Part shown: piece after piece, positions 1 through 64,000 of the stretch
Layout of the letters: every line of letters begins with the position of its first letter
Numbering within the stretch: the stretch's first letter is position 1
Source of the DNA: Pseudomonas sp. 7SR1
GTDB lineage: Bacteria; Pseudomonadota; Gammaproteobacteria; Pseudomonadales; Pseudomonadaceae
DNA: 64,000 nt
Direction: 5' to 3'
NCBI RefSeq assembly: GCF_900156465.1
Contig: NZ_LT707064.1
Location: forward strand, 4,169,001-4,233,000
Notes under the pieces: generated by a model
What the model was told of the DNA's origin: nothing
The model's database searches: none
What the model saw: the letters and a program-made list of their open reading frames with translations, nothing else
Position numbers and translations under genes: made by a program

Positions 1-272
1 ACCAGGACGCTCGTCAGCACCTGTCCCGTCCAGAGCATGAGAACCATGGTGCAGAACCCACCCAACAGATACGGATTCAAAACGCTCAGGCTCAGCGTTT
101 GGCCTGGGAGGAAAATGATGGGGCCGCAGATGGCGGTCAGCATCCCCGGCACTGCGTAGGAAAGCAGATCCCGCGTGCCTTGGCTGAGTCTAAACGGTAA
201 GCGCGGTTCCAGAAACAGGTAGCGGTTCAGGAAGACAATCGCACCCATCCCCACGATAACGGCAAGGATCAT
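1..272 (-). CDS. azlD: AzlD-type branched-chain amino-acid exporter small subunit (3' end cut by window edge)
   Basis: About 90 codons are visible, starting MILAVIVGMG and running off the left edge. The protein is a small hydrophobic polypeptide with at least three membrane-spanning stretches. The pattern of an early NRYL segment, then a conserved YAVPGMLTA segment and an LNPYLLGG segment, fits AzlD, the short partner of AzlC, which is usually just over 100 aa. Its ATG overlaps the azlC stop codon in an ATGA arrangement, so the two are probably translationally coupled and form one inner-membrane exporter. Nothing links it functionally to the peptide genes; it probably marks the left border of the island. 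The family call is from residue pattern and pairing. Confidence 0.8.
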   Translation of the reverse strand, partial: MILAVIVGMGAIVFLNRYLFLEPRLPFRLSQGTRDLLSYAVPGMLTAICGPIIFLPGQTLSLSVLNPYLLGGFCTMVLMLWTGQVLTSVL

Positions 273-967
273 GGGCGTCCCTCCAGGAGCCGCTTGCACA
301 CGAAGCCCGCCGTCATGCCAGCCAACCCCGATACCACCAGCGCAGACTCCCAACGCCAATAACTGAGCAGCACCGAGCAGGCAAGGGATACGAGCACGCA
401 CACGACCGTCGGGATCGATTTCACCACAGGGGTGATCAACGCGATGAAGGTTGCAGCGATGGAAAATTCCAACCCGAGCGACTCAAGGTTCGCAATGCTC
501 TTGCCCAGCAGGATCCCTGCCAGGGTGAACACATTCCAGGCCAGGTAAAAGCTGAGGCCGACGCCCAGCGCAAACCAGCGGCTGAATGTCTTTTGATCGT
601 ACTGGCTGTTCAGCGCGAAGAATTCGTCGGTCAAAAGAAAGCCCAGACCTAGTCTCCATCGCGAAGAAAGCGAGGACAGGGTGGCGCGCATGTGCAAACC
701 GTAGAGCAGGTGCTGTGACGTCAGGAGAAAGGTCGTCACGAGAATCGAGGGCAGGCTGGCCCCTGTCTTGATCATGCCAATGGCCACGAGCTGGGCGGCG
801 CCGGCGAAAACGATGGCCGAGAAGCCTTGGCCTTCCAGAGGCGTCATCCGGGCATCGATCGCCAATGATCCAACCAGCAAGCCCCAGGGAGCGCAGGCCA
901 GGGACAATGGAATCACAGCCATCGAGCCTTTCCAGAAAGCCTGGCAAGGCGAAAGGGTGGAACGCAT
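269..967 (-). CDS. azlC: AzlC family branched-chain amino-acid exporter subunit
   Basis: The 232 aa protein has the AzlC layout: an N-terminal F-x2-G segment (QAFWKGSM) leading into a P-rich first helix, a GAAQLVAIGMI segment near residue 60, an HLLYGLHMR segment near residue 87 and a DEFFAL segment near residue 113, all hydrophobic-helix rich. AzlC with AzlD exports branched-chain amino acids or analogues across the inner membrane. The ATG at 967 is chosen because the conserved F-x2-G segment lies upstream of the next Met (919), although 919 has the better ribosome-binding site. It is on the same strand as the syrC operon but 290 bp downstream of it, so read-through is possible but not shown. 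Confidence 0.85.
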   Translation of the reverse strand: MRSTLSPCQAFWKGSMAVIPLSLACAPWGLLVGSLAIDARMTPLEGQGFSAIVFAGAAQLVAIGMIKTGASLPSILVTTFLLTSQHLLYGLHMRATLSSLSSRWRLGLGFLLTDEFFALNSQYDQKTFSRWFALGVGLSFYLAWNVFTLAGILLGKSIANLESLGLEFSIAATFIALITPVVKSIPTVVCVLVSLACSVLLSYWRWESALVVSGLAGMTAGFVCKRLLEGRP

Positions 968-1257
968 GAGCGGTGCACTTCGGTTATGAACGGGGGTTCA
1001 GAATCCTGGATTGTGCGGCTGGCGTATTGAACGATATTGCTGTCTGGGGATATTGGCGGCTTGAGCACCGCCATCCTGCGCCAGGAGCTGACTGAAGCCA
1101 TCATTATGGCTAAGTCTCGCAAAGACCTGTGCTTCGCCGAGATCGTTGAAGATGGCAAGAATCGAGCGTGTCAGCCCGTCTTGAGCAAGATGTGCCTGGT
1201 CAGCACAGGGCGCCAACCTCAAGAGTCGGCACTCTGTCCAGGTCTTGAATCCCAGCC
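968..1257. other. Intergenic stretch between syrC and azlC, site where syrE would be expected
   Basis: These 290 bp separate the syrC stop from the azlC start. GC content looks lower than in the neighbours. Short open frames exist on both strands, but none resembles a protein I know and none has a convincing ribosome-binding site. No clear stem-loop with a T-run was seen for syrC termination. From memory, in P. syringae the large synthetase gene syrE follows syrC here. Confidence 0.5.
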
Positions 1258-2469
1258 TCAGACGGCCATCGATTCCAACGTCGACTCGAGGAATTTGAAT
1301 GCGGTTTGTTTCGAACGCTGGGTCGATTCGAAGAACGCCAGGTGACTGCCGTTGCGCTCCACGTGCAGCAGGGCATCGCTGATGGATTCGGCAATACGCT
1401 GGGAACCACCGATGTGAGTGGTTTCGTCGGCATCGCCAGCCACCACCAGGGTCGGCACGCTGATGCGTTCCAGGCGTGGCGGCAGCTCGGTCTTGTTCAA
1501 GGCATCGTTGAGCCGCGCATAGCGATAGAACAGCTCTTCGTTGACGTAGGGATAGAGCGCGGCATGGGCGATGGAGTCCGGGATGGTCGCCAGTGTCGCC
1601 TGGTCGAGGAACAGCGCTTGCAGGTCGCTGGCCTCGTTGCGGTCCACGGCGGCCGACTCCATCAGCCATTCGAAATTCTGCTGATGGGCGGTACGCAGGC
1701 TGTTGTCGCCCAGGTTGTAGTCGCCATGCCACAGGCTCAGGGAGTTCACCCGGTCGCCGTGCAGGGCAGCGGCGCTCAGCGCGATCACCGCGCCGCCGCA
1801 GATGCCCATCAGGTGGGCATTGGACAGGCCGAAGTGATTCATCACATTGATCAGGTCGCCCACCTGGGCGTCGGTATCCACCGACAGTTGATCGAACGAA
1901 GTACAGGAACCGAACAACCCCCGGGTTTCCCAGGTGACCACGAAGAATCGCTCGCTGAGGGCATTGAACCAGTCGCGGCACAGGTCGAACGGCATGCCGC
2001 AGGGCAGTGCCAGGACGATCGCCGGGCGCTGGCGGTCGGCGCTGGAGTGCACCGACAGCGCGACGTTGTCCCGGGTGATCAGGTGTACTGTCTCTACCTC
2101 GGGCACTGCACCGCTGAAATCGAAGTGCCTGACCAGGCGCCCGAAACGCTTGACGCTTTCGAACTCGTCGAAATGGTCATAGGTGAATTCCAGGGCCTGG
2201 CAGATTTTCTTGCTGATGAACATCTCGAAGGACGACAGTTGCGCCTCGCCGTCATGCACGTATTGCACGGCCTTGACGCCGATCCGTGCGAAGGCGGCAC
2301 TGACCGCCCGTTCCGTGGCCCTCACGCTGGGCGAGGCCTGCTCGGGAGGCAACCCGTCCCCCTGGGCCAGGAAGCTCAGGCAGATGGGGTCGGGCAAATG
2401 GATGGCAAGGTGCCTAAGCATCCTCACGGTCTCGCACAGGCGCGTCGCTGCGTCAGTGGAAATAGTCAT
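1258..2469 (-). CDS. syrC: SyrC-like (chloro)threonyl aminoacyltransferase, alpha/beta-hydrolase fold
   Basis: The 403 aa product has an alpha/beta-hydrolase core in which the nucleophile elbow reads GICGGAV, so the usual Ser is Cys at residue 224. SyrC of the syringomycin pathway also uses Cys224: it takes Thr or 4-Cl-Thr from the SyrB1 carrier domain as a thioester and transfers it to an NRPS carrier domain. The acid (VAGDADE) and His (NGSHLAF) near the C-terminus complete a Cys-Asp-His triad. The start at 2469 follows an AGGAG ribosome-binding site; a longer upstream open frame is only readthrough in another frame of syrB2. It is the third gene of syrB1-syrB2-syrC, 59 bp after syrB2. No NRPS module lacking an A domain, the expected acceptor, lies in this window. 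Confidence 0.9.
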   Translation of the reverse strand: MTISTDAATRLCETVRMLRHLAIHLPDPICLSFLAQGDGLPPEQASPSVRATERAVSAAFARIGVKAVQYVHDGEAQLSSFEMFISKKICQALEFTYDHFDEFESVKRFGRLVRHFDFSGAVPEVETVHLITRDNVALSVHSSADRQRPAIVLALPCGMPFDLCRDWFNALSERFFVVTWETRGLFGSCTSFDQLSVDTDAQVGDLINVMNHFGLSNAHLMGICGGAVIALSAAALHGDRVNSLSLWHGDYNLGDNSLRTAHQQNFEWLMESAAVDRNEASDLQALFLDQATLATIPDSIAHAALYPYVNEELFYRYARLNDALNKTELPPRLERISVPTLVVAGDADETTHIGGSQRIAESISDALLHVERNGSHLAFFESTQRSKQTAFKFLESTLESMAV

Positions 2470-2528
2470 GGATTGGGGACTCCTGTCAGGCACGTTGCGC
2501 ATGCCACTGTCGTATGGCACAGAAAAAA

Positions 2529-3464
2529 TCAGACCGCTTCGAACTTCTTGCCTCGGGTGGTGTGGGTGACAAGGCGGTTGTATTCCGGGGTCTTGTCCCC
2601 GATCACCTGGACCGCGCCGTACTTCTCGAGGCTGATGCGCCCACCGTATTCCTCGATGTGGTCGGAGTCCGGATAGATCTTCACGAAGGACGGCACGTAG
2701 CGCGACGCAAAGCCCATGCGCATGTCCTGGGACTCGCCGCTGTGGGGGTAGGACGCGTGCATCAGGGTCGACCAGAAAATGATGAACTGGCCGGCCTTCA
2801 TCTGCATGGGCACCGCGGCCGACTCGTCGGGCTTCCAGTTCTCGTCGATCTGCAGCTGGCGATAGTCGTAGCCGAAGAATCCGCGGCGCACACCGTCCTT
2901 GACCACCGAGCTGTTGTTGGCGTCGGGATCGTAGGCCATGCGCTTGGTTTCGTCGTAGTTCATGCTGTTCTGGGTACCGGGGATGAACTGCAGGCAACCA
3001 TTGGCGATGTTGGCGTCGGTGAATGCGGTCCAGACGGTGATGGTGCCACCGAAATCCTCGTTTTCCGGCCAGAGGATCTGCGGCTTGCCCGAGGCGTTGG
3101 CGAAGGTGTCGGCCTGGTGCCAGTCGGTGCCTTCGTCGCCCGGATACTTGGGAAAGAACTCGGTGCGCCAGCACAGCACATCCGGACCGAGGATGCTTTC
3201 GACGCGGTCGCAGATTTCCGGACGGCAGATGTGGCTGGCGAGGAAATCGTCGTCCAGGTGGCGGTCATAGTTGGCGATGTTGGTACCGGCGGAAATCGCA
3301 TCCAGGTCCTGGTAGGCCGCGGCGCTGCGGTCGAGCAAGCGCAGGCGTGTGCGCTTCCAGGTTTCTTTCATTTCTTCGGGCGAATAGGCGTCGAATGGTC
3401 CGATGAAACCGTTCTTCTCGAAGGACGCGCGTTCTTCCGGGGTCAAGGCGAATTTCTTGCTCAT
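2529..3464 (-). CDS. syrB2: SyrB2-like non-haem Fe(II)/2-oxoglutarate threonine halogenase
   Basis: The 311 aa enzyme should chlorinate the methyl group of L-Thr while it is bound to the SyrB1 carrier protein. The metal-binding triad of ordinary dioxygenases (HxD...H) is altered to H116-Q-A118: Ala replaces the Asp ligand, which leaves room for chloride, the hallmark of this halogenase family. Phe121 and Asn123, which position the substrate in SyrB2, are kept. The distal His is near 236 and the 2-oxoglutarate-binding Arg near 255, each one later than the SyrB2 numbers I recall, consistent with one extra residue after position 123. A GGAA-type ribosome-binding site precedes the ATG, and the gene starts 17 bp after the syrB1 stop. 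Confidence 0.95.
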
Positions 3465-3481
3465 GGGCTGTTCCTTTTCGG

Positions 3482-5326
3482 TCAATGGGCTTGGACAAGG
3501 GAGCGCTGGATGCAATCGGCCAATACCTTGGCGGTCGCACCGTTGGCCAGCACGCCAGGATCCAGGTTGACCTGGTAATGGGCCTTCAAGGTGCTCAGGG
3601 AGCGGATCAGGGCCAGGGAAGTGCCGCCGAAATCGAAGAAATCGTCGTTCAGGCCGATGTTCTTCAGGCCGATGTCCTGCGACCAGACCTTGAGCACGAA
3701 CTGCTCTTGCTCGGTGAGGCCTTCGCTGGTGTGGTGCACGGTGGCGGCGATGGATTCGGGTGCGGGCAGGCGTTGCCTGTCGATCTTGCCGTGGGCGGTC
3801 ACCGGCAGTTCCGCCAGGGGGATGTAGGCGGAGGGGCGCATGTAGTCCGGCAGGCTGGCGGCCACCAGGGCGGCGACTTCGCTGCGCGTCTGTTCGTTCC
3901 AGGCCTGCACCCCCTGGGTCGGCACCACATAGGTGACCAGGCGCCAGTCGCCATCGCCGAAATCGTGACCGGCCACGTGGGCGGCGGCCACGGCCGGACT
4001 GCTTTGCAGGCAGGCTTCGACTTCCCCCGGCTCGATGCGGAAACCGCGGATCTTCAGTTGTTCGTCGCAACGGCCGGCATAGCGGTACTCGCCGTCATCG
4101 CCCAGTACCAGCAGGTCTCCGGTGCGATAGGCACGACCGGAACCACCGGGCAGTTGCACGAAGCGCTCGGCGTTGAGGGCCGGACGATTGAGATAACCCA
4201 TCGCCACGCCGGCGCCTTCGATATACAGTTCTGCGGCCGTGCCCTGGGGAACGGGTTGCTGGTTGGCGTCGAGCAGGTTCAGGCGCCAGCCGTCCAGCGG
4301 GGCACCGATGGATACCATCGCGTTGCTCTCCAGGTCCTGGGCCAGCACGCGCTTGAAGGTGGTGTGGACGGTGGCTTCGGTAATGCCGTACATATTGATC
4401 AGCGCGGGTTTCTGGTCACCATGGCGCTCCACCCAGGGACGCAGCACCGTGGCCGGCAGTGCCTCGCCACCGAACACCACGTAGCGCAGCGCCAACGGCG
4501 CGCCGGCCTGGCGGTCGGCTTCATCGAGGCCGCGGAACGCCGACGGTGTCTGGCTCAGGACGGTCACGCCCTGGCCGGCCAGCCATTGGAGCATGGCCGC
4601 GGGCGAACGCGAGACATCGTAAGGCACCACGGCAACGTGACCACCGTGGGCCAGGGCACCCCAGATCTCCCAGACGGAAAAGTCGAAACCGATGGAGTGG
4701 AACATCGACCAGACGTCATATTCGGTGAAGGCGTATTCGCGTTGCGTGCTTTCCAGCAGGCGGCTGACATTGCCATGGGCGACCAGCACGCCCTTGGGTT
4801 CGCCGGTGGAACCGGAGGTGTAGATGACGTAGGCCACCGCATTGTCGGGGTCACGACGTTCGGCCTCGGCAACCGGCTCCAGCGTCGGGCCGGCCAGCAG
4901 CTCGGCGAGCGGTAGCACGCGCAGGGAAGAGCTCTGCGGCAGGTCGGCGAGGTCGCCGATCAACAGGCTCATGCCACTGTCGCGCACGATGTGTTCGACG
5001 CGCTTGCCCGGGTACTGCGGGTCGACCGGGACGTAGGCGCCGCCGGCCTTGAGGATGCCCAGCAGGCTGATGACCAGGTCGACGCTACGCGCCAGGCACA
5101 TCCCCACCAGCATGCCGTCCTTCACGCCTTCCTGGCGAAGACGAGCCGCCAGTTGCGACGAAGCCGCATCCAGTTGCGCGTAACTCAACGAGCGAGTGGC
5201 ATCGGATACCGCCGTTCGCTCAGGGAATTCACGGGCCCGGGCGGCGAAGATTTCATGCAGCAATGCACCGGGCGTGAGGGGGGCTGGCGCGGGGTTGACC
5301 GATCCGCCAGTGTTCTTAATCGGCAT
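3482..5326 (-). CDS. syrB1: SyrB1-like stand-alone A-T didomain, L-threonine activating
   Basis: The 614 aa protein has an adenylation domain (about residues 20-530) and one carrier domain with GGTSL, the phosphopantetheine Ser falling near residue 570. It activates an amino acid and holds it for modification in trans. The specificity residues can be read from [24 protein letters not shown] and [11 protein letters not shown], giving DFWSVGMVHK, a Thr code. A-domain core motifs [11 protein letters not shown] and YRTGDL are intact. The ATG at 5326 has an AGGAG ribosome-binding site nine bases upstream. It is the first gene of the syrB1-syrB2-syrC operon; the promoter should be in the 482 bp region shared with syrP. 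Length matches the roughly 616 aa of syringomycin SyrB1. Confidence 0.93.
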
Positions 5327-5477
5327 GACTAACGCTCCTGTTAATTGCCAGGTGCAGCGTATTTGCGCAGTTGCGAAAACCGTTGCACTCGAGACGTCAC
5401 TGCGGCCCACGGGATCGTTTGATATGCCTGTGCGAATCGCAGCTGGCGCATTTCAGCACCGACTCCGTGCGTGCGTC

Positions 5478-5497
5478 TGTCGCGGGAAATGGGGACA
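5478..5497. promoter_or_regulatory. Candidate syr-syp box upstream of syrB1
   Basis: The sequence is TGTC-GCG-N6-GGG-GACA, with intact TGTC/GACA arms 12 bases apart. It fits the published syr-syp box (TGtCccg-N6-cggGaCA) bound by LuxR-type SalA/SyrF regulators in P. syringae. It lies about 150 bp upstream of the syrB1 start codon. Binding is inferred from consensus only. Confidence 0.6.
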
Positions 5498-5687
5498 AAT
5501 CGGTCAATGCCGATCCGAGGGCGGAAACAGCGACGAACCTGCAGGACGATGCGGACCGCGAGGCTGAGCAAGCTGGCTGGCGCAGGACGGCGTGGCACCT
5601 GCGGATCCGCCCAGGCACCTGGCCGCGTGGCCTGGGCAAGCGTACCGACCCAGGCGGTCGGTCCGGCGTGACGCGGTGTGCCGGGTC

Positions 5688-5707
5688 TGTCCCGGTTTGC
5701 GGTGCCA
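5688..5707. promoter_or_regulatory. Degenerate candidate syr-syp box upstream of syrP
   Basis: The left half, TGTCCCG, matches the consensus perfectly. The right half, GGTGCCA, is degenerate but keeps G, C and A at the conserved places. It lies about 100 bp upstream of the syrP start, where a plus-strand activator site would be expected. The weak right arm keeps confidence low. Confidence 0.35.
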
Positions 5708-5808
5708 GACATCCCCGGCGATCAATGTTTTTATCCTTGCCCGACAGTGGGGCGTATTGGTTTTGCCCCCAAGACATGGATCCGCGGATCAGAAGTCAGG
5801 AGTGATGC

Positions 5809-6855
5809 ATGAGTCTTCAAACTAACGCTGCGCCCGTCCTGGACGATGACACGCTGGCCTGGCCCGGCCAGGACGACGGGGCGGTCAGGTTGTCGCTGCT
5901 CGCCGATGGCCTGAGCCTGCCAGTGGTGGTTGAACCCAACGACCCGGGCCTGGACCCGGCGCAGTGGGCCGGCCAGCATCGAGGGGCGATCGAGGCGCTG
6001 CTGTGTCGCCACGGCGCGGTGTTGTTTCGTGGCTTCGACCTGGCCTCGGTCCCGGCTTTCGAAGCCTTCGCCGAAGCCCTGTCCCCCGGCCTGCACGGCA
6101 GCTACGGCGACCTGCCGAAGAAAGAGGGCGGACGCAACGTCTATCGCTCCACGCCTTATCCCGAGCGGGAAATGATCCTGTACCACAACGAGAGCTCGCA
6201 CCTGGAAAGCTGGCCGCGCAAGCAATGGTTCTATTGCGAGCAACCCTCTCGGGTCGGTGGCGCGACGCCGTTGGCCGACATCCGGCAGGTGCTGCAGCGG
6301 CTGCCCGAGCAGGTGGTGGCCCGTTTCGAACAGAAGGGATTGATGTACAGCCGTACCTTCACCGCCGGCGTCGAGCCCAGCTGGGAGTCGTTCTTCGGCA
6401 CCACCGACCGTGCCGCCGTCGAACAGCGTTGCCGCGAGCAGGGCACCGATTTCGAGTGGCTCGATGCCGACACCCTGCAGGTACGTACCCTTTGCCCGGC
6501 AGTCATCCGCCACCCGCTGACCGGCGAACCGGGGTTCTTCAACCAGGTGCAACTGCACCATCCGTTCTGCCTGGGCGAAGAAATGCGCGAGGACCTGCTG
6601 GACATGTTCGGCGCCGATCGCCTGCCACGCATGGTCAGCTATGGCGACGGAACACCCATCGAGGACGACGTCATGGCGCTGGTGGGGGAGGCCTATGAGG
6701 CTTGCGCCGTCCGGTTCGCCTGGCGCAAGGGCGATGTGGTCATGCTCGACAACATGCTGGCCGCCCACGCCCGGGACCCATACGAGGAGCCCCGCCTGAT
6801 TGTCGTGGCCATGGGCGAGATGACCGCCAGGGGCGATGTCTGGCAACCGGCGTGA
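5809..6855 (+). CDS. syrP: SyrP-like Fe(II)/2-oxoglutarate oxygenase (aspartyl beta-hydroxylase type)
   Basis: The 348 aa protein belongs to the TauD/TfdA-like oxygenases. The facial triad is visible: His126-x-Glu128 in LYHNESSH and a distal His near 320 in LAAHARDPY, followed by the 2-oxoglutarate-binding Arg near 329. SyrP hydroxylates the beta-carbon of Asp while it is bound to the eighth SyrE module in syringomycin synthesis. None of the 17 adenylation domains in this window has an Asp code, so, like chlorothreonine, its expected substrate belongs to another synthetase. The ATG at 5809 follows AGGAG with about six bases spacing. It is first in a plus-strand pair with syrD, 34 bp apart. 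Confidence 0.88.
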   Translation: MSLQTNAAPVLDDDTLAWPGQDDGAVRLSLLADGLSLPVVVEPNDPGLDPAQWAGQHRGAIEALLCRHGAVLFRGFDLASVPAFEAFAEALSPGLHGSYGDLPKKEGGRNVYRSTPYPEREMILYHNESSHLESWPRKQWFYCEQPSRVGGATPLADIRQVLQRLPEQVVARFEQKGLMYSRTFTAGVEPSWESFFGTTDRAAVEQRCREQGTDFEWLDADTLQVRTLCPAVIRHPLTGEPGFFNQVQLHHPFCLGEEMREDLLDMFGADRLPRMVSYGDGTPIEDDVMALVGEAYEACAVRFAWRKGDVVMLDNMLAAHARDPYEEPRLIVVAMGEMTARGDVWQPA

Positions 6856-6889
6856 GCCAGCTCGCGAGCCCATTCGAGGATAGCAACCC

Positions 6890-8587
6890 ATGAAAGACCA
6901 GAAAGAGAAGAAGACCAGGCCCGGTTCGGTCATGCGTCTGCTGTGGCGCAACCATCCCTGGCTGACGTTCTTCACCTTGATTTGCGGTGTCATCAGTGGG
7001 GTCGCGTCCATTGCGGTGGTGAGTGTGATCAACCAGGCGATCCATAACGACGGCAACCGCCTGCAGGCCTTGTACTGGTTCATCGGGCTCAGTGCCACGG
7101 CCCTGATCCTGCGCAACGGCGCCGCGCTGTTCCCGGCCTATGCCAGCATGCGGATCATGACCCGGTTGCGCATCGCGTTGTGCCGCAAGATCCTCGCCAC
7201 GCCACTGGAAGAAGTGGACCGTCGTGGCCCGCCCAACGTGTTGACCATGTTGACCAACGATATCCCGCAGCTGAACACGACGCTGGTGGTCATGCCCACG
7301 GTACTGGTGGAAATGACGGTGTTCCTGTTCGGCATCGGTTACCTGGCTTACCTGTCGTGGGTGGTCCTGGCCTTGACGGTGTCGCTGATGGTCCTGGGGG
7401 TCGGGCTCTACCTGTTCTTCTTCGCCAGTGGCGTGCGCTCCACCAATCGGGTCCGGGACGAATTCACAGCGTTCAATGAATACACCCATGCCCTGGTGTT
7501 CGGTCTCAAGGAACTCAAGCTCAACGGTGTTCGCCGTCGCTGGTTCGGCCGCTCCGCCATCGAGGCATCGTCGACCCGGGTGGCACGCTACAACTTCGTC
7601 GAGCGCGTGTGGTACACCGCGGCCGACAACGTGGGCCAGTTCACTTTGTCGTTGCTGATCGGTTGCCTGTTGTTCGCCGCGCCCTTGGTCAGCGCGGTGG
7701 ACCCGAAGGTGATGACGGCCAGTGTGCTGGCGGTGCTCTACATCATGGGGCCGCTGTCGCTGCTGGTGGGGGCGATGCCGGTGCTGGCGGCGGGCCGGGT
7801 CGCCTGCACCCGGCTCGCGGACTTCGGTTTCGCGATCAACGATCCGCATCCCGAACCTGTGGCCGTCGAGGCCCCGAAAGTGCATCTGCTGGAGCACAAG
7901 AAAACCTGGGACAGCATCGAGTTGAAAGGCGTGCGGATGCACTACCAGGATCCCCATGCCGGAAGCGGCTTCTCCCTTGGCCCCATCGACCTGACGGTGC
8001 AATCGGGTGAACTGATCTACATCGTCGGTGGCAACGGTTGCGGCAAGAGCACCCTGGCCAAGGTGCTGTGCGGGCTCTATATCCCGCAAAGCGGCGAGGT
8101 GCTGCTCGACGGTGTCACGATCACCGATGAAAGCCGCAGCGAATACCGGGACCTGTTTTCCGCAGTGTTTTCCGACTTCCATCTGTTCAACCGCCTGATC
8201 GGACCCGACGAGGAGGAAGGCAATCCGGAGTTGGCGAGCAAGTACCTGGAGACCCTCGGCCTGGCTGACAAGATCAAGATCGAGGGACTCGGTTATTCGA
8301 CCCTCAAGGCCTTGTCCTATGGCCAGCAGAAACGACTGGCCCTGGTATGTGCCTACATGGAGGACCGGCCGGTCTACGTGCTCGATGAATGGGCCGCCGA
8401 CCAGGACCCACCGTTCAAGAAGTTCTTCTACGAGGAGCTGCTGCCGGACCTCAAGCGCCGCGGCAAGACGGTCCTGATCATCACCCATGACGACCAGTAT
8501 TTCCAACTGGCCGACCGGATCATCAAGCTGGCCGATGGGCACATCGTGTCGGACATCAACTGCGCCATTCGCGATAAGCGAGCCTGA
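6890..8587 (+). CDS. syrD: SyrD-like cyclic (lipo)peptide ABC exporter, fused membrane and ATPase domains
   Basis: The 565 aa protein has six predicted transmembrane segments in roughly the first 310 residues, then an ATP-binding domain. Walker A is GGNGCGKST (about residue 379), the signature is LSYGQQKRL (about 475), Walker B is PVYVLDEW (about 495) and the switch His is in LIITHDD (about 532). Size and fusion order match the SyrD/PvdE/YojI group of inner-membrane exporters, which act as homodimers to move NRPS products to the periplasm. A GAGGA ribosome-binding site precedes the ATG by about nine bases. Standing between syrP and the peptide synthetases, it may export the syringopeptin-like product, a syringomycin-like product, or both. 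Confidence 0.93.
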   Translation: MKDQKEKKTRPGSVMRLLWRNHPWLTFFTLICGVISGVASIAVVSVINQAIHNDGNRLQALYWFIGLSATALILRNGAALFPAYASMRIMTRLRIALCRKILATPLEEVDRRGPPNVLTMLTNDIPQLNTTLVVMPTVLVEMTVFLFGIGYLAYLSWVVLALTVSLMVLGVGLYLFFFASGVRSTNRVRDEFTAFNEYTHALVFGLKELKLNGVRRRWFGRSAIEASSTRVARYNFVERVWYTAADNVGQFTLSLLIGCLLFAAPLVSAVDPKVMTASVLAVLYIMGPLSLLVGAMPVLAAGRVACTRLADFGFAINDPHPEPVAVEAPKVHLLEHKKTWDSIELKGVRMHYQDPHAGSGFSLGPIDLTVQSGELIYIVGGNGCGKSTLAKVLCGLYIPQSGEVLLDGVTITDESRSEYRDLFSAVFSDFHLFNRLIGPDEEEGNPELASKYLETLGLADKIKIEGLGYSTLKALSYGQQKRLALVCAYMEDRPVYVLDEWAADQDPPFKKFFYEELLPDLKRRGKTVLIITHDDQYFQLADRIIKLADGHIVSDINCAIRDKRA

Positions 8588-8675
8588 ATGAGCGTCCCGA
8601 GCCCATCGTCCGGCTTGCGATGTTGTCGCGACAGCACCTGCAAGACCCCGTGAAACCCGCCTGGCATCCAGCCCG

Positions 8676-8702
8676 CCCGACAGCCGCGAGTCCGCTGTCG
8701 GG
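8676..8702. other. Perfect 9-bp inverted repeat downstream of syrD
   Basis: CCCGACAGC (8676-8684) is mirrored by GCTGTCGGG (8694-8702) with a 9-base loop. The GC-rich stem lacks a following T-run, so it is not a classical terminator. It could attenuate read-through from syrD, stabilise an mRNA end, or be an operator. Confidence 0.5.
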
Positions 8703-8792
8703 TGGCGGCGCCATGCACCCACGATTCGCCCGTTAACCCGTACTGCGCGGCTGTTTGCGCGGACCTGCACCAACCCAGGCGTGCCTGTTGCG

Positions 8793-8815
8793 TTTGTCCG
8801 GGCAGCACTGACAAA
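8793..8815. promoter_or_regulatory. Dyad resembling a shortened syr-syp box
   Basis: Perfect 6-bp arms TTTGTC and GACAAA flank an 11-base centre. The inner TGTC and GACA are spaced 11 bases apart, one fewer than in the other boxes here. It is 118 bp upstream of the NRPS start codon, so a promoter with this element at -35 would begin near 8840. Tentative. Confidence 0.35.
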
Positions 8816-8832
8816 TTTCTGAGAAGGAACGT

Positions 8833-8934
8833 ATGACATTTTTCTTTGCTGTGGACGTCGTTGTCGCAACCGGTTGCCGGTTCTCCCAGATGCCATCGCC
8901 GACAGGCGTTCCTGCTGCGGAGGGCCGGGTATGA
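8833..8934 (+). CDS. Possible 33-aa upstream ORF, translationally coupled to the NRPS
   Basis: An ATG at 8833 preceded by AGAAGGA (about five bases spacing) opens a 33-codon frame beginning MTFFFAVDVV. Its TGA overlaps the NRPS ATG at 8931 in an ATGA arrangement. The frame is different from the NRPS frame. It could be a leader that couples translation, but in such GC-rich DNA a 33-codon open frame also arises by chance. No family resemblance was recognised. Confidence 0.35.
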   Translation: MTFFFAVDVVVATGCRFSQMPSPTGVPAAEGRV

Positions 8935-11900
8935 ACCAGTCCCTCAAGCTTGCGGCCACCTATCCGCTGACGGCGTCCCAGCGGGATATCTGGCTGGACC
9001 AGATGACCAAGGGCGATTCGCCCCTGTACACCATCGGCGGTTACCTCCATATCCAGGGCGCCGTCGATCCCCAGCGGGTCGAACAGGCGGTCGGCCTGCT
9101 GGTGCGCAAGCACGACGCCCTGCGCACGATCCTGCACAGTGACGCCGGCGCCGACGGCGTGCCCATGCAGACCCTGGTCGAATCGCTGGAGGTGCGCGTC
9201 CCGCTGATCGACGTGTCCAACCGGCCCGAACCCCAGGTCGCGGCCCAGAGCTGGGTGCAGCAGGGGCTGGAAGTGGCCTTCGCGCTGGACAAGGGCCCGC
9301 TGTTCCGCTTCTACCTGGTCAAGCTCCACGACACGTCGTTCTACTTCGTGGTCAATCTGCACCACATCATCCAGGATGGCTGGGGCATCAACCTGATGCT
9401 CGCCTCGTTCAGCGACCTCTACAACGCCCTGGAGGAAAACCGCGAACCAGACCTGTCGGCGCCGTCCTATGTCGGCTTCATCGAGGACGACGCCCGCTAT
9501 CACGGTTCGGATCGTTACCTGCGGGACCAGGCGTACTGGCTGGACAAATACCAGGACGTGCCGGACCCGCTGTTCACCGCCCGTTACCGGGACCGTTTTA
9601 CCGAAACCGTGGTGCCCAGCGCCCACGCCATGACGCCCTTTCCCCATACCCTGAACGAGCGCGTCGATACCCTGGCCCTCGTGCACAAGGTGTCGCGTTT
9701 CCCGGTATTGCTGGCGGCGCTGTATGTGTATTTCGTGCGCACCACCCAGCGCGACGAGCTGGTGGTGGGGCTGCCGATCCTCAACCGCTCCAATCCGGCC
9801 TTCAAGCAAACCGTCGGGTTGTTCACCCAGGTCAGCGCCATGCGCCTGCAGTTCGCCGATGACCTGCCGTTCGGTGAACTGGTCCGGGAGGTGGCGCGCG
9901 CGCTCAAGCAGGACTATCGCTACCAGCGCTTTCCCCTGAGCGATATCCATCGTTCCCTGGAGTTGCGGCGCGATAACCGCGCCCAGCTGTTCGATGTGTC
10001 GTTCTCCTACGAGGAGGAGAACTACCTGTACCGGTTCGGCGAGGCCACGGCCTATTCGGTGAAGAGTTCCAACGGCCAGGAGCAGATGCCACTGGCCATT
10101 CACGTGCGGACCAACCCCAACGAAGACAACGCCTGGCTGCACTGGATCTACAACCAGGCGTACCTGCAGGCCGATGAAGTCGAGGCCATGGCCGAGCGCT
10201 TCCAGCATGTGCTGGAACAGGGCCTGGCGGACGATACGCTGGCGGTGCGCGATTTTGTCTTGCCGACGCCAGCCGAAGCCCGCCTGCTCAAGGCCTGGAA
10301 CGCGGATGGCGCGCAGCGCTACGAGCATGACCGCACCCTCCATGGCCTGTTCGAAGCACGGGCGGCTACGCAACCCAAGGCGGTGGCCGTGGTCCATGAA
10401 GGCCAGGCGCTGACCTATCGCGAGCTGAACGAACGGGCCAACCAGGTCGCTCACCGGCTGCTGGCCCTGGGGATCTTCCCAGACGATCGGGTGGCGATCT
10501 GTGTCGAGCGTGGGCTGGACATGATCGTCGGGCTGCTGGGCATTCTCAAGTCCGGTGCCGGCTATGTGCCGCTGGACCCGGCATACCCCCAGGAGCGCCT
10601 GGCCTTCATGCTGGAGGACAGCGCACCGGTGGCGATGCTCACCCAGGCGATGTTGCAAGATCAATTGCCGGAAGTCTCGGTGCCGGTGCTGTTGCTCGAC
10701 CAGCCCGAAGCCGCAGGTATCGCCGCACAACCCCGGCACGATCCGAATATCGGCACCCTGGCATCCCGCAGCCTGGCCTATGTGATCTACACCTCCGGCT
10801 CCACCGGCCTGCCCAAGGGGGTGATGGTGGAGCATCGCAACGTGGCGCGGCTGTTCTCGGCCACCCGACCCTGGTTCGATTTCGGTCCCCAGGACGTCTG
10901 GGCCCTGTTCCATTCCTTCGCCTTCGACTTCTCGGTCTGGGAAATCTGGGGCGCGCTGACCCACGGCGGCCGCCTGCTGGTGGTACCGCAACTGGTGAGC
11001 CGTTCGCCGCAGGATTGCTACACGCTGCTGTGCGAGGAGGGCGTCACGGTACTGAACCAGACGCCGAGCGCCTTCCGCCAACTGATCGCGGCCCAGGGCG
11101 AAAGCGAGCTCAGGCACAGCCTGCGCCAGGTGATCTTCGGTGGCGAAGCCTTGGAGACCGGCATTCTCAAACCGTGGTATGCCCGGGAGATCAACGCCGG
11201 CACGCAACTGGTGAACATGTACGGCATCACCGAAACCACCGTGCACGTGACCTACCGCGCGCTACACGCGGCGGACGCGCAACTGGTGGGCGTCAGCCCG
11301 ATCGGCAAGCGGATCCCCGATCTGCGCCTGTACCTGCTGGACAAGTACGGCAAGCCGGTGCCCAAGGGGGTGGACGGCGAGCTGTATGTGGGGGGCGCGG
11401 GTGTGGCGCGTGGCTACCTTAACCGCCCGGAGCTCAATGAAACACGCTTCCTGCCCGATCCGTTCGACGACGATGCGAACGCGCGGATGTACCGCACTGG
11501 CGATCTGGGACGCTGGTTGAGCAACGGTGAACTGCAATACCTGGGGCGTAACGACGAACAGGTGAAGATCCGTGGCTTCCGCATCGAACTGGGGGAGATC
11601 GAGGCCAGGCTGGCCGCGTGCCAAGGCGTCCGCGAAGCGGTGGTCATCGCGCGCGAGGACGAGCCGGGGGACAAGCGCCTGGTGGCGTATGTACTGTCCC
11701 GGGACGGGGTCGCCTTGTCCGCTGCCCAGTTGCGTGGCGAGTTGCTGGGCTCGCTGGCGGACTACATGGTACCGAGCGCCTTCGTGATGCTCGACGCCTT
11801 CCCGCTGACCACCAACGGCAAGCTCGACCGCAAGGCGCTGCCCGCACCCGACTCCCAGGCCTATGCCCGACGCAGCTATGAGGCACCGGTGGGCCAGGTC

Positions 11901-12120
11901 GAAACCACCCTGGCCGCGCTGTGGGCCGAGCTGCTCGGTGTCGAGCAGGTGGGGCGCCACGACCGCTTCTTCGAACTGGGCGGTCACTCGCTGCTGGCGG
12001 TCAAGCTGATCGAACGCATGCGCCAGCTGGATCTGGACCCGGATGTACGGGTGCTGTTCGGCCAGCCGACCCTGGCCACCCTGGCGGCCGCCACGGGAGA
12101 CAGCGGTGGCGTCGCAGTAC
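8931..12120 (+). other. Module 1: Cs-A(Thr)-T
   Basis: The starter condensation domain keeps HHIIQDG and lacks the dual-domain GD extension. The adenylation code is DFWNIGMVHK (FDFSVWE, LNQTPSAF, VIFGGEAL, NMYGITETTVH), a Thr code. The product probably ends as N-acylated Dhb1. Confidence 0.85.
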
Positions 12121-15100
12121 CGGCCAACCGGATCGCCCATGACACCACGCGCATCACCCCGGACATGCTGCCCCTGGCCGACCTGGACCAGGCCGCCATC
12201 GACCGCATCGTCGCCACCGTGCCGGGGGGCGTGACCAACGTGCAGGACATCTATGCCCTGGTGCCGTTGCAAGAGGGCATCCTCTACCATCATCTGGCAA
12301 CCACCGAAGGCGATCCATACCTGTTGCAGGCCCTGTTGCGCTTCGACAGTCGCCAGCGACTGGACGCTTTCGCCCAGGCTCTGCAGGCCGTGATCGCCCG
12401 GCACGATATCCTGCGCACCTCGGTGGCCTGGGAAGGGCTGGAGGAGCCGGTGCAAGTGGTCTGGCGCGAAGCGCCGCTGACGGTGCAGCAAGTGCACCTG
12501 GACCAGGTCGACGGCGATATCGCCGGCCAATTGCAGAGCCGCTTCGACCCACGCCACACCCGTTTCGACCTGCGCTTGGCGCCGATGATGCGCATCCACT
12601 TCAGCGAGGATCCCGCCGACGGCAGTTGGGTGGCAGTGCTGTTGTTCCATCATTTGATCGATGACGCCACATCTCTCGGCATGCTGGGCAAGGAAATCGA
12701 AGCACACCTGGAAGGGCGCGCAGCGGCGTTGCCGGTGTCGGTGCCTTACCGCAACTATGTGGCCCAGGTGCGCCTGGGCAGCGATAGCTCGCCACACGAG
12801 GCGTTCTTCAGCGAGATGCTCGGGGATGTCGACGAGCCGACATTGCCGTTCGGCCTGCAGGATGTGCAGGGTGACGGCAGCGGTATCGAGGAGGCGACGC
12901 TGGCCGTGGACACCGGGTTGGCCAGGCGCCTGCGCGCCCAGGCCCGGCGGCTGGGGGTGAGTACCGCCAGCCTGCATCACCTGGCCTGGGGCCAGGTAGT
13001 GGGGCGTCTGTCCGCTCGCCAGGACGTGGTGTTCGGTACCGTGCTGATGGGCCGCCTGCACAGCGGCCAGGATACCGGCCATGCCCTGGGCATGTTCGTC
13101 AACACCCTGCCGTTGCGGGTCGAGGCCGGCGCCCAGGGCGTGCTTGCCGCGCTCAAGACCACCCATGGCCGATTGGCCACCCTGCTGAGCCATGAACATG
13201 CGCCGTTGGCCCTGGCCCAGCGTTGCAGTGGCGTGGCCGCGCCGACGCCGTTGTTCAGCGCGCTGATGAACTACCGCCAGACCGCCGTTGCGGCACAGGC
13301 ACCCAAGGATGCAGGCCAGGCGCGGGTCTGGGCCGGGGCGCGGATCCTCGCAGGGGAAGAGCGCACCAACTACCCGCTGTCGCTGTCGGTGGATGACCTG
13401 GGCGAATCGTTCGGGCTGACGGTCCAGGCCGTGGCCGGGATCGGTGCGCAGCGGATCTGCGGCTACATGCACACCATGCTCGAATCGGTGGCCGATGCCC
13501 TGGACGGCGACGTGGCTACGCCGCTGCACAGCCTGGCCTTCGTACCCGCCGCCGAGCGTCGGCAATTGCTGGACGAGTTCAATGCCTTCGATGCGGCGTA
13601 CCCGTCGGGGTTGCGGGTCCATCAATTGTTCGAAGCCCAGGTGCGCGCCCAGCCCGACGCCATCGCGTTGAGCTATCAAGGCCAGCACCTGACTTACGCG
13701 CAACTGAACCGTCTGTCCAATCAGATTGCCCATCGGCTGCTGGAGTTGGGCATCCGTGTCGACGATCGGGTGGCGATCTGCATGGAACGCGGCCTGGAAA
13801 TGGTCGCCGGGCTGGTGGCCATCCTCAAGGCCGGTGCCGGCTACGTGCCGCTGGACCCGGCGTATCCCATCGAGCGCCTGGCGTACATGCTGCAGGACAG
13901 CGCGCCCAAGGTGCTGCTGACCCAGGACTCGTTGCAGGAGCGTTTCTCGCAATCAGGCGTGCCCGCGCTATTGCTCGACGCTCAGGCACGCGACGCCTTC
14001 GACATCAGTTCGCAACCCACCAGCGATCCGGATGTGCCGGCGAGCGACGACAGCCTGGCCTATGTCATCTACACCTCGGGTTCCACCGGGCAACCCAAGG
14101 GCGTGGCGATGGGGCACCGGGCCCTGGTCAACCTCATGCAATGGCAGGGCGCGCAAGCGGCTCAGCATGGCAGGCGTGGGGCGCGCACCTTGCAGTTCGC
14201 CGCGCTGGGCTTTGACGTGGCGTTCCAGGAAATCTTCAGCACCCTGTGCGACGGTGGCGAACTGTCCCTGATCCATGCTGACATCCGCCTGAATTTCCAC
14301 CGTCTGTTCGAGCACATCCGTCAACAGCGCATCGAGCGCCTGTACCTGCCGTGCATCGCCCTGCAGGCCCTGGCTGAGGCGGTGGTGGGCGAGCATCGGG
14401 ACACGCCCCTGGAGTGCAACCTGCGGGACGTCATCACCGCAGGCGAGCAGTTGCGCATCACGCCCCAGATCCGCGCCTTGTTCGAACGCCTGGATGGCTG
14501 CCGCCTGCACAACCACTACGGGCCGACCGAGTCCCATGTCACCACGGCGCTGACTTTGCCGGACGCTGTCGCGGCCTGGCCGACGTTGCCGGCGATCGGT
14601 CAGCCGGTGGCCAATACCCGCATCTATCTGCTGGACGAACACCTGCAACCGGTGCCGGTTGGCGTGGCGGGCGAGATCCACATCGGTGGCGTCTGCGTCG
14701 CCCGTGGCTACCTGAACCGCGACGACCTGACTGCGCAGCGTTTCATCCGCGACCCGTTCGCCAGCGATGGGCAGGCACGCCTGTACAAGACCGGCGACCT
14801 GGGGCGCTACCTGCCCGATGGCCATATCGAATACCTGGGTCGTAACGACGACCAGATCAAGATCCGCGGCTTCCGTGTCGAGCTGGGGGAAATCGAGGCC
14901 AGGCTCTGCCAGCACGCCGGTGTGAAAGAGGCGGCCGTGGTCGCCCGTGAGGACAGCCCCGGCGACAAGCGCCTGGTGGCCTACATCACCGCCCAGTCCA
15001 CTGATGCCGTGGCCGAGGCTGATGACCTGCGTGCGCACCTGCAAGCGCTGCTGCCGGACTATATGGTCCCGGCGGCCTTCGTGCGCCTGGAAAAACTGCC

Positions 15101-18100
15101 GCTGTCACCCAATGGCAAGCTGGACCGTCGTGCGTTGCCGGCCCCGGAAGCGGATGCCTTCGCCAGCCGTGCGTACGAAGCGCCGCTGGGGGAGGTGGAA
15201 ACCACGCTGGCAGGCTTGTGGGCCGAGGTGCTCGGTGTCGGGCAGGTGGGACGGCACGATCATTTCTTCGAGTTGGGCGGACATTCGCTGCTGGCGGTGA
15301 AACTGATCGAACTGATGCGCAAGGCCGGCCTGAGCGCCGATGTGCGGGTGCTGTTCGGTCAACCTACCTTGGCCGCCCTGGCGGCGGCCGTGGGCGGTCG
15401 CGCCGAGATCAGCGTGCCGGCCAACGGCATTCCCGCCGGGTGCCAGCGCATTACGCCGTCCATGCTGGCGCTGGTGAGCCTGGACCAGGACACCCTCGAC
15501 CGGATCGTCGCCGGTGTGCCGGGCGGTGCCGGCAACGTGCAGGACATCTACCCCCTGGCGCCGTTGCAGGAGGGCATCCTTTATCACCACATCGCCGCCG
15601 AACAAGGCGATCCCTACCTGCTGCAAGCCACGTTCGCCCTGGACAGCCGCCCTCGGCTCGACGACTTCGTGGCTGCCTTGCAGGCGGTGATCGATCGCCA
15701 CGATATCCTCAGGACCGCGCTGCTTCGCGAAGGCCTCGACGCGCCATTGCAGGTGGTACTGCGCCAGAGCCGGCTGACGCTCGAAGAGCAGGCCCTCGAC
15801 CCGGCCGAAGGCGATATCGCCGCGCAGTTGCAGGCGCGGTTCGATCCTCGTCATTGCCGGCTGGACCTGGACAAGGCGCCGCTGATGCGCCTGGCCTGCG
15901 CCTGGGACAGCGTTCACCAGCGGTGGGTCGCGGTTCTGCTGTTCCATCACATCGCCCTGGACCACACCGCCCTGGACGTGATGCAGGAGGAGATGCTGGC
16001 GTTCCTCGCGGGCGAGGCTGACCGCCTGGAGGCGGCCATGCCTTACCGCAACTACGTGGCCCAGACGCTGTTGGGGGTACCCCGTGAGCAGCATGAGCGT
16101 TTCTTCCGCGACATGCTCGCCGATGTGGAGGAGCCGACGCTGCCGTTCGGCCTGCGGGAAGTCCAGGGTGACGGTCGGGGCATCGAGGAGGTCAAGCTGA
16201 ACCTCGATCCCACGCTGTGCCGGCGCCTGCGGCAGCAGGCGCGCCAACTCGGCGTGAGCGCGGCAGCCTTGCATCACCTGGCGTGGGCACGAGTGCTGGG
16301 ACGTGTGTCCGGTCGCGAGGATGTGGTCTTCGGTACGGTGTTGCTGGGCCGCATGCAAAGCGGCGAAGGAGCCGATCGGGCCTTGGGCATGTTCATCAAC
16401 ACCCTGCCGTTGCGAGTCGACGTGGGAGGGCAGCCGGTACGCGCCGGGGTCAAGGCGACCCACGCACGGCTGACGGCCCTGTTGGGCCATGAGCACGCCT
16501 CCCTGGCCCTGGCCCAGCGCTGCAGTGGCGTACCGGCATCGTTGCCGCTGTTCAGCGCCTTGCTCAACTACCGCCACAGCCCGTCCCAGGAGGGCGAGAG
16601 TGTCGACCGCTGGGCCGGTACGCAAGTGCTGCAGGTCATGGAGCGGACCAACTATCCGTGCATGTTGTCGGTGGACGACCAGGGCGAAGGGTTCCTGCTG
16701 AGCGTGCAGACCGCCGGTGCGGTGGATGCTCGCCAGGTCGGTGGCTACATGCAGACAGCATTGGCGAGCCTGGTGGAGGCGCTGGAGTTCGCCCCCGACA
16801 CCGCCGTCAATGACCTGGAGATCCTGTCCGAGTCCGAGCGGCGGCAGGTGTTGCAGGCGTTCAACGCCACCCAGGCCGAATACCCGCTGGCGCAGACGAT
16901 TCACGGGCTGTTCGAAGCGCAAGTTCAGCGCACGCCGGAGTCGTTGGCGGTGCTGCATCGCGGACAACGCCTGAGCTATCGCGAACTGAACGAGCGGGCC
17001 AACCGCCTGGCCCATTACCTGCGCAAGCAGGGGGTGAAACCCGATTCCCGGGTGGCGATCTGTGTCGAGCGAAGCCTCGACATGGTGGTAGGCCTGTTGG
17101 CGATCCTCAAGGCCGGCGGCGGTTACGTACCGCTGGACCCGGCCTATCCGGCGGACCGGATCGCCTACATGCTGGAAGACAGCGCCCCGGCAGCGGTGCT
17201 GGCCCAGGCGGCGACGCTTGGATTGTTGGCCGGCGCTGCGATGCCGGTCATCGATCTGGGTAGCGAACTTTGGCAGGACGAGTCCGTCCTGAATCCGCAG
17301 GTTCCGGAACTGACTTCCGCGCACCTGGCCTATGTGATCTACACCTCCGGCTCCACCGGTCTGCCCAAGGGCGTGATGATCGAGCACCGCAACACGGTGA
17401 ACTTCCTGACCTGGGCACAGCGTTCCTTCGACTCTGAAACCTTGTCGAAGACGCTGTTCTCCACTTCGCTGAACTTCGACCTGGCGGTCTACGAGTGCTT
17501 CGCGCCGTTGACCTGCGGTGGCAGCATCGACGTGGTCGCCAATGTGCTGGAACTGCAACAGGGCGAGCACGACATCACCTTGATCAACACGGTGCCGTCG
17601 GCCCTCAAGGCACTGCTGGAATCCGGTGGCTTGGGCGAGGGTGTCGAGACCGTCAACGTGGCGGGTGAAGCCCTCAAGCGCAGCCTGGTGGAAGCGCTGT
17701 TCGAGCAGACTTCCGTCAAGCGCCTGTGCAACCTCTATGGCCCATCGGAAACCACCACTTACTCAAGCTGGGTATCGATGTCCCGCGAAGAGGGTTTCGC
17801 TGCGCATATCGGTAAACCGGTGGCCAATACCCAGTTCTATCTGCTGGATGAACAGCGACAACCGGTGCCATTGGGTGTGCCAGGAGAAATCTATATCGGC
17901 GGTGCCGGTGTGGCGCGCGGTTACCTCAATCGCGATGACCTCACCGCCGAACGCTTCCTGAAGGACCCGTTCAGCCACGAAACCAACGCCCGGATGTACA
18001 GGACCGGCGACCTGGGGAGATACCTGCCGGACGGCAATATCGAATACCTGGGTCGTAACGACGATCAGGTGAAGATCCGTGGTTTCCGCATCGAACTGGG

Positions 18101-21100
18101 GGAGATCGAAGCACGGCTCGCTGGGCATGAAGCGGTAAAAGAGGCGGTGATCCTGGCCCGTGAGGACGTCCCCGGCGATAAACGCCTGGTGGCCTATTTC
18201 ACCGAGTCCCGGGCTGTGGACATCGAGGCCCTGCGCAGCCACCTGCAAGGGCAATTGCCGGACTACATGGTGCCCGTGGCCTACGTACGCCTGGACGCCT
18301 TGCCGTTGACCCCCAATGGCAAGCTGGACCGCAAGGCCTTGCCGGCACCGGATCTGGATGCAGTGATCACCCGTGGCTACGAAGCCCCGCAAGGCGACGT
18401 CGAAACCACCCTGGCGCAGCTCTGGCAGGCGCTGCTGAGTGTGGAACAGGTCGGTCGCCATGACCATTTCTTTGAACTGGGCGGTCATTCCCTGCTGGCT
18501 GTCAGCCTGATCGAGCGGATGCGCCAGGTGGGCCTGAGTGCCGACGTGCGCGTGCTGTTCGGCCAACCCACCCTGGCCGCGCTGGCCGCGGCCGTCGGCC
18601 GCCATGACAACCAGGAAGTGCAGGTTCCGGCGAACCTGATCGCACCCGATTGCCAACGCATCACACCGGACCTGCTGCCGCTGGTGGCCTTGTCCCAGGA
18701 GGCCATCGATCGGATCGTGGCGAGCGTGCCGGGTGGTGCGGGCAATGTGCAGGACATCTATCCCCTGGCGCCGTTGCAGGAAGGCATCCTTTATCACCAT
18801 CTCGCCGCCAGACAGGGCGATCCCTACGTATTGCAGGCGCAGTTCGCCTTCGACAGCCGCGAACGCCTGGATGACTTCTCCCTGGCCTTGCAGGGTGTGA
18901 TCGACCGCCATGACATCCTGCGCACTTCCATGGCCTGGGAAGGGCTGGAGGAGCCGGTGCAGGTGGTCTGGCGCAAGGCAGTGTTGGGCGTCGAGCAGAT
19001 GCGCCTCAGTCCTGGCGACGGCGACGTCGCTGGCCAGTTGAAGGCGCGTTTTGACGCCAGTCATCATCGCCTGGATATTCGCCAGGCACCGCTGATGTGC
19101 ATTCGATTTGCCGAGGATGCGCCCAACCGGCGTTGGGTGGCGAGCCTGCTGTTCCATCACATGGCGCTTGACCATGCGGCGCTGGAAGTGGTTCGGCACG
19201 AGATGCAGGCCCACCTGCTGGGGCAGGCTGGCCGGTTGGGCGATGCGGTGCCGTATCGCAACTATGTGGCCCAGGCGCGCCTGGGCGTGAGCCCTGAAGA
19301 GCACGAAGAATTCTTCCGCGATATGCTCGGGGGTGTCGACGAGCCGACGCTGCCTTTCGGCTTGCAGGATGTTCGCGGCGATAACGCCGTCATGGAGGAA
19401 ACCCGACAGGACGTCGCGATCGATCTGAGTCAACGCCTGCGCGCCCAGGCCCGGCGCCTGGGGGTGAGCGCGGCTGCCCTGCATCACCTGGCCTGGGCTC
19501 AGGTGCTGGGCCGGGTCTCGGGCCGTGAGAAGGTGGTGTTCGGCACGGTACTGATGGGCCGGATGCAGGGCGGCGAGGGCGCCGACCGGGCGCTGGGGAT
19601 GTTCATCAATACACTGCCCATCTGTGTACCGGTGGGTGGGCGCGTGCGGGACAGTGTATTGGCGACGCACGCTCGACTGTCCGGATTGCTGGGGCATGAA
19701 CACGCCTCCCTGGCACTGGCCCAGCGTTGCAGCGGGGTAGCCGCGCCGACACCGTTGTTCAGCGCGCTGCTCAATTATCGTCATACCAGCGCCGAGTCCA
19801 TTACGTTGCACATGTCATCGGCCTGGCAAGGGATCGAGGCATTGGGTGGCGAAGAGCGCACCAACTATCCATTGACGTTGTCGGTGGACGATCTCGGCGA
19901 AGGCTTCAGTCTCACCGTCCAGGCGGTGACCGGTATCGACGCGGCACGGGTCGGTGCCTACATGGAAACGGCCCTGGCGAGCCTGGTGGAGGCCCTGGAG
20001 CATGCGCCGGAAAATCCATTGGCCGACCTGTCGATCTTGCCGGCGACGGAACGCGAAGAGTTGCTGGTGGGCTTCAACGCCACCCAGGCCGAATACCCGC
20101 TGGCGCAGACGATTCACGGGTTGTTCGAAGCGCAAGTTCAGCGCACGCCGGAATCGCTGGCGGTGCTGCATCGCGGACAACGCCTGAGCTATCGCGAACT
20201 GAACGAGCGGGCCAACCGCCTGGCCCATTACCTGCGCAAGCAGGGGGTGAAACCCGATTCCCGGGTGGCGATCTGTGTCGAGCGAAGCCTCGACATGGTG
20301 GTGGGCCTGTTGGCGATCCTCAAGGCCGGCGGCGGTTACGTACCGCTGGATCCGGCTTACCCGGCGGACCGGATCGCCTACATGCTGGAAGACAGCGCCC
20401 CGGCGGCGGTGCTGGCCCAGGCGGCGACGCTTGGATTGTTGGCCGGCGCTGCGATGCCGGTCATCGATCTGGGCAGCGAACTTTGGCAGGACGAATCCGT
20501 TCTGAATCCCCAGGTTCCGGAACTGACCTCGTCGCACCTGGCCTATGTGATCTACACCTCCGGTTCCACCGGTCTGCCCAAGGGCGTGATGATCGAGCAC
20601 CGCAACACGGTGAACTTCCTGACCTGGGCGCAGCGTTCCTTCGATGCGCAAACCCTGTCGAAGACGCTGTTTTCCACTTCTTTGAACTTCGACCTGGCGG
20701 TCTACGAGTGCTTCGCGCCGTTGACCTGCGGTGGCAGCATCGACGTGGTCACCAACGTGCTGGAACTGCAACAGGGCGAGCACGACATCACCTTGATCAA
20801 CACGGTGCCATCGGCCCTCAAGGCATTGCTGGAATCCGGTGGCTTGAGCGAGGGTGTCGAGATCGTCAACGTGGCGGGCGAGGCCCTCAAGCGCAGCCTG
20901 GTGGAAGCGTTGTTCGAACAAACCCAGGTCAAGCGTTTGTGCAACCTGTATGGCCCATCGGAAACCACCACTTATTCAAGCTGGGTATCGATGTCCCGCG
21001 AAGAGGGTTTCGCTGCGCATATCGGTAAACCGGTGGCCAACACCCAGTTCTATCTGCTGGATGAACACCGTCAACCGGTGCCATTGGGCGTACCGGGAGA

Positions 21101-24100
21101 GATCTATATCGGCGGTGCCGGTGTGGCGCGCGGTTACCTCAATCGCGATGACCTCACTGCCGAACGCTTCCTGAAGGACCCGTTCAGCAGCGAAACCAAC
21201 GCCCGGATGTACAGGACTGGCGACCTGGGTCGCTACCTGCCGGACGGCAATATCGAATACCTGGGCCGTAACGACGACCAGGTGAAGATCCGTGGTTTCC
21301 GCATCGAACTGGGGGAGATCGAAGCCAGGCTCGCTCAGTATCCAGGTCTCCAGGAAACCGTGGTCCTGGCGCGCGAGGACATACCCGGCGATAAACGTCT
21401 GGTCGCCTATTTCACTCAATCCCGGACGAATGAGGCCGTGGACATCGAGGCGCTGCGCAGCCACCTGCAGGGGCAACTGCCGGCATACATGGTGCCGATG
21501 GCCTATGTCCGTCTCGATGCCTTGCCGTTGACCCCCAACGGCAAGCTGGACCGCAAGGCCTTGCCGGCGCCAGACCTCGACTCGGTCATTACCCGAGGCT
21601 ATGAAGCCCCTCAAGGCGACGTCGAAACCACCCTGGCGCAGCTCTGGCAGGCGCTGCTGGGTGTGGAACAGGTCGGTCGTCACGACCATTTCTTCGAACT
21701 GGGCGGTCATTCCTTGCTGGCTGTCAGCCTGATCGAGCGGATGCGTCAGGTGGGCCTGAGTGCCGACGTGCGCGTGCTGTTCAGTCAACCCACCCTGGCT
21801 GCGTTGGCCGCCGCGGTGGGTGGCAGCAATGAAATCGTGGTACCGGCCAACCGGATCCCGTCTGGCTGTACGCGGATCACCCCTGACATGCTGCTCCTGG
21901 CCGACCTGGACCAGGAGACCCTCGACCGGGTCGTTGAAACGGTGCCCGGTGGCGCTCGCAACGTGCAGGACATCTACCCCCTGGCGCCGCTGCAGGAAGG
22001 CATTCTTTATCACCATCTCGCCGCCCGGCAGGGCGACCCCTACGTGCTCCAGACCCAGTTCGCCTTCGCAACCAGGGAGCGCCTGGAAGACTTCTGCCGT
22101 GCGTTGCAGCAGGTCATCGACCGCCACGACATTCTCAGGACCGCGGTACTCTGGGAAGGGCTCGATCAACCCTTGCAGGTCGTCTGGCGCGAAGCAGCGC
22201 TGATGCAGGAAGAGGTCGCACTGGACCCGGTCGACGGCGACATGGCGGCGCTGCTGTACCAGCGCTTCGACTCGAGGCATCACCGCCTGGATATCACCCG
22301 GGCCCCGATGCTGCAACTGGTCTATGCCCATGACACCGATACGGATCGCTGGCTGGCGATGCTGTTGTTCCACCATATGGCACTGGACCACACCGCGATG
22401 GACGTGGTGCGCCACGAGATGCAGTTGCATCTGCTGGGCCAGGCCGATCGTCTGGGCGCTGCGATGCCGTATCGCAACTATGTGGCCCAGGCGCGTCTGG
22501 GCGTGAGCCCTGAAGCGCACGAAGCGTTCTTCCGCGAAATGCTGGGCGATGTGGACGCACCGACCCTGCCGTTCGGCCTGCAGGATGTACAGGCCACGGG
22601 GCAGGGTATCGAGGAGGCCACGCGGGTACTCGCCCATGATCTGGGCCAGGGCTTGAGAGCGCGAGCCCGTCACCTGGGCGTGAGCGCCGCGAGCCTGGTC
22701 CATCTGGCCTGGGCGCAGGTGCTGGGGCGAGTGACCGGCCAGGACGATGTGGTGTTCGGCACCGTGCTGATGGGCCGGATGCAGGGCGGCGAGGGGGCTG
22801 ATCGAGCCTTGGGCATGTTCATCAACACCTTGCCGTTGCGGGTGCGCGTGGGGTCAACCGGCGTCCGTGCCGGCGTGAAAGCCACCCACGCACGACTGGC
22901 TGCGTTGCTGGCCCATGAGCACGCCTCGCTGGCGCTGGCGCAACGCTGCAGCGGTGTGGCTGCGCCGACGCCGTTGTTCAGCGCCTTGCTCAACTACCGC
23001 CACAGCGCACCGACGGCGTCCAGCGAGGCGCTGCCGGCCTGGAACGGTATCGAGGTGCTCGGTGGCGAGGAACGCACCAACTATCCGCTGATGCTGTCGG
23101 TGGACGACCTGGGCGACGGCTTCAGTCTCACCGTCCAGGCGGTGACCGGTATCGACGCGGCACGGGTCGGTGCCTACATGGAAACGGCCCTGGCGAGCCT
23201 GGTGGAGGCCCTGGAGCATGCGCCGGAAAATCCATTGGCCGACCTGTCGATCTTGCCGGCGACGGAACGCGAAGAGTTGCTGGTGGGCTTCAACGCCACC
23301 CAGGCCGAATACCCGCTGGCGCAGACGATTCACGGGTTGTTCGAAGCGCAAGTTCAGCGCACGCCGGAATCGCTGGCGGTGCTGCATCGCGGACAACGCC
23401 TGAGCTATCGCGAACTGAACGAGCGGGCCAACCGCCTGGCCCATTACCTGCGCAAGCAGGGGGTGAAACCCGATTCCCGGGTGGCGATCTGTGTCGAGCG
23501 AAGCCTCGACATGGTGGTGGGCCTGTTGGCGATCCTCAAGGCCGGCGGCGGTTACGTACCGCTGGATCCGGCTTACCCGGCGGACCGGATCGCCTACATG
23601 CTGGAAGACAGCGCCCCGGCGGCGGTGCTGGCCCAGGCGGCGACGCTTGGATTGTTGGCCGGCGCTGCGATGCCGGTCATCGATCTGGGCAGCGAACTTT
23701 GGCAGGACGAATCCGTTCTGAATCCCCAGGTTCCGGAACTGACCTCGTCGCACCTGGCCTATGTGATCTACACCTCCGGTTCCACCGGTCTGCCCAAGGG
23801 CGTGATGATCGAGCACCGCAACACGGTGAACTTCCTGACCTGGGCGCAGCGTTCCTTCGATGCGCAAACCCTGTCGAAGACGCTGTTTTCCACTTCTTTG
23901 AACTTCGACCTGGCGGTCTACGAGTGCTTCGCGCCGTTGACCTGCGGTGGCAGCATCGACGTGGTCACCAACGTGCTGGAACTGCAACAGGGCGAGCACG
24001 ACATCACCTTGATCAACACCGTACCGTCCGCCCTCAAGGCACTGCTGGAATCCGGTGGCTTGGGCGAGGGTGTCGAGACCGTCAACGTGGCGGGCGAAGC

Positions 24101-27100
24101 CCTCAAGCGCAGCCTGGTGGAGGCGCTGTTCGAGCAGACTTCCGTCAAGCGCCTGTGCAACCTGTATGGCCCATCGGAAACCACCACTTATTCAAGCTGG
24201 GTATCGATGTCCCGCGAAGAGGGTTTCGCTGCGCATATCGGTAAACCGGTGGCCAACACCCAGTTCTATCTGCTGGATGAACACCGTCAACCGGTGCCAT
24301 TGGGCGTACCGGGAGAGATCTATATCGGCGGTGCCGGTGTGGCGCGCGGTTACCTCAATCGCGATGACCTCACTGCCGAACGCTTCCTGAAGGACCCGTT
24401 CAGCAGCGAAACCAACGCCCGGATGTACAAGACCGGCGACCTGGGGAGATACCTGCCGGACGGCAATATCGAATACCTGGGTCGTAACGACGATCAGGTG
24501 AAGATCCGTGGTTTCCGCATCGAACTGGGGGAGATCGAAGCACGGCTCGCTGGGCATGAAGCGGTAAAAGAGGCGGTGATCCTGGCCCGTGAGGACGTCC
24601 CCGGCGATAAACGCCTGGTGGCCTATTTCACCGAGTCCCGGGCCGTGGACATCGAGGCCCTGCGCAGCCATCTGCAAGGGCAATTGCCGGATTACATGGT
24701 GCCCGTGGCCTACGTACGCCTGGACGCCTTGCCGTTGACCCCCAACGGCAAGCTGGACCGCAAGGCCTTGCCGGCGCCAGACCTCGACTCGGTCATTACC
24801 CGAGGCTATGAAGCCCCTCAAGGCGACGTCGAAACCACCCTGGCGCAGATCTGGCAAGCGCTGCTGGGCGTGGAACAGGTCGGTCGTCACGACCATTTCT
24901 TCGAACTGGGCGGTCATTCCCTGCTGGCCGTCAGCCTGATCGAGCGGATGCGCCAGGTGGGCCTGAGTGCCGACGTGCGCGTGCTGTTCGGCCAGCCAAC
25001 GCTATCGGCGCTGGCGGCGGCAGTGGGCGGGTACTGCGAAGTCGAGGTGCCGGCCAACGGCATTGCCCGGGATTGCACGAGAATCATGCCGGACATGCTG
25101 TCGTTGACCAGGCTGGACCAGGAGGCCATCGACCGGATCGTGGCGAGCGTGCCGGGTGGTGCGGGCAATGTGCAGGACATCTACCCCCTGGCACCGCTCC
25201 AGGAGGGGATTCTCTACCATCATCTGTCGGCCGAGCAGGGCGACCCCTATCTCCTTCAGGCGCTGTTTGGCCTGCGAGACCGGCAGCGCCTCGATGATTT
25301 CATCCTTGCGTTGCAGAGCGTCATCGATCGCCACGACATCTTGCGTACCGCGATCGTGTGGGAAGGCCTCGACGAACCTCAGCAAGTGGTCTGGCGCCAG
25401 GCGCCGCTGAAGCTGGAAGCGTTCGAGCCGGACCCGCAAGGCGCAGGCATCGTCGAACAGTTGCAACAACGTTTCGATGCCCGGCTCTATGGGCTGGACA
25501 TGACCCAGGCACCGTTGATGCACCTGGCCTTCGCCGAAGACAAGCCCAACCAGCGCTGGGTCGCCCTGCTGCTGTTCCACCACATCGCCCTTGACCATAC
25601 GGCGCTCAAAGTGGTGCAGCGCGAAATGCAGGCGCATCTGCTGGGGCAAGTCGGGCAACTGGATGCGGCAGTGCCTTATCGCAACTATGTGGCCCAGGCT
25701 CGCCTGGGCGTGAGCCAGGAAGAGCACGAGGCGTTCTTCCGCGACATGCTCGGCGACGTGGAGGAGCCGACCCTGCCGTTCGGCTTGCAACAGGTGCAGG
25801 GGGACGGCCACGACATCGAAGAAGCCGGCCGATTGCTCGAGCGCGATCTGAGCCGTCGTCTGCGGCGTCTTGCGCGCCGGTCCGGCGTGGGGACGGCCAG
25901 CCTTTGTCACTTGGCCTGGGCGCAAGTCCTGGCCTGTGTCTCGGGCAAATCCGAGGTGGTGTTCGGTACGGTGCTGCTGGGCCGGATGCAGGGCGGCCAG
26001 GGTGCCGACCGCGCATTGGGCATGTTCATCAATACCTTGCCCCTTCGCGTCAGCGTCGATGACCAGGATGTCCGCACGGGTGTCCAGGCCGTCCATGGGC
26101 GTCTCACCGCGCTGTTGGGCCATGAGCACGCCTCGCTGGCCCTGGCGCAACGCTGCAGTGGCGTGAGCGCACCGGCACCGCTGTTCAGTGCCTTGCTGAA
26201 CTACCGCAACTCCAGTGAACAGGTCGATGCGCTGGAGGTTGACGCTGCCTGGCAGGGCATCGAGACGCTGGACGGCGAATCACGTACCAACTATCCCCTG
26301 ACGTTGTCGGTGGATGACCTGGGCGAGGATTTCGCCCTGACCGTCCTGGTGAAGAACGGCATCGGCGCGCAGCGGGTCTGCGCGTATATGGAGCGCGCGC
26401 TGCAGAGCCTCGCCACGGCACTGGAGTCCAGCCCGGCTACACGTCTGCACGACCTGGCTGTGCTGCCCCATGCCGAACGCGAGCGGGTACTGGAGGCGTT
26501 CAACGCGACCACACGCGCCTATCCACGGGACAAGACCGTCCATGCCGTGTTCGAACAGCAGGCGCAGGATTGTGCGGATGCCATCGCCGTGGTGCACGAT
26601 GAACAATGCCTGACCTACGGTGAACTCAACATCAGGGCCAATCGTCTGGCTCGCCATCTGGCAGGCCTGGGTGTGCAGCCGGGGGACCGTGTAGCGCTGG
26701 GATTGGCCCGTTCGGTTGAACTGCTGGTCAGCCAGTTGGCGGTGCTCAAGTGCGCCGCCGTCTACGTGCCGCTGGACACCAGCGCGCCGTTGGAACGCCA
26801 GCAGTTCATGGTCGACGACAGCGGGGCCAAGGTCCTGCTGACCCAGAGCTCCCTGGTCTCGGCGCAGAGCGCTGTGCGGGTCGACCTGGATCGCCTGGAG
26901 TTGGCTGAAGCCAGCACCGACCTCGATCTGCCCCAGAGCGCCGAAGCGGTGGCCTACATCATGTACACCTCCGGTTCCACCGGCACTCCCAAGGGTGTGC
27001 TGGTGCCGCATCGGGCGATCAACCGACTGGTGATCAACAACGGCTACGCCGATTTCAATGCCCGGGACCGGGTGGCGTTCGCCTCCAACCCGGCCTTCGA

Positions 27101-30100
27101 CGCCAGTACCCTGGACGTCTGGGCGCCATTGCTCAACGGCGGCTGCGTGGTGGTGGTCGACCAGGACGTGCTGTTGTCCCGGGAGCGTTTCGCCCGGTTG
27201 CTGACCGAGCAGCGGGTCAGCGTGCTGTGGATGACCGCCGGCCTGTTCCATCAGTACGCCGCCGGCCTGATGCCGGTGTTCAAGCACTTGCGTTACCTGA
27301 TCGTCGGCGGTGATGTGCTCGATCCGGCGGTGATCGGCCGGGTCTTGAAAGAAGGCGCGCCGCAGCACCTGCTCAATGGCTATGGCCCGACGGAAGCCAC
27401 CACATTCACCACGACCCACGAAATCCGAGCCGTGGGCGAGGGCGGCATTCCCATTGGCCGTCCGGTGGGCAACAGCCGTGTCTACGTGCTGGACGCCCAG
27501 CTGCAACCGGTGCCGGTGGGCGTGGCGGGGGAGTTGTACATCGGTGGCGATGGCGTGGCGAAAGGGTATCTGAACCGCCCCGAACTGACCGCCGAGAAGT
27601 TCGTGACCGACCCGTTCAGCGCCGGCCCTGGGGCGTTGCTCTATCGCACCGGCGACCTGGCGCGCTGGCGTGTCGACGGCAGCGTGGACTACCTGGGGCG
27701 TAACGACGACCAGGTGAAGATCCGTGGCTTTCGTATCGAACTGGGGGAAATCGAAGCGCGGCTCGCCGAGCATGACAGCATCAGGACGGCTGCCGTCCTG
27801 GCGCGTGAAGACGTGCCAGGCGAGAAGCGCCTGGTGGCTTATTTCACCCTGAACGACCCGCAGGCAGGTGTGACCATCGAGACGCTGCGTAGCCATCTGC
27901 ATGCGCAGTTGCCCGATTACATGATGCCCATGGCCTACGTACTGCTTGAGACGCTGCCGCTGACGGCCAACGGCAAGCTGGACCGCCGGGCCTTGCCGGC
28001 GCCGGACGCCGAGGCTTATGCCAGCCGTGAATACGAAGCGCCCCAGGGAGCGGTGGAACAGACCCTGGCCCGGCTCTGGGCCGAGGTGCTCAAGGTCGAA
28101 CAGGTGGGGCGTCACGACCACTTCTTTGAATTGGGGGGCCATTCGCTGCTGGCGGTGACCCTGATCGAACGCATGCGCCAGGCCGGGCTGAGCGCCGATG
28201 TGCGCGTGCTGTTCAGCCAGCCGACCCTGGCGGCCCTGGCGGCCGCCATTGGCAGCGGCAAGGAAATCGAGGTGCCGGCGAACCTGATTGCCGCCGACTG
28301 TGTGCAGATCACCCCGGACATGCTCACCTTGGTAGCGCTTGATCAGCCAACCATTGACCGGATCGTGGCCACGGTGCCCGGTGGCGCACGCAACGTACAG
28401 GACATCTACCCGCTGGCGCCGCTGCAGGAAGGCATCCTCTACCACCACCTGACCGCCGAGCAGGGCGACCCCTATGTACTGAAAATACTCTTCGAACTGC
28501 ACAATCGTGACCGATTGACGGCTTTCGTCGATGCGCTTGAGCATGTCATCGATCGCCACGACATCCTGCGCACCAGCGTGGTCTGGGAAGGATTCGACTC
28601 ACCGGTGCAGGTGGTCTGGCGTAAAGCCCGACTGGTGGTGGAAGAGGTGGCGCTGGCCGACGCGGCGGGGGATATCGCCTCGCAGTTGCAGGCCCGCTTC
28701 GACCCGCGGCATTACCGTCTCGATATCACCCGTGCCCCCATGCTGCGGCTGGCTTACGCGCAAGACGCGGCCAGGGGACGCTGGGTCGCGGTGTTGCTCT
28801 TCCACCACATGGCCCTGGACCACACGGCCATGGAAGTGGTGCAGCACGAGATGCAGGCGCATCTGTTGGGCAAGACCGCTCCGCTGGCGGCGGCAGTGCC
28901 TTATCGCAACTATGTGGCGCAGGCGTGCCTGGGCGTGAGCGAACAGGAGCACGAACACTTCTTCCGCGAGATGCTCGGCGATATCGACGAGCCGACCCTG
29001 CCGTTCGGTGTACGGGACGTGCAGGGTGACGGGCGGGATATCGAGGAAGCCCGGCGGCCTGTCGACACGGCGTTGAGCCAGCGCCTACGGGTCCTGGCGC
29101 GGCAGTTGGGTGTCAGCGCTGCCAGCCTGGTTCACCTGGCCTGGGCACAGTTGCTGGGCCGCGTGTCCGGCAAGGACGACGTGGTATTCGGCACCGTACT
29201 GATGGGGCGCATGCAAGGCGGGGACGGTGCTGACCGGGCCCTGGGCATGTTCATCAACACCTTGCCCCTGCGAGTGGAAGTGGGCATCCAAAGCGTGCGT
29301 GAAGGGGTGGAAGCCACCCACGCGCGATTGACCGGCCTGCTGGGCCATGAACACGCGTCCCTGGCCCTGGCACAGCGTTGCAGTGGCGTGGTTGCGCCCA
29401 TGCCGCTGTTCAGCGCCTTGCTCAACTATCGTCACAGCGCCGGCCTCGCGGATTCCAGCCAGGCCCTGGCCGGTTGGGAAGGCATCGAGACCCTGAGCAA
29501 CGAAGAACGCACCAATTACCCGCTGACCCTGTCGGTGGACGACCTGGGCGACGATTTCCACCTGACCGCGCTGGCGGTGCCACGGATCGGCGCGCAACGG
29601 GTCTGCGAGTACATGCACATTGCCCTGGAAACCCTGGTGGAGTCCCTGGAGCTGGCGCCGTCGACGCCGTTGAACCGTCTGGCGATACTGCCGGCTGCCG
29701 AGCGTCGGCAGGTGGTAGCGGGTTTCAATGCGACCATGCGTCCTTATCCGCAGGATCGGACCGTCCATGGGTTGTTCGAAGCCCAGGCCGAGGCTCGTCC
29801 ACACGCCATCGCCGCTGTGCAGGATGGGCGTTGCCTGACCTACAGCGAGCTCAACGCCTGGGCCAACGGCCTGGCGCGCCATCTGGCAGGCCTGGGCGTG
29901 CAGCCCGGGGACCGCGTGGCGCTGGGGCTGGGGCGTTCGATCGAGCTGCTGGTCGGCCAGTTGGCGGTGCTCAAGTGTGCCGCCGTCTACGTGCCGCTGG
30001 ATATCGGCGCGCCGCTGGAGCGCCAGCAGTTCATGGTCGACGACAGTGGAGCGCAGGTGGTCCTGGCCCGCAAAGGTCAGAAGGTTCCTGCGGGTCCTCT

Positions 30101-33100
30101 GCGGGTGGACCTGGGTCACATGGAGGTGGATGAAACCTGTGTCGACCTCGATCTGCCCCAGAGCGCCGAAGCGGTGGCCTACATCATGTACACCTCCGGT
30201 TCCACCGGCACTCCCAAGGGTGTGCTGGTGCCGCATCGGGCGATCAACCGACTGGTGATCAACAACGGCTACGCCGATTTCAATGCCCGGGACCGGGTGG
30301 CGTTCGCCTCCAACCCGGCCTTCGACGCCAGTACCCTGGACGTCTGGGCGCCGTTGCTCAACGGCGGCTGCGTGGTAGTGGTCGACCAGGACGTGCTGTT
30401 GTCCCGGGAGCGTTTCGCCCGGTTGCTGACCGAGCAGCGGGTCAGCGTGCTGTGGATGACCGCCGGCCTGTTCCATCAGTACGCCGCCGGCCTGATGCCG
30501 GTGTTCAAGCACTTGCGTTACCTGATCGTGGGCGGTGATGTGCTCGATCCGGCGGTGATCGGCCGGGTCTTGAAAGAAGGCGCGCCGCAGCATCTGCTCA
30601 ATGGCTATGGCCCGACGGAGGCCACCACATTCACCACGACCCACGAAATCCGAGCCGTGGGCGAGGGCGGCATTCCCATTGGCCGTCCGGTGGGCAACAG
30701 CCGTGTCTATGTGCTGGATGCCCAGCTGCAACCGGTGCCGGTGGGCGTGGCGGGCGAGCTGTACATCGGTGGCGATGGCGTGGCGAAAGGGTATCTGAAC
30801 CGCCCCGAACTGACCGCCGAGAAGTTCGTGACCGACCCGTTCAGCGCCGACCCTGGGGCGTTGCTCTATCGCACCGGCGACCTGGCGCGCTGGCGTGTCG
30901 ACGGCAGCGTGGACTACCTGGGGCGTAACGACGACCAGGTGAAGATCCGTGGCTTTCGTATCGAGCTGGGGGAAATCGAAGCGCGGCTCGGCCAGTGTCC
31001 GGGGGTGCAGGACGCGGTGGTGCTGGCGCGCCAGGACGAGACCGGTCCCAAGCGCCTGGTGGGGTATGTGATTGCCGAGCCGGGTGTCACCCTGTCGGTG
31101 CAGGATCTGCGCGCAGAGTTGGCGAGTGCACTGGCCGACTACATGGTCCCCAGCGCCTTCGTGGTGCTGCCGTCGTTCCCCTTGACGGCCAACGGCAAGC
31201 TGGACCGCCGGGCCTTGCCGGCGCCGGACGCCGAGGCTTATGCCAGCCGTGAATACGAAGCGCCCCAGGGAGCGGTGGAACAGACCCTGGCCCGGCTCTG
31301 GGCCGAGGTGCTCAAGGTCGAACAGGTGGGGCGTCACGACCACTTCTTTGAATTGGGGGGCCATTCGCTGCTGGCGGTGACCCTGATCGAACGCATGCGC
31401 CAGGCCGGGCTGAGCGCCGATGTGCGCGTGCTGTTCAGCCAGCCGACCCTGGCGGCCCTGGCGGCCGCCATTGGCAGTGGCAAGGAAATCGAGGTGCCGG
31501 CGAACCTGATTGCCGCCGACTGTGTGCAGATCACCCCGGACATGCTCACCTTGGTAGCGCTTGATCAGCCAACCATTGACCGGATCGTGGCCACGGTGCC
31601 CGGTGGCGCGCGCAACGTACAGGACATCTACCCGCTGGCGCCGCTGCAGGAAGGCATCCTCTATCACCACCTGGCCGCCGAACAGGGCGACCCCTACGTG
31701 CTTCAATCGCAGTTCGCCTTCGATACGCTCGAGCGTTTCGAAGCGTTCGTCGAGGCGTTGCAAGTGGTGATCGATCGCCATGACATCCTGCGCACCAGCG
31801 TGGTCTGGGAAGGCCTGGACGAGCCGCTGCAAGTGGTCTGGCGCCAGGTGCGGCTGGAGCCGCAACGCTTCGAGCCCGAGGCCACCGCCGGTGACGTCGC
31901 CACGCAACTGGCGACCCGCTTCGATGCGCGGCACTACCGCCTGGATCTGCGTCGGGCGCCGATGCTGCAACTGGTCCATGCCCGGGACGAGGCCCAGGAC
32001 CGCTGGGTGGCGATCCTGCTGTTCCACCACATGGCCCTGGACCATACGGCCCTGGAAGTGGTGCAGCACGAAATGCAGGCGCACCTGATGGGCGAAGCCG
32101 CACAGTTGGCCGAAGCGGTGCCGTACCGCAACTATGTCGCCCAGGCCAGGCTTGGAATGAGCGAGCAAGAGCACGAAGTGTTTTTCCGGCAGATGCTCGG
32201 TGAGATCGAGGAGCCGACGCTGCCGTTCGGATTGGCCCAGGTCCAGGGCGACGGGCGTGGCATCGAGGAAGTCACGGTTGCGGTCGATGACGCTGTGGGC
32301 CGGGGGCTGCGCAGCCAGGCCCGGCGCCTGGGCGTCAGCGCCGCGAGCCTGATCCATCTGGCCTGGGCACGGGTCATGGCCCTGGCGTGCGGCCAGGAAC
32401 ACGTGGTCTTCGGCACCGTACTGATGGGGCGGATGCAGGGGGGCGACGGTGCCGACCGTGCGCTGGGGATGTTCATCAATACCTTGCCGATATGCGTGTC
32501 GGTGGGCGAGCAAAGCGTGGACGAGGCGGTGAAGGCGACCCATGCCCGGCTGACCGGAATGCTGGCTCATGAGCACGCTTCCCTGGCCCTGGCCCAGCGT
32601 TGCAGTGGCGTGGCGGCGCCGACGCCTTTGTTCAGTGCGCTGCTGAATTACCGCCACAGTGCCACGCAGGTGACAGAGGCCTTGCTGTCGGCCTGGAGCG
32701 GCATGCAGATGCTGTCCAGCGAAGAACGTACCAACTACCCGCTGACCATGAACGTCGATGACCTGGGGGATGGCTTCAGCCTGACGGCGCTGGTGGAATC
32801 GCGGATCGGGGCGCAACGCATCTGCGACTACCTGCAAGTCGCGCTGCGCAGCCTGTTCGAGGCCCTGGAACAGGCGCCGCAAACACCGGTGCAGAGCCTG
32901 CCGGTGCTGCCGCAGGCCGAGCGTCGCCAACTGCTGGAGACCTGGAATGCGTCGTCGGCGACCTACCCCCATGACGCGTTGATCCACGGGCAGGTGGAGG
33001 CCTGCGCCGCAGCCCGGCCCGATGCGCTGGCGGTGCGGTTCGAGGACCGTTCGCTGACCTATGGCGAACTCAACGCCCGGGCCAACCAGGTGGCCCATCA

Positions 33101-36100
33101 CCTGTTGTCCCTGGGCATTCGCCCCGATGACCGGGTGGCGATCTGCGTCGAGCGTGGGCTGGACATGATCGTCGGCCTGCTGGGTATCCTCAAGTCCGGT
33201 GCCGGCTATGTACCGCTGGATCCGGCCTATCCGGCCGAGCGCCTGGCCTTCATGCTGCAGGACAGCACGCCGGTGGCGGTGCTCACCCAGGCTGCGACGC
33301 GGCATTGCCTGGCAGACGTGACGGTTCCGGTGATCGATCTGGACCGTGCTGAATGGCCGGAAGCGTCCCTGGGCAACCCCCAGGTGGCGGGCCTGGATTC
33401 CAGCCACCTGGCCTACGTGATCTACACCTCCGGCTCCACCGGCCTGCCCAAGGGGGTGATGGTGGAGCATCGCAACGTGGCGCGGCTGTTCTCGGCCACC
33501 CGACCCTGGTTCGATTTCGGTCCCCAGGACGTCTGGGCCCTGTTCCATTCCTTCGCCTTCGACTTCTCGGTCTGGGAAATCTGGGGCGCGCTGACCCACG
33601 GCGGCCGCCTGCTGGTGGTACCGCAACTGGTAAGCCGTTCGCCGCAGGATTGCTACACGCTGCTGTGCGAGGAGGGCGTCACGGTACTGAACCAGACGCC
33701 GAGTGCCTTCCGCCAACTGATCGCGGCCCAGGGCGAAAGCGAGCTCAGACACAGCCTGCGCCAGGTGATCTTCGGCGGCGAAGCCTTGGAAACCGGCATC
33801 CTCAAACCGTGGTATGCCCGGGAGATCAACGCCGGCACGCAACTGGTGAACATGTACGGCATCACCGAAACCACCGTGCACGTGACTTACCACGCACTGA
33901 GCGCGGACGACGCGCAGCGGGTCGGTGTCAGCCCCATCGGCACGCGCATTCCCGACCTGCAATTGCATGTGCTCGACGCCCGGCGCGAGCCGGTACCGGT
34001 GGGTGTAGTCGGGGAAATGTACGTCGGCGGTGCGGGTGTGGCCCGTGGTTACCTGAATCGTCCCGAGCTCGATCGGCAGCGCTTTATCGCCGATCCCTTC
34101 AGTGGATGCGAAGGGGCGCGTCTGTACCGGACCGGCGACCTGGGACGCCGACTGGCCGACGGCAGCATCGAATACCTGGGCCGCAACGACGACCAGGTGA
34201 AGATTCGTGGCTTCCGCATCGAGCTGGGCGAGATCGAAGCCAGGCTGGCCGCGTGCGAAGGTGTCCGCGAAGCGGTGGTCATCGCGCGCGAGGACGAGCC
34301 GGGGGACAAGCGCCTGGTGGCCTATGTGATCGCCGAAGAAGGCGAGCCGCCCACGGCAGCCGGGTTGCGTGCCGCACTGCTGGGCTCCCTGGCGGACTAC
34401 ATGGTGCCAGGCGCCTTCGTGATGCTCGATGCCTTCCCGTTGACCACCAACGGCAAGCTCGACCGCAAGGCGTTGCCGGCGCCGGACCAGTCATCGGTGG
34501 CGACTCGCGAATACGAAGCACCGCAAGGCGATGCCGAAACCGTCATCGCCACGATCTGGCAGGACCTGCTGGATCTTGATCGGATCGGTCGTCACGATAA
34601 CTTCTTCGAACTGGGGGGCCATTCCCTGCTGGCGGTGAAGCTGATCGAACGCATGCGCCAGGCCGGGCTGAGCGCCGACGTCCGGGTGCTGTTCGGTCAA
34701 CCGACCCTGGCGGCCCTGGCCGCTGCGGTAGGCGGACGTACGGACGTGGTGGTGCCGGCCAATCGTATTGCCTCGGACTGTCGACGGATCACGCCAGAGC
34801 TGTTGCCTCTGGCGACCCTGAGCCAGGACGAGATCGACCGCGTGGTGGCGATGGTGCCGGGCGGCTTGGCCAACGTACAGGACATCTATGCCCTGGCACC
34901 GCTGCAGGAAGGTATCCTTTATCACCACCTCGCCGCCGCCCAGGGCGATCCCTATCTGCAATACATGATGTTCGCGTTCGACACCTTCGCCCGACTGGAG
35001 GCGTTTACCCACGCGTTCCAATCGGTCGTCGCCCGGCATGACATCTTGCGTACGAGTGTGCTCTGGGAGGACCTGGCCGAGCCCGTGCAGGTGGTCTGGC
35101 GTGACGCCCGGATGGTGGTGGAGTCGGTGGAGCTGGACCCGGCGGCGGGCGATGTCGCCGCGCAGTTGCACCAGCGCTTCGACCCCAGGCACTACCGCCT
35201 GGACATTCGCCAGGCACCGCTGATACGGGTCGCCTATGCCCAGGACCCGGCGAACCAGCGCTGGGTGGGTATGCTGCTGTTCCATCATCTGGTGGACGAC
35301 GCCACGTCCCTGGCGGCACTGTCCGCCGAGATCGAGGCGCACATGCTCGGGCGGGCAGATCGCTTGCCGGCGTCGGTGCCGTACCGCAACTACGTGGCCC
35401 AGGCTCGCCTGGGGGTGAGCCGCGAGGCCCACGAAGCGTTTTTCCGCGACATGCTTGGCGACGTCGACGAGCCGACATTGCCGTTCGGTTTGCAGGATGT
35501 GCAAGGCGATGGCAGCGGGATCGAGGAGGCCGGACAGCTTGTCGAGGCCGACCTGAGCCGCCGATTGCGGGCCCAGGCCCGTCTGCTCGGTGTGAGCGCG
35601 GCGAGCCTGTACCACCTGGTCTGGGCCCAGGTGCTGGGCAAGGTGTCGGGCCGCGAAGAGGTGGTGTTCGGTACCGTCCTGATGGGCCGGATGCAAGGCG
35701 GCGAGGGGGCCGACCGGGCGCTGGGGATGTTCATCAATACGCTGCCACTGCGGGTCAGCCTGCAAACCGATGTGCGTGCCGGTGTGACCACGACCCATGC
35801 GCGGCTGACCGCCTTGCTGGGGCACGAGCACGCCTCGCTGGCACTGGCGCAACGTTGCAGCGGCGTGGAAGCGCCGACGCCACTGTTCAGTGCCTTGCTC
35901 AATTATCGGCACACGGGTGCGATCACCACCACCGAGGCGTTGTCGGCCTGGGACGGTATCCAGATGCTCAGTGGCGAAGAGCGGACCAACTATCCCTTGA
36001 CGCTGGCGGTGGACGACCAGGGCGAGGCGTTCAGCTTCACTGTGATGACGCCTGCGCGCATCGGTGCCCAGCGGATGTGTGGTTATGTGCGCCAGACCCT

Positions 36101-37997
36101 GGAAAGGCTGATCGAGATGCTCGAACAGTCTCCTCAGGCGCCACTGCATCAGCTGTCGATCCTGCCGCCTGGCGAGCGCCACAGGCTGCTGGCCGAGTTC
36201 AATGCCCACCAAGCCGACGCCCCACGGCAGCAACCAGCCATTCAGGCGTCGTTCGAGGCGCAGGCACAGCGTACGCCGGATGACCTGGCCGTGCACGGTG
36301 GCGCACAGCGGCTGACCTATCGCCAGTTGAACGAGCGAGCCAACCGGCTGGCCCATTATCTGCGCAAGCAGGGCGTGGAAGGGGATTCGCGGGTGGCGAT
36401 CTGCGTCGAGCGCAGTGTCGACATGGTGGTAGGACTGCTGGCGGTGCTCAAGGCCGGCGGGGGGTATGTCCCCCTGGATCCGGCTTATCCGGCCGAGCGC
36501 CTTGCGTTCATGCTGCAGGACAGCGCGCCGGTTGCGGTGCTGACCCAGGCCGGTACCCGGGCGCTGCTGTCGGACGCCCAGGTGCCCCTGATCGACCTGG
36601 ACGCCGGCCCATGGCTGGACGAGCCGGATCACAACCCGCACGTGACAGGCCTGACACCTGACCATCTGGCCTATGTCATCTACACCTCCGGTTCGACCGG
36701 ACTGCCCAAGGGCGTGATGGTGGAGCGTCGCGGCCTGCGCAACCTGATGGACTGGTACCTCGAGGACCTGGCGTTCCATGCCGGCGATGCAGTGCTGTTG
36801 GCCTCTTCCTACAACTTCGACCTGACCCAGAAGAACATCCTGGCACCGCTCATGGTGGGCGCCACGCTGCATCTGGCTGAAGAACCCTTCAATCCAGGTG
36901 CCATCGTCGCCCAGGTCGCCGAGGCCGGGATCACTCACCTCAACATGTCGCCCAGCGCGTTCCATGCGCTGGTGGACGCCGACCATCAGCAGGCACTGGC
37001 CTGCCTGAAGCGGGTGGTCCTGGGCGGCGAGCCGATCCAGGTCGCCCTGCTGGAGAAACTGCCGCAGCCACGGCCAACGGTGATCAACAGCTACGGGCCG
37101 ACCGAGTGCAGCGACGTGGTTGCCTGGCACATCGTGGATAGCCATCTGGAAACCTACCGGGACCAGTCGATCCCGATTGGCCGGCCCATCCGCAACATGC
37201 AGCTGCACGTGCTGGACCACCACGGCCAGCTGTTGCCGGTGGGGGTGCCGGGCGAGATTCACATCGGCGGTGTCGGTGTGGCGCGTGGCTACCTGAACCG
37301 GCCGGAGCTCAACCAAACCCGCTTCATGGCCGATCCGTTCTACGGCCAGGCCGATGCCCGCTTGTACAAGACCGGAGACATCGGTCGCTGGTTGCCCGAC
37401 GGTACCCTGCAGTACCTGGGGCGCAACGACGACCAGGTGAAGATCCGCGGTTTCCGTATCGAACTGGGCGAAATCGAAGCCAGGCTCGCCCAGCACGAGG
37501 CGGTGAAGGAAGCGGCGGTGCTGGCCCGTGAAGACGTTCTGGGGGAGAAGCGCCTGGTGGCCTATTTCACCCAGTACCCGGCAGACGAAGCACTGGGCAT
37601 CGAAGCGCTGCGCCTGTACCTGCAGGCACAACTGCCCGCCTTCATGGTACCGGTGGCCTACGTCTGCCTGGACGCGATGCCCCTGACCCCCAACGGCAAG
37701 CTCGACCGCAAGACGCTGCCGGCGCCGGACCTGGGGGCGTTCATCAGCCGTGGCTATGAAGCGCCGGTCGGCGACACCGAAATCACCCTGGCCCAGTTGT
37801 GGGCTGAAGTGCTCAACGTAGAGCGTGTCGGTCGTCACGATCATTTCTTCGAACTGGGCGGGCATTCCCTGCTCGCCGTCAGCCTGATGGAGCGGATGCG
37901 CCAGGAAGGCATGGAAGCGGATGTGCGGACGTTATTCGAGCGGCCAACGCTCTCGGAATACGCGGCAACGACAGAAAAAATGGAGATTGTCCTGTGA
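8931..37997 (+). CDS. Syringopeptin/nunapeptin-type NRPS 1, nine modules, lipo-initiating
   Basis: The 9,688 aa synthetase begins with a starter condensation domain (HHIIQDG near residue 143) that should attach a 3-hydroxy fatty acid. Nine A-T modules follow, joined by eight C domains. Codes read by eye are Thr, Pro, Ala, Ala, Ala, Val, Val, Thr, homoserine. All eight internal C domains have ILYHH-x6-GD, the extended His motif of dual condensation/epimerization domains. Every carrier has GGHSLLAV. There is no separate epimerase or thioesterase. The ATG at 8931 has GGAGGG six bases before it; an in-frame TTG at 8874 has no comparable site. The last bases overlap the next gene (GTGA), and the acidic tail EKMEIVL probably docks with NRPS 2. 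It corresponds to SypA in gene order but has more modules than I recall for SypA. Confidence 0.95.
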   Translation: MNQSLKLAATYPLTASQRDIWLDQMTKGDSPLYTIGGYLHIQGAVDPQRVEQAVGLLVRKHDALRTILHSDAGADGVPMQTLVESLEVRVPLIDVSNRPEPQVAAQSWVQQGLEVAFALDKGPLFRFYLVKLHDTSFYFVVNLHHIIQDGWGINLMLASFSDLYNALEENREPDLSAPSYVGFIEDDARYHGSDRYLRDQAYWLDKYQDVPDPLFTARYRDRFTETVVPSAHAMTPFPHTLNERVDTLALVHKVSRFPVLLAALYVYFVRTTQRDELVVGLPILNRSNPAFKQTVGLFTQVSAMRLQFADDLPFGELVREVARALKQDYRYQRFPLSDIHRSLELRRDNRAQLFDVSFSYEEENYLYRFGEATAYSVKSSNGQEQMPLAIHVRTNPNEDNAWLHWIYNQAYLQADEVEAMAERFQHVLEQGLADDTLAVRDFVLPTPAEARLLKAWNADGAQRYEHDRTLHGLFEARAATQPKAVAVVHEGQALTYRELNERANQVAHRLLALGIFPDDRVAICVERGLDMIVGLLGILKSGAGYVPLDPAYPQERLAFMLEDSAPVAMLTQAMLQDQLPEVSVPVLLLDQPEAAGIAAQPRHDPNIGTLASRSLAYVIYTSGSTGLPKGVMVEHRNVARLFSATRPWFDFGPQDVWALFHSFAFDFSVWEIWGALTHGGRLLVVPQLVSRSPQDCYTLLCEEGVTVLNQTPSAFRQLIAAQGESELRHSLRQVIFGGEALETGILKPWYAREINAGTQLVNMYGITETTVHVTYRALHAADAQLVGVSPIGKRIPDLRLYLLDKYGKPVPKGVDGELYVGGAGVARGYLNRPELNETRFLPDPFDDDANARMYRTGDLGRWLSNGELQYLGRNDEQVKIRGFRIELGEIEARLAACQGVREAVVIAREDEPGDKRLVAYVLSRDGVALSAAQLRGELLGSLADYMVPSAFVMLDAFPLTTNGKLDRKALPAPDSQAYARRSYEAPVGQVETTLAALWAELLGVEQVGRHDRFFELGGHSLLAVKLIERMRQLDLDPDVRVLFGQPTLATLAAATGDSGGVAVPANRIAHDTTRITPDMLPLADLDQAAIDRIVATVPGGVTNVQDIYALVPLQEGILYHHLATTEGDPYLLQALLRFDSRQRLDAFAQALQAVIARHDILRTSVAWEGLEEPVQVVWREAPLTVQQVHLDQVDGDIAGQLQSRFDPRHTRFDLRLAPMMRIHFSEDPADGSWVAVLLFHHLIDDATSLGMLGKEIEAHLEGRAAALPVSVPYRNYVAQVRLGSDSSPHEAFFSEMLGDVDEPTLPFGLQDVQGDGSGIEEATLAVDTGLARRLRAQARRLGVSTASLHHLAWGQVVGRLSARQDVVFGTVLMGRLHSGQDTGHALGMFVNTLPLRVEAGAQGVLAALKTTHGRLATLLSHEHAPLALAQRCSGVAAPTPLFSALMNYRQTAVAAQAPKDAGQARVWAGARILAGEERTNYPLSLSVDDLGESFGLTVQAVAGIGAQRICGYMHTMLESVADALDGDVATPLHSLAFVPAAERRQLLDEFNAFDAAYPSGLRVHQLFEAQVRAQPDAIALSYQGQHLTYAQLNRLSNQIAHRLLELGIRVDDRVAICMERGLEMVAGLVAILKAGAGYVPLDPAYPIERLAYMLQDSAPKVLLTQDSLQERFSQSGVPALLLDAQARDAFDISSQPTSDPDVPASDDSLAYVIYTSGSTGQPKGVAMGHRALVNLMQWQGAQAAQHGRRGARTLQFAALGFDVAFQEIFSTLCDGGELSLIHADIRLNFHRLFEHIRQQRIERLYLPCIALQALAEAVVGEHRDTPLECNLRDVITAGEQLRITPQIRALFERLDGCRLHNHYGPTESHVTTALTLPDAVAAWPTLPAIGQPVANTRIYLLDEHLQPVPVGVAGEIHIGGVCVARGYLNRDDLTAQRFIRDPFASDGQARLYKTGDLGRYLPDGHIEYLGRNDDQIKIRGFRVELGEIEARLCQHAGVKEAAVVAREDSPGDKRLVAYITAQSTDAVAEADDLRAHLQALLPDYMVPAAFVRLEKLPLSPNGKLDRRALPAPEADAFASRAYEAPLGEVETTLAGLWAEVLGVGQVGRHDHFFELGGHSLLAVKLIELMRKAGLSADVRVLFGQPTLAALAAAVGGRAEISVPANGIPAGCQRITPSMLALVSLDQDTLDRIVAGVPGGAGNVQDIYPLAPLQEGILYHHIAAEQGDPYLLQATFALDSRPRLDDFVAALQAVIDRHDILRTALLREGLDAPLQVVLRQSRLTLEEQALDPAEGDIAAQLQARFDPRHCRLDLDKAPLMRLACAWDSVHQRWVAVLLFHHIALDHTALDVMQEEMLAFLAGEADRLEAAMPYRNYVAQTLLGVPREQHERFFRDMLADVEEPTLPFGLREVQGDGRGIEEVKLNLDPTLCRRLRQQARQLGVSAAALHHLAWARVLGRVSGREDVVFGTVLLGRMQSGEGADRALGMFINTLPLRVDVGGQPVRAGVKATHARLTALLGHEHASLALAQRCSGVPASLPLFSALLNYRHSPSQEGESVDRWAGTQVLQVMERTNYPCMLSVDDQGEGFLLSVQTAGAVDARQVGGYMQTALASLVEALEFAPDTAVNDLEILSESERRQVLQAFNATQAEYPLAQTIHGLFEAQVQRTPESLAVLHRGQRLSYRELNERANRLAHYLRKQGVKPDSRVAICVERSLDMVVGLLAILKAGGGYVPLDPAYPADRIAYMLEDSAPAAVLAQAATLGLLAGAAMPVIDLGSELWQDESVLNPQVPELTSAHLAYVIYTSGSTGLPKGVMIEHRNTVNFLTWAQRSFDSETLSKTLFSTSLNFDLAVYECFAPLTCGGSIDVVANVLELQQGEHDITLINTVPSALKALLESGGLGEGVETVNVAGEALKRSLVEALFEQTSVKRLCNLYGPSETTTYSSWVSMSREEGFAAHIGKPVANTQFYLLDEQRQPVPLGVPGEIYIGGAGVARGYLNRDDLTAERFLKDPFSHETNARMYRTGDLGRYLPDGNIEYLGRNDDQVKIRGFRIELGEIEARLAGHEAVKEAVILAREDVPGDKRLVAYFTESRAVDIEALRSHLQGQLPDYMVPVAYVRLDALPLTPNGKLDRKALPAPDLDAVITRGYEAPQGDVETTLAQLWQALLSVEQVGRHDHFFELGGHSLLAVSLIERMRQVGLSADVRVLFGQPTLAALAAAVGRHDNQEVQVPANLIAPDCQRITPDLLPLVALSQEAIDRIVASVPGGAGNVQDIYPLAPLQEGILYHHLAARQGDPYVLQAQFAFDSRERLDDFSLALQGVIDRHDILRTSMAWEGLEEPVQVVWRKAVLGVEQMRLSPGDGDVAGQLKARFDASHHRLDIRQAPLMCIRFAEDAPNRRWVASLLFHHMALDHAALEVVRHEMQAHLLGQAGRLGDAVPYRNYVAQARLGVSPEEHEEFFRDMLGGVDEPTLPFGLQDVRGDNAVMEETRQDVAIDLSQRLRAQARRLGVSAAALHHLAWAQVLGRVSGREKVVFGTVLMGRMQGGEGADRALGMFINTLPICVPVGGRVRDSVLATHARLSGLLGHEHASLALAQRCSGVAAPTPLFSALLNYRHTSAESITLHMSSAWQGIEALGGEERTNYPLTLSVDDLGEGFSLTVQAVTGIDAARVGAYMETALASLVEALEHAPENPLADLSILPATEREELLVGFNATQAEYPLAQTIHGLFEAQVQRTPESLAVLHRGQRLSYRELNERANRLAHYLRKQGVKPDSRVAICVERSLDMVVGLLAILKAGGGYVPLDPAYPADRIAYMLEDSAPAAVLAQAATLGLLAGAAMPVIDLGSELWQDESVLNPQVPELTSSHLAYVIYTSGSTGLPKGVMIEHRNTVNFLTWAQRSFDAQTLSKTLFSTSLNFDLAVYECFAPLTCGGSIDVVTNVLELQQGEHDITLINTVPSALKALLESGGLSEGVEIVNVAGEALKRSLVEALFEQTQVKRLCNLYGPSETTTYSSWVSMSREEGFAAHIGKPVANTQFYLLDEHRQPVPLGVPGEIYIGGAGVARGYLNRDDLTAERFLKDPFSSETNARMYRTGDLGRYLPDGNIEYLGRNDDQVKIRGFRIELGEIEARLAQYPGLQETVVLAREDIPGDKRLVAYFTQSRTNEAVDIEALRSHLQGQLPAYMVPMAYVRLDALPLTPNGKLDRKALPAPDLDSVITRGYEAPQGDVETTLAQLWQALLGVEQVGRHDHFFELGGHSLLAVSLIERMRQVGLSADVRVLFSQPTLAALAAAVGGSNEIVVPANRIPSGCTRITPDMLLLADLDQETLDRVVETVPGGARNVQDIYPLAPLQEGILYHHLAARQGDPYVLQTQFAFATRERLEDFCRALQQVIDRHDILRTAVLWEGLDQPLQVVWREAALMQEEVALDPVDGDMAALLYQRFDSRHHRLDITRAPMLQLVYAHDTDTDRWLAMLLFHHMALDHTAMDVVRHEMQLHLLGQADRLGAAMPYRNYVAQARLGVSPEAHEAFFREMLGDVDAPTLPFGLQDVQATGQGIEEATRVLAHDLGQGLRARARHLGVSAASLVHLAWAQVLGRVTGQDDVVFGTVLMGRMQGGEGADRALGMFINTLPLRVRVGSTGVRAGVKATHARLAALLAHEHASLALAQRCSGVAAPTPLFSALLNYRHSAPTASSEALPAWNGIEVLGGEERTNYPLMLSVDDLGDGFSLTVQAVTGIDAARVGAYMETALASLVEALEHAPENPLADLSILPATEREELLVGFNATQAEYPLAQTIHGLFEAQVQRTPESLAVLHRGQRLSYRELNERANRLAHYLRKQGVKPDSRVAICVERSLDMVVGLLAILKAGGGYVPLDPAYPADRIAYMLEDSAPAAVLAQAATLGLLAGAAMPVIDLGSELWQDESVLNPQVPELTSSHLAYVIYTSGSTGLPKGVMIEHRNTVNFLTWAQRSFDAQTLSKTLFSTSLNFDLAVYECFAPLTCGGSIDVVTNVLELQQGEHDITLINTVPSALKALLESGGLGEGVETVNVAGEALKRSLVEALFEQTSVKRLCNLYGPSETTTYSSWVSMSREEGFAAHIGKPVANTQFYLLDEHRQPVPLGVPGEIYIGGAGVARGYLNRDDLTAERFLKDPFSSETNARMYKTGDLGRYLPDGNIEYLGRNDDQVKIRGFRIELGEIEARLAGHEAVKEAVILAREDVPGDKRLVAYFTESRAVDIEALRSHLQGQLPDYMVPVAYVRLDALPLTPNGKLDRKALPAPDLDSVITRGYEAPQGDVETTLAQIWQALLGVEQVGRHDHFFELGGHSLLAVSLIERMRQVGLSADVRVLFGQPTLSALAAAVGGYCEVEVPANGIARDCTRIMPDMLSLTRLDQEAIDRIVASVPGGAGNVQDIYPLAPLQEGILYHHLSAEQGDPYLLQALFGLRDRQRLDDFILALQSVIDRHDILRTAIVWEGLDEPQQVVWRQAPLKLEAFEPDPQGAGIVEQLQQRFDARLYGLDMTQAPLMHLAFAEDKPNQRWVALLLFHHIALDHTALKVVQREMQAHLLGQVGQLDAAVPYRNYVAQARLGVSQEEHEAFFRDMLGDVEEPTLPFGLQQVQGDGHDIEEAGRLLERDLSRRLRRLARRSGVGTASLCHLAWAQVLACVSGKSEVVFGTVLLGRMQGGQGADRALGMFINTLPLRVSVDDQDVRTGVQAVHGRLTALLGHEHASLALAQRCSGVSAPAPLFSALLNYRNSSEQVDALEVDAAWQGIETLDGESRTNYPLTLSVDDLGEDFALTVLVKNGIGAQRVCAYMERALQSLATALESSPATRLHDLAVLPHAERERVLEAFNATTRAYPRDKTVHAVFEQQAQDCADAIAVVHDEQCLTYGELNIRANRLARHLAGLGVQPGDRVALGLARSVELLVSQLAVLKCAAVYVPLDTSAPLERQQFMVDDSGAKVLLTQSSLVSAQSAVRVDLDRLELAEASTDLDLPQSAEAVAYIMYTSGSTGTPKGVLVPHRAINRLVINNGYADFNARDRVAFASNPAFDASTLDVWAPLLNGGCVVVVDQDVLLSRERFARLLTEQRVSVLWMTAGLFHQYAAGLMPVFKHLRYLIVGGDVLDPAVIGRVLKEGAPQHLLNGYGPTEATTFTTTHEIRAVGEGGIPIGRPVGNSRVYVLDAQLQPVPVGVAGELYIGGDGVAKGYLNRPELTAEKFVTDPFSAGPGALLYRTGDLARWRVDGSVDYLGRNDDQVKIRGFRIELGEIEARLAEHDSIRTAAVLAREDVPGEKRLVAYFTLNDPQAGVTIETLRSHLHAQLPDYMMPMAYVLLETLPLTANGKLDRRALPAPDAEAYASREYEAPQGAVEQTLARLWAEVLKVEQVGRHDHFFELGGHSLLAVTLIERMRQAGLSADVRVLFSQPTLAALAAAIGSGKEIEVPANLIAADCVQITPDMLTLVALDQPTIDRIVATVPGGARNVQDIYPLAPLQEGILYHHLTAEQGDPYVLKILFELHNRDRLTAFVDALEHVIDRHDILRTSVVWEGFDSPVQVVWRKARLVVEEVALADAAGDIASQLQARFDPRHYRLDITRAPMLRLAYAQDAARGRWVAVLLFHHMALDHTAMEVVQHEMQAHLLGKTAPLAAAVPYRNYVAQACLGVSEQEHEHFFREMLGDIDEPTLPFGVRDVQGDGRDIEEARRPVDTALSQRLRVLARQLGVSAASLVHLAWAQLLGRVSGKDDVVFGTVLMGRMQGGDGADRALGMFINTLPLRVEVGIQSVREGVEATHARLTGLLGHEHASLALAQRCSGVVAPMPLFSALLNYRHSAGLADSSQALAGWEGIETLSNEERTNYPLTLSVDDLGDDFHLTALAVPRIGAQRVCEYMHIALETLVESLELAPSTPLNRLAILPAAERRQVVAGFNATMRPYPQDRTVHGLFEAQAEARPHAIAAVQDGRCLTYSELNAWANGLARHLAGLGVQPGDRVALGLGRSIELLVGQLAVLKCAAVYVPLDIGAPLERQQFMVDDSGAQVVLARKGQKVPAGPLRVDLGHMEVDETCVDLDLPQSAEAVAYIMYTSGSTGTPKGVLVPHRAINRLVINNGYADFNARDRVAFASNPAFDASTLDVWAPLLNGGCVVVVDQDVLLSRERFARLLTEQRVSVLWMTAGLFHQYAAGLMPVFKHLRYLIVGGDVLDPAVIGRVLKEGAPQHLLNGYGPTEATTFTTTHEIRAVGEGGIPIGRPVGNSRVYVLDAQLQPVPVGVAGELYIGGDGVAKGYLNRPELTAEKFVTDPFSADPGALLYRTGDLARWRVDGSVDYLGRNDDQVKIRGFRIELGEIEARLGQCPGVQDAVVLARQDETGPKRLVGYVIAEPGVTLSVQDLRAELASALADYMVPSAFVVLPSFPLTANGKLDRRALPAPDAEAYASREYEAPQGAVEQTLARLWAEVLKVEQVGRHDHFFELGGHSLLAVTLIERMRQAGLSADVRVLFSQPTLAALAAAIGSGKEIEVPANLIAADCVQITPDMLTLVALDQPTIDRIVATVPGGARNVQDIYPLAPLQEGILYHHLAAEQGDPYVLQSQFAFDTLERFEAFVEALQVVIDRHDILRTSVVWEGLDEPLQVVWRQVRLEPQRFEPEATAGDVATQLATRFDARHYRLDLRRAPMLQLVHARDEAQDRWVAILLFHHMALDHTALEVVQHEMQAHLMGEAAQLAEAVPYRNYVAQARLGMSEQEHEVFFRQMLGEIEEPTLPFGLAQVQGDGRGIEEVTVAVDDAVGRGLRSQARRLGVSAASLIHLAWARVMALACGQEHVVFGTVLMGRMQGGDGADRALGMFINTLPICVSVGEQSVDEAVKATHARLTGMLAHEHASLALAQRCSGVAAPTPLFSALLNYRHSATQVTEALLSAWSGMQMLSSEERTNYPLTMNVDDLGDGFSLTALVESRIGAQRICDYLQVALRSLFEALEQAPQTPVQSLPVLPQAERRQLLETWNASSATYPHDALIHGQVEACAAARPDALAVRFEDRSLTYGELNARANQVAHHLLSLGIRPDDRVAICVERGLDMIVGLLGILKSGAGYVPLDPAYPAERLAFMLQDSTPVAVLTQAATRHCLADVTVPVIDLDRAEWPEASLGNPQVAGLDSSHLAYVIYTSGSTGLPKGVMVEHRNVARLFSATRPWFDFGPQDVWALFHSFAFDFSVWEIWGALTHGGRLLVVPQLVSRSPQDCYTLLCEEGVTVLNQTPSAFRQLIAAQGESELRHSLRQVIFGGEALETGILKPWYAREINAGTQLVNMYGITETTVHVTYHALSADDAQRVGVSPIGTRIPDLQLHVLDARREPVPVGVVGEMYVGGAGVARGYLNRPELDRQRFIADPFSGCEGARLYRTGDLGRRLADGSIEYLGRNDDQVKIRGFRIELGEIEARLAACEGVREAVVIAREDEPGDKRLVAYVIAEEGEPPTAAGLRAALLGSLADYMVPGAFVMLDAFPLTTNGKLDRKALPAPDQSSVATREYEAPQGDAETVIATIWQDLLDLDRIGRHDNFFELGGHSLLAVKLIERMRQAGLSADVRVLFGQPTLAALAAAVGGRTDVVVPANRIASDCRRITPELLPLATLSQDEIDRVVAMVPGGLANVQDIYALAPLQEGILYHHLAAAQGDPYLQYMMFAFDTFARLEAFTHAFQSVVARHDILRTSVLWEDLAEPVQVVWRDARMVVESVELDPAAGDVAAQLHQRFDPRHYRLDIRQAPLIRVAYAQDPANQRWVGMLLFHHLVDDATSLAALSAEIEAHMLGRADRLPASVPYRNYVAQARLGVSREAHEAFFRDMLGDVDEPTLPFGLQDVQGDGSGIEEAGQLVEADLSRRLRAQARLLGVSAASLYHLVWAQVLGKVSGREEVVFGTVLMGRMQGGEGADRALGMFINTLPLRVSLQTDVRAGVTTTHARLTALLGHEHASLALAQRCSGVEAPTPLFSALLNYRHTGAITTTEALSAWDGIQMLSGEERTNYPLTLAVDDQGEAFSFTVMTPARIGAQRMCGYVRQTLERLIEMLEQSPQAPLHQLSILPPGERHRLLAEFNAHQADAPRQQPAIQASFEAQAQRTPDDLAVHGGAQRLTYRQLNERANRLAHYLRKQGVEGDSRVAICVERSVDMVVGLLAVLKAGGGYVPLDPAYPAERLAFMLQDSAPVAVLTQAGTRALLSDAQVPLIDLDAGPWLDEPDHNPHVTGLTPDHLAYVIYTSGSTGLPKGVMVERRGLRNLMDWYLEDLAFHAGDAVLLASSYNFDLTQKNILAPLMVGATLHLAEEPFNPGAIVAQVAEAGITHLNMSPSAFHALVDADHQQALACLKRVVLGGEPIQVALLEKLPQPRPTVINSYGPTECSDVVAWHIVDSHLETYRDQSIPIGRPIRNMQLHVLDHHGQLLPVGVPGEIHIGGVGVARGYLNRPELNQTRFMADPFYGQADARLYKTGDIGRWLPDGTLQYLGRNDDQVKIRGFRIELGEIEARLAQHEAVKEAAVLAREDVLGEKRLVAYFTQYPADEALGIEALRLYLQAQLPAFMVPVAYVCLDAMPLTPNGKLDRKTLPAPDLGAFISRGYEAPVGDTEITLAQLWAEVLNVERVGRHDHFFELGGHSLLAVSLMERMRQEGMEADVRTLFERPTLSEYAATTEKMEIVL
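12121..15405 (+). other. Module 2: C-A(Pro)-T
   Basis: The adenylation code is about DVQLIAHVTK (FDVAFQE, VITAGEQ, NHYGPTESHV), closest to the Pro code DVQLIAHVVK. The condensation domain reads FHHLIDDATSL instead of the usual HHxALDH and lies downstream of a Thr module. Confidence 0.75.
15406..18610 (+). other. Module 3: C-A(Ala)-T
   Basis: The code DLYNNALTYK (FDLAVYE, INTVPSA, VNVAGEA, NLYGPSETTTY) is, from memory, the Ala code of safracin-type synthetases. The condensation domain is FHHIALDHTAL. The A-domain DNA is 772 bp identical to part of module 15. Confidence 0.75.
17443..18214 (+). repeat. 772-bp tract identical to 56898-57669 (module 3 copy)
   Basis: The second half of the module 3 Ala A domain is identical base for base to module 15 in NRPS 3, almost 40 kb away in a different gene. 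Confidence 0.85.
18611..21830 (+). other. Module 4: C-A(Ala)-T
   Basis: The code is DLYNNALTYK, as in module 3. The condensation domain is FHHMALDHAAL. DNA from 19902 is identical over 902 bp to module 5. Confidence 0.75.
19902..20803 (+). repeat. 902-bp tract identical to 23118-24019 (module 4 copy)
   Basis: Aligned by eye, this stretch from the end of the condensation domain into the Ala A domain is base-for-base the same as 23118-24019, silent positions included. Mismatches begin immediately on both sides. Confidence 0.85.
21831..25040 (+). other. Module 5: C-A(Ala)-T
   Basis: The code is DLYNNALTYK. The condensation domain is FHHMALDHTAM. Its 5' A-domain half matches module 4 and its 3' half matches module 15 exactly, so it is a mosaic. 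Confidence 0.75.
23118..24019 (+). repeat. 902-bp tract identical to 19902-20803 (module 5 copy)
   Basis: Second copy of the identical tract. A 597-bp part of it (matching 20154-20750) is also identical to 49433-50029 in module 13 of NRPS 2. Confidence 0.85.
25041..28258 (+). other. Module 6: C-A(Val)-T
   Basis: The code is DALWIGGTFK (FDASTLD, WMTAGLF, LIVGGDV, NGYGPTEATTF), a Val-type aliphatic code. The condensation domain is FHHIALDHTAL. The A core and carrier are almost identical in DNA to module 7. Confidence 0.75.
28259..31485 (+). other. Module 7: C-A(Val)-T
   Basis: The code is DALWIGGTFK. The A-T region and the following condensation domain are nearly identical to those of modules 16/17. 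The condensation domain of this module is FHHMALDHTAM. Confidence 0.75.
31486..34740 (+). other. Module 8: C-A(Thr)-T
   Basis: The code is DFWNIGMVHK, Thr, matching modules 1 and 17. The condensation domain is FHHMALDHTAL. It probably yields Dhb8 after action by the next condensation domain. Confidence 0.8.
31605..31918 (+). repeat. 314-bp tract identical to 61406-61719 (module 8 condensation domain)
   Basis: Exact match between the N-terminal parts of the module 8 and module 17 condensation domains; identity continues with rare mismatches on the 3' side. Confidence 0.8.
34741..37994 (+). other. Module 9: C-A(probably homoserine)-T
   Basis: The code reads DLKNVGSDVK (FDLTQKN, LNMSPSAF, VVLGGEP, NSYGPTECSDV), close to DLKNFGSDVK, which I recall as a homoserine code. 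The condensation domain has the variant FHHLVDDATSL and follows a Thr module. Confidence 0.55.
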
Positions 37998-40900
37998 GTG
38001 TGATCGAACTGTTGGCGACACTAAGAGAGAAAGACGTACAGCTTTCAGTCAAGGGCGATCAGCTCGTGGTGCGGGGCCGAAAACAATCGCTGAGCGAGCC
38101 TGCGGTACTGGCCTTGCTGCGCGAACACAAGAGCGCACTGATCTCGTTGATCCAGGCCGGCCAATACGATGCCAACCAGGGCGGCGAACCCGACGTCGCC
38201 CCCAACGCCATCCCCGCCGGCTGCACGCGCATCACGCCGCAGATGCTGCCGCTGGTGAGCCTGGACCAGAGCGCCATCGACCGCATCGTTGCCACGGTTC
38301 CGGGCGGTGCGCCCAATGTGCAGGACATTTACCCGCTGGCGCCGTTGCAGGAGGGGATTCTCTATCACCACCTGATGGCGACCCAGGGCGACCCGTATGT
38401 CCTGCAGGCACGGTTCAGCATCGCTCGGCGTGAGCGCCTGGCGGATTTTGTCGATGCCTTGCAAAGCGTGATCGACCGACACGACATCCTGCGCACCGCC
38501 ATCGTCCGCGAAGGGCTGGAAGAGCCGGTCCAGGTGGTCTGGCGCCAGGCCCGGCTGGGTGTCAAGGACATCAGCGCCGAGCTGGGCGAGGGCGATGCGA
38601 TGGCGCAATTGCAGGCGCGCTTCGATCCTCGCCACTATCGCCTGGATGTCAGCCAGGCGCCGTTGCTGTTGCTGGTGGTCGCCGAAGACACCGTACACCA
38701 GCGCTGGGCCGCCATGCTGCTGTTCCATCACATGGCCCTGGACCACGCGGCCCTGACGGTCGTGCAGAGCGAAATGCAGGCTTGCCTGATGGGGCAGGCT
38801 GATCAGTTGCAGCCTGCCATCCCTTACCGCAACTATGTGGCCCGCACCCGTCAGGCCGGCCAGCGGCAGGCCGACGAGGCGTTCTTCCGCAAGATGCTTG
38901 GCGACGTCGAGGAGCCGACGCTGCCCTTCGGCCAACAGGATGTACTGGGGGACGGCACTGCCATCGAGGAACATCACCTGGCAGTGCCTCTGGACCTCGG
39001 TCGGCGCTTGCGCGGGCACGCGCGACAGCTCGGGGTGAGCGCGGCGAGTATTTTCCATCTCGCCTGGGCCCAGGTACTGGGCTGCGTCTCGGGCCGCGAG
39101 GACGTGGTGTTCGGCACGGTGATGCTGGGGCGGATGCAGGCGGGCGAAAGCATGAGCCGGGCGCTGGGCATGTTCATCAATACCCTGCCGCTGCGGGTCG
39201 GTGTAGGGGCGCAGAGTGTCCGCGATGGGGTGAAGAGCACCCACGGCTGGCTGAGCAGCCTGCTGGGCCACGAATACGCATCCCTGGCCCTGGCGCAACG
39301 TTGCAGCGGCGTGGCGGCCCCGGCGCCGCTGTTCAGTACGCTGTTGAACTACCGCCACAGCGCCAGCGCGGCTCAAGTCCTGCCTGTGGAAGCGAGCCAG
39401 GCCTGGGAGGGGATCGAAGCCCTGAGTGCGGAAGAACGCACCAACTACCCGCTGACTCTCTCGGTGGACGATTTCTCCGACGCGTTTGCCCTGACGGTGC
39501 AGGCCAGTGCGCTCATCGGTGCGCAGCGCATAGGCGAATACATGCTGGCGGCCGTTGAAAGCCTGGTCGGCGCCCTGGAGTCAAGCCCCGGGGCGATGCT
39601 CAAAAGCCTGTCATGGCTGCCGGCGGCGGAGCGGGAACGTGTGTTGCTGGGTTTCAACGACAGCGACCGCGATTATCCCCGGGAACAGCCGATCCAGGTT
39701 TTGTTCCAGGCTCAGGCCCGGGCCCGGCCGGATGCGCCGGCAGCGGTGCAGGGCGGACGAACCCTGACCTATGGTGAACTGGATTGCCAGTCCGACCGCC
39801 TGGCGGCCCATCTGATGGGGCTTGGCCTGCAGGCCGGTGAAAGCGTGGCCCTGCTGCTGCCTCGTTCGCTCGAACTGTTGGTCAGCCAGTTGGCGGTCCT
39901 CAAGTGCGCGGCGGTCTATGTGCCGCTGGACGTCAACGCGCCCGCCGAGCGCCAGGGGTTCATGATCCAGGACAGTTGCGCGGTGCTGGCGCTGACCCTC
40001 AGCGCCGAGGCGTTGCCGTCGCACGTGCGCCGCGTGGACCTGGACACCATCGACCTTGGCGGGCAGCCGGCCCACGCCGAGCCGCCGCCACAGTCGAGTG
40101 AAGCGCCGGCCTACATCATGTACACCTCCGGATCCACGGGCACGCCCAAGGGCGTGCTGGTACCGCACCGGGCCATCAGTCGGCTGGTGATCAATAACGG
40201 CTATGCCGATTTCAACGAGCGGGACCGGGTGGCCTTTGCCTCCAATCCCGCCTTCGACGCCAGCACCCTGGACGTCTGGGCCCCCTTGCTCAACGGCGGG
40301 TGCGTGGTGGTGGTCGAGCAGCAAGTGCTGCTGTCCCAGGAGCGCCTGCGCACGCTGCTGATCGAGCAATCGGTGAGTGTGTTGTGGATGACTGCGGGGC
40401 TGTTCCATCAATACGCGGCCAGCCTGATGACGGCTTTCGCCCGCTTGCGCTACCTGATCGTGGGCGGCGATGTACTCGACCCGGCGGTGATCGGGCGCGT
40501 CTTGAAGGAAGGCGCCCCGGTTCACCTGCTCAACGGCTACGGTCCCACGGAAGCCACTACCTTCACCACCACGTACGAGATCAAGGCGGTCGGCGAGGGC
40601 AGCATTCCCATCGGTCGCCCCTTGGGCAACACCCGGGTCTACATTCTCGACGCCCAACAGCGGCCTGTGCCGCAGGGCGTGGCGGGTGAGCTGTACATCG
40701 GCGGCATGGGCGTCGCCAAGGGCTACCTGAACCGTCCGGAACTGACGGTCGAGAAATTCCTCACCGATCCCTTCAGCCAGCGACCCGGGGCCCTGATGTA
40801 CCGCACCGGAGACCTGGGACGTTTCCTGGCCGACGGCAACATCGAGTACCTGGGCCGTAACGACGGCCAGGTGAAGATCCGTGGTTTCCGTATCGAGCCG

Positions 40901-41410
40901 GGGGAGATCGAAGCCCGGTTGGCCCAACACCATGACGTGAAGGAAGCCGTGGTGCTGGTTCGCGAGGACGCGCCTGGGGAGAAACGCCTGGTGGCGTATT
41001 TCACGCTGCGCTCCAGCGACGAGGCGGTGGATATCGAAGCCCTGCGCGCTCATCTGCAAAGTCGCTTGCCGGACTACATGGTGCCGGCGGCCTATGTACA
41101 GCTCCAGGCCTTGCCCCTCACCTCCAATGGCAAGCTGGACCGCAGGGCCTTGCCGGTGCCGGACCAGGCTTCGATCGTCAGCCGGGGCTACGAAGCCCCC
41201 GTGGGGGAGGTCGAAAACACCCTGGCCCGCCTGTGGAGGCAGGTCCTGCATGTGGAGCGGGTGGGGCGCCACGATCATTTCTTCGAGCTGGGCGGCCATT
41301 CGTTGCTGGCGGTCAACCTGATCGAACAGATGCGCCAGGTCGGCTTGAGTGCCGATGTCCGCGTACTGTTCGGCCAGCCGACCCTGGCGGCCCTGGCCGC
41401 GGCGGTGGGC
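37994..41410 (+). other. Module 10: docking-C-A(Val)-T
   Basis: TubC-like docking residues 1-60 precede a condensation domain with FHHMALDHAAL. The code is DALWIGGTFK, Val type. DNA is clearly diverged from the module 6/7/16 group despite the same code. Confidence 0.75.
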
Positions 41411-44400
41411 GGCGGCAATGAGGTCGAGGTCCCGGCCAACGCAATCACCTGCGGCTGCGAACGGATCACGCCTGACCTGTTGCCGCTGGTGTCGTTGACC
41501 CAGGAGGCGATCGACCAGATCGTCGCCAGCGTGCCGGGCGGTGTGTCCAACGTACAGGACATCTACCCGCTGGCGCCGCTGCAGGAAGGCATTCTCTACC
41601 ACCATATCGCGGCGCGGCAGGGCGATCCCTACGTGCTCCAGGCGATGTTCGCCTTCCACAGCGAAGCGCGTATCGAGGCCTTCGCGCAGGCGCTGCAAGG
41701 CGTTATCGATCGTCACGATATCCTGCGCACGGCGGTGTTGTGGGAGGGCCTGGAACAGCCGATCCAGGTGGTCTGGCGCAGGGCCGCGTTGAGTGTCGAA
41801 GCCGTCACGCTGGAAACCGGAGGCGCCGATGCCGTGACCCAGCTCCATTCGCGCTTCGACTCCCGGCACCATTGCCTGGACATTCGCCAGGCTCCGCTGA
41901 TATGCCTGCGCCATGCCCATGACCCGGTCAACCAGCGCTGGGTGGCGATGCTGCTGTTCCACCATATCGCGCTGGACCATACCGCGCTGGAAGTGGTGCA
42001 ACAGGAGATGCAGATGCTCCTGCTCGGCCAGGCCGATCGGCTCGGCGAGGCGATGCCGTACCGAAACTATGTGGCCCAGGCTCGCCTGGGTGTCAGCGAG
42101 CAGGAGCACGAGGCATTTTTCCGCGACATGCTGGGCGACGTCGACGAACCGACGCTGCCCTTGGGCTTGCAACAGGTCCAGGGTGACGGCCTTGGCATCG
42201 AGGAGGCGAAGCTCGCGGTGGAAGCCGGCTTGAGCCGCCGGCTGCGGGCACAGGCGCGGCGAATCGGTGTCAGTGCGGCCAGCCTGCATCACCTGGCGTG
42301 GGCCCAGGTGCTGGGACGGTTGTCCGGACGCCAGGATGTTGTCTTCGGCACGGTGCTGATGGGGCGGATGCAGGGCGGCGAGGGCGCCGACCGGGCCCTG
42401 GGCATGTTCATCAATACGTTGCCGCTGCGGGTCGATCTGCAAGCACAGGGCGTGCTGGCCGGCGTCAAGGCTACCCATGGGCGACTGACTGCCTTGCTCG
42501 GCCACGAGCATGCGTCCCTGGCCCTGGCCCAGCGTTGCAGCGGCGTGGCTTCACCGGCCCCGCTGTTCAGCGCGTTGCTGAACTACCGGCACAGCGCGGC
42601 CGATGCGACCTCGGTCGAGGCCCGGGATGCCTGGCAGGGCATGGAAGTCCTTGGCAGCGAGGAACGTACCAACTACCCGCTGACCCTGTCGGTGGATGAC
42701 TTGGGCGAAGGCTTCATGTTGAGCACCCTTGTCGTCCAGGGAATAGGTGCGCAGCGCATCTGTGCCTATATGCACACCGCGCTCGAAGGCCTGGTACAAG
42801 CCCTCGAGCAAGCGCCGCGCATGCCCCTCGACCGTCTGGAGATCCTGCCGCAAACCGAACGCGACCTGTTGCTGGCGGATTTCAACGCCACCGATCGCCC
42901 TTATCCGCAGGACCAGACCGTCCTGGCGCTGTTCGAGGCCCAGGTTGCACACCTGCCCCAGGCGGTCGCGGCGGTGCATGGGCAGCGACAGGTCAGTTAT
43001 GCGCAACTGAACGAGCGAGCCAATCGCCTGGCCCATTACCTGTTGGGACTCGGCGTGCAACCGGACGACTGCGTCGCGATCCTGCTGCCGCGCTCGATCG
43101 ACCTGCTGGTCGGCCAGTTGGCGGTCCTCAAATGCGCGGCGGCCTATGTGCCCCTGGATCGCAACGCTTCGTTGGAGCGCCAGGGCTTCATGCTGGAGGA
43201 TTGCCGGGCGAAGGTCTTGCTCACCTTCAGTACCGAAGTCGCCCCCGAGGGCACCTCTCGCGTCGAGCTGGACACCTTGACCCTGCAAGGCCCGATCCAC
43301 AATCCGGCACTGGCGCAGTCCAGTGAATCGATTGCCTACATCATGTATACCTCGGGTTCGACAGGGCAGCCCAAAGGTGTCCTGGTTCCCCACCGGGCCA
43401 TCAACCGGCTGGTGATCAACAACGGCTACGCCGATTTCAATGCCCACGACCGAATCGCCTTTGCCTCCAATCCGGCGTTCGACGCCAGCACCATGGATGT
43501 CTGGGGCGCGCTGCTCAACGGCGGGCAGGTGGTGGTGATCGACCATGAAACCCTCCTCGAACCAGCGCGGTTCGCCCAGGTCCTGGTCGATACGGGCGTC
43601 ACGGTGCTGTTCGTGACCACGGCCATTTTCAACCAGTACGTGCAACTGATCCCCGAAGCCATCGGCGGCTTGCGCATTCTTTTGTGCGGTGGCGAACGCG
43701 CCGACGCGGCCTCCTTCCGACGCTTGTTGAGCCTGGCGCCGGGCTTGCGCCTGGTGCATTGCTACGGTCCGACCGAAACCACCACCTACGCCACGACCCT
43801 GGAAGTCAAGGCTGTGGCCGAGCACGCGCAAAGCGTGCCCATTGGCGGGCCCATCTCCAATACCCGGGTCTACGTACTGGATGCACGCCAGCGGCTGGCG
43901 CCCCTGGGTGTGGTCGGCGAGATCTGCATCGGCGGCAAGGGCGTGGCCAAGGGGTACTTGAACCGAGCGGACCTGAGCGCGGAGAAGTTCATCGCCGATC
44001 CGTTCAGCCCCGAGCCCGGCGCGCTGCTTTACCGCACCGGTGACCTGGGCCGCTGGCTGCCCGAGGGCAATCTGGAGTGCCTGGGACGAAACGACGATCA
44101 GGTCAAGGTCCGCGGGTTCCGTGTGGAACTGGGAGAGATCGAGGCCAGGCTCGTCGCCTGTGACGGCGTGAAGGACGCGGTGGTCATGGTGCGGGCCGAC
44201 GAGCCGGGAGAGAAACGCCTGGTGGCGTACCTCATTGCACAGCCTGAGGACAGCCTCACCGTGGCGGCGTTACGCGAGCAGTTGTCCGCCACCCTGGCCG
44301 AATACATGGTACCTGCCGCGTTTGTCCTGATGCCGGCGTTCCCCTTGACACTGAACGGCAAGGTGGACCGCAAGGCCTTGCCGGTGCCGGCGGCGGAGGC

Positions 44401-47400
44401 GTACGCCAGCCAGGCCTACGAGGCCCCCCAGGGCGAGGTCGAGCAAGCGCTGGCCGGCCTGTGGGCCGAGTTGTTGAACGTCGAGCGTGTGGGGCGTCAC
44501 GACAACTTCTTCGAACTGGGCGGCCATTCGCTGCTGGCGATGAGGCTGATCGAGCGCATGCGCCAGGCCGAGATGGCCGTGGACGTGCGGGTCCTGTTCA
44601 GCCAACCGACGCTGCGGGCACTGGCAGCCGCCGTGGGCGGACACCGCGAGGTGGTGGTACCGGCCAATGCCATCGTCCAAGGGTGCGAGCGAATCACCCC
44701 GGACATGTTGCCACTGGCTGCATTGAGCCAGGAGGCCATCGATCGGATCGTGGCAAGCGTGCCGGGAGGCACGCAAAACGTGCAGGACATCTACCCCCTG
44801 GCGCCCCTGCAGGAAGGCATCCTGTATCACCACCTGACGGCGAAAAAAGGTGATCCCTATGTGCTGCAGACGCTGTTCGGCTTTGACAGCCGCGCACGCC
44901 TGGATGACTTCATCCTCGCGTTGCAGCGGGTGATCGAGCGCCACGACATCTTCAGGACCTCGATGGCCTGGGAAAGCCTCGACGAACCGGTGCAGGTGGT
45001 ATGGCGGCAGGCTCGGCTGATCGTCGATGAGCTGGAACCGGATCCGAGCGCCGGGAATGTCGTTGCGCAGCTGCAGGAGCGTTTCGACGCCCGGCATGTG
45101 CGCCTGGATGTGCGCCAGGCGCCGATGTTGCGCCTGGTTATCGCAGAGGACGTCGACAACGGACGCTGGATCGCGATGCTCCTGTTCCATCACATGGTGC
45201 TGGACCATACGGGGCTGGAAGTCCTGGAGCGTGAAATGCAGGCCCAGTTGCTTGGCAAGGCGCACGAACTGGGCAATGCGGTGCCTTACCGCAACTATGT
45301 GGCCCAGGCGCGCCTGGGTGTCGGCCAGCAGGAACACGAAGCCTTTTTCCGCGAGATGCTTGGCGATATCCAGGAGCCGACCCTGCCGTTCGGTCTGCAG
45401 GATGTGCAGCGCGATGGCTCCGGTGTGGAGGAAGTGAAGCTGGCGGTGGAGGCGGGCTTGTGTCGCCGCCTTCGCGCCCGGGCCCGGCAGTTGGGCGTCA
45501 GTGCGGCGAGTGTGATGCACCTGGCATGGGCCCAGGTACTGGGTCGTGTCAGCGGTCGCGACGAAGTGGTGTTCGGCACCGTGCTGTTGGGGCGGATGCA
45601 GGGGGGCGAGGGCGCCGATCGGGCACTGGGCATGTTCATCAACACCCTGCCATTGCGGGTGAGCCTGGGTGGACACGGTGTGTCCGCCGGGGTCAAGGCC
45701 ACCCACAGGCGTCTCACTGGCCTGCTGGGGCATGAGCATGCCTCACTGGCCCTGGCGCAACGCTGCAGCGGTGTGGTTGCACCGACGCCGTTGTTCAGTT
45801 CAATGCTCAACTATCGCCATTGCGGGGTCGAGGTGACTGCCCAGGCGCTGTCGGCGTGGCAGGGCATCGAGTCGATTGGCGGCCAAGAGCGTACCAATTA
45901 CCCCCTGGCGCTGGCGGTGGATGACGAAGGCGAAGGCTTCAGCCTGGTGGTGCAGGCACTGGCCGGTACCGATGCGCGGCGTGTCGGCGACTACATGCAC
46001 ACTACCCTCGAAAGCCTGGTCACGGCACTGGAGCTGGCGCCGGAGACGCCCCTGGGTGAGCTGGCGATTCTGCCCATGACTGAACGCCAGCGCCTGCTGG
46101 AAACGTTCAATGCCACCACGGTCGATTATCCCCGAGGCCTGACCTTGCACGGTCTGTTCGAAACCCGTGCCGAGGCCAGCCCGGACGCCATCGCCGTGGT
46201 GACTGACGACGAGCAATGGAGCTACCAGCAACTGAACCACCGCGCCAACCAGGTTGCCCATCGCCTGATCGCCCTGGGCATCCGCCCGGACGATCGGGTG
46301 GCGATCTGCGCCGAGCGCAGCCTGGAAATGGTGGCCGGCCTGCTGGGCATTCTCAAGTCCGGTGCTGCTTATGTGCCGCTCGATCCGGATTACCCGCTCG
46401 ATCGCCTGGCCTACATGCTGGACAACTGCGCGCCGAGCGTGGTGCTGACCCAGGGGGCCTTGCAGGCACGCCTGCCCGCCACCGATGCCCGGACGTTGTT
46501 GCTGGACGATGCCGCGTTCTCGACCCAGTCGACGGCTAATCCAAGGGTCGAGGAGCTGCGCTGCGACCATCTGGCCTATGTCATCTACACCTCCGGTTCC
46601 ACCGGCCTGCCCAAAGGCGTGATGAACGAACATGGGGCGGTGGTCAACCGCCTGCTGTGGATGCAGGACGCTTATCCGTTGACGGCTGCCGATGCGGTGC
46701 TGCAGAAGACCCCGTTCAGCTTCGACGTATCGGTGTGGGAGTTCTTCTGGCCGCTGTTCACCGGCGCCCGGCTGGTGATGGCCCGTCCTGGCGGGCATCG
46801 CGACCCAGCCTACCTGTGCGAGGTAATCCAGGCCCAGGGCATCAGCACGCTGCACTTCGTACCGTCGATGCTGGACGTGTTCCTGGCCCATGGCGCCGCC
46901 CACGGCTGCGACGGGCTGCGGCAGGTGATGTGCAGCGGCGAAGCCTTGCCGGGGCATCTGGTGCGGCGTTTCAAGGCGCAACTGCCGCAGGTGGCGTTGC
47001 ACAACCTGTACGGCCCCACCGAAGCCGCCGTGGACGTCACGGCCTGGGACTGCTCGGGCGTCGATACCCCCGACAGCACCCCCATCGGCAAGCCGATCGC
47101 CAACACCCGCATCTACCTGCTGGACGCCCATCGTCAGCCGGTGCCCATGGGGGTGGCTGGGGAGATCTACATCGGCGGTGTGCAGGTGGCACGCGGTTAC
47201 CTGCATCGTCCGGAACTCACCGCCGAGCGTTTCCTCGACGACCCGTTCAGCACCGTGCCGAATGCGCGGATGTACCGCACCGGCGACCTGGGCCGCTACC
47301 TGGCGGACGGCAACATCGACTACCTGGGGCGTAACGACGATCAGGTTAAGATTCGCGGTTTCCGCATCGAACTGGGCGAGATCGAAGCGCGGCTGGCGCA

Positions 47401-50400
47401 ACATCCAGGCCTCAAGGAGGCCGTGGTACTGGCCCGTGAGGAGGAGCCCGGCGAGAAGCGCCTGGTGGCCTATTTCACGACCCATGCCGCCGATGCGGGC
47501 CTCGACATCGAGACTCTGCGGGGCCATCTGCAGAACCTGCTGCCTGAATACATGGTGCCGAGCGCTTTCGTGCACCTCGACGCCTTGCCGCTGACCCCCA
47601 ATTGCAAGCTGGACCGCAAGGCATTGCCAGCGCCGGATCGTACTGCGGTAGTGGCCCGTGCGTACGAAGCTCCACAAGGCGAAACCGAGGCGACCATCGC
47701 CGGGATCTGGCAGGACTTGCTCGGTATCGAACGGGTCGGCCGCCACGACAATTTCTTCGAGCTGGGCGGTCATTCGCTGTTGGCCGTGAAAATGATCGAG
47801 CGTATGCGTCAGGTCAAGCTGAGCGTCGACGCACGCGTCCTGTTCGACCAATCGACATTGGCGGCACTGGCCGCTGCGGTCGGCGGGTACAGGGAGGTCG
47901 ATGTACCGGCCAATGGCATCCCGGCTGGTTGCACACGGATTACGCCGGGGATGCTGCCGCTGGCCGAGCTGGATCAGCCGGCCATCGATGAAATCGTGGC
48001 AAGGGTGCCGGGTGGCGTGGCCAACGTCCAGGACATCTATGCCTTGGCACCTCTGCAGGAGGGGATCCTGTATCACCACCTTGCCGCCGCCCAGGGTGAT
48101 CCCTATCTGCAACACGTGATGTTCGGTTTTGACAGTTTCGCGCGCCTCGAACAGTTCGCCCAGGCGTTGCAGGCCGTCATTGCCCGGCACGATATCCTGC
48201 GTACCGGTGTGCTCTGGGAGGGCTTGCCCGAGCCCATGCAGGTGGTATGGCGCGACGCCCGTTTGAATGTCGAGCCGGTCGTTCTGGATCCGGCCGCAGG
48301 GGATATCGCCACCCAACTGCACCAGCGTTTCGACCCCAGGTTCTATCGCCTGGACATCCGCCAGGCACCGATGATGCGGATTGCCTATGCCCAGGACCCG
48401 GAGAACCAACGTTGGGTGGGCATGTTGCTGTTCCATCATCTGGTGGACGATGTCACCTCACTGGCGGTGCTGGTTGCGGAAATCGAGGCACACATGCTGG
48501 GCCAGGCACAGCGCTTGCCCGCCTCGGTGCCGTACCGCAACTACGTGGCCCAGGCTCGCCTGGGGGTGAGCCGCGAGGCCCACGAAGCGTTTTTCCGCGA
48601 CATGCTCGGCGACGTCGACGAGCCGACGCTGCCGTTCGGTCTGCAGGATGTGCAAGGTGACGGCAGCGGGATCGAGGAAGCTCGCCAGGATGTCGAGGCG
48701 GACCTGAGCCGCCGGTTGCGTGCCCAGGCGCGGCAGTTGGGGGTCAGTGCGGCGAGTGTGTATCACCTGGTCTGGGCGCAGGTCTTGAGCCAGGTGTCGG
48801 GCCAGGACGACGTGGTGTTCGGTACCGTGCTGGTCGGCCGGATGCAAGGTGGCGAAGGGGCCGACCGGGCGCTGGGGATGTTCATCAATACGCTGCCCGT
48901 GCGGGTGAGCCTGGGGGCGCAAGGCGTGCGGGCCGGGGTCAAGGCGGCCCATGCACGATTGACGGCCTTGCTCGGCCATGAACATGCCTCGTTGGCCCTG
49001 GCACAACGCTGCAGCGGCGTGGAGGCACCGACGCCGTTGTTCAGTGCCTTGCTCAACTATCGGCACACCGCAACGACGGTTTCGGCCGAAGCGGTGTCGG
49101 CCTGGAACGGCATCCAGATGCTCAGTGGCGAAGAGCGGACCAACTACCCGTTGATGTTGTCGGTGGACGACCTGGGCGAGGCGTTCAGTTTCACCGTCAT
49201 GACCCCGGCCCGCATTGGCGCGCAGCGGCTTTGCGGGTACGTGCAGCACACGTTGGAAAGTCTGGTCCGGATGCTGGAGCAGACGCCGCAAGCGCCGTTG
49301 CACCAGTTATCGGTGCTGCCGGCCACGGAGCGCGAGCAACTGCTGGTGGGCTTCAACGCCACCCAGGCCGAATACCCGCTGGAGCAGACGATTCACGGGT
49401 TGTTCGAAGCGCAAGTTCAGCGCACGCCGGAGTCGCTGGCGGTGCTGCATCGCGGACAACGCCTGAGCTATCGCGAACTGAACGAGCGGGCCAACCGCCT
49501 GGCCCATTACCTGCGCAAGCAGGGGGTGAAACCCGATTCCCGGGTGGCGATCTGTGTCGAGCGAAGCCTCGACATGGTGGTGGGCCTGTTGGCGATCCTC
49601 AAGGCCGGCGGCGGTTACGTACCGCTGGATCCGGCTTACCCGGCGGACCGGATCGCCTACATGCTGGAAGACAGCGCCCCGGCGGCGGTGCTGGCCCAGG
49701 CGGCGACGCTTGGATTGTTGGCCGGCGCTGCGATGCCGGTCATCGATCTGGGCAGCGAACTTTGGCAGGACGAATCCGTTCTGAATCCCCAGGTTCCGGA
49801 ACTGACCTCGTCGCACCTGGCCTATGTGATCTACACCTCCGGTTCCACCGGTCTGCCCAAGGGCGTGATGATCGAGCACCGCAACACGGTGAACTTCCTG
49901 ACCTGGGCGCAGCGTTCCTTCGATGCGCAAACCCTGTCGAAGACGCTGTTTTCCACTTCTTTGAACTTCGACCTGGCGGTCTACGAGTGCTTCGCGCCGT
50001 TGACCTGCGGTGGCAGCATCGACGTGGTCGCCAATGTGCTGGAACTGCAACAGGGCGAGCACGACATCACCTTGATCAACACCGTACCGTCGGCCCTCAA
50101 GGCACTGCTGGAATCCGGTGGCTTGGGCGAGGGTGTCGAGACCGTCAACGTGGCGGGCGAGGCCCTCAAGCGCAGCCTGGTGGAAGCGCTGTTCGAGCAG
50201 ACTTCCGTCAAGCGCCTGTGCAACCTGTATGGCCCATCGGAAACCACCACTTACTCAAGCTGGGTATCGATGTCCCGCGAAGAGGGTTTCGCCGCGCATA
50301 TCGGTAAACCGGTGGCCAACACCCAGTTCTATCTGCTGGATGAACAGCGACAACCGGTGCCGTTGGGTGTACCAGGAGAGATCTATATCGGCGGCGCCGG

Positions 50401-51166
50401 TGTGGCGCGCGGTTACCTCAATCGCGATGACCTCACCGCCGAACGTTTCCTCAAGGACCCGTTCAGCCACGAAACCAACGCCCGGATGTACAAGACCGGC
50501 GACCTGGGTCGCTACCTGCCGGACGGCAATATCGAATACCTGGGTCGTAACGACGACCAGGTGAAGATCCGTGGCTTCCGTATCGAACTGGGGGAGGTCG
50601 AAGCACGGCTCGCCAGGCATGAAGCGGTAAAAGAGGCGGTGATCCTGGCCCGTGAGGACGTCCCCGGCGATAAACGCCTGGTGGCGTATTTCACCCGGCC
50701 CTCGCCAGGCCAGGCGGTGGACGTGGGCCTGCTGCGTGGCTACCTGCAAGCGCAGTTGCCGGAGTACATGGTGCCGGCGGCCTACGTGAGTCTTGACGCC
50801 TTGCCGTTGACTCCCAATGGCAAGCTCGATCGCAAGGCCTTGCCCGTCCCTGACAGCGAGGCGTTCGCCACGCATCGCTACGAAGCCCCCGTGGGAGAGG
50901 TGGAGATCAAGCTCGCCTCGCTGTGGGCCGAATTGCTGAAAATCGAGCGTGTCGGCCGGCATGACCACTTCTTCGAACTGGGGGGACATTCCCTGCTGGC
51001 CGTGACGTTGATCGAGCGCATGCGCAAGGAGGGCATGGAGGCCGATGTGCGGGTGCTGTTCGGTCAGCCGACCCTGGCACTGGTGGCCGCGGCGGTAGGG
51101 CAGGTGCAGCGTATCGAAGTACCCGCGACGAAGATTCCCACCCTGGCGCGCCAGCGCCGCATCTGA
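37994..51166 (+). CDS. Syringopeptin/nunapeptin-type NRPS 2, four modules
   Basis: The 4,390 aa synthetase opens with a TubC-type docking domain of about 60 residues (MSVIELLATLREKDVQLSVK onward), then four C-A-T modules with codes for Val, Ile-like, Ser and Ala. All condensation domains carry ILYHH-x6-GD and are therefore dual condensation/epimerization type. There is no thioesterase, so the chain is passed on. The start is GTG at 37994, overlapping the NRPS 1 stop as GTGA, which implies translational coupling. The docking strand is basic (KGDQLVVRGRK), opposite to the acidic tail of NRPS 1. The protein ends in a basic tail, LARQRRI. The A domain of module 13 shares long identical DNA tracts with modules 4 and 5. 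Confidence 0.95.
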   Translation: MSVIELLATLREKDVQLSVKGDQLVVRGRKQSLSEPAVLALLREHKSALISLIQAGQYDANQGGEPDVAPNAIPAGCTRITPQMLPLVSLDQSAIDRIVATVPGGAPNVQDIYPLAPLQEGILYHHLMATQGDPYVLQARFSIARRERLADFVDALQSVIDRHDILRTAIVREGLEEPVQVVWRQARLGVKDISAELGEGDAMAQLQARFDPRHYRLDVSQAPLLLLVVAEDTVHQRWAAMLLFHHMALDHAALTVVQSEMQACLMGQADQLQPAIPYRNYVARTRQAGQRQADEAFFRKMLGDVEEPTLPFGQQDVLGDGTAIEEHHLAVPLDLGRRLRGHARQLGVSAASIFHLAWAQVLGCVSGREDVVFGTVMLGRMQAGESMSRALGMFINTLPLRVGVGAQSVRDGVKSTHGWLSSLLGHEYASLALAQRCSGVAAPAPLFSTLLNYRHSASAAQVLPVEASQAWEGIEALSAEERTNYPLTLSVDDFSDAFALTVQASALIGAQRIGEYMLAAVESLVGALESSPGAMLKSLSWLPAAERERVLLGFNDSDRDYPREQPIQVLFQAQARARPDAPAAVQGGRTLTYGELDCQSDRLAAHLMGLGLQAGESVALLLPRSLELLVSQLAVLKCAAVYVPLDVNAPAERQGFMIQDSCAVLALTLSAEALPSHVRRVDLDTIDLGGQPAHAEPPPQSSEAPAYIMYTSGSTGTPKGVLVPHRAISRLVINNGYADFNERDRVAFASNPAFDASTLDVWAPLLNGGCVVVVEQQVLLSQERLRTLLIEQSVSVLWMTAGLFHQYAASLMTAFARLRYLIVGGDVLDPAVIGRVLKEGAPVHLLNGYGPTEATTFTTTYEIKAVGEGSIPIGRPLGNTRVYILDAQQRPVPQGVAGELYIGGMGVAKGYLNRPELTVEKFLTDPFSQRPGALMYRTGDLGRFLADGNIEYLGRNDGQVKIRGFRIEPGEIEARLAQHHDVKEAVVLVREDAPGEKRLVAYFTLRSSDEAVDIEALRAHLQSRLPDYMVPAAYVQLQALPLTSNGKLDRRALPVPDQASIVSRGYEAPVGEVENTLARLWRQVLHVERVGRHDHFFELGGHSLLAVNLIEQMRQVGLSADVRVLFGQPTLAALAAAVGGGNEVEVPANAITCGCERITPDLLPLVSLTQEAIDQIVASVPGGVSNVQDIYPLAPLQEGILYHHIAARQGDPYVLQAMFAFHSEARIEAFAQALQGVIDRHDILRTAVLWEGLEQPIQVVWRRAALSVEAVTLETGGADAVTQLHSRFDSRHHCLDIRQAPLICLRHAHDPVNQRWVAMLLFHHIALDHTALEVVQQEMQMLLLGQADRLGEAMPYRNYVAQARLGVSEQEHEAFFRDMLGDVDEPTLPLGLQQVQGDGLGIEEAKLAVEAGLSRRLRAQARRIGVSAASLHHLAWAQVLGRLSGRQDVVFGTVLMGRMQGGEGADRALGMFINTLPLRVDLQAQGVLAGVKATHGRLTALLGHEHASLALAQRCSGVASPAPLFSALLNYRHSAADATSVEARDAWQGMEVLGSEERTNYPLTLSVDDLGEGFMLSTLVVQGIGAQRICAYMHTALEGLVQALEQAPRMPLDRLEILPQTERDLLLADFNATDRPYPQDQTVLALFEAQVAHLPQAVAAVHGQRQVSYAQLNERANRLAHYLLGLGVQPDDCVAILLPRSIDLLVGQLAVLKCAAAYVPLDRNASLERQGFMLEDCRAKVLLTFSTEVAPEGTSRVELDTLTLQGPIHNPALAQSSESIAYIMYTSGSTGQPKGVLVPHRAINRLVINNGYADFNAHDRIAFASNPAFDASTMDVWGALLNGGQVVVIDHETLLEPARFAQVLVDTGVTVLFVTTAIFNQYVQLIPEAIGGLRILLCGGERADAASFRRLLSLAPGLRLVHCYGPTETTTYATTLEVKAVAEHAQSVPIGGPISNTRVYVLDARQRLAPLGVVGEICIGGKGVAKGYLNRADLSAEKFIADPFSPEPGALLYRTGDLGRWLPEGNLECLGRNDDQVKVRGFRVELGEIEARLVACDGVKDAVVMVRADEPGEKRLVAYLIAQPEDSLTVAALREQLSATLAEYMVPAAFVLMPAFPLTLNGKVDRKALPVPAAEAYASQAYEAPQGEVEQALAGLWAELLNVERVGRHDNFFELGGHSLLAMRLIERMRQAEMAVDVRVLFSQPTLRALAAAVGGHREVVVPANAIVQGCERITPDMLPLAALSQEAIDRIVASVPGGTQNVQDIYPLAPLQEGILYHHLTAKKGDPYVLQTLFGFDSRARLDDFILALQRVIERHDIFRTSMAWESLDEPVQVVWRQARLIVDELEPDPSAGNVVAQLQERFDARHVRLDVRQAPMLRLVIAEDVDNGRWIAMLLFHHMVLDHTGLEVLEREMQAQLLGKAHELGNAVPYRNYVAQARLGVGQQEHEAFFREMLGDIQEPTLPFGLQDVQRDGSGVEEVKLAVEAGLCRRLRARARQLGVSAASVMHLAWAQVLGRVSGRDEVVFGTVLLGRMQGGEGADRALGMFINTLPLRVSLGGHGVSAGVKATHRRLTGLLGHEHASLALAQRCSGVVAPTPLFSSMLNYRHCGVEVTAQALSAWQGIESIGGQERTNYPLALAVDDEGEGFSLVVQALAGTDARRVGDYMHTTLESLVTALELAPETPLGELAILPMTERQRLLETFNATTVDYPRGLTLHGLFETRAEASPDAIAVVTDDEQWSYQQLNHRANQVAHRLIALGIRPDDRVAICAERSLEMVAGLLGILKSGAAYVPLDPDYPLDRLAYMLDNCAPSVVLTQGALQARLPATDARTLLLDDAAFSTQSTANPRVEELRCDHLAYVIYTSGSTGLPKGVMNEHGAVVNRLLWMQDAYPLTAADAVLQKTPFSFDVSVWEFFWPLFTGARLVMARPGGHRDPAYLCEVIQAQGISTLHFVPSMLDVFLAHGAAHGCDGLRQVMCSGEALPGHLVRRFKAQLPQVALHNLYGPTEAAVDVTAWDCSGVDTPDSTPIGKPIANTRIYLLDAHRQPVPMGVAGEIYIGGVQVARGYLHRPELTAERFLDDPFSTVPNARMYRTGDLGRYLADGNIDYLGRNDDQVKIRGFRIELGEIEARLAQHPGLKEAVVLAREEEPGEKRLVAYFTTHAADAGLDIETLRGHLQNLLPEYMVPSAFVHLDALPLTPNCKLDRKALPAPDRTAVVARAYEAPQGETEATIAGIWQDLLGIERVGRHDNFFELGGHSLLAVKMIERMRQVKLSVDARVLFDQSTLAALAAAVGGYREVDVPANGIPAGCTRITPGMLPLAELDQPAIDEIVARVPGGVANVQDIYALAPLQEGILYHHLAAAQGDPYLQHVMFGFDSFARLEQFAQALQAVIARHDILRTGVLWEGLPEPMQVVWRDARLNVEPVVLDPAAGDIATQLHQRFDPRFYRLDIRQAPMMRIAYAQDPENQRWVGMLLFHHLVDDVTSLAVLVAEIEAHMLGQAQRLPASVPYRNYVAQARLGVSREAHEAFFRDMLGDVDEPTLPFGLQDVQGDGSGIEEARQDVEADLSRRLRAQARQLGVSAASVYHLVWAQVLSQVSGQDDVVFGTVLVGRMQGGEGADRALGMFINTLPVRVSLGAQGVRAGVKAAHARLTALLGHEHASLALAQRCSGVEAPTPLFSALLNYRHTATTVSAEAVSAWNGIQMLSGEERTNYPLMLSVDDLGEAFSFTVMTPARIGAQRLCGYVQHTLESLVRMLEQTPQAPLHQLSVLPATEREQLLVGFNATQAEYPLEQTIHGLFEAQVQRTPESLAVLHRGQRLSYRELNERANRLAHYLRKQGVKPDSRVAICVERSLDMVVGLLAILKAGGGYVPLDPAYPADRIAYMLEDSAPAAVLAQAATLGLLAGAAMPVIDLGSELWQDESVLNPQVPELTSSHLAYVIYTSGSTGLPKGVMIEHRNTVNFLTWAQRSFDAQTLSKTLFSTSLNFDLAVYECFAPLTCGGSIDVVANVLELQQGEHDITLINTVPSALKALLESGGLGEGVETVNVAGEALKRSLVEALFEQTSVKRLCNLYGPSETTTYSSWVSMSREEGFAAHIGKPVANTQFYLLDEQRQPVPLGVPGEIYIGGAGVARGYLNRDDLTAERFLKDPFSHETNARMYKTGDLGRYLPDGNIEYLGRNDDQVKIRGFRIELGEVEARLARHEAVKEAVILAREDVPGDKRLVAYFTRPSPGQAVDVGLLRGYLQAQLPEYMVPAAYVSLDALPLTPNGKLDRKALPVPDSEAFATHRYEAPVGEVEIKLASLWAELLKIERVGRHDHFFELGGHSLLAVTLIERMRKEGMEADVRVLFGQPTLALVAAAVGQVQRIEVPATKIPTLARQRRI
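41411..44640 (+). other. Module 11: C-A(Ile-like)-T
   Basis: The code reads DAMFLGCTYK (FDASTMD, LFVTTAIF, LLCGGER, HCYGPTETTTY), an aliphatic code that probably means Ile; Leu or Val remain possible. The condensation domain is FHHIALDHTAL. Confidence 0.55.
44641..47885 (+). other. Module 12: C-A(Ser)-T
   Basis: The code is DVWHMSLVDK (FDVSVWE, LHFVPSML, VMCSGEA, NLYGPTEAAVD), Ser. The condensation domain is FHHMVLDHTGL. The residue probably becomes Dha, given the variant condensation domain that follows. Confidence 0.75.
47886..51166 (+). other. Module 13: C-A(Ala)-T
   Basis: The code is DLYNNALTYK, Ala. The condensation domain has the variant FHHLVDDVTSL and lies downstream of the Ser module. 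The A domain contains a 597-bp tract (49433-50029) identical to modules 4 and 5. Confidence 0.75.
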
Positions 51167-51200
51167 GTCGCATACCGCACGATCCGCGGATGAAAAACCT

Positions 51201-51222
51201 TGCCGGGGGGCTTCCCCCGGCA
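51201..51222 (+). terminator. Possible terminator/attenuator hairpin after NRPS 2
   Basis: TGCCGGGGG pairs perfectly with CCCCCGGCA across a 4-base loop, 35 bp after the NRPS 2 stop. The nearest T-run (51238-51243) begins 15 bases beyond the stem, too far for a textbook intrinsic terminator, so partial termination or mRNA stabilisation is as likely. Confidence 0.45.
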
Positions 51223-51278
51223 GGGCGTTCGCCGCGATTTTTTCCCGACACAATGCCTGTCCTGCCGGGGCCGGAGCT

Positions 51279-51298
51279 TGTCCCTGCTTCCCATGACA
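51279..51298. promoter_or_regulatory. Candidate syr-syp box upstream of NRPS 3
   Basis: TGTC-CCT-N6-CAT-GACA is a 20-bp dyad with perfect TGTC and GACA arms at the same spacing as the box before syrB1. It is about 190 bp upstream of the NRPS 3 start. This supports LuxR-type control of a separate promoter; unproven. Confidence 0.5.
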
Positions 51299-51490
51299 GA
51301 CATGCCCCAACGAATGCTCTAATTTTTTTTGGCCTGTGAGGAGACGGTCCAGAGAGGGATCTCCTTGGGTTGAACATGACGCTCTTCCATTGCCCTGGCC
51401 TGTACGCCGTATGCGTTCCGGCGCGACGCCGTACCTGAAAGACGAGATTTCGATCGTCAACCATTCCGAACTACGAAGCAGGTTTCCTCG

Positions 51491-54400
51491 ATGCAATTCA
51501 GCGAATTGATGGCAGCGCTTTCCAAGCACCCGATCCGTCTCCAGCAGGACGACGACAACCTTGTGATCCAGGGCGACGACGAAGGACTGGACGACGCGTT
51601 GTGGGAAAGCCTTGCCCTCCATAAGCGTGAACTGCTCGAGCTGGTGGAGCGAAACGGTGGCGACTGGCTGAGCCCGGCCTTCCGTATCACCCCCGACATG
51701 TTGCCCCTGGTCAGCCTTACCCAGGAACAGATCGACCGGATCATCGACAGCGTGCCCGGCGGCGCGGGCAATGTGCAGGACATCTATCCCCTGGCGCCGT
51801 TGCAGGAGGGCATCCTCTATCATCACCTCGCTGCGGAGCAGGGCGATCCGTATGTCCTGCATGCGCTGTTCGGGGTCGACCGACGCGCTCGCCTGGACGA
51901 TTTCCTCCAGGCCCTGCAAGGGGTGATCGACCGCCATGACATCCTGCGCACCTCGGTGGCGTGGGAAGGGCTGGACGAGCCGGTGCAAGTGGTCTGGCAC
52001 AAGGCCGTGCTGACCCTGGAGGAGCTGCAGCTGGATCCGGCCCAGGGCGCCGTCGAGGCACAGTTGCAACAACGCTTCGATACCCGCCACCACCGCCTGG
52101 ACATGGGACGGGCGCCGTTGCTGCGGCTGGTCTGCGCCGAGGATCGCCCCAACCAGCGTTGGGTAGCGCTTCTGCTGTTCCACCATATGGCGCTGGACCA
52201 TGCGGCCCTGGAACTGGTGCAGCACGAGATGCAAGCGTTCCTGCTGGGCCAGGGCCACGCCCTGCCCGAGGCGGTACCGTACCGCAACTACGTGGCCCAG
52301 GTGCGCCTGGGTGTGAGTCGCCAGGAACACGAAGCCTTTTTCCGCGAAATGCTCGGTGACGTCGACGAGCCGACCTTGCCGTTTGGCTTGCAGGAAGTGC
52401 AAGGCAGCGGGCAGGTGGTCGAGGAAGCCTTCATGACGCTCCCGGCCAGCCTGAGCCAGGCCATGCGCTCCCAGGCCCGGCAACTGGGGGTGAGCGTGGC
52501 CAGCCTGGTCCATCTGGCCTGGGCGCAGGTACTGGGGCGTGTGTCCGGCCGGCAGGATGTGGTGTTCGGCACCGTGCTGCTGGGTCGGATGCAGGGCGGC
52601 GAGGGGGCTGATCGAGCCTTGGGCATGTTCATCAACACCTTGCCGTTGCGAGTCGACGTGGAAGGGCAGCCGGTACGCGCCGGGGTCAAGGCGACCCACG
52701 CACGGCTGACGGCCCTGCTGGGCCATGAGCACGCCTCCCTGGCGCTGGCGCAACGCTGCAGCGGCGTGGCTGCGCCGACGCCATTGTTCAGCGCCTTGCT
52801 CAACTATCGCCACAGCGGTACGGCGACTTCGACCGAAGCGGTGTCGGCCTGGAACGGTATTCAGGTACTCGGTGGCGAGGAACGCACCAACTACCCACTG
52901 ATGCTGTCGGTGGACGACATGGGCGAGGACTTCGGCCTGACCGTCCAGGCGGTGGAGGGCGTTGGCGCGGCACGGGTCGGTGCCTATATGGAAACGGCGC
53001 TGGCGAGCCTGATGGAGGCATTGCGGCAGACGCCGGGGGCCTTGTTATCCGGGCTGTCGGTCGTGCCCCACACAGAGCTCGAGCAATTGCTGGCGACATT
53101 CAACGCCACCCAGGCCGAATACCCGCTGGAGCAGACGATTCACGGGTTGTTCGAAGCGCAAGTTCAGCGCACGCCGGAGTCGTTGGCGGTGCTGCATCGT
53201 GGGCAACGCCTGACTTATCGCGAATTGAACGAGCGGGCCAACCGCCTGGCCCATTACCTGCGCAAGCAGGGCGTAAAACCCGATTCTCGGGTGGCGATCT
53301 GCGTCGAGCGCGGCCTCGACATGGTGGTGGGCCTGCTGGCGATCCTCAAGGCTGGCGGCGGTTACGTACCGCTGGATCCGGCTTACCCGGCGGACCGGAT
53401 CGCCTACATGCTGGAAGACAGCGCTCCGGCGGCGGTGCTGGCCCAGGCGGCGACGCTTGGATTGTTGGCCGGCGCTGCGATGCCGGTCATCGATCTGGGT
53501 AGCGAACTTTGGCAGGACGAATCCGTTCTGAATCCCCAGGTTCCGGAACTGACCTCGTCGCACCTGGCCTATGTGATCTACACCTCTGGCTCCACCGGTC
53601 TGCCCAAGGGCGTGATGATCGAGCACCGCAACACGGTGAACTTCCTGACCTGGGCGCAGCGTTCCTTCGATGCGCAGACCCTGTCGAAGACGCTGTTTTC
53701 CACTTCTTTGAACTTCGACCTGGCGGTCTACGAGTGCTTCGCGCCGTTGACCTGCGGTGGCAGCATCGACGTGGTCACCAATGTGCTGGAACTGCAACAG
53801 GGCGAGCACGACATCACCTTGATCAACACCGTACCGTCCGCCCTCAAGGCATTGCTGGAATCCGGTGGCTTGAGCGAGGGTGTCGAGACCGTCAACGTGG
53901 CGGGCGAAGCCCTCAAGCGCAGCCTGGTGGAAGCGCTGTTCGAACAAACCCAGGTCAAGCGCCTGTGCAACCTGTATGGCCCATCGGAAACCACCACTTA
54001 TTCAAGCTGGGTGTCGATGTCACGCGAAGAGGGTTTCGCCGCGCATATCGGTAAACCGGTGGCCAACACCCAGTTCTATCTGCTGGATGAACAGCGCCAA
54101 CCGGTGCCATTGGGCGTACCGGGAGAGATCTATATCGGCGGCGCCGGTGTGGCGCGCGGTTACCTCAATCGTGATGACCTGACTGCCGAACGCTTCCTGA
54201 AGGACCCGTTCAGCCACGAAACCAATGCCCGGATGTACAGGACTGGCGACCTGGGGAGATACCTGCCGGACGGCAATATCGAATACCTGGGTCGTAACGA
54301 CGATCAGGTGAAGATCCGTGGCTTCCGTATCGAACTGGGCGAGATCGAAGCACGGCTCGCCGGGCACGAGGCCGTAAAAGAAGCCGTGGTACAAGCTCGC

Positions 54401-54845
54401 GAAGATGTCCCGGGGGACAAGCGCCTGGTGGCCTATTTCACCGAGTCCCGGGCTGTGGACATCGAGGCCCTGCGCAGCCACCTGCAAGGGCAATTGCCGG
54501 ACTACATGGTCCCGGTGGCCTACGTGCGCCTGGACGCCTTGCCGTTGACCCCCAACGGCAAGCTGGACCGCAAGGCCTTGCCGGCGCCAGACCTCGACTC
54601 GGTCATTACCCGTGGCTACGAAGCCCCTCAAGGCGACGTCGAAACCACCCTGGCGCAGCTCTGGCAGGCGCTGCTGGGCGTGGAACAGGTTGGGCGTCAC
54701 GACCATTTCTTCGAACTGGGCGGTCATTCCCTGCTGGCTGTCAGCCTGATCGGACGCATGCGCCAGTTGGGCTGGTCGGCGGATATCCGTGTACTGTTCG
54801 GCCAGCCGACCTTGAAGGCGCTGGCCGCTGCGGTTGGCAGCGGTC
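51491..54845 (+). other. Module 14: docking-C-A(Ala)-T
   Basis: The code is DLYNNALTYK. The condensation domain is FHHMALDHAAL. The carrier has the unusual SLIGRMRQLGWSADIRVL sequence, shared only with module 15. Confidence 0.75.
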
Positions 54846-57800
54846 ACGATGTGGAGGTGCCGGACAACGGCATCCTGCCGGGAAGCACCCGGATCACGCC
54901 GTCGATGCTGCCGCTGGTGGTGCTGGACCAGGACGCCATCGACCGCATCGTGGCGACTGTGCCGGGTGGTGCGCGCAACGTGCAGGACATCTACCCCCTG
55001 GCGCCCTTGCAGGAAGGCATTCTCTATCATCACCTCTCGGCGGAGCAGGGTGACCTGTACGTCCTCCAGACGCAGTTCGCCTTCGAGGACCGTGAGCGTC
55101 TGGAAGCCTTCGCCCAGGCGTTGCAAGCGGTGATCGATCGCCATGACATCCTGCGCACCAGCGTGGTCTGGGAAGGCCTCGATGAGCCTGTGCAAGTGGT
55201 CTGGCGCGAGGCGAAACTTCACCTCGAAGAGGTCCGGTTCGACCCTACCGCCGGGGACGCCGTAACGCAGCTGCGCCAGCGCTTCGACCCGCGACAGCAT
55301 CGCCTGGACGTGGGCCAGGCACCGTTGATGCGCCTGGCCTACGGTCAAGACGAGGCCAATCGTCGATGGGTGGCGAGTTTGCTGTTCCACCATATGGCGC
55401 TGGATCATACGGCGCTGGAGGTGGTGCAACACGAAATGCAGGCGCACCTGCTGGGCGAGACCGCCCGACTGGCGGAAACGGTGCCCTATCGCAATTATGT
55501 GGCGCAGGCACGGTTGGGGGTGACTCGGCAAGAGCATGAAGCCTTCTTCCGTGACATGCTCGGCGACGTGGACGAACCGACATTGCCGTTCGGCCTGCTG
55601 GACGTGCAGGGGCAGAACCACGACATCGACGAGGCCCGGCAAGCGCTGGCTCCGGCGCTGGATCTGCGCCTGCGCCAGCAGGCCCGTCAGGCGGGGGTGA
55701 GCGTCGCCAGCCTGGTGCACCTGGCCTGGGCCCAGGTGTTGGGCAAGGTGTCCGGCCGGCAGGACGTGGTGTTCGGCACCGTGCTGATGGGCCGGATGCA
55801 GGGCGGCGAGGGCGCCGACCGGGCGCTGGGGATGTTCATCAATACCCTGCCATTGCGCGTGACGTTGGGGCAGCAGGGCGTGCGGGCGGGCGTCAAGGCG
55901 ACCCATGCACGGCTGACGGCCCTGTTGGGCCATGAGCACGCCTCTCTGGCCCTGGCCCAGCGATGCAGTGCCGTGGCGGCGCCATTGCCGTTGTTCAGCG
56001 CCTTGCTCAACTATCGCCACAGCGCCACTGGCGCAGACGCGGCCTCGACCTCGGCGGTGCAGGCATGGCGCGGTATCCAGGCCCTGGAAGGCGAGGAGCG
56101 CACCAACTATCCGCTGACCTTGAACGTCGACGACCTGGGCAGCGGCTTCAGTCTGACGGTGCTGGTGGCTGCCGGGATCGGCGCACAACGGGTCTGCGGG
56201 TATGTGCAGGCAGCGTTGGAAACACTGGTGGAGGCCCTGGAGCAGACACCCCAGGTGCCGTTGTATCGCCTGCCGATTCTGCCGGCCAGGGAGCGTGAAC
56301 AGGTGCTGGTGGGCTTCAACGCCACCCAGGCCGAATACCCGCTGGCGCAGACGATTCACGGGCTGTTCGAAGCGCAAGTTCAGCGCACGCCGGAGTCGTT
56401 GGCGGTGCTGCATCGCGGACAACGCCTGAGCTATCGCGAACTGAACGAGCGGGCCAACCGCCTGGCCCATTACCTGCGCAAGCAGGGGGTGAAACCCGAT
56501 TCCCGGGTGGCGATCTGTGTCGAGCGAAGCCTCGACATGGTGGTAGGCCTGTTGGCGATCCTCAAGGCCGGCGGCGGTTACGTACCGCTGGACCCGGCCT
56601 ATCCGGCGGACCGGATCGCCTACATGCTGGAAGACAGCGCCCCGGCAGCGGTGCTGGCCCAGGCGGCGACGCTTGGATTGTTGGCCGGCGCTGCGATGCC
56701 GGTCATCGATCTGGGTAGCGAACTTTGGCAGGACGAATCCGTTCTGAATCCCCAGGTTCCGGAACTGACCTCGTCGCACCTGGCCTATGTGATCTACACC
56801 TCCGGCTCCACCGGTCTGCCCAAGGGCGTGATGATCGAGCACCGCAACACGGTGAACTTCCTGACCTGGGCACAGCGTTCCTTCGATGCGCAAACCCTGT
56901 CGAAGACGCTGTTCTCCACTTCGCTGAACTTCGACCTGGCGGTCTACGAGTGCTTCGCGCCGTTGACCTGCGGTGGCAGCATCGACGTGGTCGCCAATGT
57001 GCTGGAACTGCAACAGGGCGAGCACGACATCACCTTGATCAACACGGTGCCGTCGGCCCTCAAGGCACTGCTGGAATCCGGTGGCTTGGGCGAGGGTGTC
57101 GAGACCGTCAACGTGGCGGGTGAAGCCCTCAAGCGCAGCCTGGTGGAAGCGCTGTTCGAGCAGACTTCCGTCAAGCGCCTGTGCAACCTCTATGGCCCAT
57201 CGGAAACCACCACTTACTCAAGCTGGGTATCGATGTCCCGCGAAGAGGGTTTCGCTGCGCATATCGGTAAACCGGTGGCCAATACCCAGTTCTATCTGCT
57301 GGATGAACAGCGACAACCGGTGCCATTGGGTGTGCCAGGAGAAATCTATATCGGCGGTGCCGGTGTGGCGCGCGGTTACCTCAATCGCGATGACCTCACC
57401 GCCGAACGCTTCCTGAAGGACCCGTTCAGCCACGAAACCAACGCCCGGATGTACAGGACCGGCGACCTGGGGAGATACCTGCCGGACGGCAATATCGAAT
57501 ACCTGGGTCGTAACGACGATCAGGTGAAGATCCGTGGTTTCCGCATCGAACTGGGGGAGATCGAAGCACGGCTCGCTGGGCATGAAGCGGTAAAAGAGGC
57601 GGTGATCCTGGCCCGTGAGGACGTCCCCGGCGATAAACGCCTGGTGGCCTATTTCACCGAGTCCCGGGCCGTGGACATCGAGGCCCTGCGCAGCCATCTG
57701 CAAGGGCAATTGCCGGATTACATGGTGCCCGTGGCCTACGTACGCCTGGACGCCTTGCCGTTGACCCCCAACGGCAAGCTGGACCGCAAGGCCTTGCCGG

Positions 57801-60800
57801 CGCCAGACCTCGACTCGGTCATTACCCGAGGCTATGAAGCCCCTCAAGGCGACGTCGAAACCACCCTGGCGCAGATCTGGCAAGCGCTGCTGGGCGTGGA
57901 ACAGGTCGGTCGTCACGACCATTTCTTCGAACTGGGCGGTCATTCCCTGCTGGCCGTCAGCCTGATCGGACGCATGCGCCAGTTGGGCTGGTCGGCGGAT
58001 ATCCGTGTACTGTTCGGCCAGCCGACCTTGAAGGCGCTGGCCGCTGCGGTTGGCAGCGGTCGCGATGTGGAGGTGCCGGACAACGGCATCCTGCTGGGAA
58101 GCACCCGGATCACGCCGTCGATGCTGCCGCTGGTGGCGCTGGACCAGGACGCCATCGACCGCATCGTGGCGACTGTGCCGGGTGGCGCGCGCAACGTGAA
58201 GGACATCTACCCCCTGGCGCCCTTGCAGGAGGGCATTCTCTATCACCATATTGCGGCGGCCGCGGGCGATCCGTACGTATTGCAGGCCACGTTCAGCATC
58301 GCCGACCGCGAGCGCCTGGACGCATTTGCCCACGCACTGCAAGCGGTGATCGATCGCCATGACATCCTGCGCACCAGCGTGGTCTGGGAAGGCCTCGATG
58401 AGCCTGTGCAGGTGGTCTGGCGCAAGGCGCAGCTGGCCGTGGAGGAGGTGATGCTGGCTGCGGCGACGGGGGATATCGCCGGGCAGCTGCGCGAGCGTTT
58501 CGACGCTTTGCACTACCGTCTCGACATGCAACAGGCGCCGCTGATGCGCATCGCCTTTGCCCATGACCCCGCCAACCAGCGCTGGGTGGCGCTGCTGTTG
58601 TTCCATCACATGGCCCTCGATCACACGGCGCTTGAAAGGGTGCGCCACGAGATGCAGTTGCATCTGCTGGGTCAGGCCGATCGTCTGGGCGAGGCGGCGC
58701 CTTTCCGCAACTACGTGGCCCAGGCGCGCCTGGGAAGCAGTCGCGAGGAGCATGAGGCATTTTTCCGCCAGATGCTCGGTGACATCGAAGAGCCGACGCT
58801 GCCTTTTGGCGTGCAGGACGTGCGCGGCAACGGCAGCGATATCGAAGAGGCCGGGTTGCACCTCGGTGCCGACCTGAGCCGTCGTCTGCGGGCTCAGGCC
58901 CGGGCACTGGGTGTGAGCGCGGCGAGCCTGCATCACCTGGCCTGGGCACGGGTGCTGAGCCAGGTGTCCGGCAAACCGGACGTGGTGTTCGGCACCGTGC
59001 TGATGGGGCGGATGCAGGGTGGTGACGGTGCCGAGCATGCGCTGGGCATGTTCATCAATACCTTACCGTTGCGGGTGGACGTCGCAGAGCAGGATGTGCG
59101 CGGCAGTATCAAGGCGGCCCATGCCCGGCTGACCGGCCTGCTGGGTCATGAACACGCGTCCCTGGCCCTGGCACAGCGTTGCAGTGGCGTGGTTGCGCCC
59201 ATGCCGTTGTTCAGCGCCTTGCTCAACTACCGCCACAGCAATGCGGGGATGGACTCGAGCGATGCACTGGCGGCCTGGAACGGCATCGAAATCCTGAGCA
59301 ACGAAGAGCGCACCAACTATCCACTGACCCTCTCGGTGGATGACCTGGGCGAAGGTTTCAGCCTGACCGCGCTGGCGGTGCCGCAGATCGGCGCGCAGCG
59401 GATCTGCGCCTATATGAACGTGGTGCTGGAGAACCTGGTGTCTGCCCTGGAGCAAGCACCGCAGACGCCGTTGAGCCGCGTGTCGATCCTGCCGGCGAGC
59501 GAGCGTCGCCAACTGCTGCTGGAGTTCAACGCCACCACGCGTCGCTATCCACAGGACAGGACCGTCCACGGACTGTTCGAAGCCCTGGCGCAGGCCAATC
59601 CGCAAGCGTCGGCGGCGGTGCACGACTGCAACAGCCTGACGTATGCCGAACTCAACGCCAGGGCCAACCGCCTGGCTCGTCATCTGGCGGGCCAGGGCGT
59701 GCAGCCCGGGGACCGTGTGGCGATCCTGCTGGAGCGTTCACTGGAACTGTTGGTGAGTCAACTGGCGGTGCTCAAGTGCGCCGCCGTCTTCGTGCCACTG
59801 GATATCCATGCGCCGTTGGAACGCCAGCAGTTCATGATCGAAGACAGCGGGGCCAAGGTCCTGCTGACCCTCAGTTCCGCGAGTGTGGCCGAAGGCACTG
59901 CCCGGCTCGATCTGGATCGCCTGGAATTGGCTGACATCAGCGCCAACCTCGATCTGCCCCAGAGCGCCGAAGCGGTGGCCTACATCATGTACACCTCCGG
60001 TTCCACCGGCACTCCCAAGGGTGTGCTGGTGCCGCATCGGGCGATCAATCGACTGGTGATCAACAACGGCTATGCCGATTTCAATGCCCGGGACCGGGTA
60101 GCGTTCGCCTCCAACCCGGCCTTCGACGCCAGTACCCTGGACGTCTGGGCGCCGTTGCTCAACGGCGGCTGCGTGGTGGTGGTCGACCAGGACGTGCTGT
60201 TGTCCCGGGAGCGTTTCGCCCGGTTGCTGACCGAGCAGCGGGTCAGCGTGCTGTGGATGACCGCCGGCCTGTTCCATCAGTACGCCGCCGGCCTGATGCC
60301 GGTGTTCAAGCAGTTGCGTTACCTGATCGTCGGCGGTGATGTGCTCGATCCGGCGGTGATCGGCCGGGTCTTGAAAGAAGGCGCGCCGCAGCACCTGCTC
60401 AATGGCTATGGCCCGACGGAAGCCACCACATTCACCACGACCCACGAAATCAGAACCGTGGGCGAGGGCGGCATTCCCATTGGCCGTCCGGTGGGCAACA
60501 GCCGTGTCTACGTGCTGGATGCCCAGCTGCAACCGGTGCCGGTGGGCGTGGCGGGGGAGTTGTACATCGGTGGCGATGGCGTGGCGAAAGGGTATCTGAA
60601 CCGCCCCGAACTGACCGCCGAGAAGTTCGTGACCGACCCGTTCAGCGCCGACCCTGGGGCGTTGCTCTATCGCACCGGCGACCTGGCGCGCTGGCGTGTC
60701 GACGGCAGCGTGGACTACCTGGGGCGTAACGACGACCAGGTGAAGATCCGTGGCTTTCGTATCGAGCTGGGGGAAATCGAAGCGCGGCTCGGCCAGTGTC

Positions 60801-63800
60801 CGGGGGTGCAGGACGCGGTGGTGCTGGCGCGCCAGGACGAGACCGGTCCCAAGCGCCTGGTGGGGTATGTGATTGCCGAGCCGGGTGTCACCCTGTCGGT
60901 GCAGGATCTGCGCGCAGAGTTGGCGAGCGCACTGGCCGACTACATGGTCCCCAGCGCCTTCGTGGTGCTGCCGTCGTTCCCCTTGACGGCCAACGGCAAG
61001 CTGGATCGCCGGGCCTTGCCGGCGCCGGACGCCGAGGCTTATGCCAGCCGTGAATACGAAGCGCCCCAGGGAGCGGTGGAACAGACCCTGGCCCGGCTCT
61101 GGGCCGAGGTGCTCAAGGTCGAACAGGTGGGGCGTCACGACCACTTCTTCGAACTGGGGGGCCATTCGCTGCTGGCGGTGACCCTGATCGAACGCATGCG
61201 CCAGGCCGGGCTGAGCGCCGATGTGCGCGTGCTGTTCAGCCAGCCGACCCTGGCGGCCCTGGCGGCCGCCATTGGCAGCGGCAAGGAAATCAGCGTGCCG
61301 GAAAACCGCATTGCGGCCGATTGCGAGCACATCACCCCCGAGCTGCTGCCGCTGGTCAAGCTGACCCAGGAGACCATCGACCGTCTACTGACGACGGTGC
61401 CGGGCGGCGCGCGCAACGTACAGGACATCTACCCGCTGGCGCCGCTGCAGGAAGGCATCCTCTATCACCACCTGGCCGCCGAACAGGGCGACCCCTACGT
61501 GCTTCAATCGCAGTTCGCCTTCGATACGCTCGAGCGTTTCGAAGCGTTCGTCGAGGCGTTGCAAGTGGTGATCGATCGCCATGACATCCTGCGCACCAGC
61601 GTGGTCTGGGAAGGCCTGGACGAGCCGCTGCAAGTGGTCTGGCGCCAGGTGCGGCTGGAGCCGCAACGCTTCGAGCCCGAGGCCACCGCCGGTGACGTCG
61701 CCACGCAACTGGCGACCCGTTTCGATGCGCGGCACTACCGCCTGGATCTGCGTCGGGCGCCGATGCTGCAACTGGTCCATGCCCGGGACGAGGCCCAGGA
61801 CCGCTGGGTGGCGATCCTGCTGTTTCACCACATGGCCCTGGACCATACGGCCCTGGACGTGATGCAGCATGAAATGCAACTGCTGTTGCTGGGGCAGGGG
61901 GCGCAGTTGGGTGAGGCGATGCCTTATCGCAACTACGTGGCCCAGTCACGGCTGGGCGCGAGCGAAGCGGAGCACGAAGCCTTTTTCCGCGAGATGCTCG
62001 GCGATATCGACGAGCCGACCTTGCCATTCGGTTTGCAGGACGTGCAGGGCGACGGGCACGGTATCGATGAAATCCGCCAGGCCGTAGACCCGGCGTTGTC
62101 CCGGCGCCTGCGGGTGCAGGCACGCCAGTTGGGTGTCAGTGCCGCCAGCCTGGTGCATCTGGCCTGGGCCCAGGTACTGGGCAAGGTGTCCGGCCGGCAC
62201 GAGGTCGTCTTCGGCACGGTGCTGTTGGGCCGGCTGCAGGGGGGCGAGGGCGCCGACCGTGCATTGGGCATGTTCATCAACACCTTGCCGTTGCGGGTGG
62301 ATGTAGGCGCCGAGGATGTCAGGGCCGGAGTCAAGGCGACCCATGCCCGGCTGACGGCCCTGCTGGGCCATGAGCATGCCTCCCTGGCCCTGGCCCAGCG
62401 TTGCAGTGGCGTGGCGGCCCCGACGCCGCTGTTCAGCGCTTTGCTCAACTACCGGCACAGCGCGGTCGTGGTGGACCAGGATGCGCGCTCGGCCTGGAAC
62501 GGGATCGAGGCACTGAACGGCGACGAACGCACCAACTATCCGCTGACGCTGAACGTCGACGACCTGGGTGAGGATTTTTCCCTCACGGCCCTGGTGGATT
62601 CGTCCATCGGTGCGGCGCGCATCTGCGGTTATATGCAGATGGCCCTGGGCAGCCTGGTCGAGGCCCTGGAGCAGGCGCCGCAGACGCCGTTGCAGGCCTT
62701 GTCCATCCTGCCGGCGGCCGAGCGCCAGCAATTGCTCGATGCCTGGAACCGCTGCGACGTCGAATACGCGGGGGATGCCCTGATCCATCGCCAATTCGAA
62801 GCCTGGGCCGCGACTCAACCTGACGCGACGGCCGTGGTCCACGAGGACCAGGCGCTCACCTATGCCCAGCTCAATGCGCAAGCCAACCAATTGGCCCATC
62901 GTCTGTTGGCTTTGGGGATCCGTCCGGATGACCGGGTGGCGATCTGCGCCGAGCGTGGGCTGGAGATGATCGTCGGCCTGCTGGGCATCCTCAAGTCCGG
63001 CGCCGGCTATGTGCCGCTGGACCCGGCCTATCCGGCCGAGCGCCTGGCCTACATGCTGCACGACAGCCGTCCGGCGGCCCTGGTGACCCAACCGCAATGC
63101 CGCGACAACCTGCCGCCCATGACCATCCCGGCCATCGTGCTCGATCCGCTGGATGTCGATGAGCCAGCCCAGCAACCGTCCCACAACCCCGATGTGCCGG
63201 AGCTGGACGCCAGTCACCTGGCCTACGTGATCTACACCTCCGGCTCCACCGGCCTGCCCAAGGGGGTGATGGTGGAGCATCGCAACGTGGCGCGGCTGTT
63301 CTCGGCCACCCGACCCTGGTTCGATTTCGGTCCCCAGGACGTCTGGGCCCTGTTCCATTCCTTCGCCTTCGACTTCTCGGTCTGGGAAATCTGGGGCGCG
63401 CTGACCCACGGCGGCCGCCTGCTGGTGGTGCCGCAACTGGTCAGCCGTTCACCGCAATACTGCTATGCGCTGTTGTGCGAGGCCGGGGTGACCATCCTCA
63501 ACCAGACGCCGAGTGCCTTCCGCCAACTGATCGCGGCCCAGGGCGAAAGCGAGCTCAGGCACAGCCTGCGCCAGGTGATCTTCGGCGGCGAAGCCTTGGA
63601 AACCGGCATTCTCAAGCCGTGGTATGCCCGGGAGATCAACGCCGGCACGCAACTGGTGAACATGTACGGCATCACCGAAACCACCGTGCACGTGACTTAC
63701 CACGCACTGAGCGCGGACGACGCGCAGCGGGTCGGTGTCAGCCCCATCGGCAAGCGCATTCCCGACCTGCAGTTGTATGTGCTCGACCCCCAGCGCGAAC

Positions 63801-64000
63801 CGGTGCCGGTGGGCGTGGTGGGAGAGATGTACGTGGGCGGCGCGGGCGTCAGCCGGGGTTACCTGAACCGCGACGAACTGACCGCCGAACGTTTCCTGGA
63901 CAACCCGTTCAGTGCCGAACCGAACGCGCGGATGTACCGCACCGGCGACCTGGGTCGCTGGCTGGCCGACGGCAGCATCGAATACCTGGGCCGCAACGAC
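51491..64000 (+). CDS. Syringopeptin/nunapeptin-type NRPS 3, at least four modules, cut by window edge
   Basis: The visible 4,170 codons start with a TubC-type docking domain (MQFSELMAALSKHPIRLQQ onward, about 57 residues) whose strand region is acidic (QDDDNLVIQGDDEG), opposite in charge to the NRPS 2 tail. Modules coding Ala, Ala, Val and Thr follow; the Thr module is cut within the adenylation domain. The condensation domains have ILYHH-x6-GD, so they are dual type. In related clusters the last synthetase holds many more modules and ends in tandem thioesterases, expected to the right of 64000. The ATG at 51491 follows a weak GCAGG. Modules 14-16 share near-identical carrier and linker DNA. 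Confidence 0.95.
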   Translation, partial: MQFSELMAALSKHPIRLQQDDDNLVIQGDDEGLDDALWESLALHKRELLELVERNGGDWLSPAFRITPDMLPLVSLTQEQIDRIIDSVPGGAGNVQDIYPLAPLQEGILYHHLAAEQGDPYVLHALFGVDRRARLDDFLQALQGVIDRHDILRTSVAWEGLDEPVQVVWHKAVLTLEELQLDPAQGAVEAQLQQRFDTRHHRLDMGRAPLLRLVCAEDRPNQRWVALLLFHHMALDHAALELVQHEMQAFLLGQGHALPEAVPYRNYVAQVRLGVSRQEHEAFFREMLGDVDEPTLPFGLQEVQGSGQVVEEAFMTLPASLSQAMRSQARQLGVSVASLVHLAWAQVLGRVSGRQDVVFGTVLLGRMQGGEGADRALGMFINTLPLRVDVEGQPVRAGVKATHARLTALLGHEHASLALAQRCSGVAAPTPLFSALLNYRHSGTATSTEAVSAWNGIQVLGGEERTNYPLMLSVDDMGEDFGLTVQAVEGVGAARVGAYMETALASLMEALRQTPGALLSGLSVVPHTELEQLLATFNATQAEYPLEQTIHGLFEAQVQRTPESLAVLHRGQRLTYRELNERANRLAHYLRKQGVKPDSRVAICVERGLDMVVGLLAILKAGGGYVPLDPAYPADRIAYMLEDSAPAAVLAQAATLGLLAGAAMPVIDLGSELWQDESVLNPQVPELTSSHLAYVIYTSGSTGLPKGVMIEHRNTVNFLTWAQRSFDAQTLSKTLFSTSLNFDLAVYECFAPLTCGGSIDVVTNVLELQQGEHDITLINTVPSALKALLESGGLSEGVETVNVAGEALKRSLVEALFEQTQVKRLCNLYGPSETTTYSSWVSMSREEGFAAHIGKPVANTQFYLLDEQRQPVPLGVPGEIYIGGAGVARGYLNRDDLTAERFLKDPFSHETNARMYRTGDLGRYLPDGNIEYLGRNDDQVKIRGFRIELGEIEARLAGHEAVKEAVVQAREDVPGDKRLVAYFTESRAVDIEALRSHLQGQLPDYMVPVAYVRLDALPLTPNGKLDRKALPAPDLDSVITRGYEAPQGDVETTLAQLWQALLGVEQVGRHDHFFELGGHSLLAVSLIGRMRQLGWSADIRVLFGQPTLKALAAAVGSGHDVEVPDNGILPGSTRITPSMLPLVVLDQDAIDRIVATVPGGARNVQDIYPLAPLQEGILYHHLSAEQGDLYVLQTQFAFEDRERLEAFAQALQAVIDRHDILRTSVVWEGLDEPVQVVWREAKLHLEEVRFDPTAGDAVTQLRQRFDPRQHRLDVGQAPLMRLAYGQDEANRRWVASLLFHHMALDHTALEVVQHEMQAHLLGETARLAETVPYRNYVAQARLGVTRQEHEAFFRDMLGDVDEPTLPFGLLDVQGQNHDIDEARQALAPALDLRLRQQARQAGVSVASLVHLAWAQVLGKVSGRQDVVFGTVLMGRMQGGEGADRALGMFINTLPLRVTLGQQGVRAGVKATHARLTALLGHEHASLALAQRCSAVAAPLPLFSALLNYRHSATGADAASTSAVQAWRGIQALEGEERTNYPLTLNVDDLGSGFSLTVLVAAGIGAQRVCGYVQAALETLVEALEQTPQVPLYRLPILPAREREQVLVGFNATQAEYPLAQTIHGLFEAQVQRTPESLAVLHRGQRLSYRELNERANRLAHYLRKQGVKPDSRVAICVERSLDMVVGLLAILKAGGGYVPLDPAYPADRIAYMLEDSAPAAVLAQAATLGLLAGAAMPVIDLGSELWQDESVLNPQVPELTSSHLAYVIYTSGSTGLPKGVMIEHRNTVNFLTWAQRSFDAQTLSKTLFSTSLNFDLAVYECFAPLTCGGSIDVVANVLELQQGEHDITLINTVPSALKALLESGGLGEGVETVNVAGEALKRSLVEALFEQTSVKRLCNLYGPSETTTYSSWVSMSREEGFAAHIGKPVANTQFYLLDEQRQPVPLGVPGEIYIGGAGVARGYLNRDDLTAERFLKDPFSHETNARMYRTGDLGRYLPDGNIEYLGRNDDQVKIRGFRIELGEIEARLAGHEAVKEAVILAREDVPGDKRLVAYFTESRAVDIEALRSHLQGQLPDYMVPVAYVRLDALPLTPNGKLDRKALPAPDLDSVITRGYEAPQGDVETTLAQIWQALLGVEQVGRHDHFFELGGHSLLAVSLIGRMRQLGWSADIRVLFGQPTLKALAAAVGSGRDVEVPDNGILLGSTRITPSMLPLVALDQDAIDRIVATVPGGARNVKDIYPLAPLQEGILYHHIAAAAGDPYVLQATFSIADRERLDAFAHALQAVIDRHDILRTSVVWEGLDEPVQVVWRKAQLAVEEVMLAAATGDIAGQLRERFDALHYRLDMQQAPLMRIAFAHDPANQRWVALLLFHHMALDHTALERVRHEMQLHLLGQADRLGEAAPFRNYVAQARLGSSREEHEAFFRQMLGDIEEPTLPFGVQDVRGNGSDIEEAGLHLGADLSRRLRAQARALGVSAASLHHLAWARVLSQVSGKPDVVFGTVLMGRMQGGDGAEHALGMFINTLPLRVDVAEQDVRGSIKAAHARLTGLLGHEHASLALAQRCSGVVAPMPLFSALLNYRHSNAGMDSSDALAAWNGIEILSNEERTNYPLTLSVDDLGEGFSLTALAVPQIGAQRICAYMNVVLENLVSALEQAPQTPLSRVSILPASERRQLLLEFNATTRRYPQDRTVHGLFEALAQANPQASAAVHDCNSLTYAELNARANRLARHLAGQGVQPGDRVAILLERSLELLVSQLAVLKCAAVFVPLDIHAPLERQQFMIEDSGAKVLLTLSSASVAEGTARLDLDRLELADISANLDLPQSAEAVAYIMYTSGSTGTPKGVLVPHRAINRLVINNGYADFNARDRVAFASNPAFDASTLDVWAPLLNGGCVVVVDQDVLLSRERFARLLTEQRVSVLWMTAGLFHQYAAGLMPVFKQLRYLIVGGDVLDPAVIGRVLKEGAPQHLLNGYGPTEATTFTTTHEIRTVGEGGIPIGRPVGNSRVYVLDAQLQPVPVGVAGELYIGGDGVAKGYLNRPELTAEKFVTDPFSADPGALLYRTGDLARWRVDGSVDYLGRNDDQVKIRGFRIELGEIEARLGQCPGVQDAVVLARQDETGPKRLVGYVIAEPGVTLSVQDLRAELASALADYMVPSAFVVLPSFPLTANGKLDRRALPAPDAEAYASREYEAPQGAVEQTLARLWAEVLKVEQVGRHDHFFELGGHSLLAVTLIERMRQAGLSADVRVLFSQPTLAALAAAIGSGKEISVPENRIAADCEHITPELLPLVKLTQETIDRLLTTVPGGARNVQDIYPLAPLQEGILYHHLAAEQGDPYVLQSQFAFDTLERFEAFVEALQVVIDRHDILRTSVVWEGLDEPLQVVWRQVRLEPQRFEPEATAGDVATQLATRFDARHYRLDLRRAPMLQLVHARDEAQDRWVAILLFHHMALDHTALDVMQHEMQLLLLGQGAQLGEAMPYRNYVAQSRLGASEAEHEAFFREMLGDIDEPTLPFGLQDVQGDGHGIDEIRQAVDPALSRRLRVQARQLGVSAASLVHLAWAQVLGKVSGRHEVVFGTVLLGRLQGGEGADRALGMFINTLPLRVDVGAEDVRAGVKATHARLTALLGHEHASLALAQRCSGVAAPTPLFSALLNYRHSAVVVDQDARSAWNGIEALNGDERTNYPLTLNVDDLGEDFSLTALVDSSIGAARICGYMQMALGSLVEALEQAPQTPLQALSILPAAERQQLLDAWNRCDVEYAGDALIHRQFEAWAATQPDATAVVHEDQALTYAQLNAQANQLAHRLLALGIRPDDRVAICAERGLEMIVGLLGILKSGAGYVPLDPAYPAERLAYMLHDSRPAALVTQPQCRDNLPPMTIPAIVLDPLDVDEPAQQPSHNPDVPELDASHLAYVIYTSGSTGLPKGVMVEHRNVARLFSATRPWFDFGPQDVWALFHSFAFDFSVWEIWGALTHGGRLLVVPQLVSRSPQYCYALLCEAGVTILNQTPSAFRQLIAAQGESELRHSLRQVIFGGEALETGILKPWYAREINAGTQLVNMYGITETTVHVTYHALSADDAQRVGVSPIGKRIPDLQLYVLDPQREPVPVGVVGEMYVGGAGVSRGYLNRDELTAERFLDNPFSAEPNARMYRTGDLGRWLADGSIEYLGRND
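54846..58065 (+). other. Module 15: C-A(Ala)-T
   Basis: The code is DLYNNALTYK. The condensation domain reads ILYHHLSAEQGDLY, with Leu where all other modules have Pro after GD. The A domain is a patchwork of module 3 and module 5 DNA. Confidence 0.75.
56898..57669 (+). repeat. 772-bp tract identical to 17443-18214 (module 15 copy)
   Basis: It overlaps the tract shared with module 5 (57457-57968 equals 24431-24942, 512 bp), so module 15 is a patchwork of modules 3 and 5. Confidence 0.85.
58066..61285 (+). other. Module 16: C-A(Val)-T
   Basis: The code is DALWIGGTFK. The A-T region is almost identical to module 7. The condensation domain reads NVKDIYPL where the others have NVQDIY. Confidence 0.75.
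61286..64000 (+). other. Module 17: C-A(Thr), incomplete
   Basis: The code is DFWNIGMVHK, Thr, complete before the window ends. The condensation domain N-terminus is identical to module 8 over 314 bp. The carrier and later modules lie beyond 64000. Confidence 0.8.
61406..61719 (+). repeat. 314-bp tract identical to 31605-31918 (module 17 condensation domain)
   Basis: Second copy of the tract in module 8. The preceding Val A-T regions (modules 7 and 16) are also nearly identical. Confidence 0.8.

What the first reader, a model, noticed from the sequence alone, without database searches (positions are those of the whole stretch)
12650..48480. A condensation-domain subtype occurs exactly downstream of Thr/Ser modules and may mark Dhb/Dha formation
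Of the 16 internal condensation domains, 13 carry HH-x2-LDH-x2-[LM] (for example HHMALDHTAL). Three carry HHLxDDxTSL instead: module 2 (near 12650), module 9 (near 35285) and module 13 (near 48435). These are the only ones whose upstream module codes for Thr (1, 8) or Ser (12), and no other complete C domain in the window follows Thr or Ser. They also share a PASVPYRNY- or PVSVPYRNY-type segment. Related peptides contain Dhb and Dha, yet no dehydratase gene is visible. Established: modified-amino-acid C domains in other systems dehydrate Ser/Thr in cis. Inference: these three dehydrate the donor residue. The homoserine donor (module 9 to 10) meets the ordinary subtype, so it would stay hydroxylated.
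Basis: partly seen in the sequence, partly recalled or inferred. Interest (0 to 1): 0.72.

Follow-up and report, generated by a model that had tools for sequence, protein, structure and literature searches.

The report
Dehydrating variant of epimerizing condensation domains
In a giant Pseudomonas peptide-building enzyme, the linking domains that carry an extra aspartate sit only after threonine or serine units whose counterparts in a known sister peptide have lost water, so this small motif likely marks the domains that would do the dehydrating and would let a genome reader predict it.

Summary
Of the 16 internal C domains in the window, 13 carry HHxxLDH and three (C2, C9, C13) carry HHLxDD[AV]TSL; the three follow Thr1, Thr8 and Ser12. 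One correction: beyond the window, Thr18 and Ser21 meet ordinary LDH domains, and corpeptin keeps exactly those two. The motif tracks dehydration, not Thr/Ser as such. Mapped on seven published peptide families, 16 of 17 dehydrated positions meet DD domains and 15 of 15 intact Thr/Ser facing C/E-type domains meet non-DD ones (p 5.7e-8, rows partly related). Among 741 deduplicated C domains, DD follows Thr/Ser in 85 of 85 readable cases; ND/HD relatives follow other residues in 17 of 21. The domains carry dual epimerization/condensation hallmarks (HHxxxxGD in 105 of 105 readable) and lack the CmodAA signature. Best reading: a dehydrating C/E subtype, made by swapping the post-Asp His for Ala/Val and adding an Asp. 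Catalysis is untested. A 2023 review foresaw dehydrating C/E domains and HHxxDDx was noted for solanimycin, so novelty is moderate.

The parts
12195..13466 (+). C2: DD-type condensation domain, donor Thr1, acceptor Pro2
   Evidence: domain and motif coordinates and codes
12648..12680 (+). C2 catalytic motif HHLIDDATSLG
12288..12320 (+). C2 N-terminal C/E motif HHLATTEGDPY
34830..36086 (+). C9: DD-type condensation domain, donor Thr8, acceptor Hse9; AlphaFold2 model mean pLDDT 89.2
35283..35315 (+). C9 catalytic motif HHLVDDATSLA
34923..34955 (+). C9 N-terminal C/E motif HHLAAAQGDPY
47981..49240 (+). C13: DD-type condensation domain, donor Ser12, acceptor Ala13
48434..48466 (+). C13 catalytic motif HHLVDDVTSLA
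48074..48106 (+). C13 N-terminal C/E motif HHLAAAQGDPY
10200..12194 (+). A1-T1, donor module for C2; A code DFWNIGMVHK (Thr), T motif GGHSL
   Evidence: boundaries are simply the gap between C domains
32832..34829 (+). A8-T8, donor module for C9; A code DFWNIGMVHK (Thr), T motif GGHSL
   Evidence: boundaries as above
45995..47980 (+). A12-T12, donor module for C13; A code DVWHMSLVDK (Ser), T motif GGHSL
   Evidence: boundaries as above
38273..39541 (+). C10: ordinary xDH domain (HHMALDHAALT) facing the Hse9 donor, a control that keeps its hydroxyl
   Evidence: Hse9 intact in corpeptin
8874..37997 (+). NRPS 1, modules 1-9 (true start codon not settled)
37994..51166 (+). NRPS 2, modules 10-13
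51491..64000 (+). NRPS 3, modules 14-22, runs past the window end; C18 with HHMVDDATSLG lies beyond it

Best explanation
C2, C9 and C13 carry the hallmarks of dual epimerization/condensation domains and are predicted to remove water from the Thr or Ser handed over by the module before them, giving Dhb or Dha, and then to join it to the next residue. Shown: motif, donors, C/E hallmarks, tree position and match with published products. Inferred: the C/E machinery (kept HHxxxxGD motif and catalytic His) takes the alpha proton as for epimerization; Ala/Val in place of the His after the catalytic Asp removes the step that would put a proton back on the other face; the added Asp at HH+4 acts as the acid that lets the beta hydroxyl leave (E1cB-type elimination), giving Z-Dhb from L-Thr; the alkene is then condensed. 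Exchange of that Asp for Asn, His or Ser is inferred to give a third state that neither epimerizes nor dehydrates.
For: Product mapping: 16 of 17 published dehydrated positions (corpeptin 1, 8, 12, 17; tolaasin 1, 13; fuscopeptin 1, 14; syringopeptin-22 1, 9, 14, 18; syringopeptin-25 1, 10, 12, 17) meet DD domains in gene clusters of matching module order, a few hydrophobic residues apart; 15 of 15 intact Thr/Ser facing C/E-type domains meet non-DD domains (14 xDH, 1 SD); Fisher p 5.7e-8, related rows not removed (structures; clusters; test). Medipeptins show Dhb1, Dhb8, Dha12, Dhb17 with Thr18 and Ser21. Survey: of 741 deduplicated C domains, DD follows Thr in 76, Ser in 9, other 0, unreadable 22; xDH follows Thr/Ser in 54 of 300 readable. 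HHxxxxGD fits a strict pattern in 105 of 105 DD domains (2 cut), 365 of 426 xDH (22 cut) and 9 of 23 ND/HD relatives. ND/HD donors: 17 other, 4 Thr, 2 unreadable. Viscosin-group C2 and fuscopeptin C4 are called epimerization-inactive in print, and domains at those places are ND here; syringomycin l-Ser1 is followed by HHLVSDATSL. With the motif columns removed DD domains are not one clade (AU p 3.4e-7, at least 6 changes on starred branches); some lie in Xanthomonas and Longimicrobiaceae, after Thr/Ser. Pfam names no dehydratase among the 7 ORFs left and 10 right of the synthetase genes that were tested.
Against: No activity was measured. DD is not needed everywhere: Z-Dhb7 of the syringomycin group meets HHL[VI]SDNVTL in 3 of 3 clusters read. 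The solanimycin paper reports HHxxDDx also in SolF, whose donor is not described as Ser. Phylogenetically independent pairs are few: DD against donor, 2 to 4 agree, 0 oppose, not significant; loss of the His alone against donor is weaker, 2 to 4 agree, 0 to 2 oppose. Loci and proteins were found by similarity to DD domains and many rows are orthologs, so survey p-values are inflated. The strains read are mostly not those whose peptides were solved, and tolaasin, fuscopeptin and corpeptin orders were pieced from several contigs. Idle epimerization also occurs with an ordinary xDH domain (viscosin C6: print, motif), so the xDH state is not strict. Four ND/HD domains follow Thr in clusters whose products are unknown to me.
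Confidence: 0.8

Rival explanations
1. The DD motif is only a donor-site adaptation that accepts an already dehydrated residue; another enzyme in trans removes the water.
For: Nothing here shows which protein does the chemistry; in solanimycin an enoyl-hydratase homologue was also considered.
Against: Pfam on 17 neighbouring ORFs names a TauD oxygenase, ABC/HlyD/MacB/OEP/AcrB exporters, a thioesterase and a class III aminotransferase, no dehydratase; ORFs further out were not tested. The strict link of DD with an intact HHxxxxGD motif (105 of 105) would not be needed for mere acceptance.
Confidence: 0.12
2. Co-inheritance: Thr/Ser A-T units and a DD C domain moved together in recombination, so the link is history and not function.
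For: Recombination is common in such genes (recalled) and many DD rows are orthologs; independent pairs are too few for significance.
Against: DD falls in several separate places of the tree, each readable donor being Thr/Ser (85 of 85); 54 Thr/Ser donors meet xDH domains instead; the split follows dehydrated against intact residues in solved peptides.
Confidence: 0.05
3. They are CmodAA dehydrating domains like AmbE, AlbB and LgnD.
Against: CmodAA is described with strict DG and a K/R before C5; here the residue after Asp is Ala, Val or Ile and the K/R place is Ala in 98% of 104 DD domains in the register I prefer. The upstream T is GGHS in 100 of 105 and the T-to-C spacing is that of dual domains. 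HHxxxxGD is present.
Confidence: 0.03

Closest known systems
Dual epimerization/condensation (C/E) domains of Pseudomonas lipopeptide synthetases (arthrofactin type)
   Same: HHxxxxGD N-terminal motif, GGHS donor T domain, long T-C linker, place in the tree
   Different: HHxxDD[AV]TS replaces HHxxxDH; product is a dehydro residue and not a D residue (inferred)
SolF/SolG/SolH C domains of solanimycin (Dickeya), dual clade with HHxxDDx (PMC10204066)
   Same: Same motif change in the same clade, proposed there to dehydrate Ser. SolG is the best NCBIfam match of C13 (482.7 bits), but the ordinary C14 matches it as well (486.5), so this match is not specific
   Different: Iterative single module, no product-level controls, dehydration untested; also present in SolF, so no donor rule is stated there
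C/E-clade domains before Dhb in stenothricin and stendomycin (PMC10880069, section 3.4)
   Same: Inferred there as 'special dehydrating C/E domains'
   Different: Streptomyces; their motif was not read here; section 3.4 does not name Pseudomonas peptins and 'syringopeptin' does not occur in that paper
CmodAA / dehydrating C domains (AmbE, AlbB, LgnD)
   Same: cis dehydration of a T-bound beta-hydroxy residue (there shown, here inferred)
   Different: HHxxxDG with K/R helix and GGDS donor T domain; separate clade in print
Epimerization-idle C/E domains (viscosin C2, fuscopeptin C4; PMC10531924)
   Same: Share the xD-A-T-S form of the motif
   Different: Asn instead of Asp at HH+4, often an altered HHxxxxGD, donor passed on as L residue

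Membership tests
Dual C/E condensation domain | N-terminal HH[I/L]xxxxGD motif | tested here: met
   present in C2, C9, C13 and in 105 of 105 DD domains with that stretch read
Dual C/E condensation domain | HHxxxDH catalytic motif (Ala or Asn seen less often in print) | tested here: not met
   Ala, Val or Ile follows the Asp; PMC10531924 (passages) allows Ala or Asn as a rarer form
Dual C/E condensation domain | groups with C/E domains apart from LCL domains | tested here: met
   104 rows with xDH, DD and ND domains on a starred branch, motif columns removed
Dual C/E condensation domain | GGHS-type donor T domain and long T-C linker | tested here: met
   GGHS in 100 of 105 (also usual before LCL here, 81 of 86); median T-to-HH distance 224 as in xDH, 192 in the LCL class; yardstick from PMC10212144 passages
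Dual C/E condensation domain | epimerizes the donor residue | not testable with these tools
   needs an assay; related products show a dehydro residue instead
CmodAA / dehydrating C domain | strict DG in HHxxxDG | tested here: not met
   definition from PMC11342130 passages
CmodAA / dehydrating C domain | [K/R]SVLLAAH helix before C5 | tested here: not met
   K/R place Ala 98%, final His place Trp 100% of 104 DD domains in the register I prefer; in the other possible register C9 has Val (frequency not printed); no regex hit in the ORFs searched
CmodAA / dehydrating C domain | donor T domain with GGDS | tested here: not met
   GGHS in 100 of 105 DD cases, GGDS in 5
CmodAA / dehydrating C domain | membership of the CmodAA clade | not tested
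   no CmodAA sequence could be fetched for the tree
CmodAA / dehydrating C domain | removes water in cis | not testable with these tools
   product correlation only
SolG-type HHxxDDx dual-clade domain | HHxxDDx in a dual-clade domain | tested here: met
   the NCBIfam SolG model does not separate C13 from the ordinary C14

The most novel reading that the evidence does not exclude
One short motif is a three-way chemical switch in epimerizing condensation domains: HHxxxDH usually epimerizes, HHxxDD[A/V] dehydrates, HHxxND/HD/SD-A does neither and passes the L residue on. The dehydrating state arose several times (Pseudomonas, Xanthomonas, Longimicrobiaceae and probably Burkholderia), each time behind Thr or Ser, so Dhb/Dha and many idle C/E domains can be read from sequence.
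Probability: 0.5. Interest if true: 0.8.

Novelty: new variant of a known kind. Interest (0 to 1): 0.62.

Why it matters
A-domain phylogeny separates Dhb poorly from Thr in Pseudomonas peptides (PMC9948697, passages), and why some C/E domains do not epimerize is called elusive (PMC10531924, abstract and passages). A motif that separates dehydrated, epimerized and untouched donors would make both questions testable with point changes in one domain, and would improve structure prediction for a large family of lipopeptides. In the listings and the passages I then read, I saw no statement of this rule for Pseudomonas, only HHxxDDx in solanimycin. The library holds open-licence papers only, and most listed papers were not opened.

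Tried and rejected
CmodAA reading: rejected on published signature residues; a tree with CmodAA rows could not be made, because the AmbE chain ranked too low for its letters to be printed and no other source was at hand. Single origin of DD: rejected. 'DD follows every Thr/Ser': rejected (C19, C22). An orthologous D/N flip between syringopeptin-22 and -25: considered and dropped, because beside one other ND domain the SP25 Val21 domain is nearest to xDH domains and not to SP22's Thr18 domain. A class-wide search (369 genomes, E <= 1e-8) matched 3 genomes, one of them the window's own; the matched domains of the other two read xDH. Two protein searches with short regions gave few rows. In one search one further ND row (HHLINDAVSL after Leu) fell in the 'rest' class and is not in the ND/HD counts, and one ND row counted as GD-lost differs only by Phe in the pattern. 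In one search some minimum distances are negative through a look-up slip; only medians are used. Code meanings are recalled. Position 12 is listed as Dhb in corpeptin while the code in P. corrugata is Ser and medipeptins have Dha12; counted as dehydrated either way. Donor codes of tolaasin Thr13 and viscosin Thr3 were cut at contig ends and read in part.
Full report
What is there. The window is 4169001-4233000 of a single-contig 6.09 Mb genome with 72 matches to the Pfam condensation family. It carries a 22-module lipopeptide synthetase in three proteins: modules 1-9 (ORF 8874-37997), 10-13 (37994-51166) and 14-22 (51491 to past the window end). [quoted passage not shown] residue names from recalled code tables). 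This is the order of corpeptin with its dehydro residues read as Thr or Ser (structure table in PMC3039948, passages seen). The closest protein listed (100% over the queried C domain) is named for Pseudomonas sp. NFACC36.

The observation. C2, C9 and C13 read HHLxDD[AV]TSL; the other 13 internal C domains of the window read HHxxLDH. C19 follows Thr18 and C22 follows Ser21, and both are ordinary LDH domains. Corpeptin has dehydro residues at 1, 8, 12 and 17 and keeps Hse9, aThr18 and Ser21. The motif thus separates the two fates at all seven hydroxyl positions of this line.

Wider product test. Named Pseudomonas loci (76) and stretches of genomes were read with the same parser. Clusters whose module order fits published peptides gave: corpeptin 1, 8, 12, 17 (P. 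corrugata loci L071, L030, L016, L046); syringopeptin-22 1, 9, 14, 18 (P. congelans L067, L058, L059 and KUIN-1; two hydrophobic residues differ from the published chain); syringopeptin-25 1, 10, 12, 17 (G094; one residue differs); tolaasin 1, 13 (P. palleroniana, four contigs); fuscopeptin 1, 14 (P. fuscovaginae). All 16 meet DD. The one dehydrated position that does not is Z-Dhb7 of the syringomycin group, which meets HHL[VI]SDNVTL in the window's own genome, in strain FEN and in KUIN-1. Intact Thr/Ser facing C/E-type domains: corpeptin 18 (P. corrugata) and 21 (window's genome), tolaasin 3, 6, 14, fuscopeptin 15, SP22 15, 16, SP25 18, 19, viscosin 3, 6, 8 (P. palleroniana) and syringomycin 2 meet xDH (14 of 14), and syringomycin l-Ser1 meets HHLVSDATSL. 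The table DD/not-DD by dehydrated/intact is 16/0 and 1/15, Fisher p 5.7e-8. Homologous positions are counted apiece, and the strains read are mostly not those whose peptides were solved. Medipeptins from P. mediterranea show Dhb1, Dhb8, Dha12, Dhb17 with Thr18 and Ser21 (PMC8477016, passages). Outside the genus, Burkholderia glumae proteins P0045 and P0066 carry HHLIDDATSL before a Pro module (donor not on the protein), and burriogladiodins, from a B. gladioli cluster said to be conserved in B. glumae, have a Thr-Pro start by code and Z-Dhb next to Pro in the product (PMC7866175, passages).

Donor survey. After removal of duplicates, 741 of 820 C domains remained (rows not included; partial hits dropped by the parser). 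DD domains: donor Thr 76, Ser 9, other 0, unreadable 22. xDH: Thr 35, Ser 19, other 246, unreadable 148. ND or HD domains with the same kind of tail: other 17, Thr 4, unreadable 2. The N-terminal HHxxxxGD motif fits a strict pattern in 105 of 105 DD domains (2 cut), 365 of 426 xDH domains (22 cut) and 9 of 23 ND/HD domains. Outside Pseudomonas, DD or ED followed by a non-His residue was read after Thr or Ser in Xanthomonas, Longimicrobiaceae, Marilutibacter and unnamed sources (P0030, P0050, P0075, P0107, P0097, P0104, P0039). DD and xDH were defined by the motif, so their contrast at HH+4 and HH+6 is by definition; independent columns that also differ are HH+8 (Ser against Ala), HH+30 (Ser against Ala/Pro), HH+17 and HH+210. 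Selection bias: loci and proteins were found through similarity to DD domains, but donors were not used in the selection.

Phylogeny. With both motif stretches removed, DD, ND and xDH domains fall together apart from LCL domains (114 rows). DD is not one clade (AU p 3.4e-7; at least 6 changes on starred branches, 102 rows). Module-2-type DD domains form one group near Pro-donor xDH domains (that join not starred), and most other Pseudomonas DD domains group with most ND and HD domains. Independent pairs of DD against donor: 2 to 4 agree, none oppose, too few for significance; for loss of the His alone, 2 to 4 agree and 0 to 2 oppose.

Mechanism. Shown: dual C/E hallmarks (HHxxxxGD; GGHS donor carrier in 100 of 105; T-to-HH median 224 residues as in xDH, 192 in the LCL class; yardsticks from PMC10212144 and PMC1894796 passages). 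Inferred: the domain abstracts the alpha proton as a C/E domain does; without the His after the catalytic Asp, reprotonation fails; the new Asp helps the beta hydroxyl leave. The retention of HHxxxxGD in DD domains and its decay in many ND/HD domains fits a need for proton abstraction where water is removed. ND domains stand at viscosin-group C2 and fuscopeptin C4, which PMC10531924 calls epimerization-inactive (passages); Leu1 is L in viscosin and Ser1 is L in syringomycin. The same paper writes that no clear sequence correlate of idle epimerization is known, that the Pseudomonas C/E motif is HHxxxDH with Ala or Asn less often in place of the last His, and that viscosin C6 is idle too; that domain is xDH here, so not every idle domain is explained.

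What is known. CmodAA dehydrating domains are described with strict DG, a K/R helix and GGDS carriers (PMC11342130 passages; PMC10880069 passages and sections 18 part 2 and 19). These are not met here. PMC10880069 infers dehydrating C/E domains for stenothricin and stendomycin. PMC10204066 (passages and section 12 part 2) notes HHxxDDx in three dual-clade solanimycin C domains and suggests that SolG dehydrates; it finds the motif in SolF too, whose donor is not described as Ser, which is a caution outside Pseudomonas. So the kind was foreseen; the rule, the product controls and the Asp/Asn contrast were not seen in the papers found.

Verdict. Observation confirmed and sharpened; interpretation supported with two corrections; catalysis untested; a new variant of a known kind.

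Noticed in passing
L131; own genome 4139731-4139883 (-); L152-L155: The C domain after Thr7 of the syringomycin-type synthetases (Dhb7) reads HHL[VI]SDNVTL in three clusters: His replaced by Asn but no second Asp, perhaps another route to dehydration.
   Followed up: partly
L140-L142 (G010 second cluster): Five HHLIHDATSL domains with an altered N-terminal motif HHLMAPEDDPY follow Thr (2), Ala, Val and one unread donor; a third variant of the same motif position.
   Followed up: partly
own genome 4145395-4148082 (-); FEN L154-L155: Two C domains in tandem at the start of the second mycin-type synthetase, the inner one reading HHLLADRTSM.
   Followed up: no
window modules 3-5 and 13-15: Ala modules look near-identical in their A domains by eye, a sign of recent duplication or gene conversion; not measured.
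   Followed up: no
L095-L098 (KUIN-1): The syringopeptin-type synthetase frames look interrupted in this assembly; pieces were read apart.
   Followed up: no
L016, P. corrugata DSM 7228: Module 12 codes for Ser while the published corpeptin table lists Dhb at 12; Dha would be expected, as in medipeptins.
   Followed up: partly
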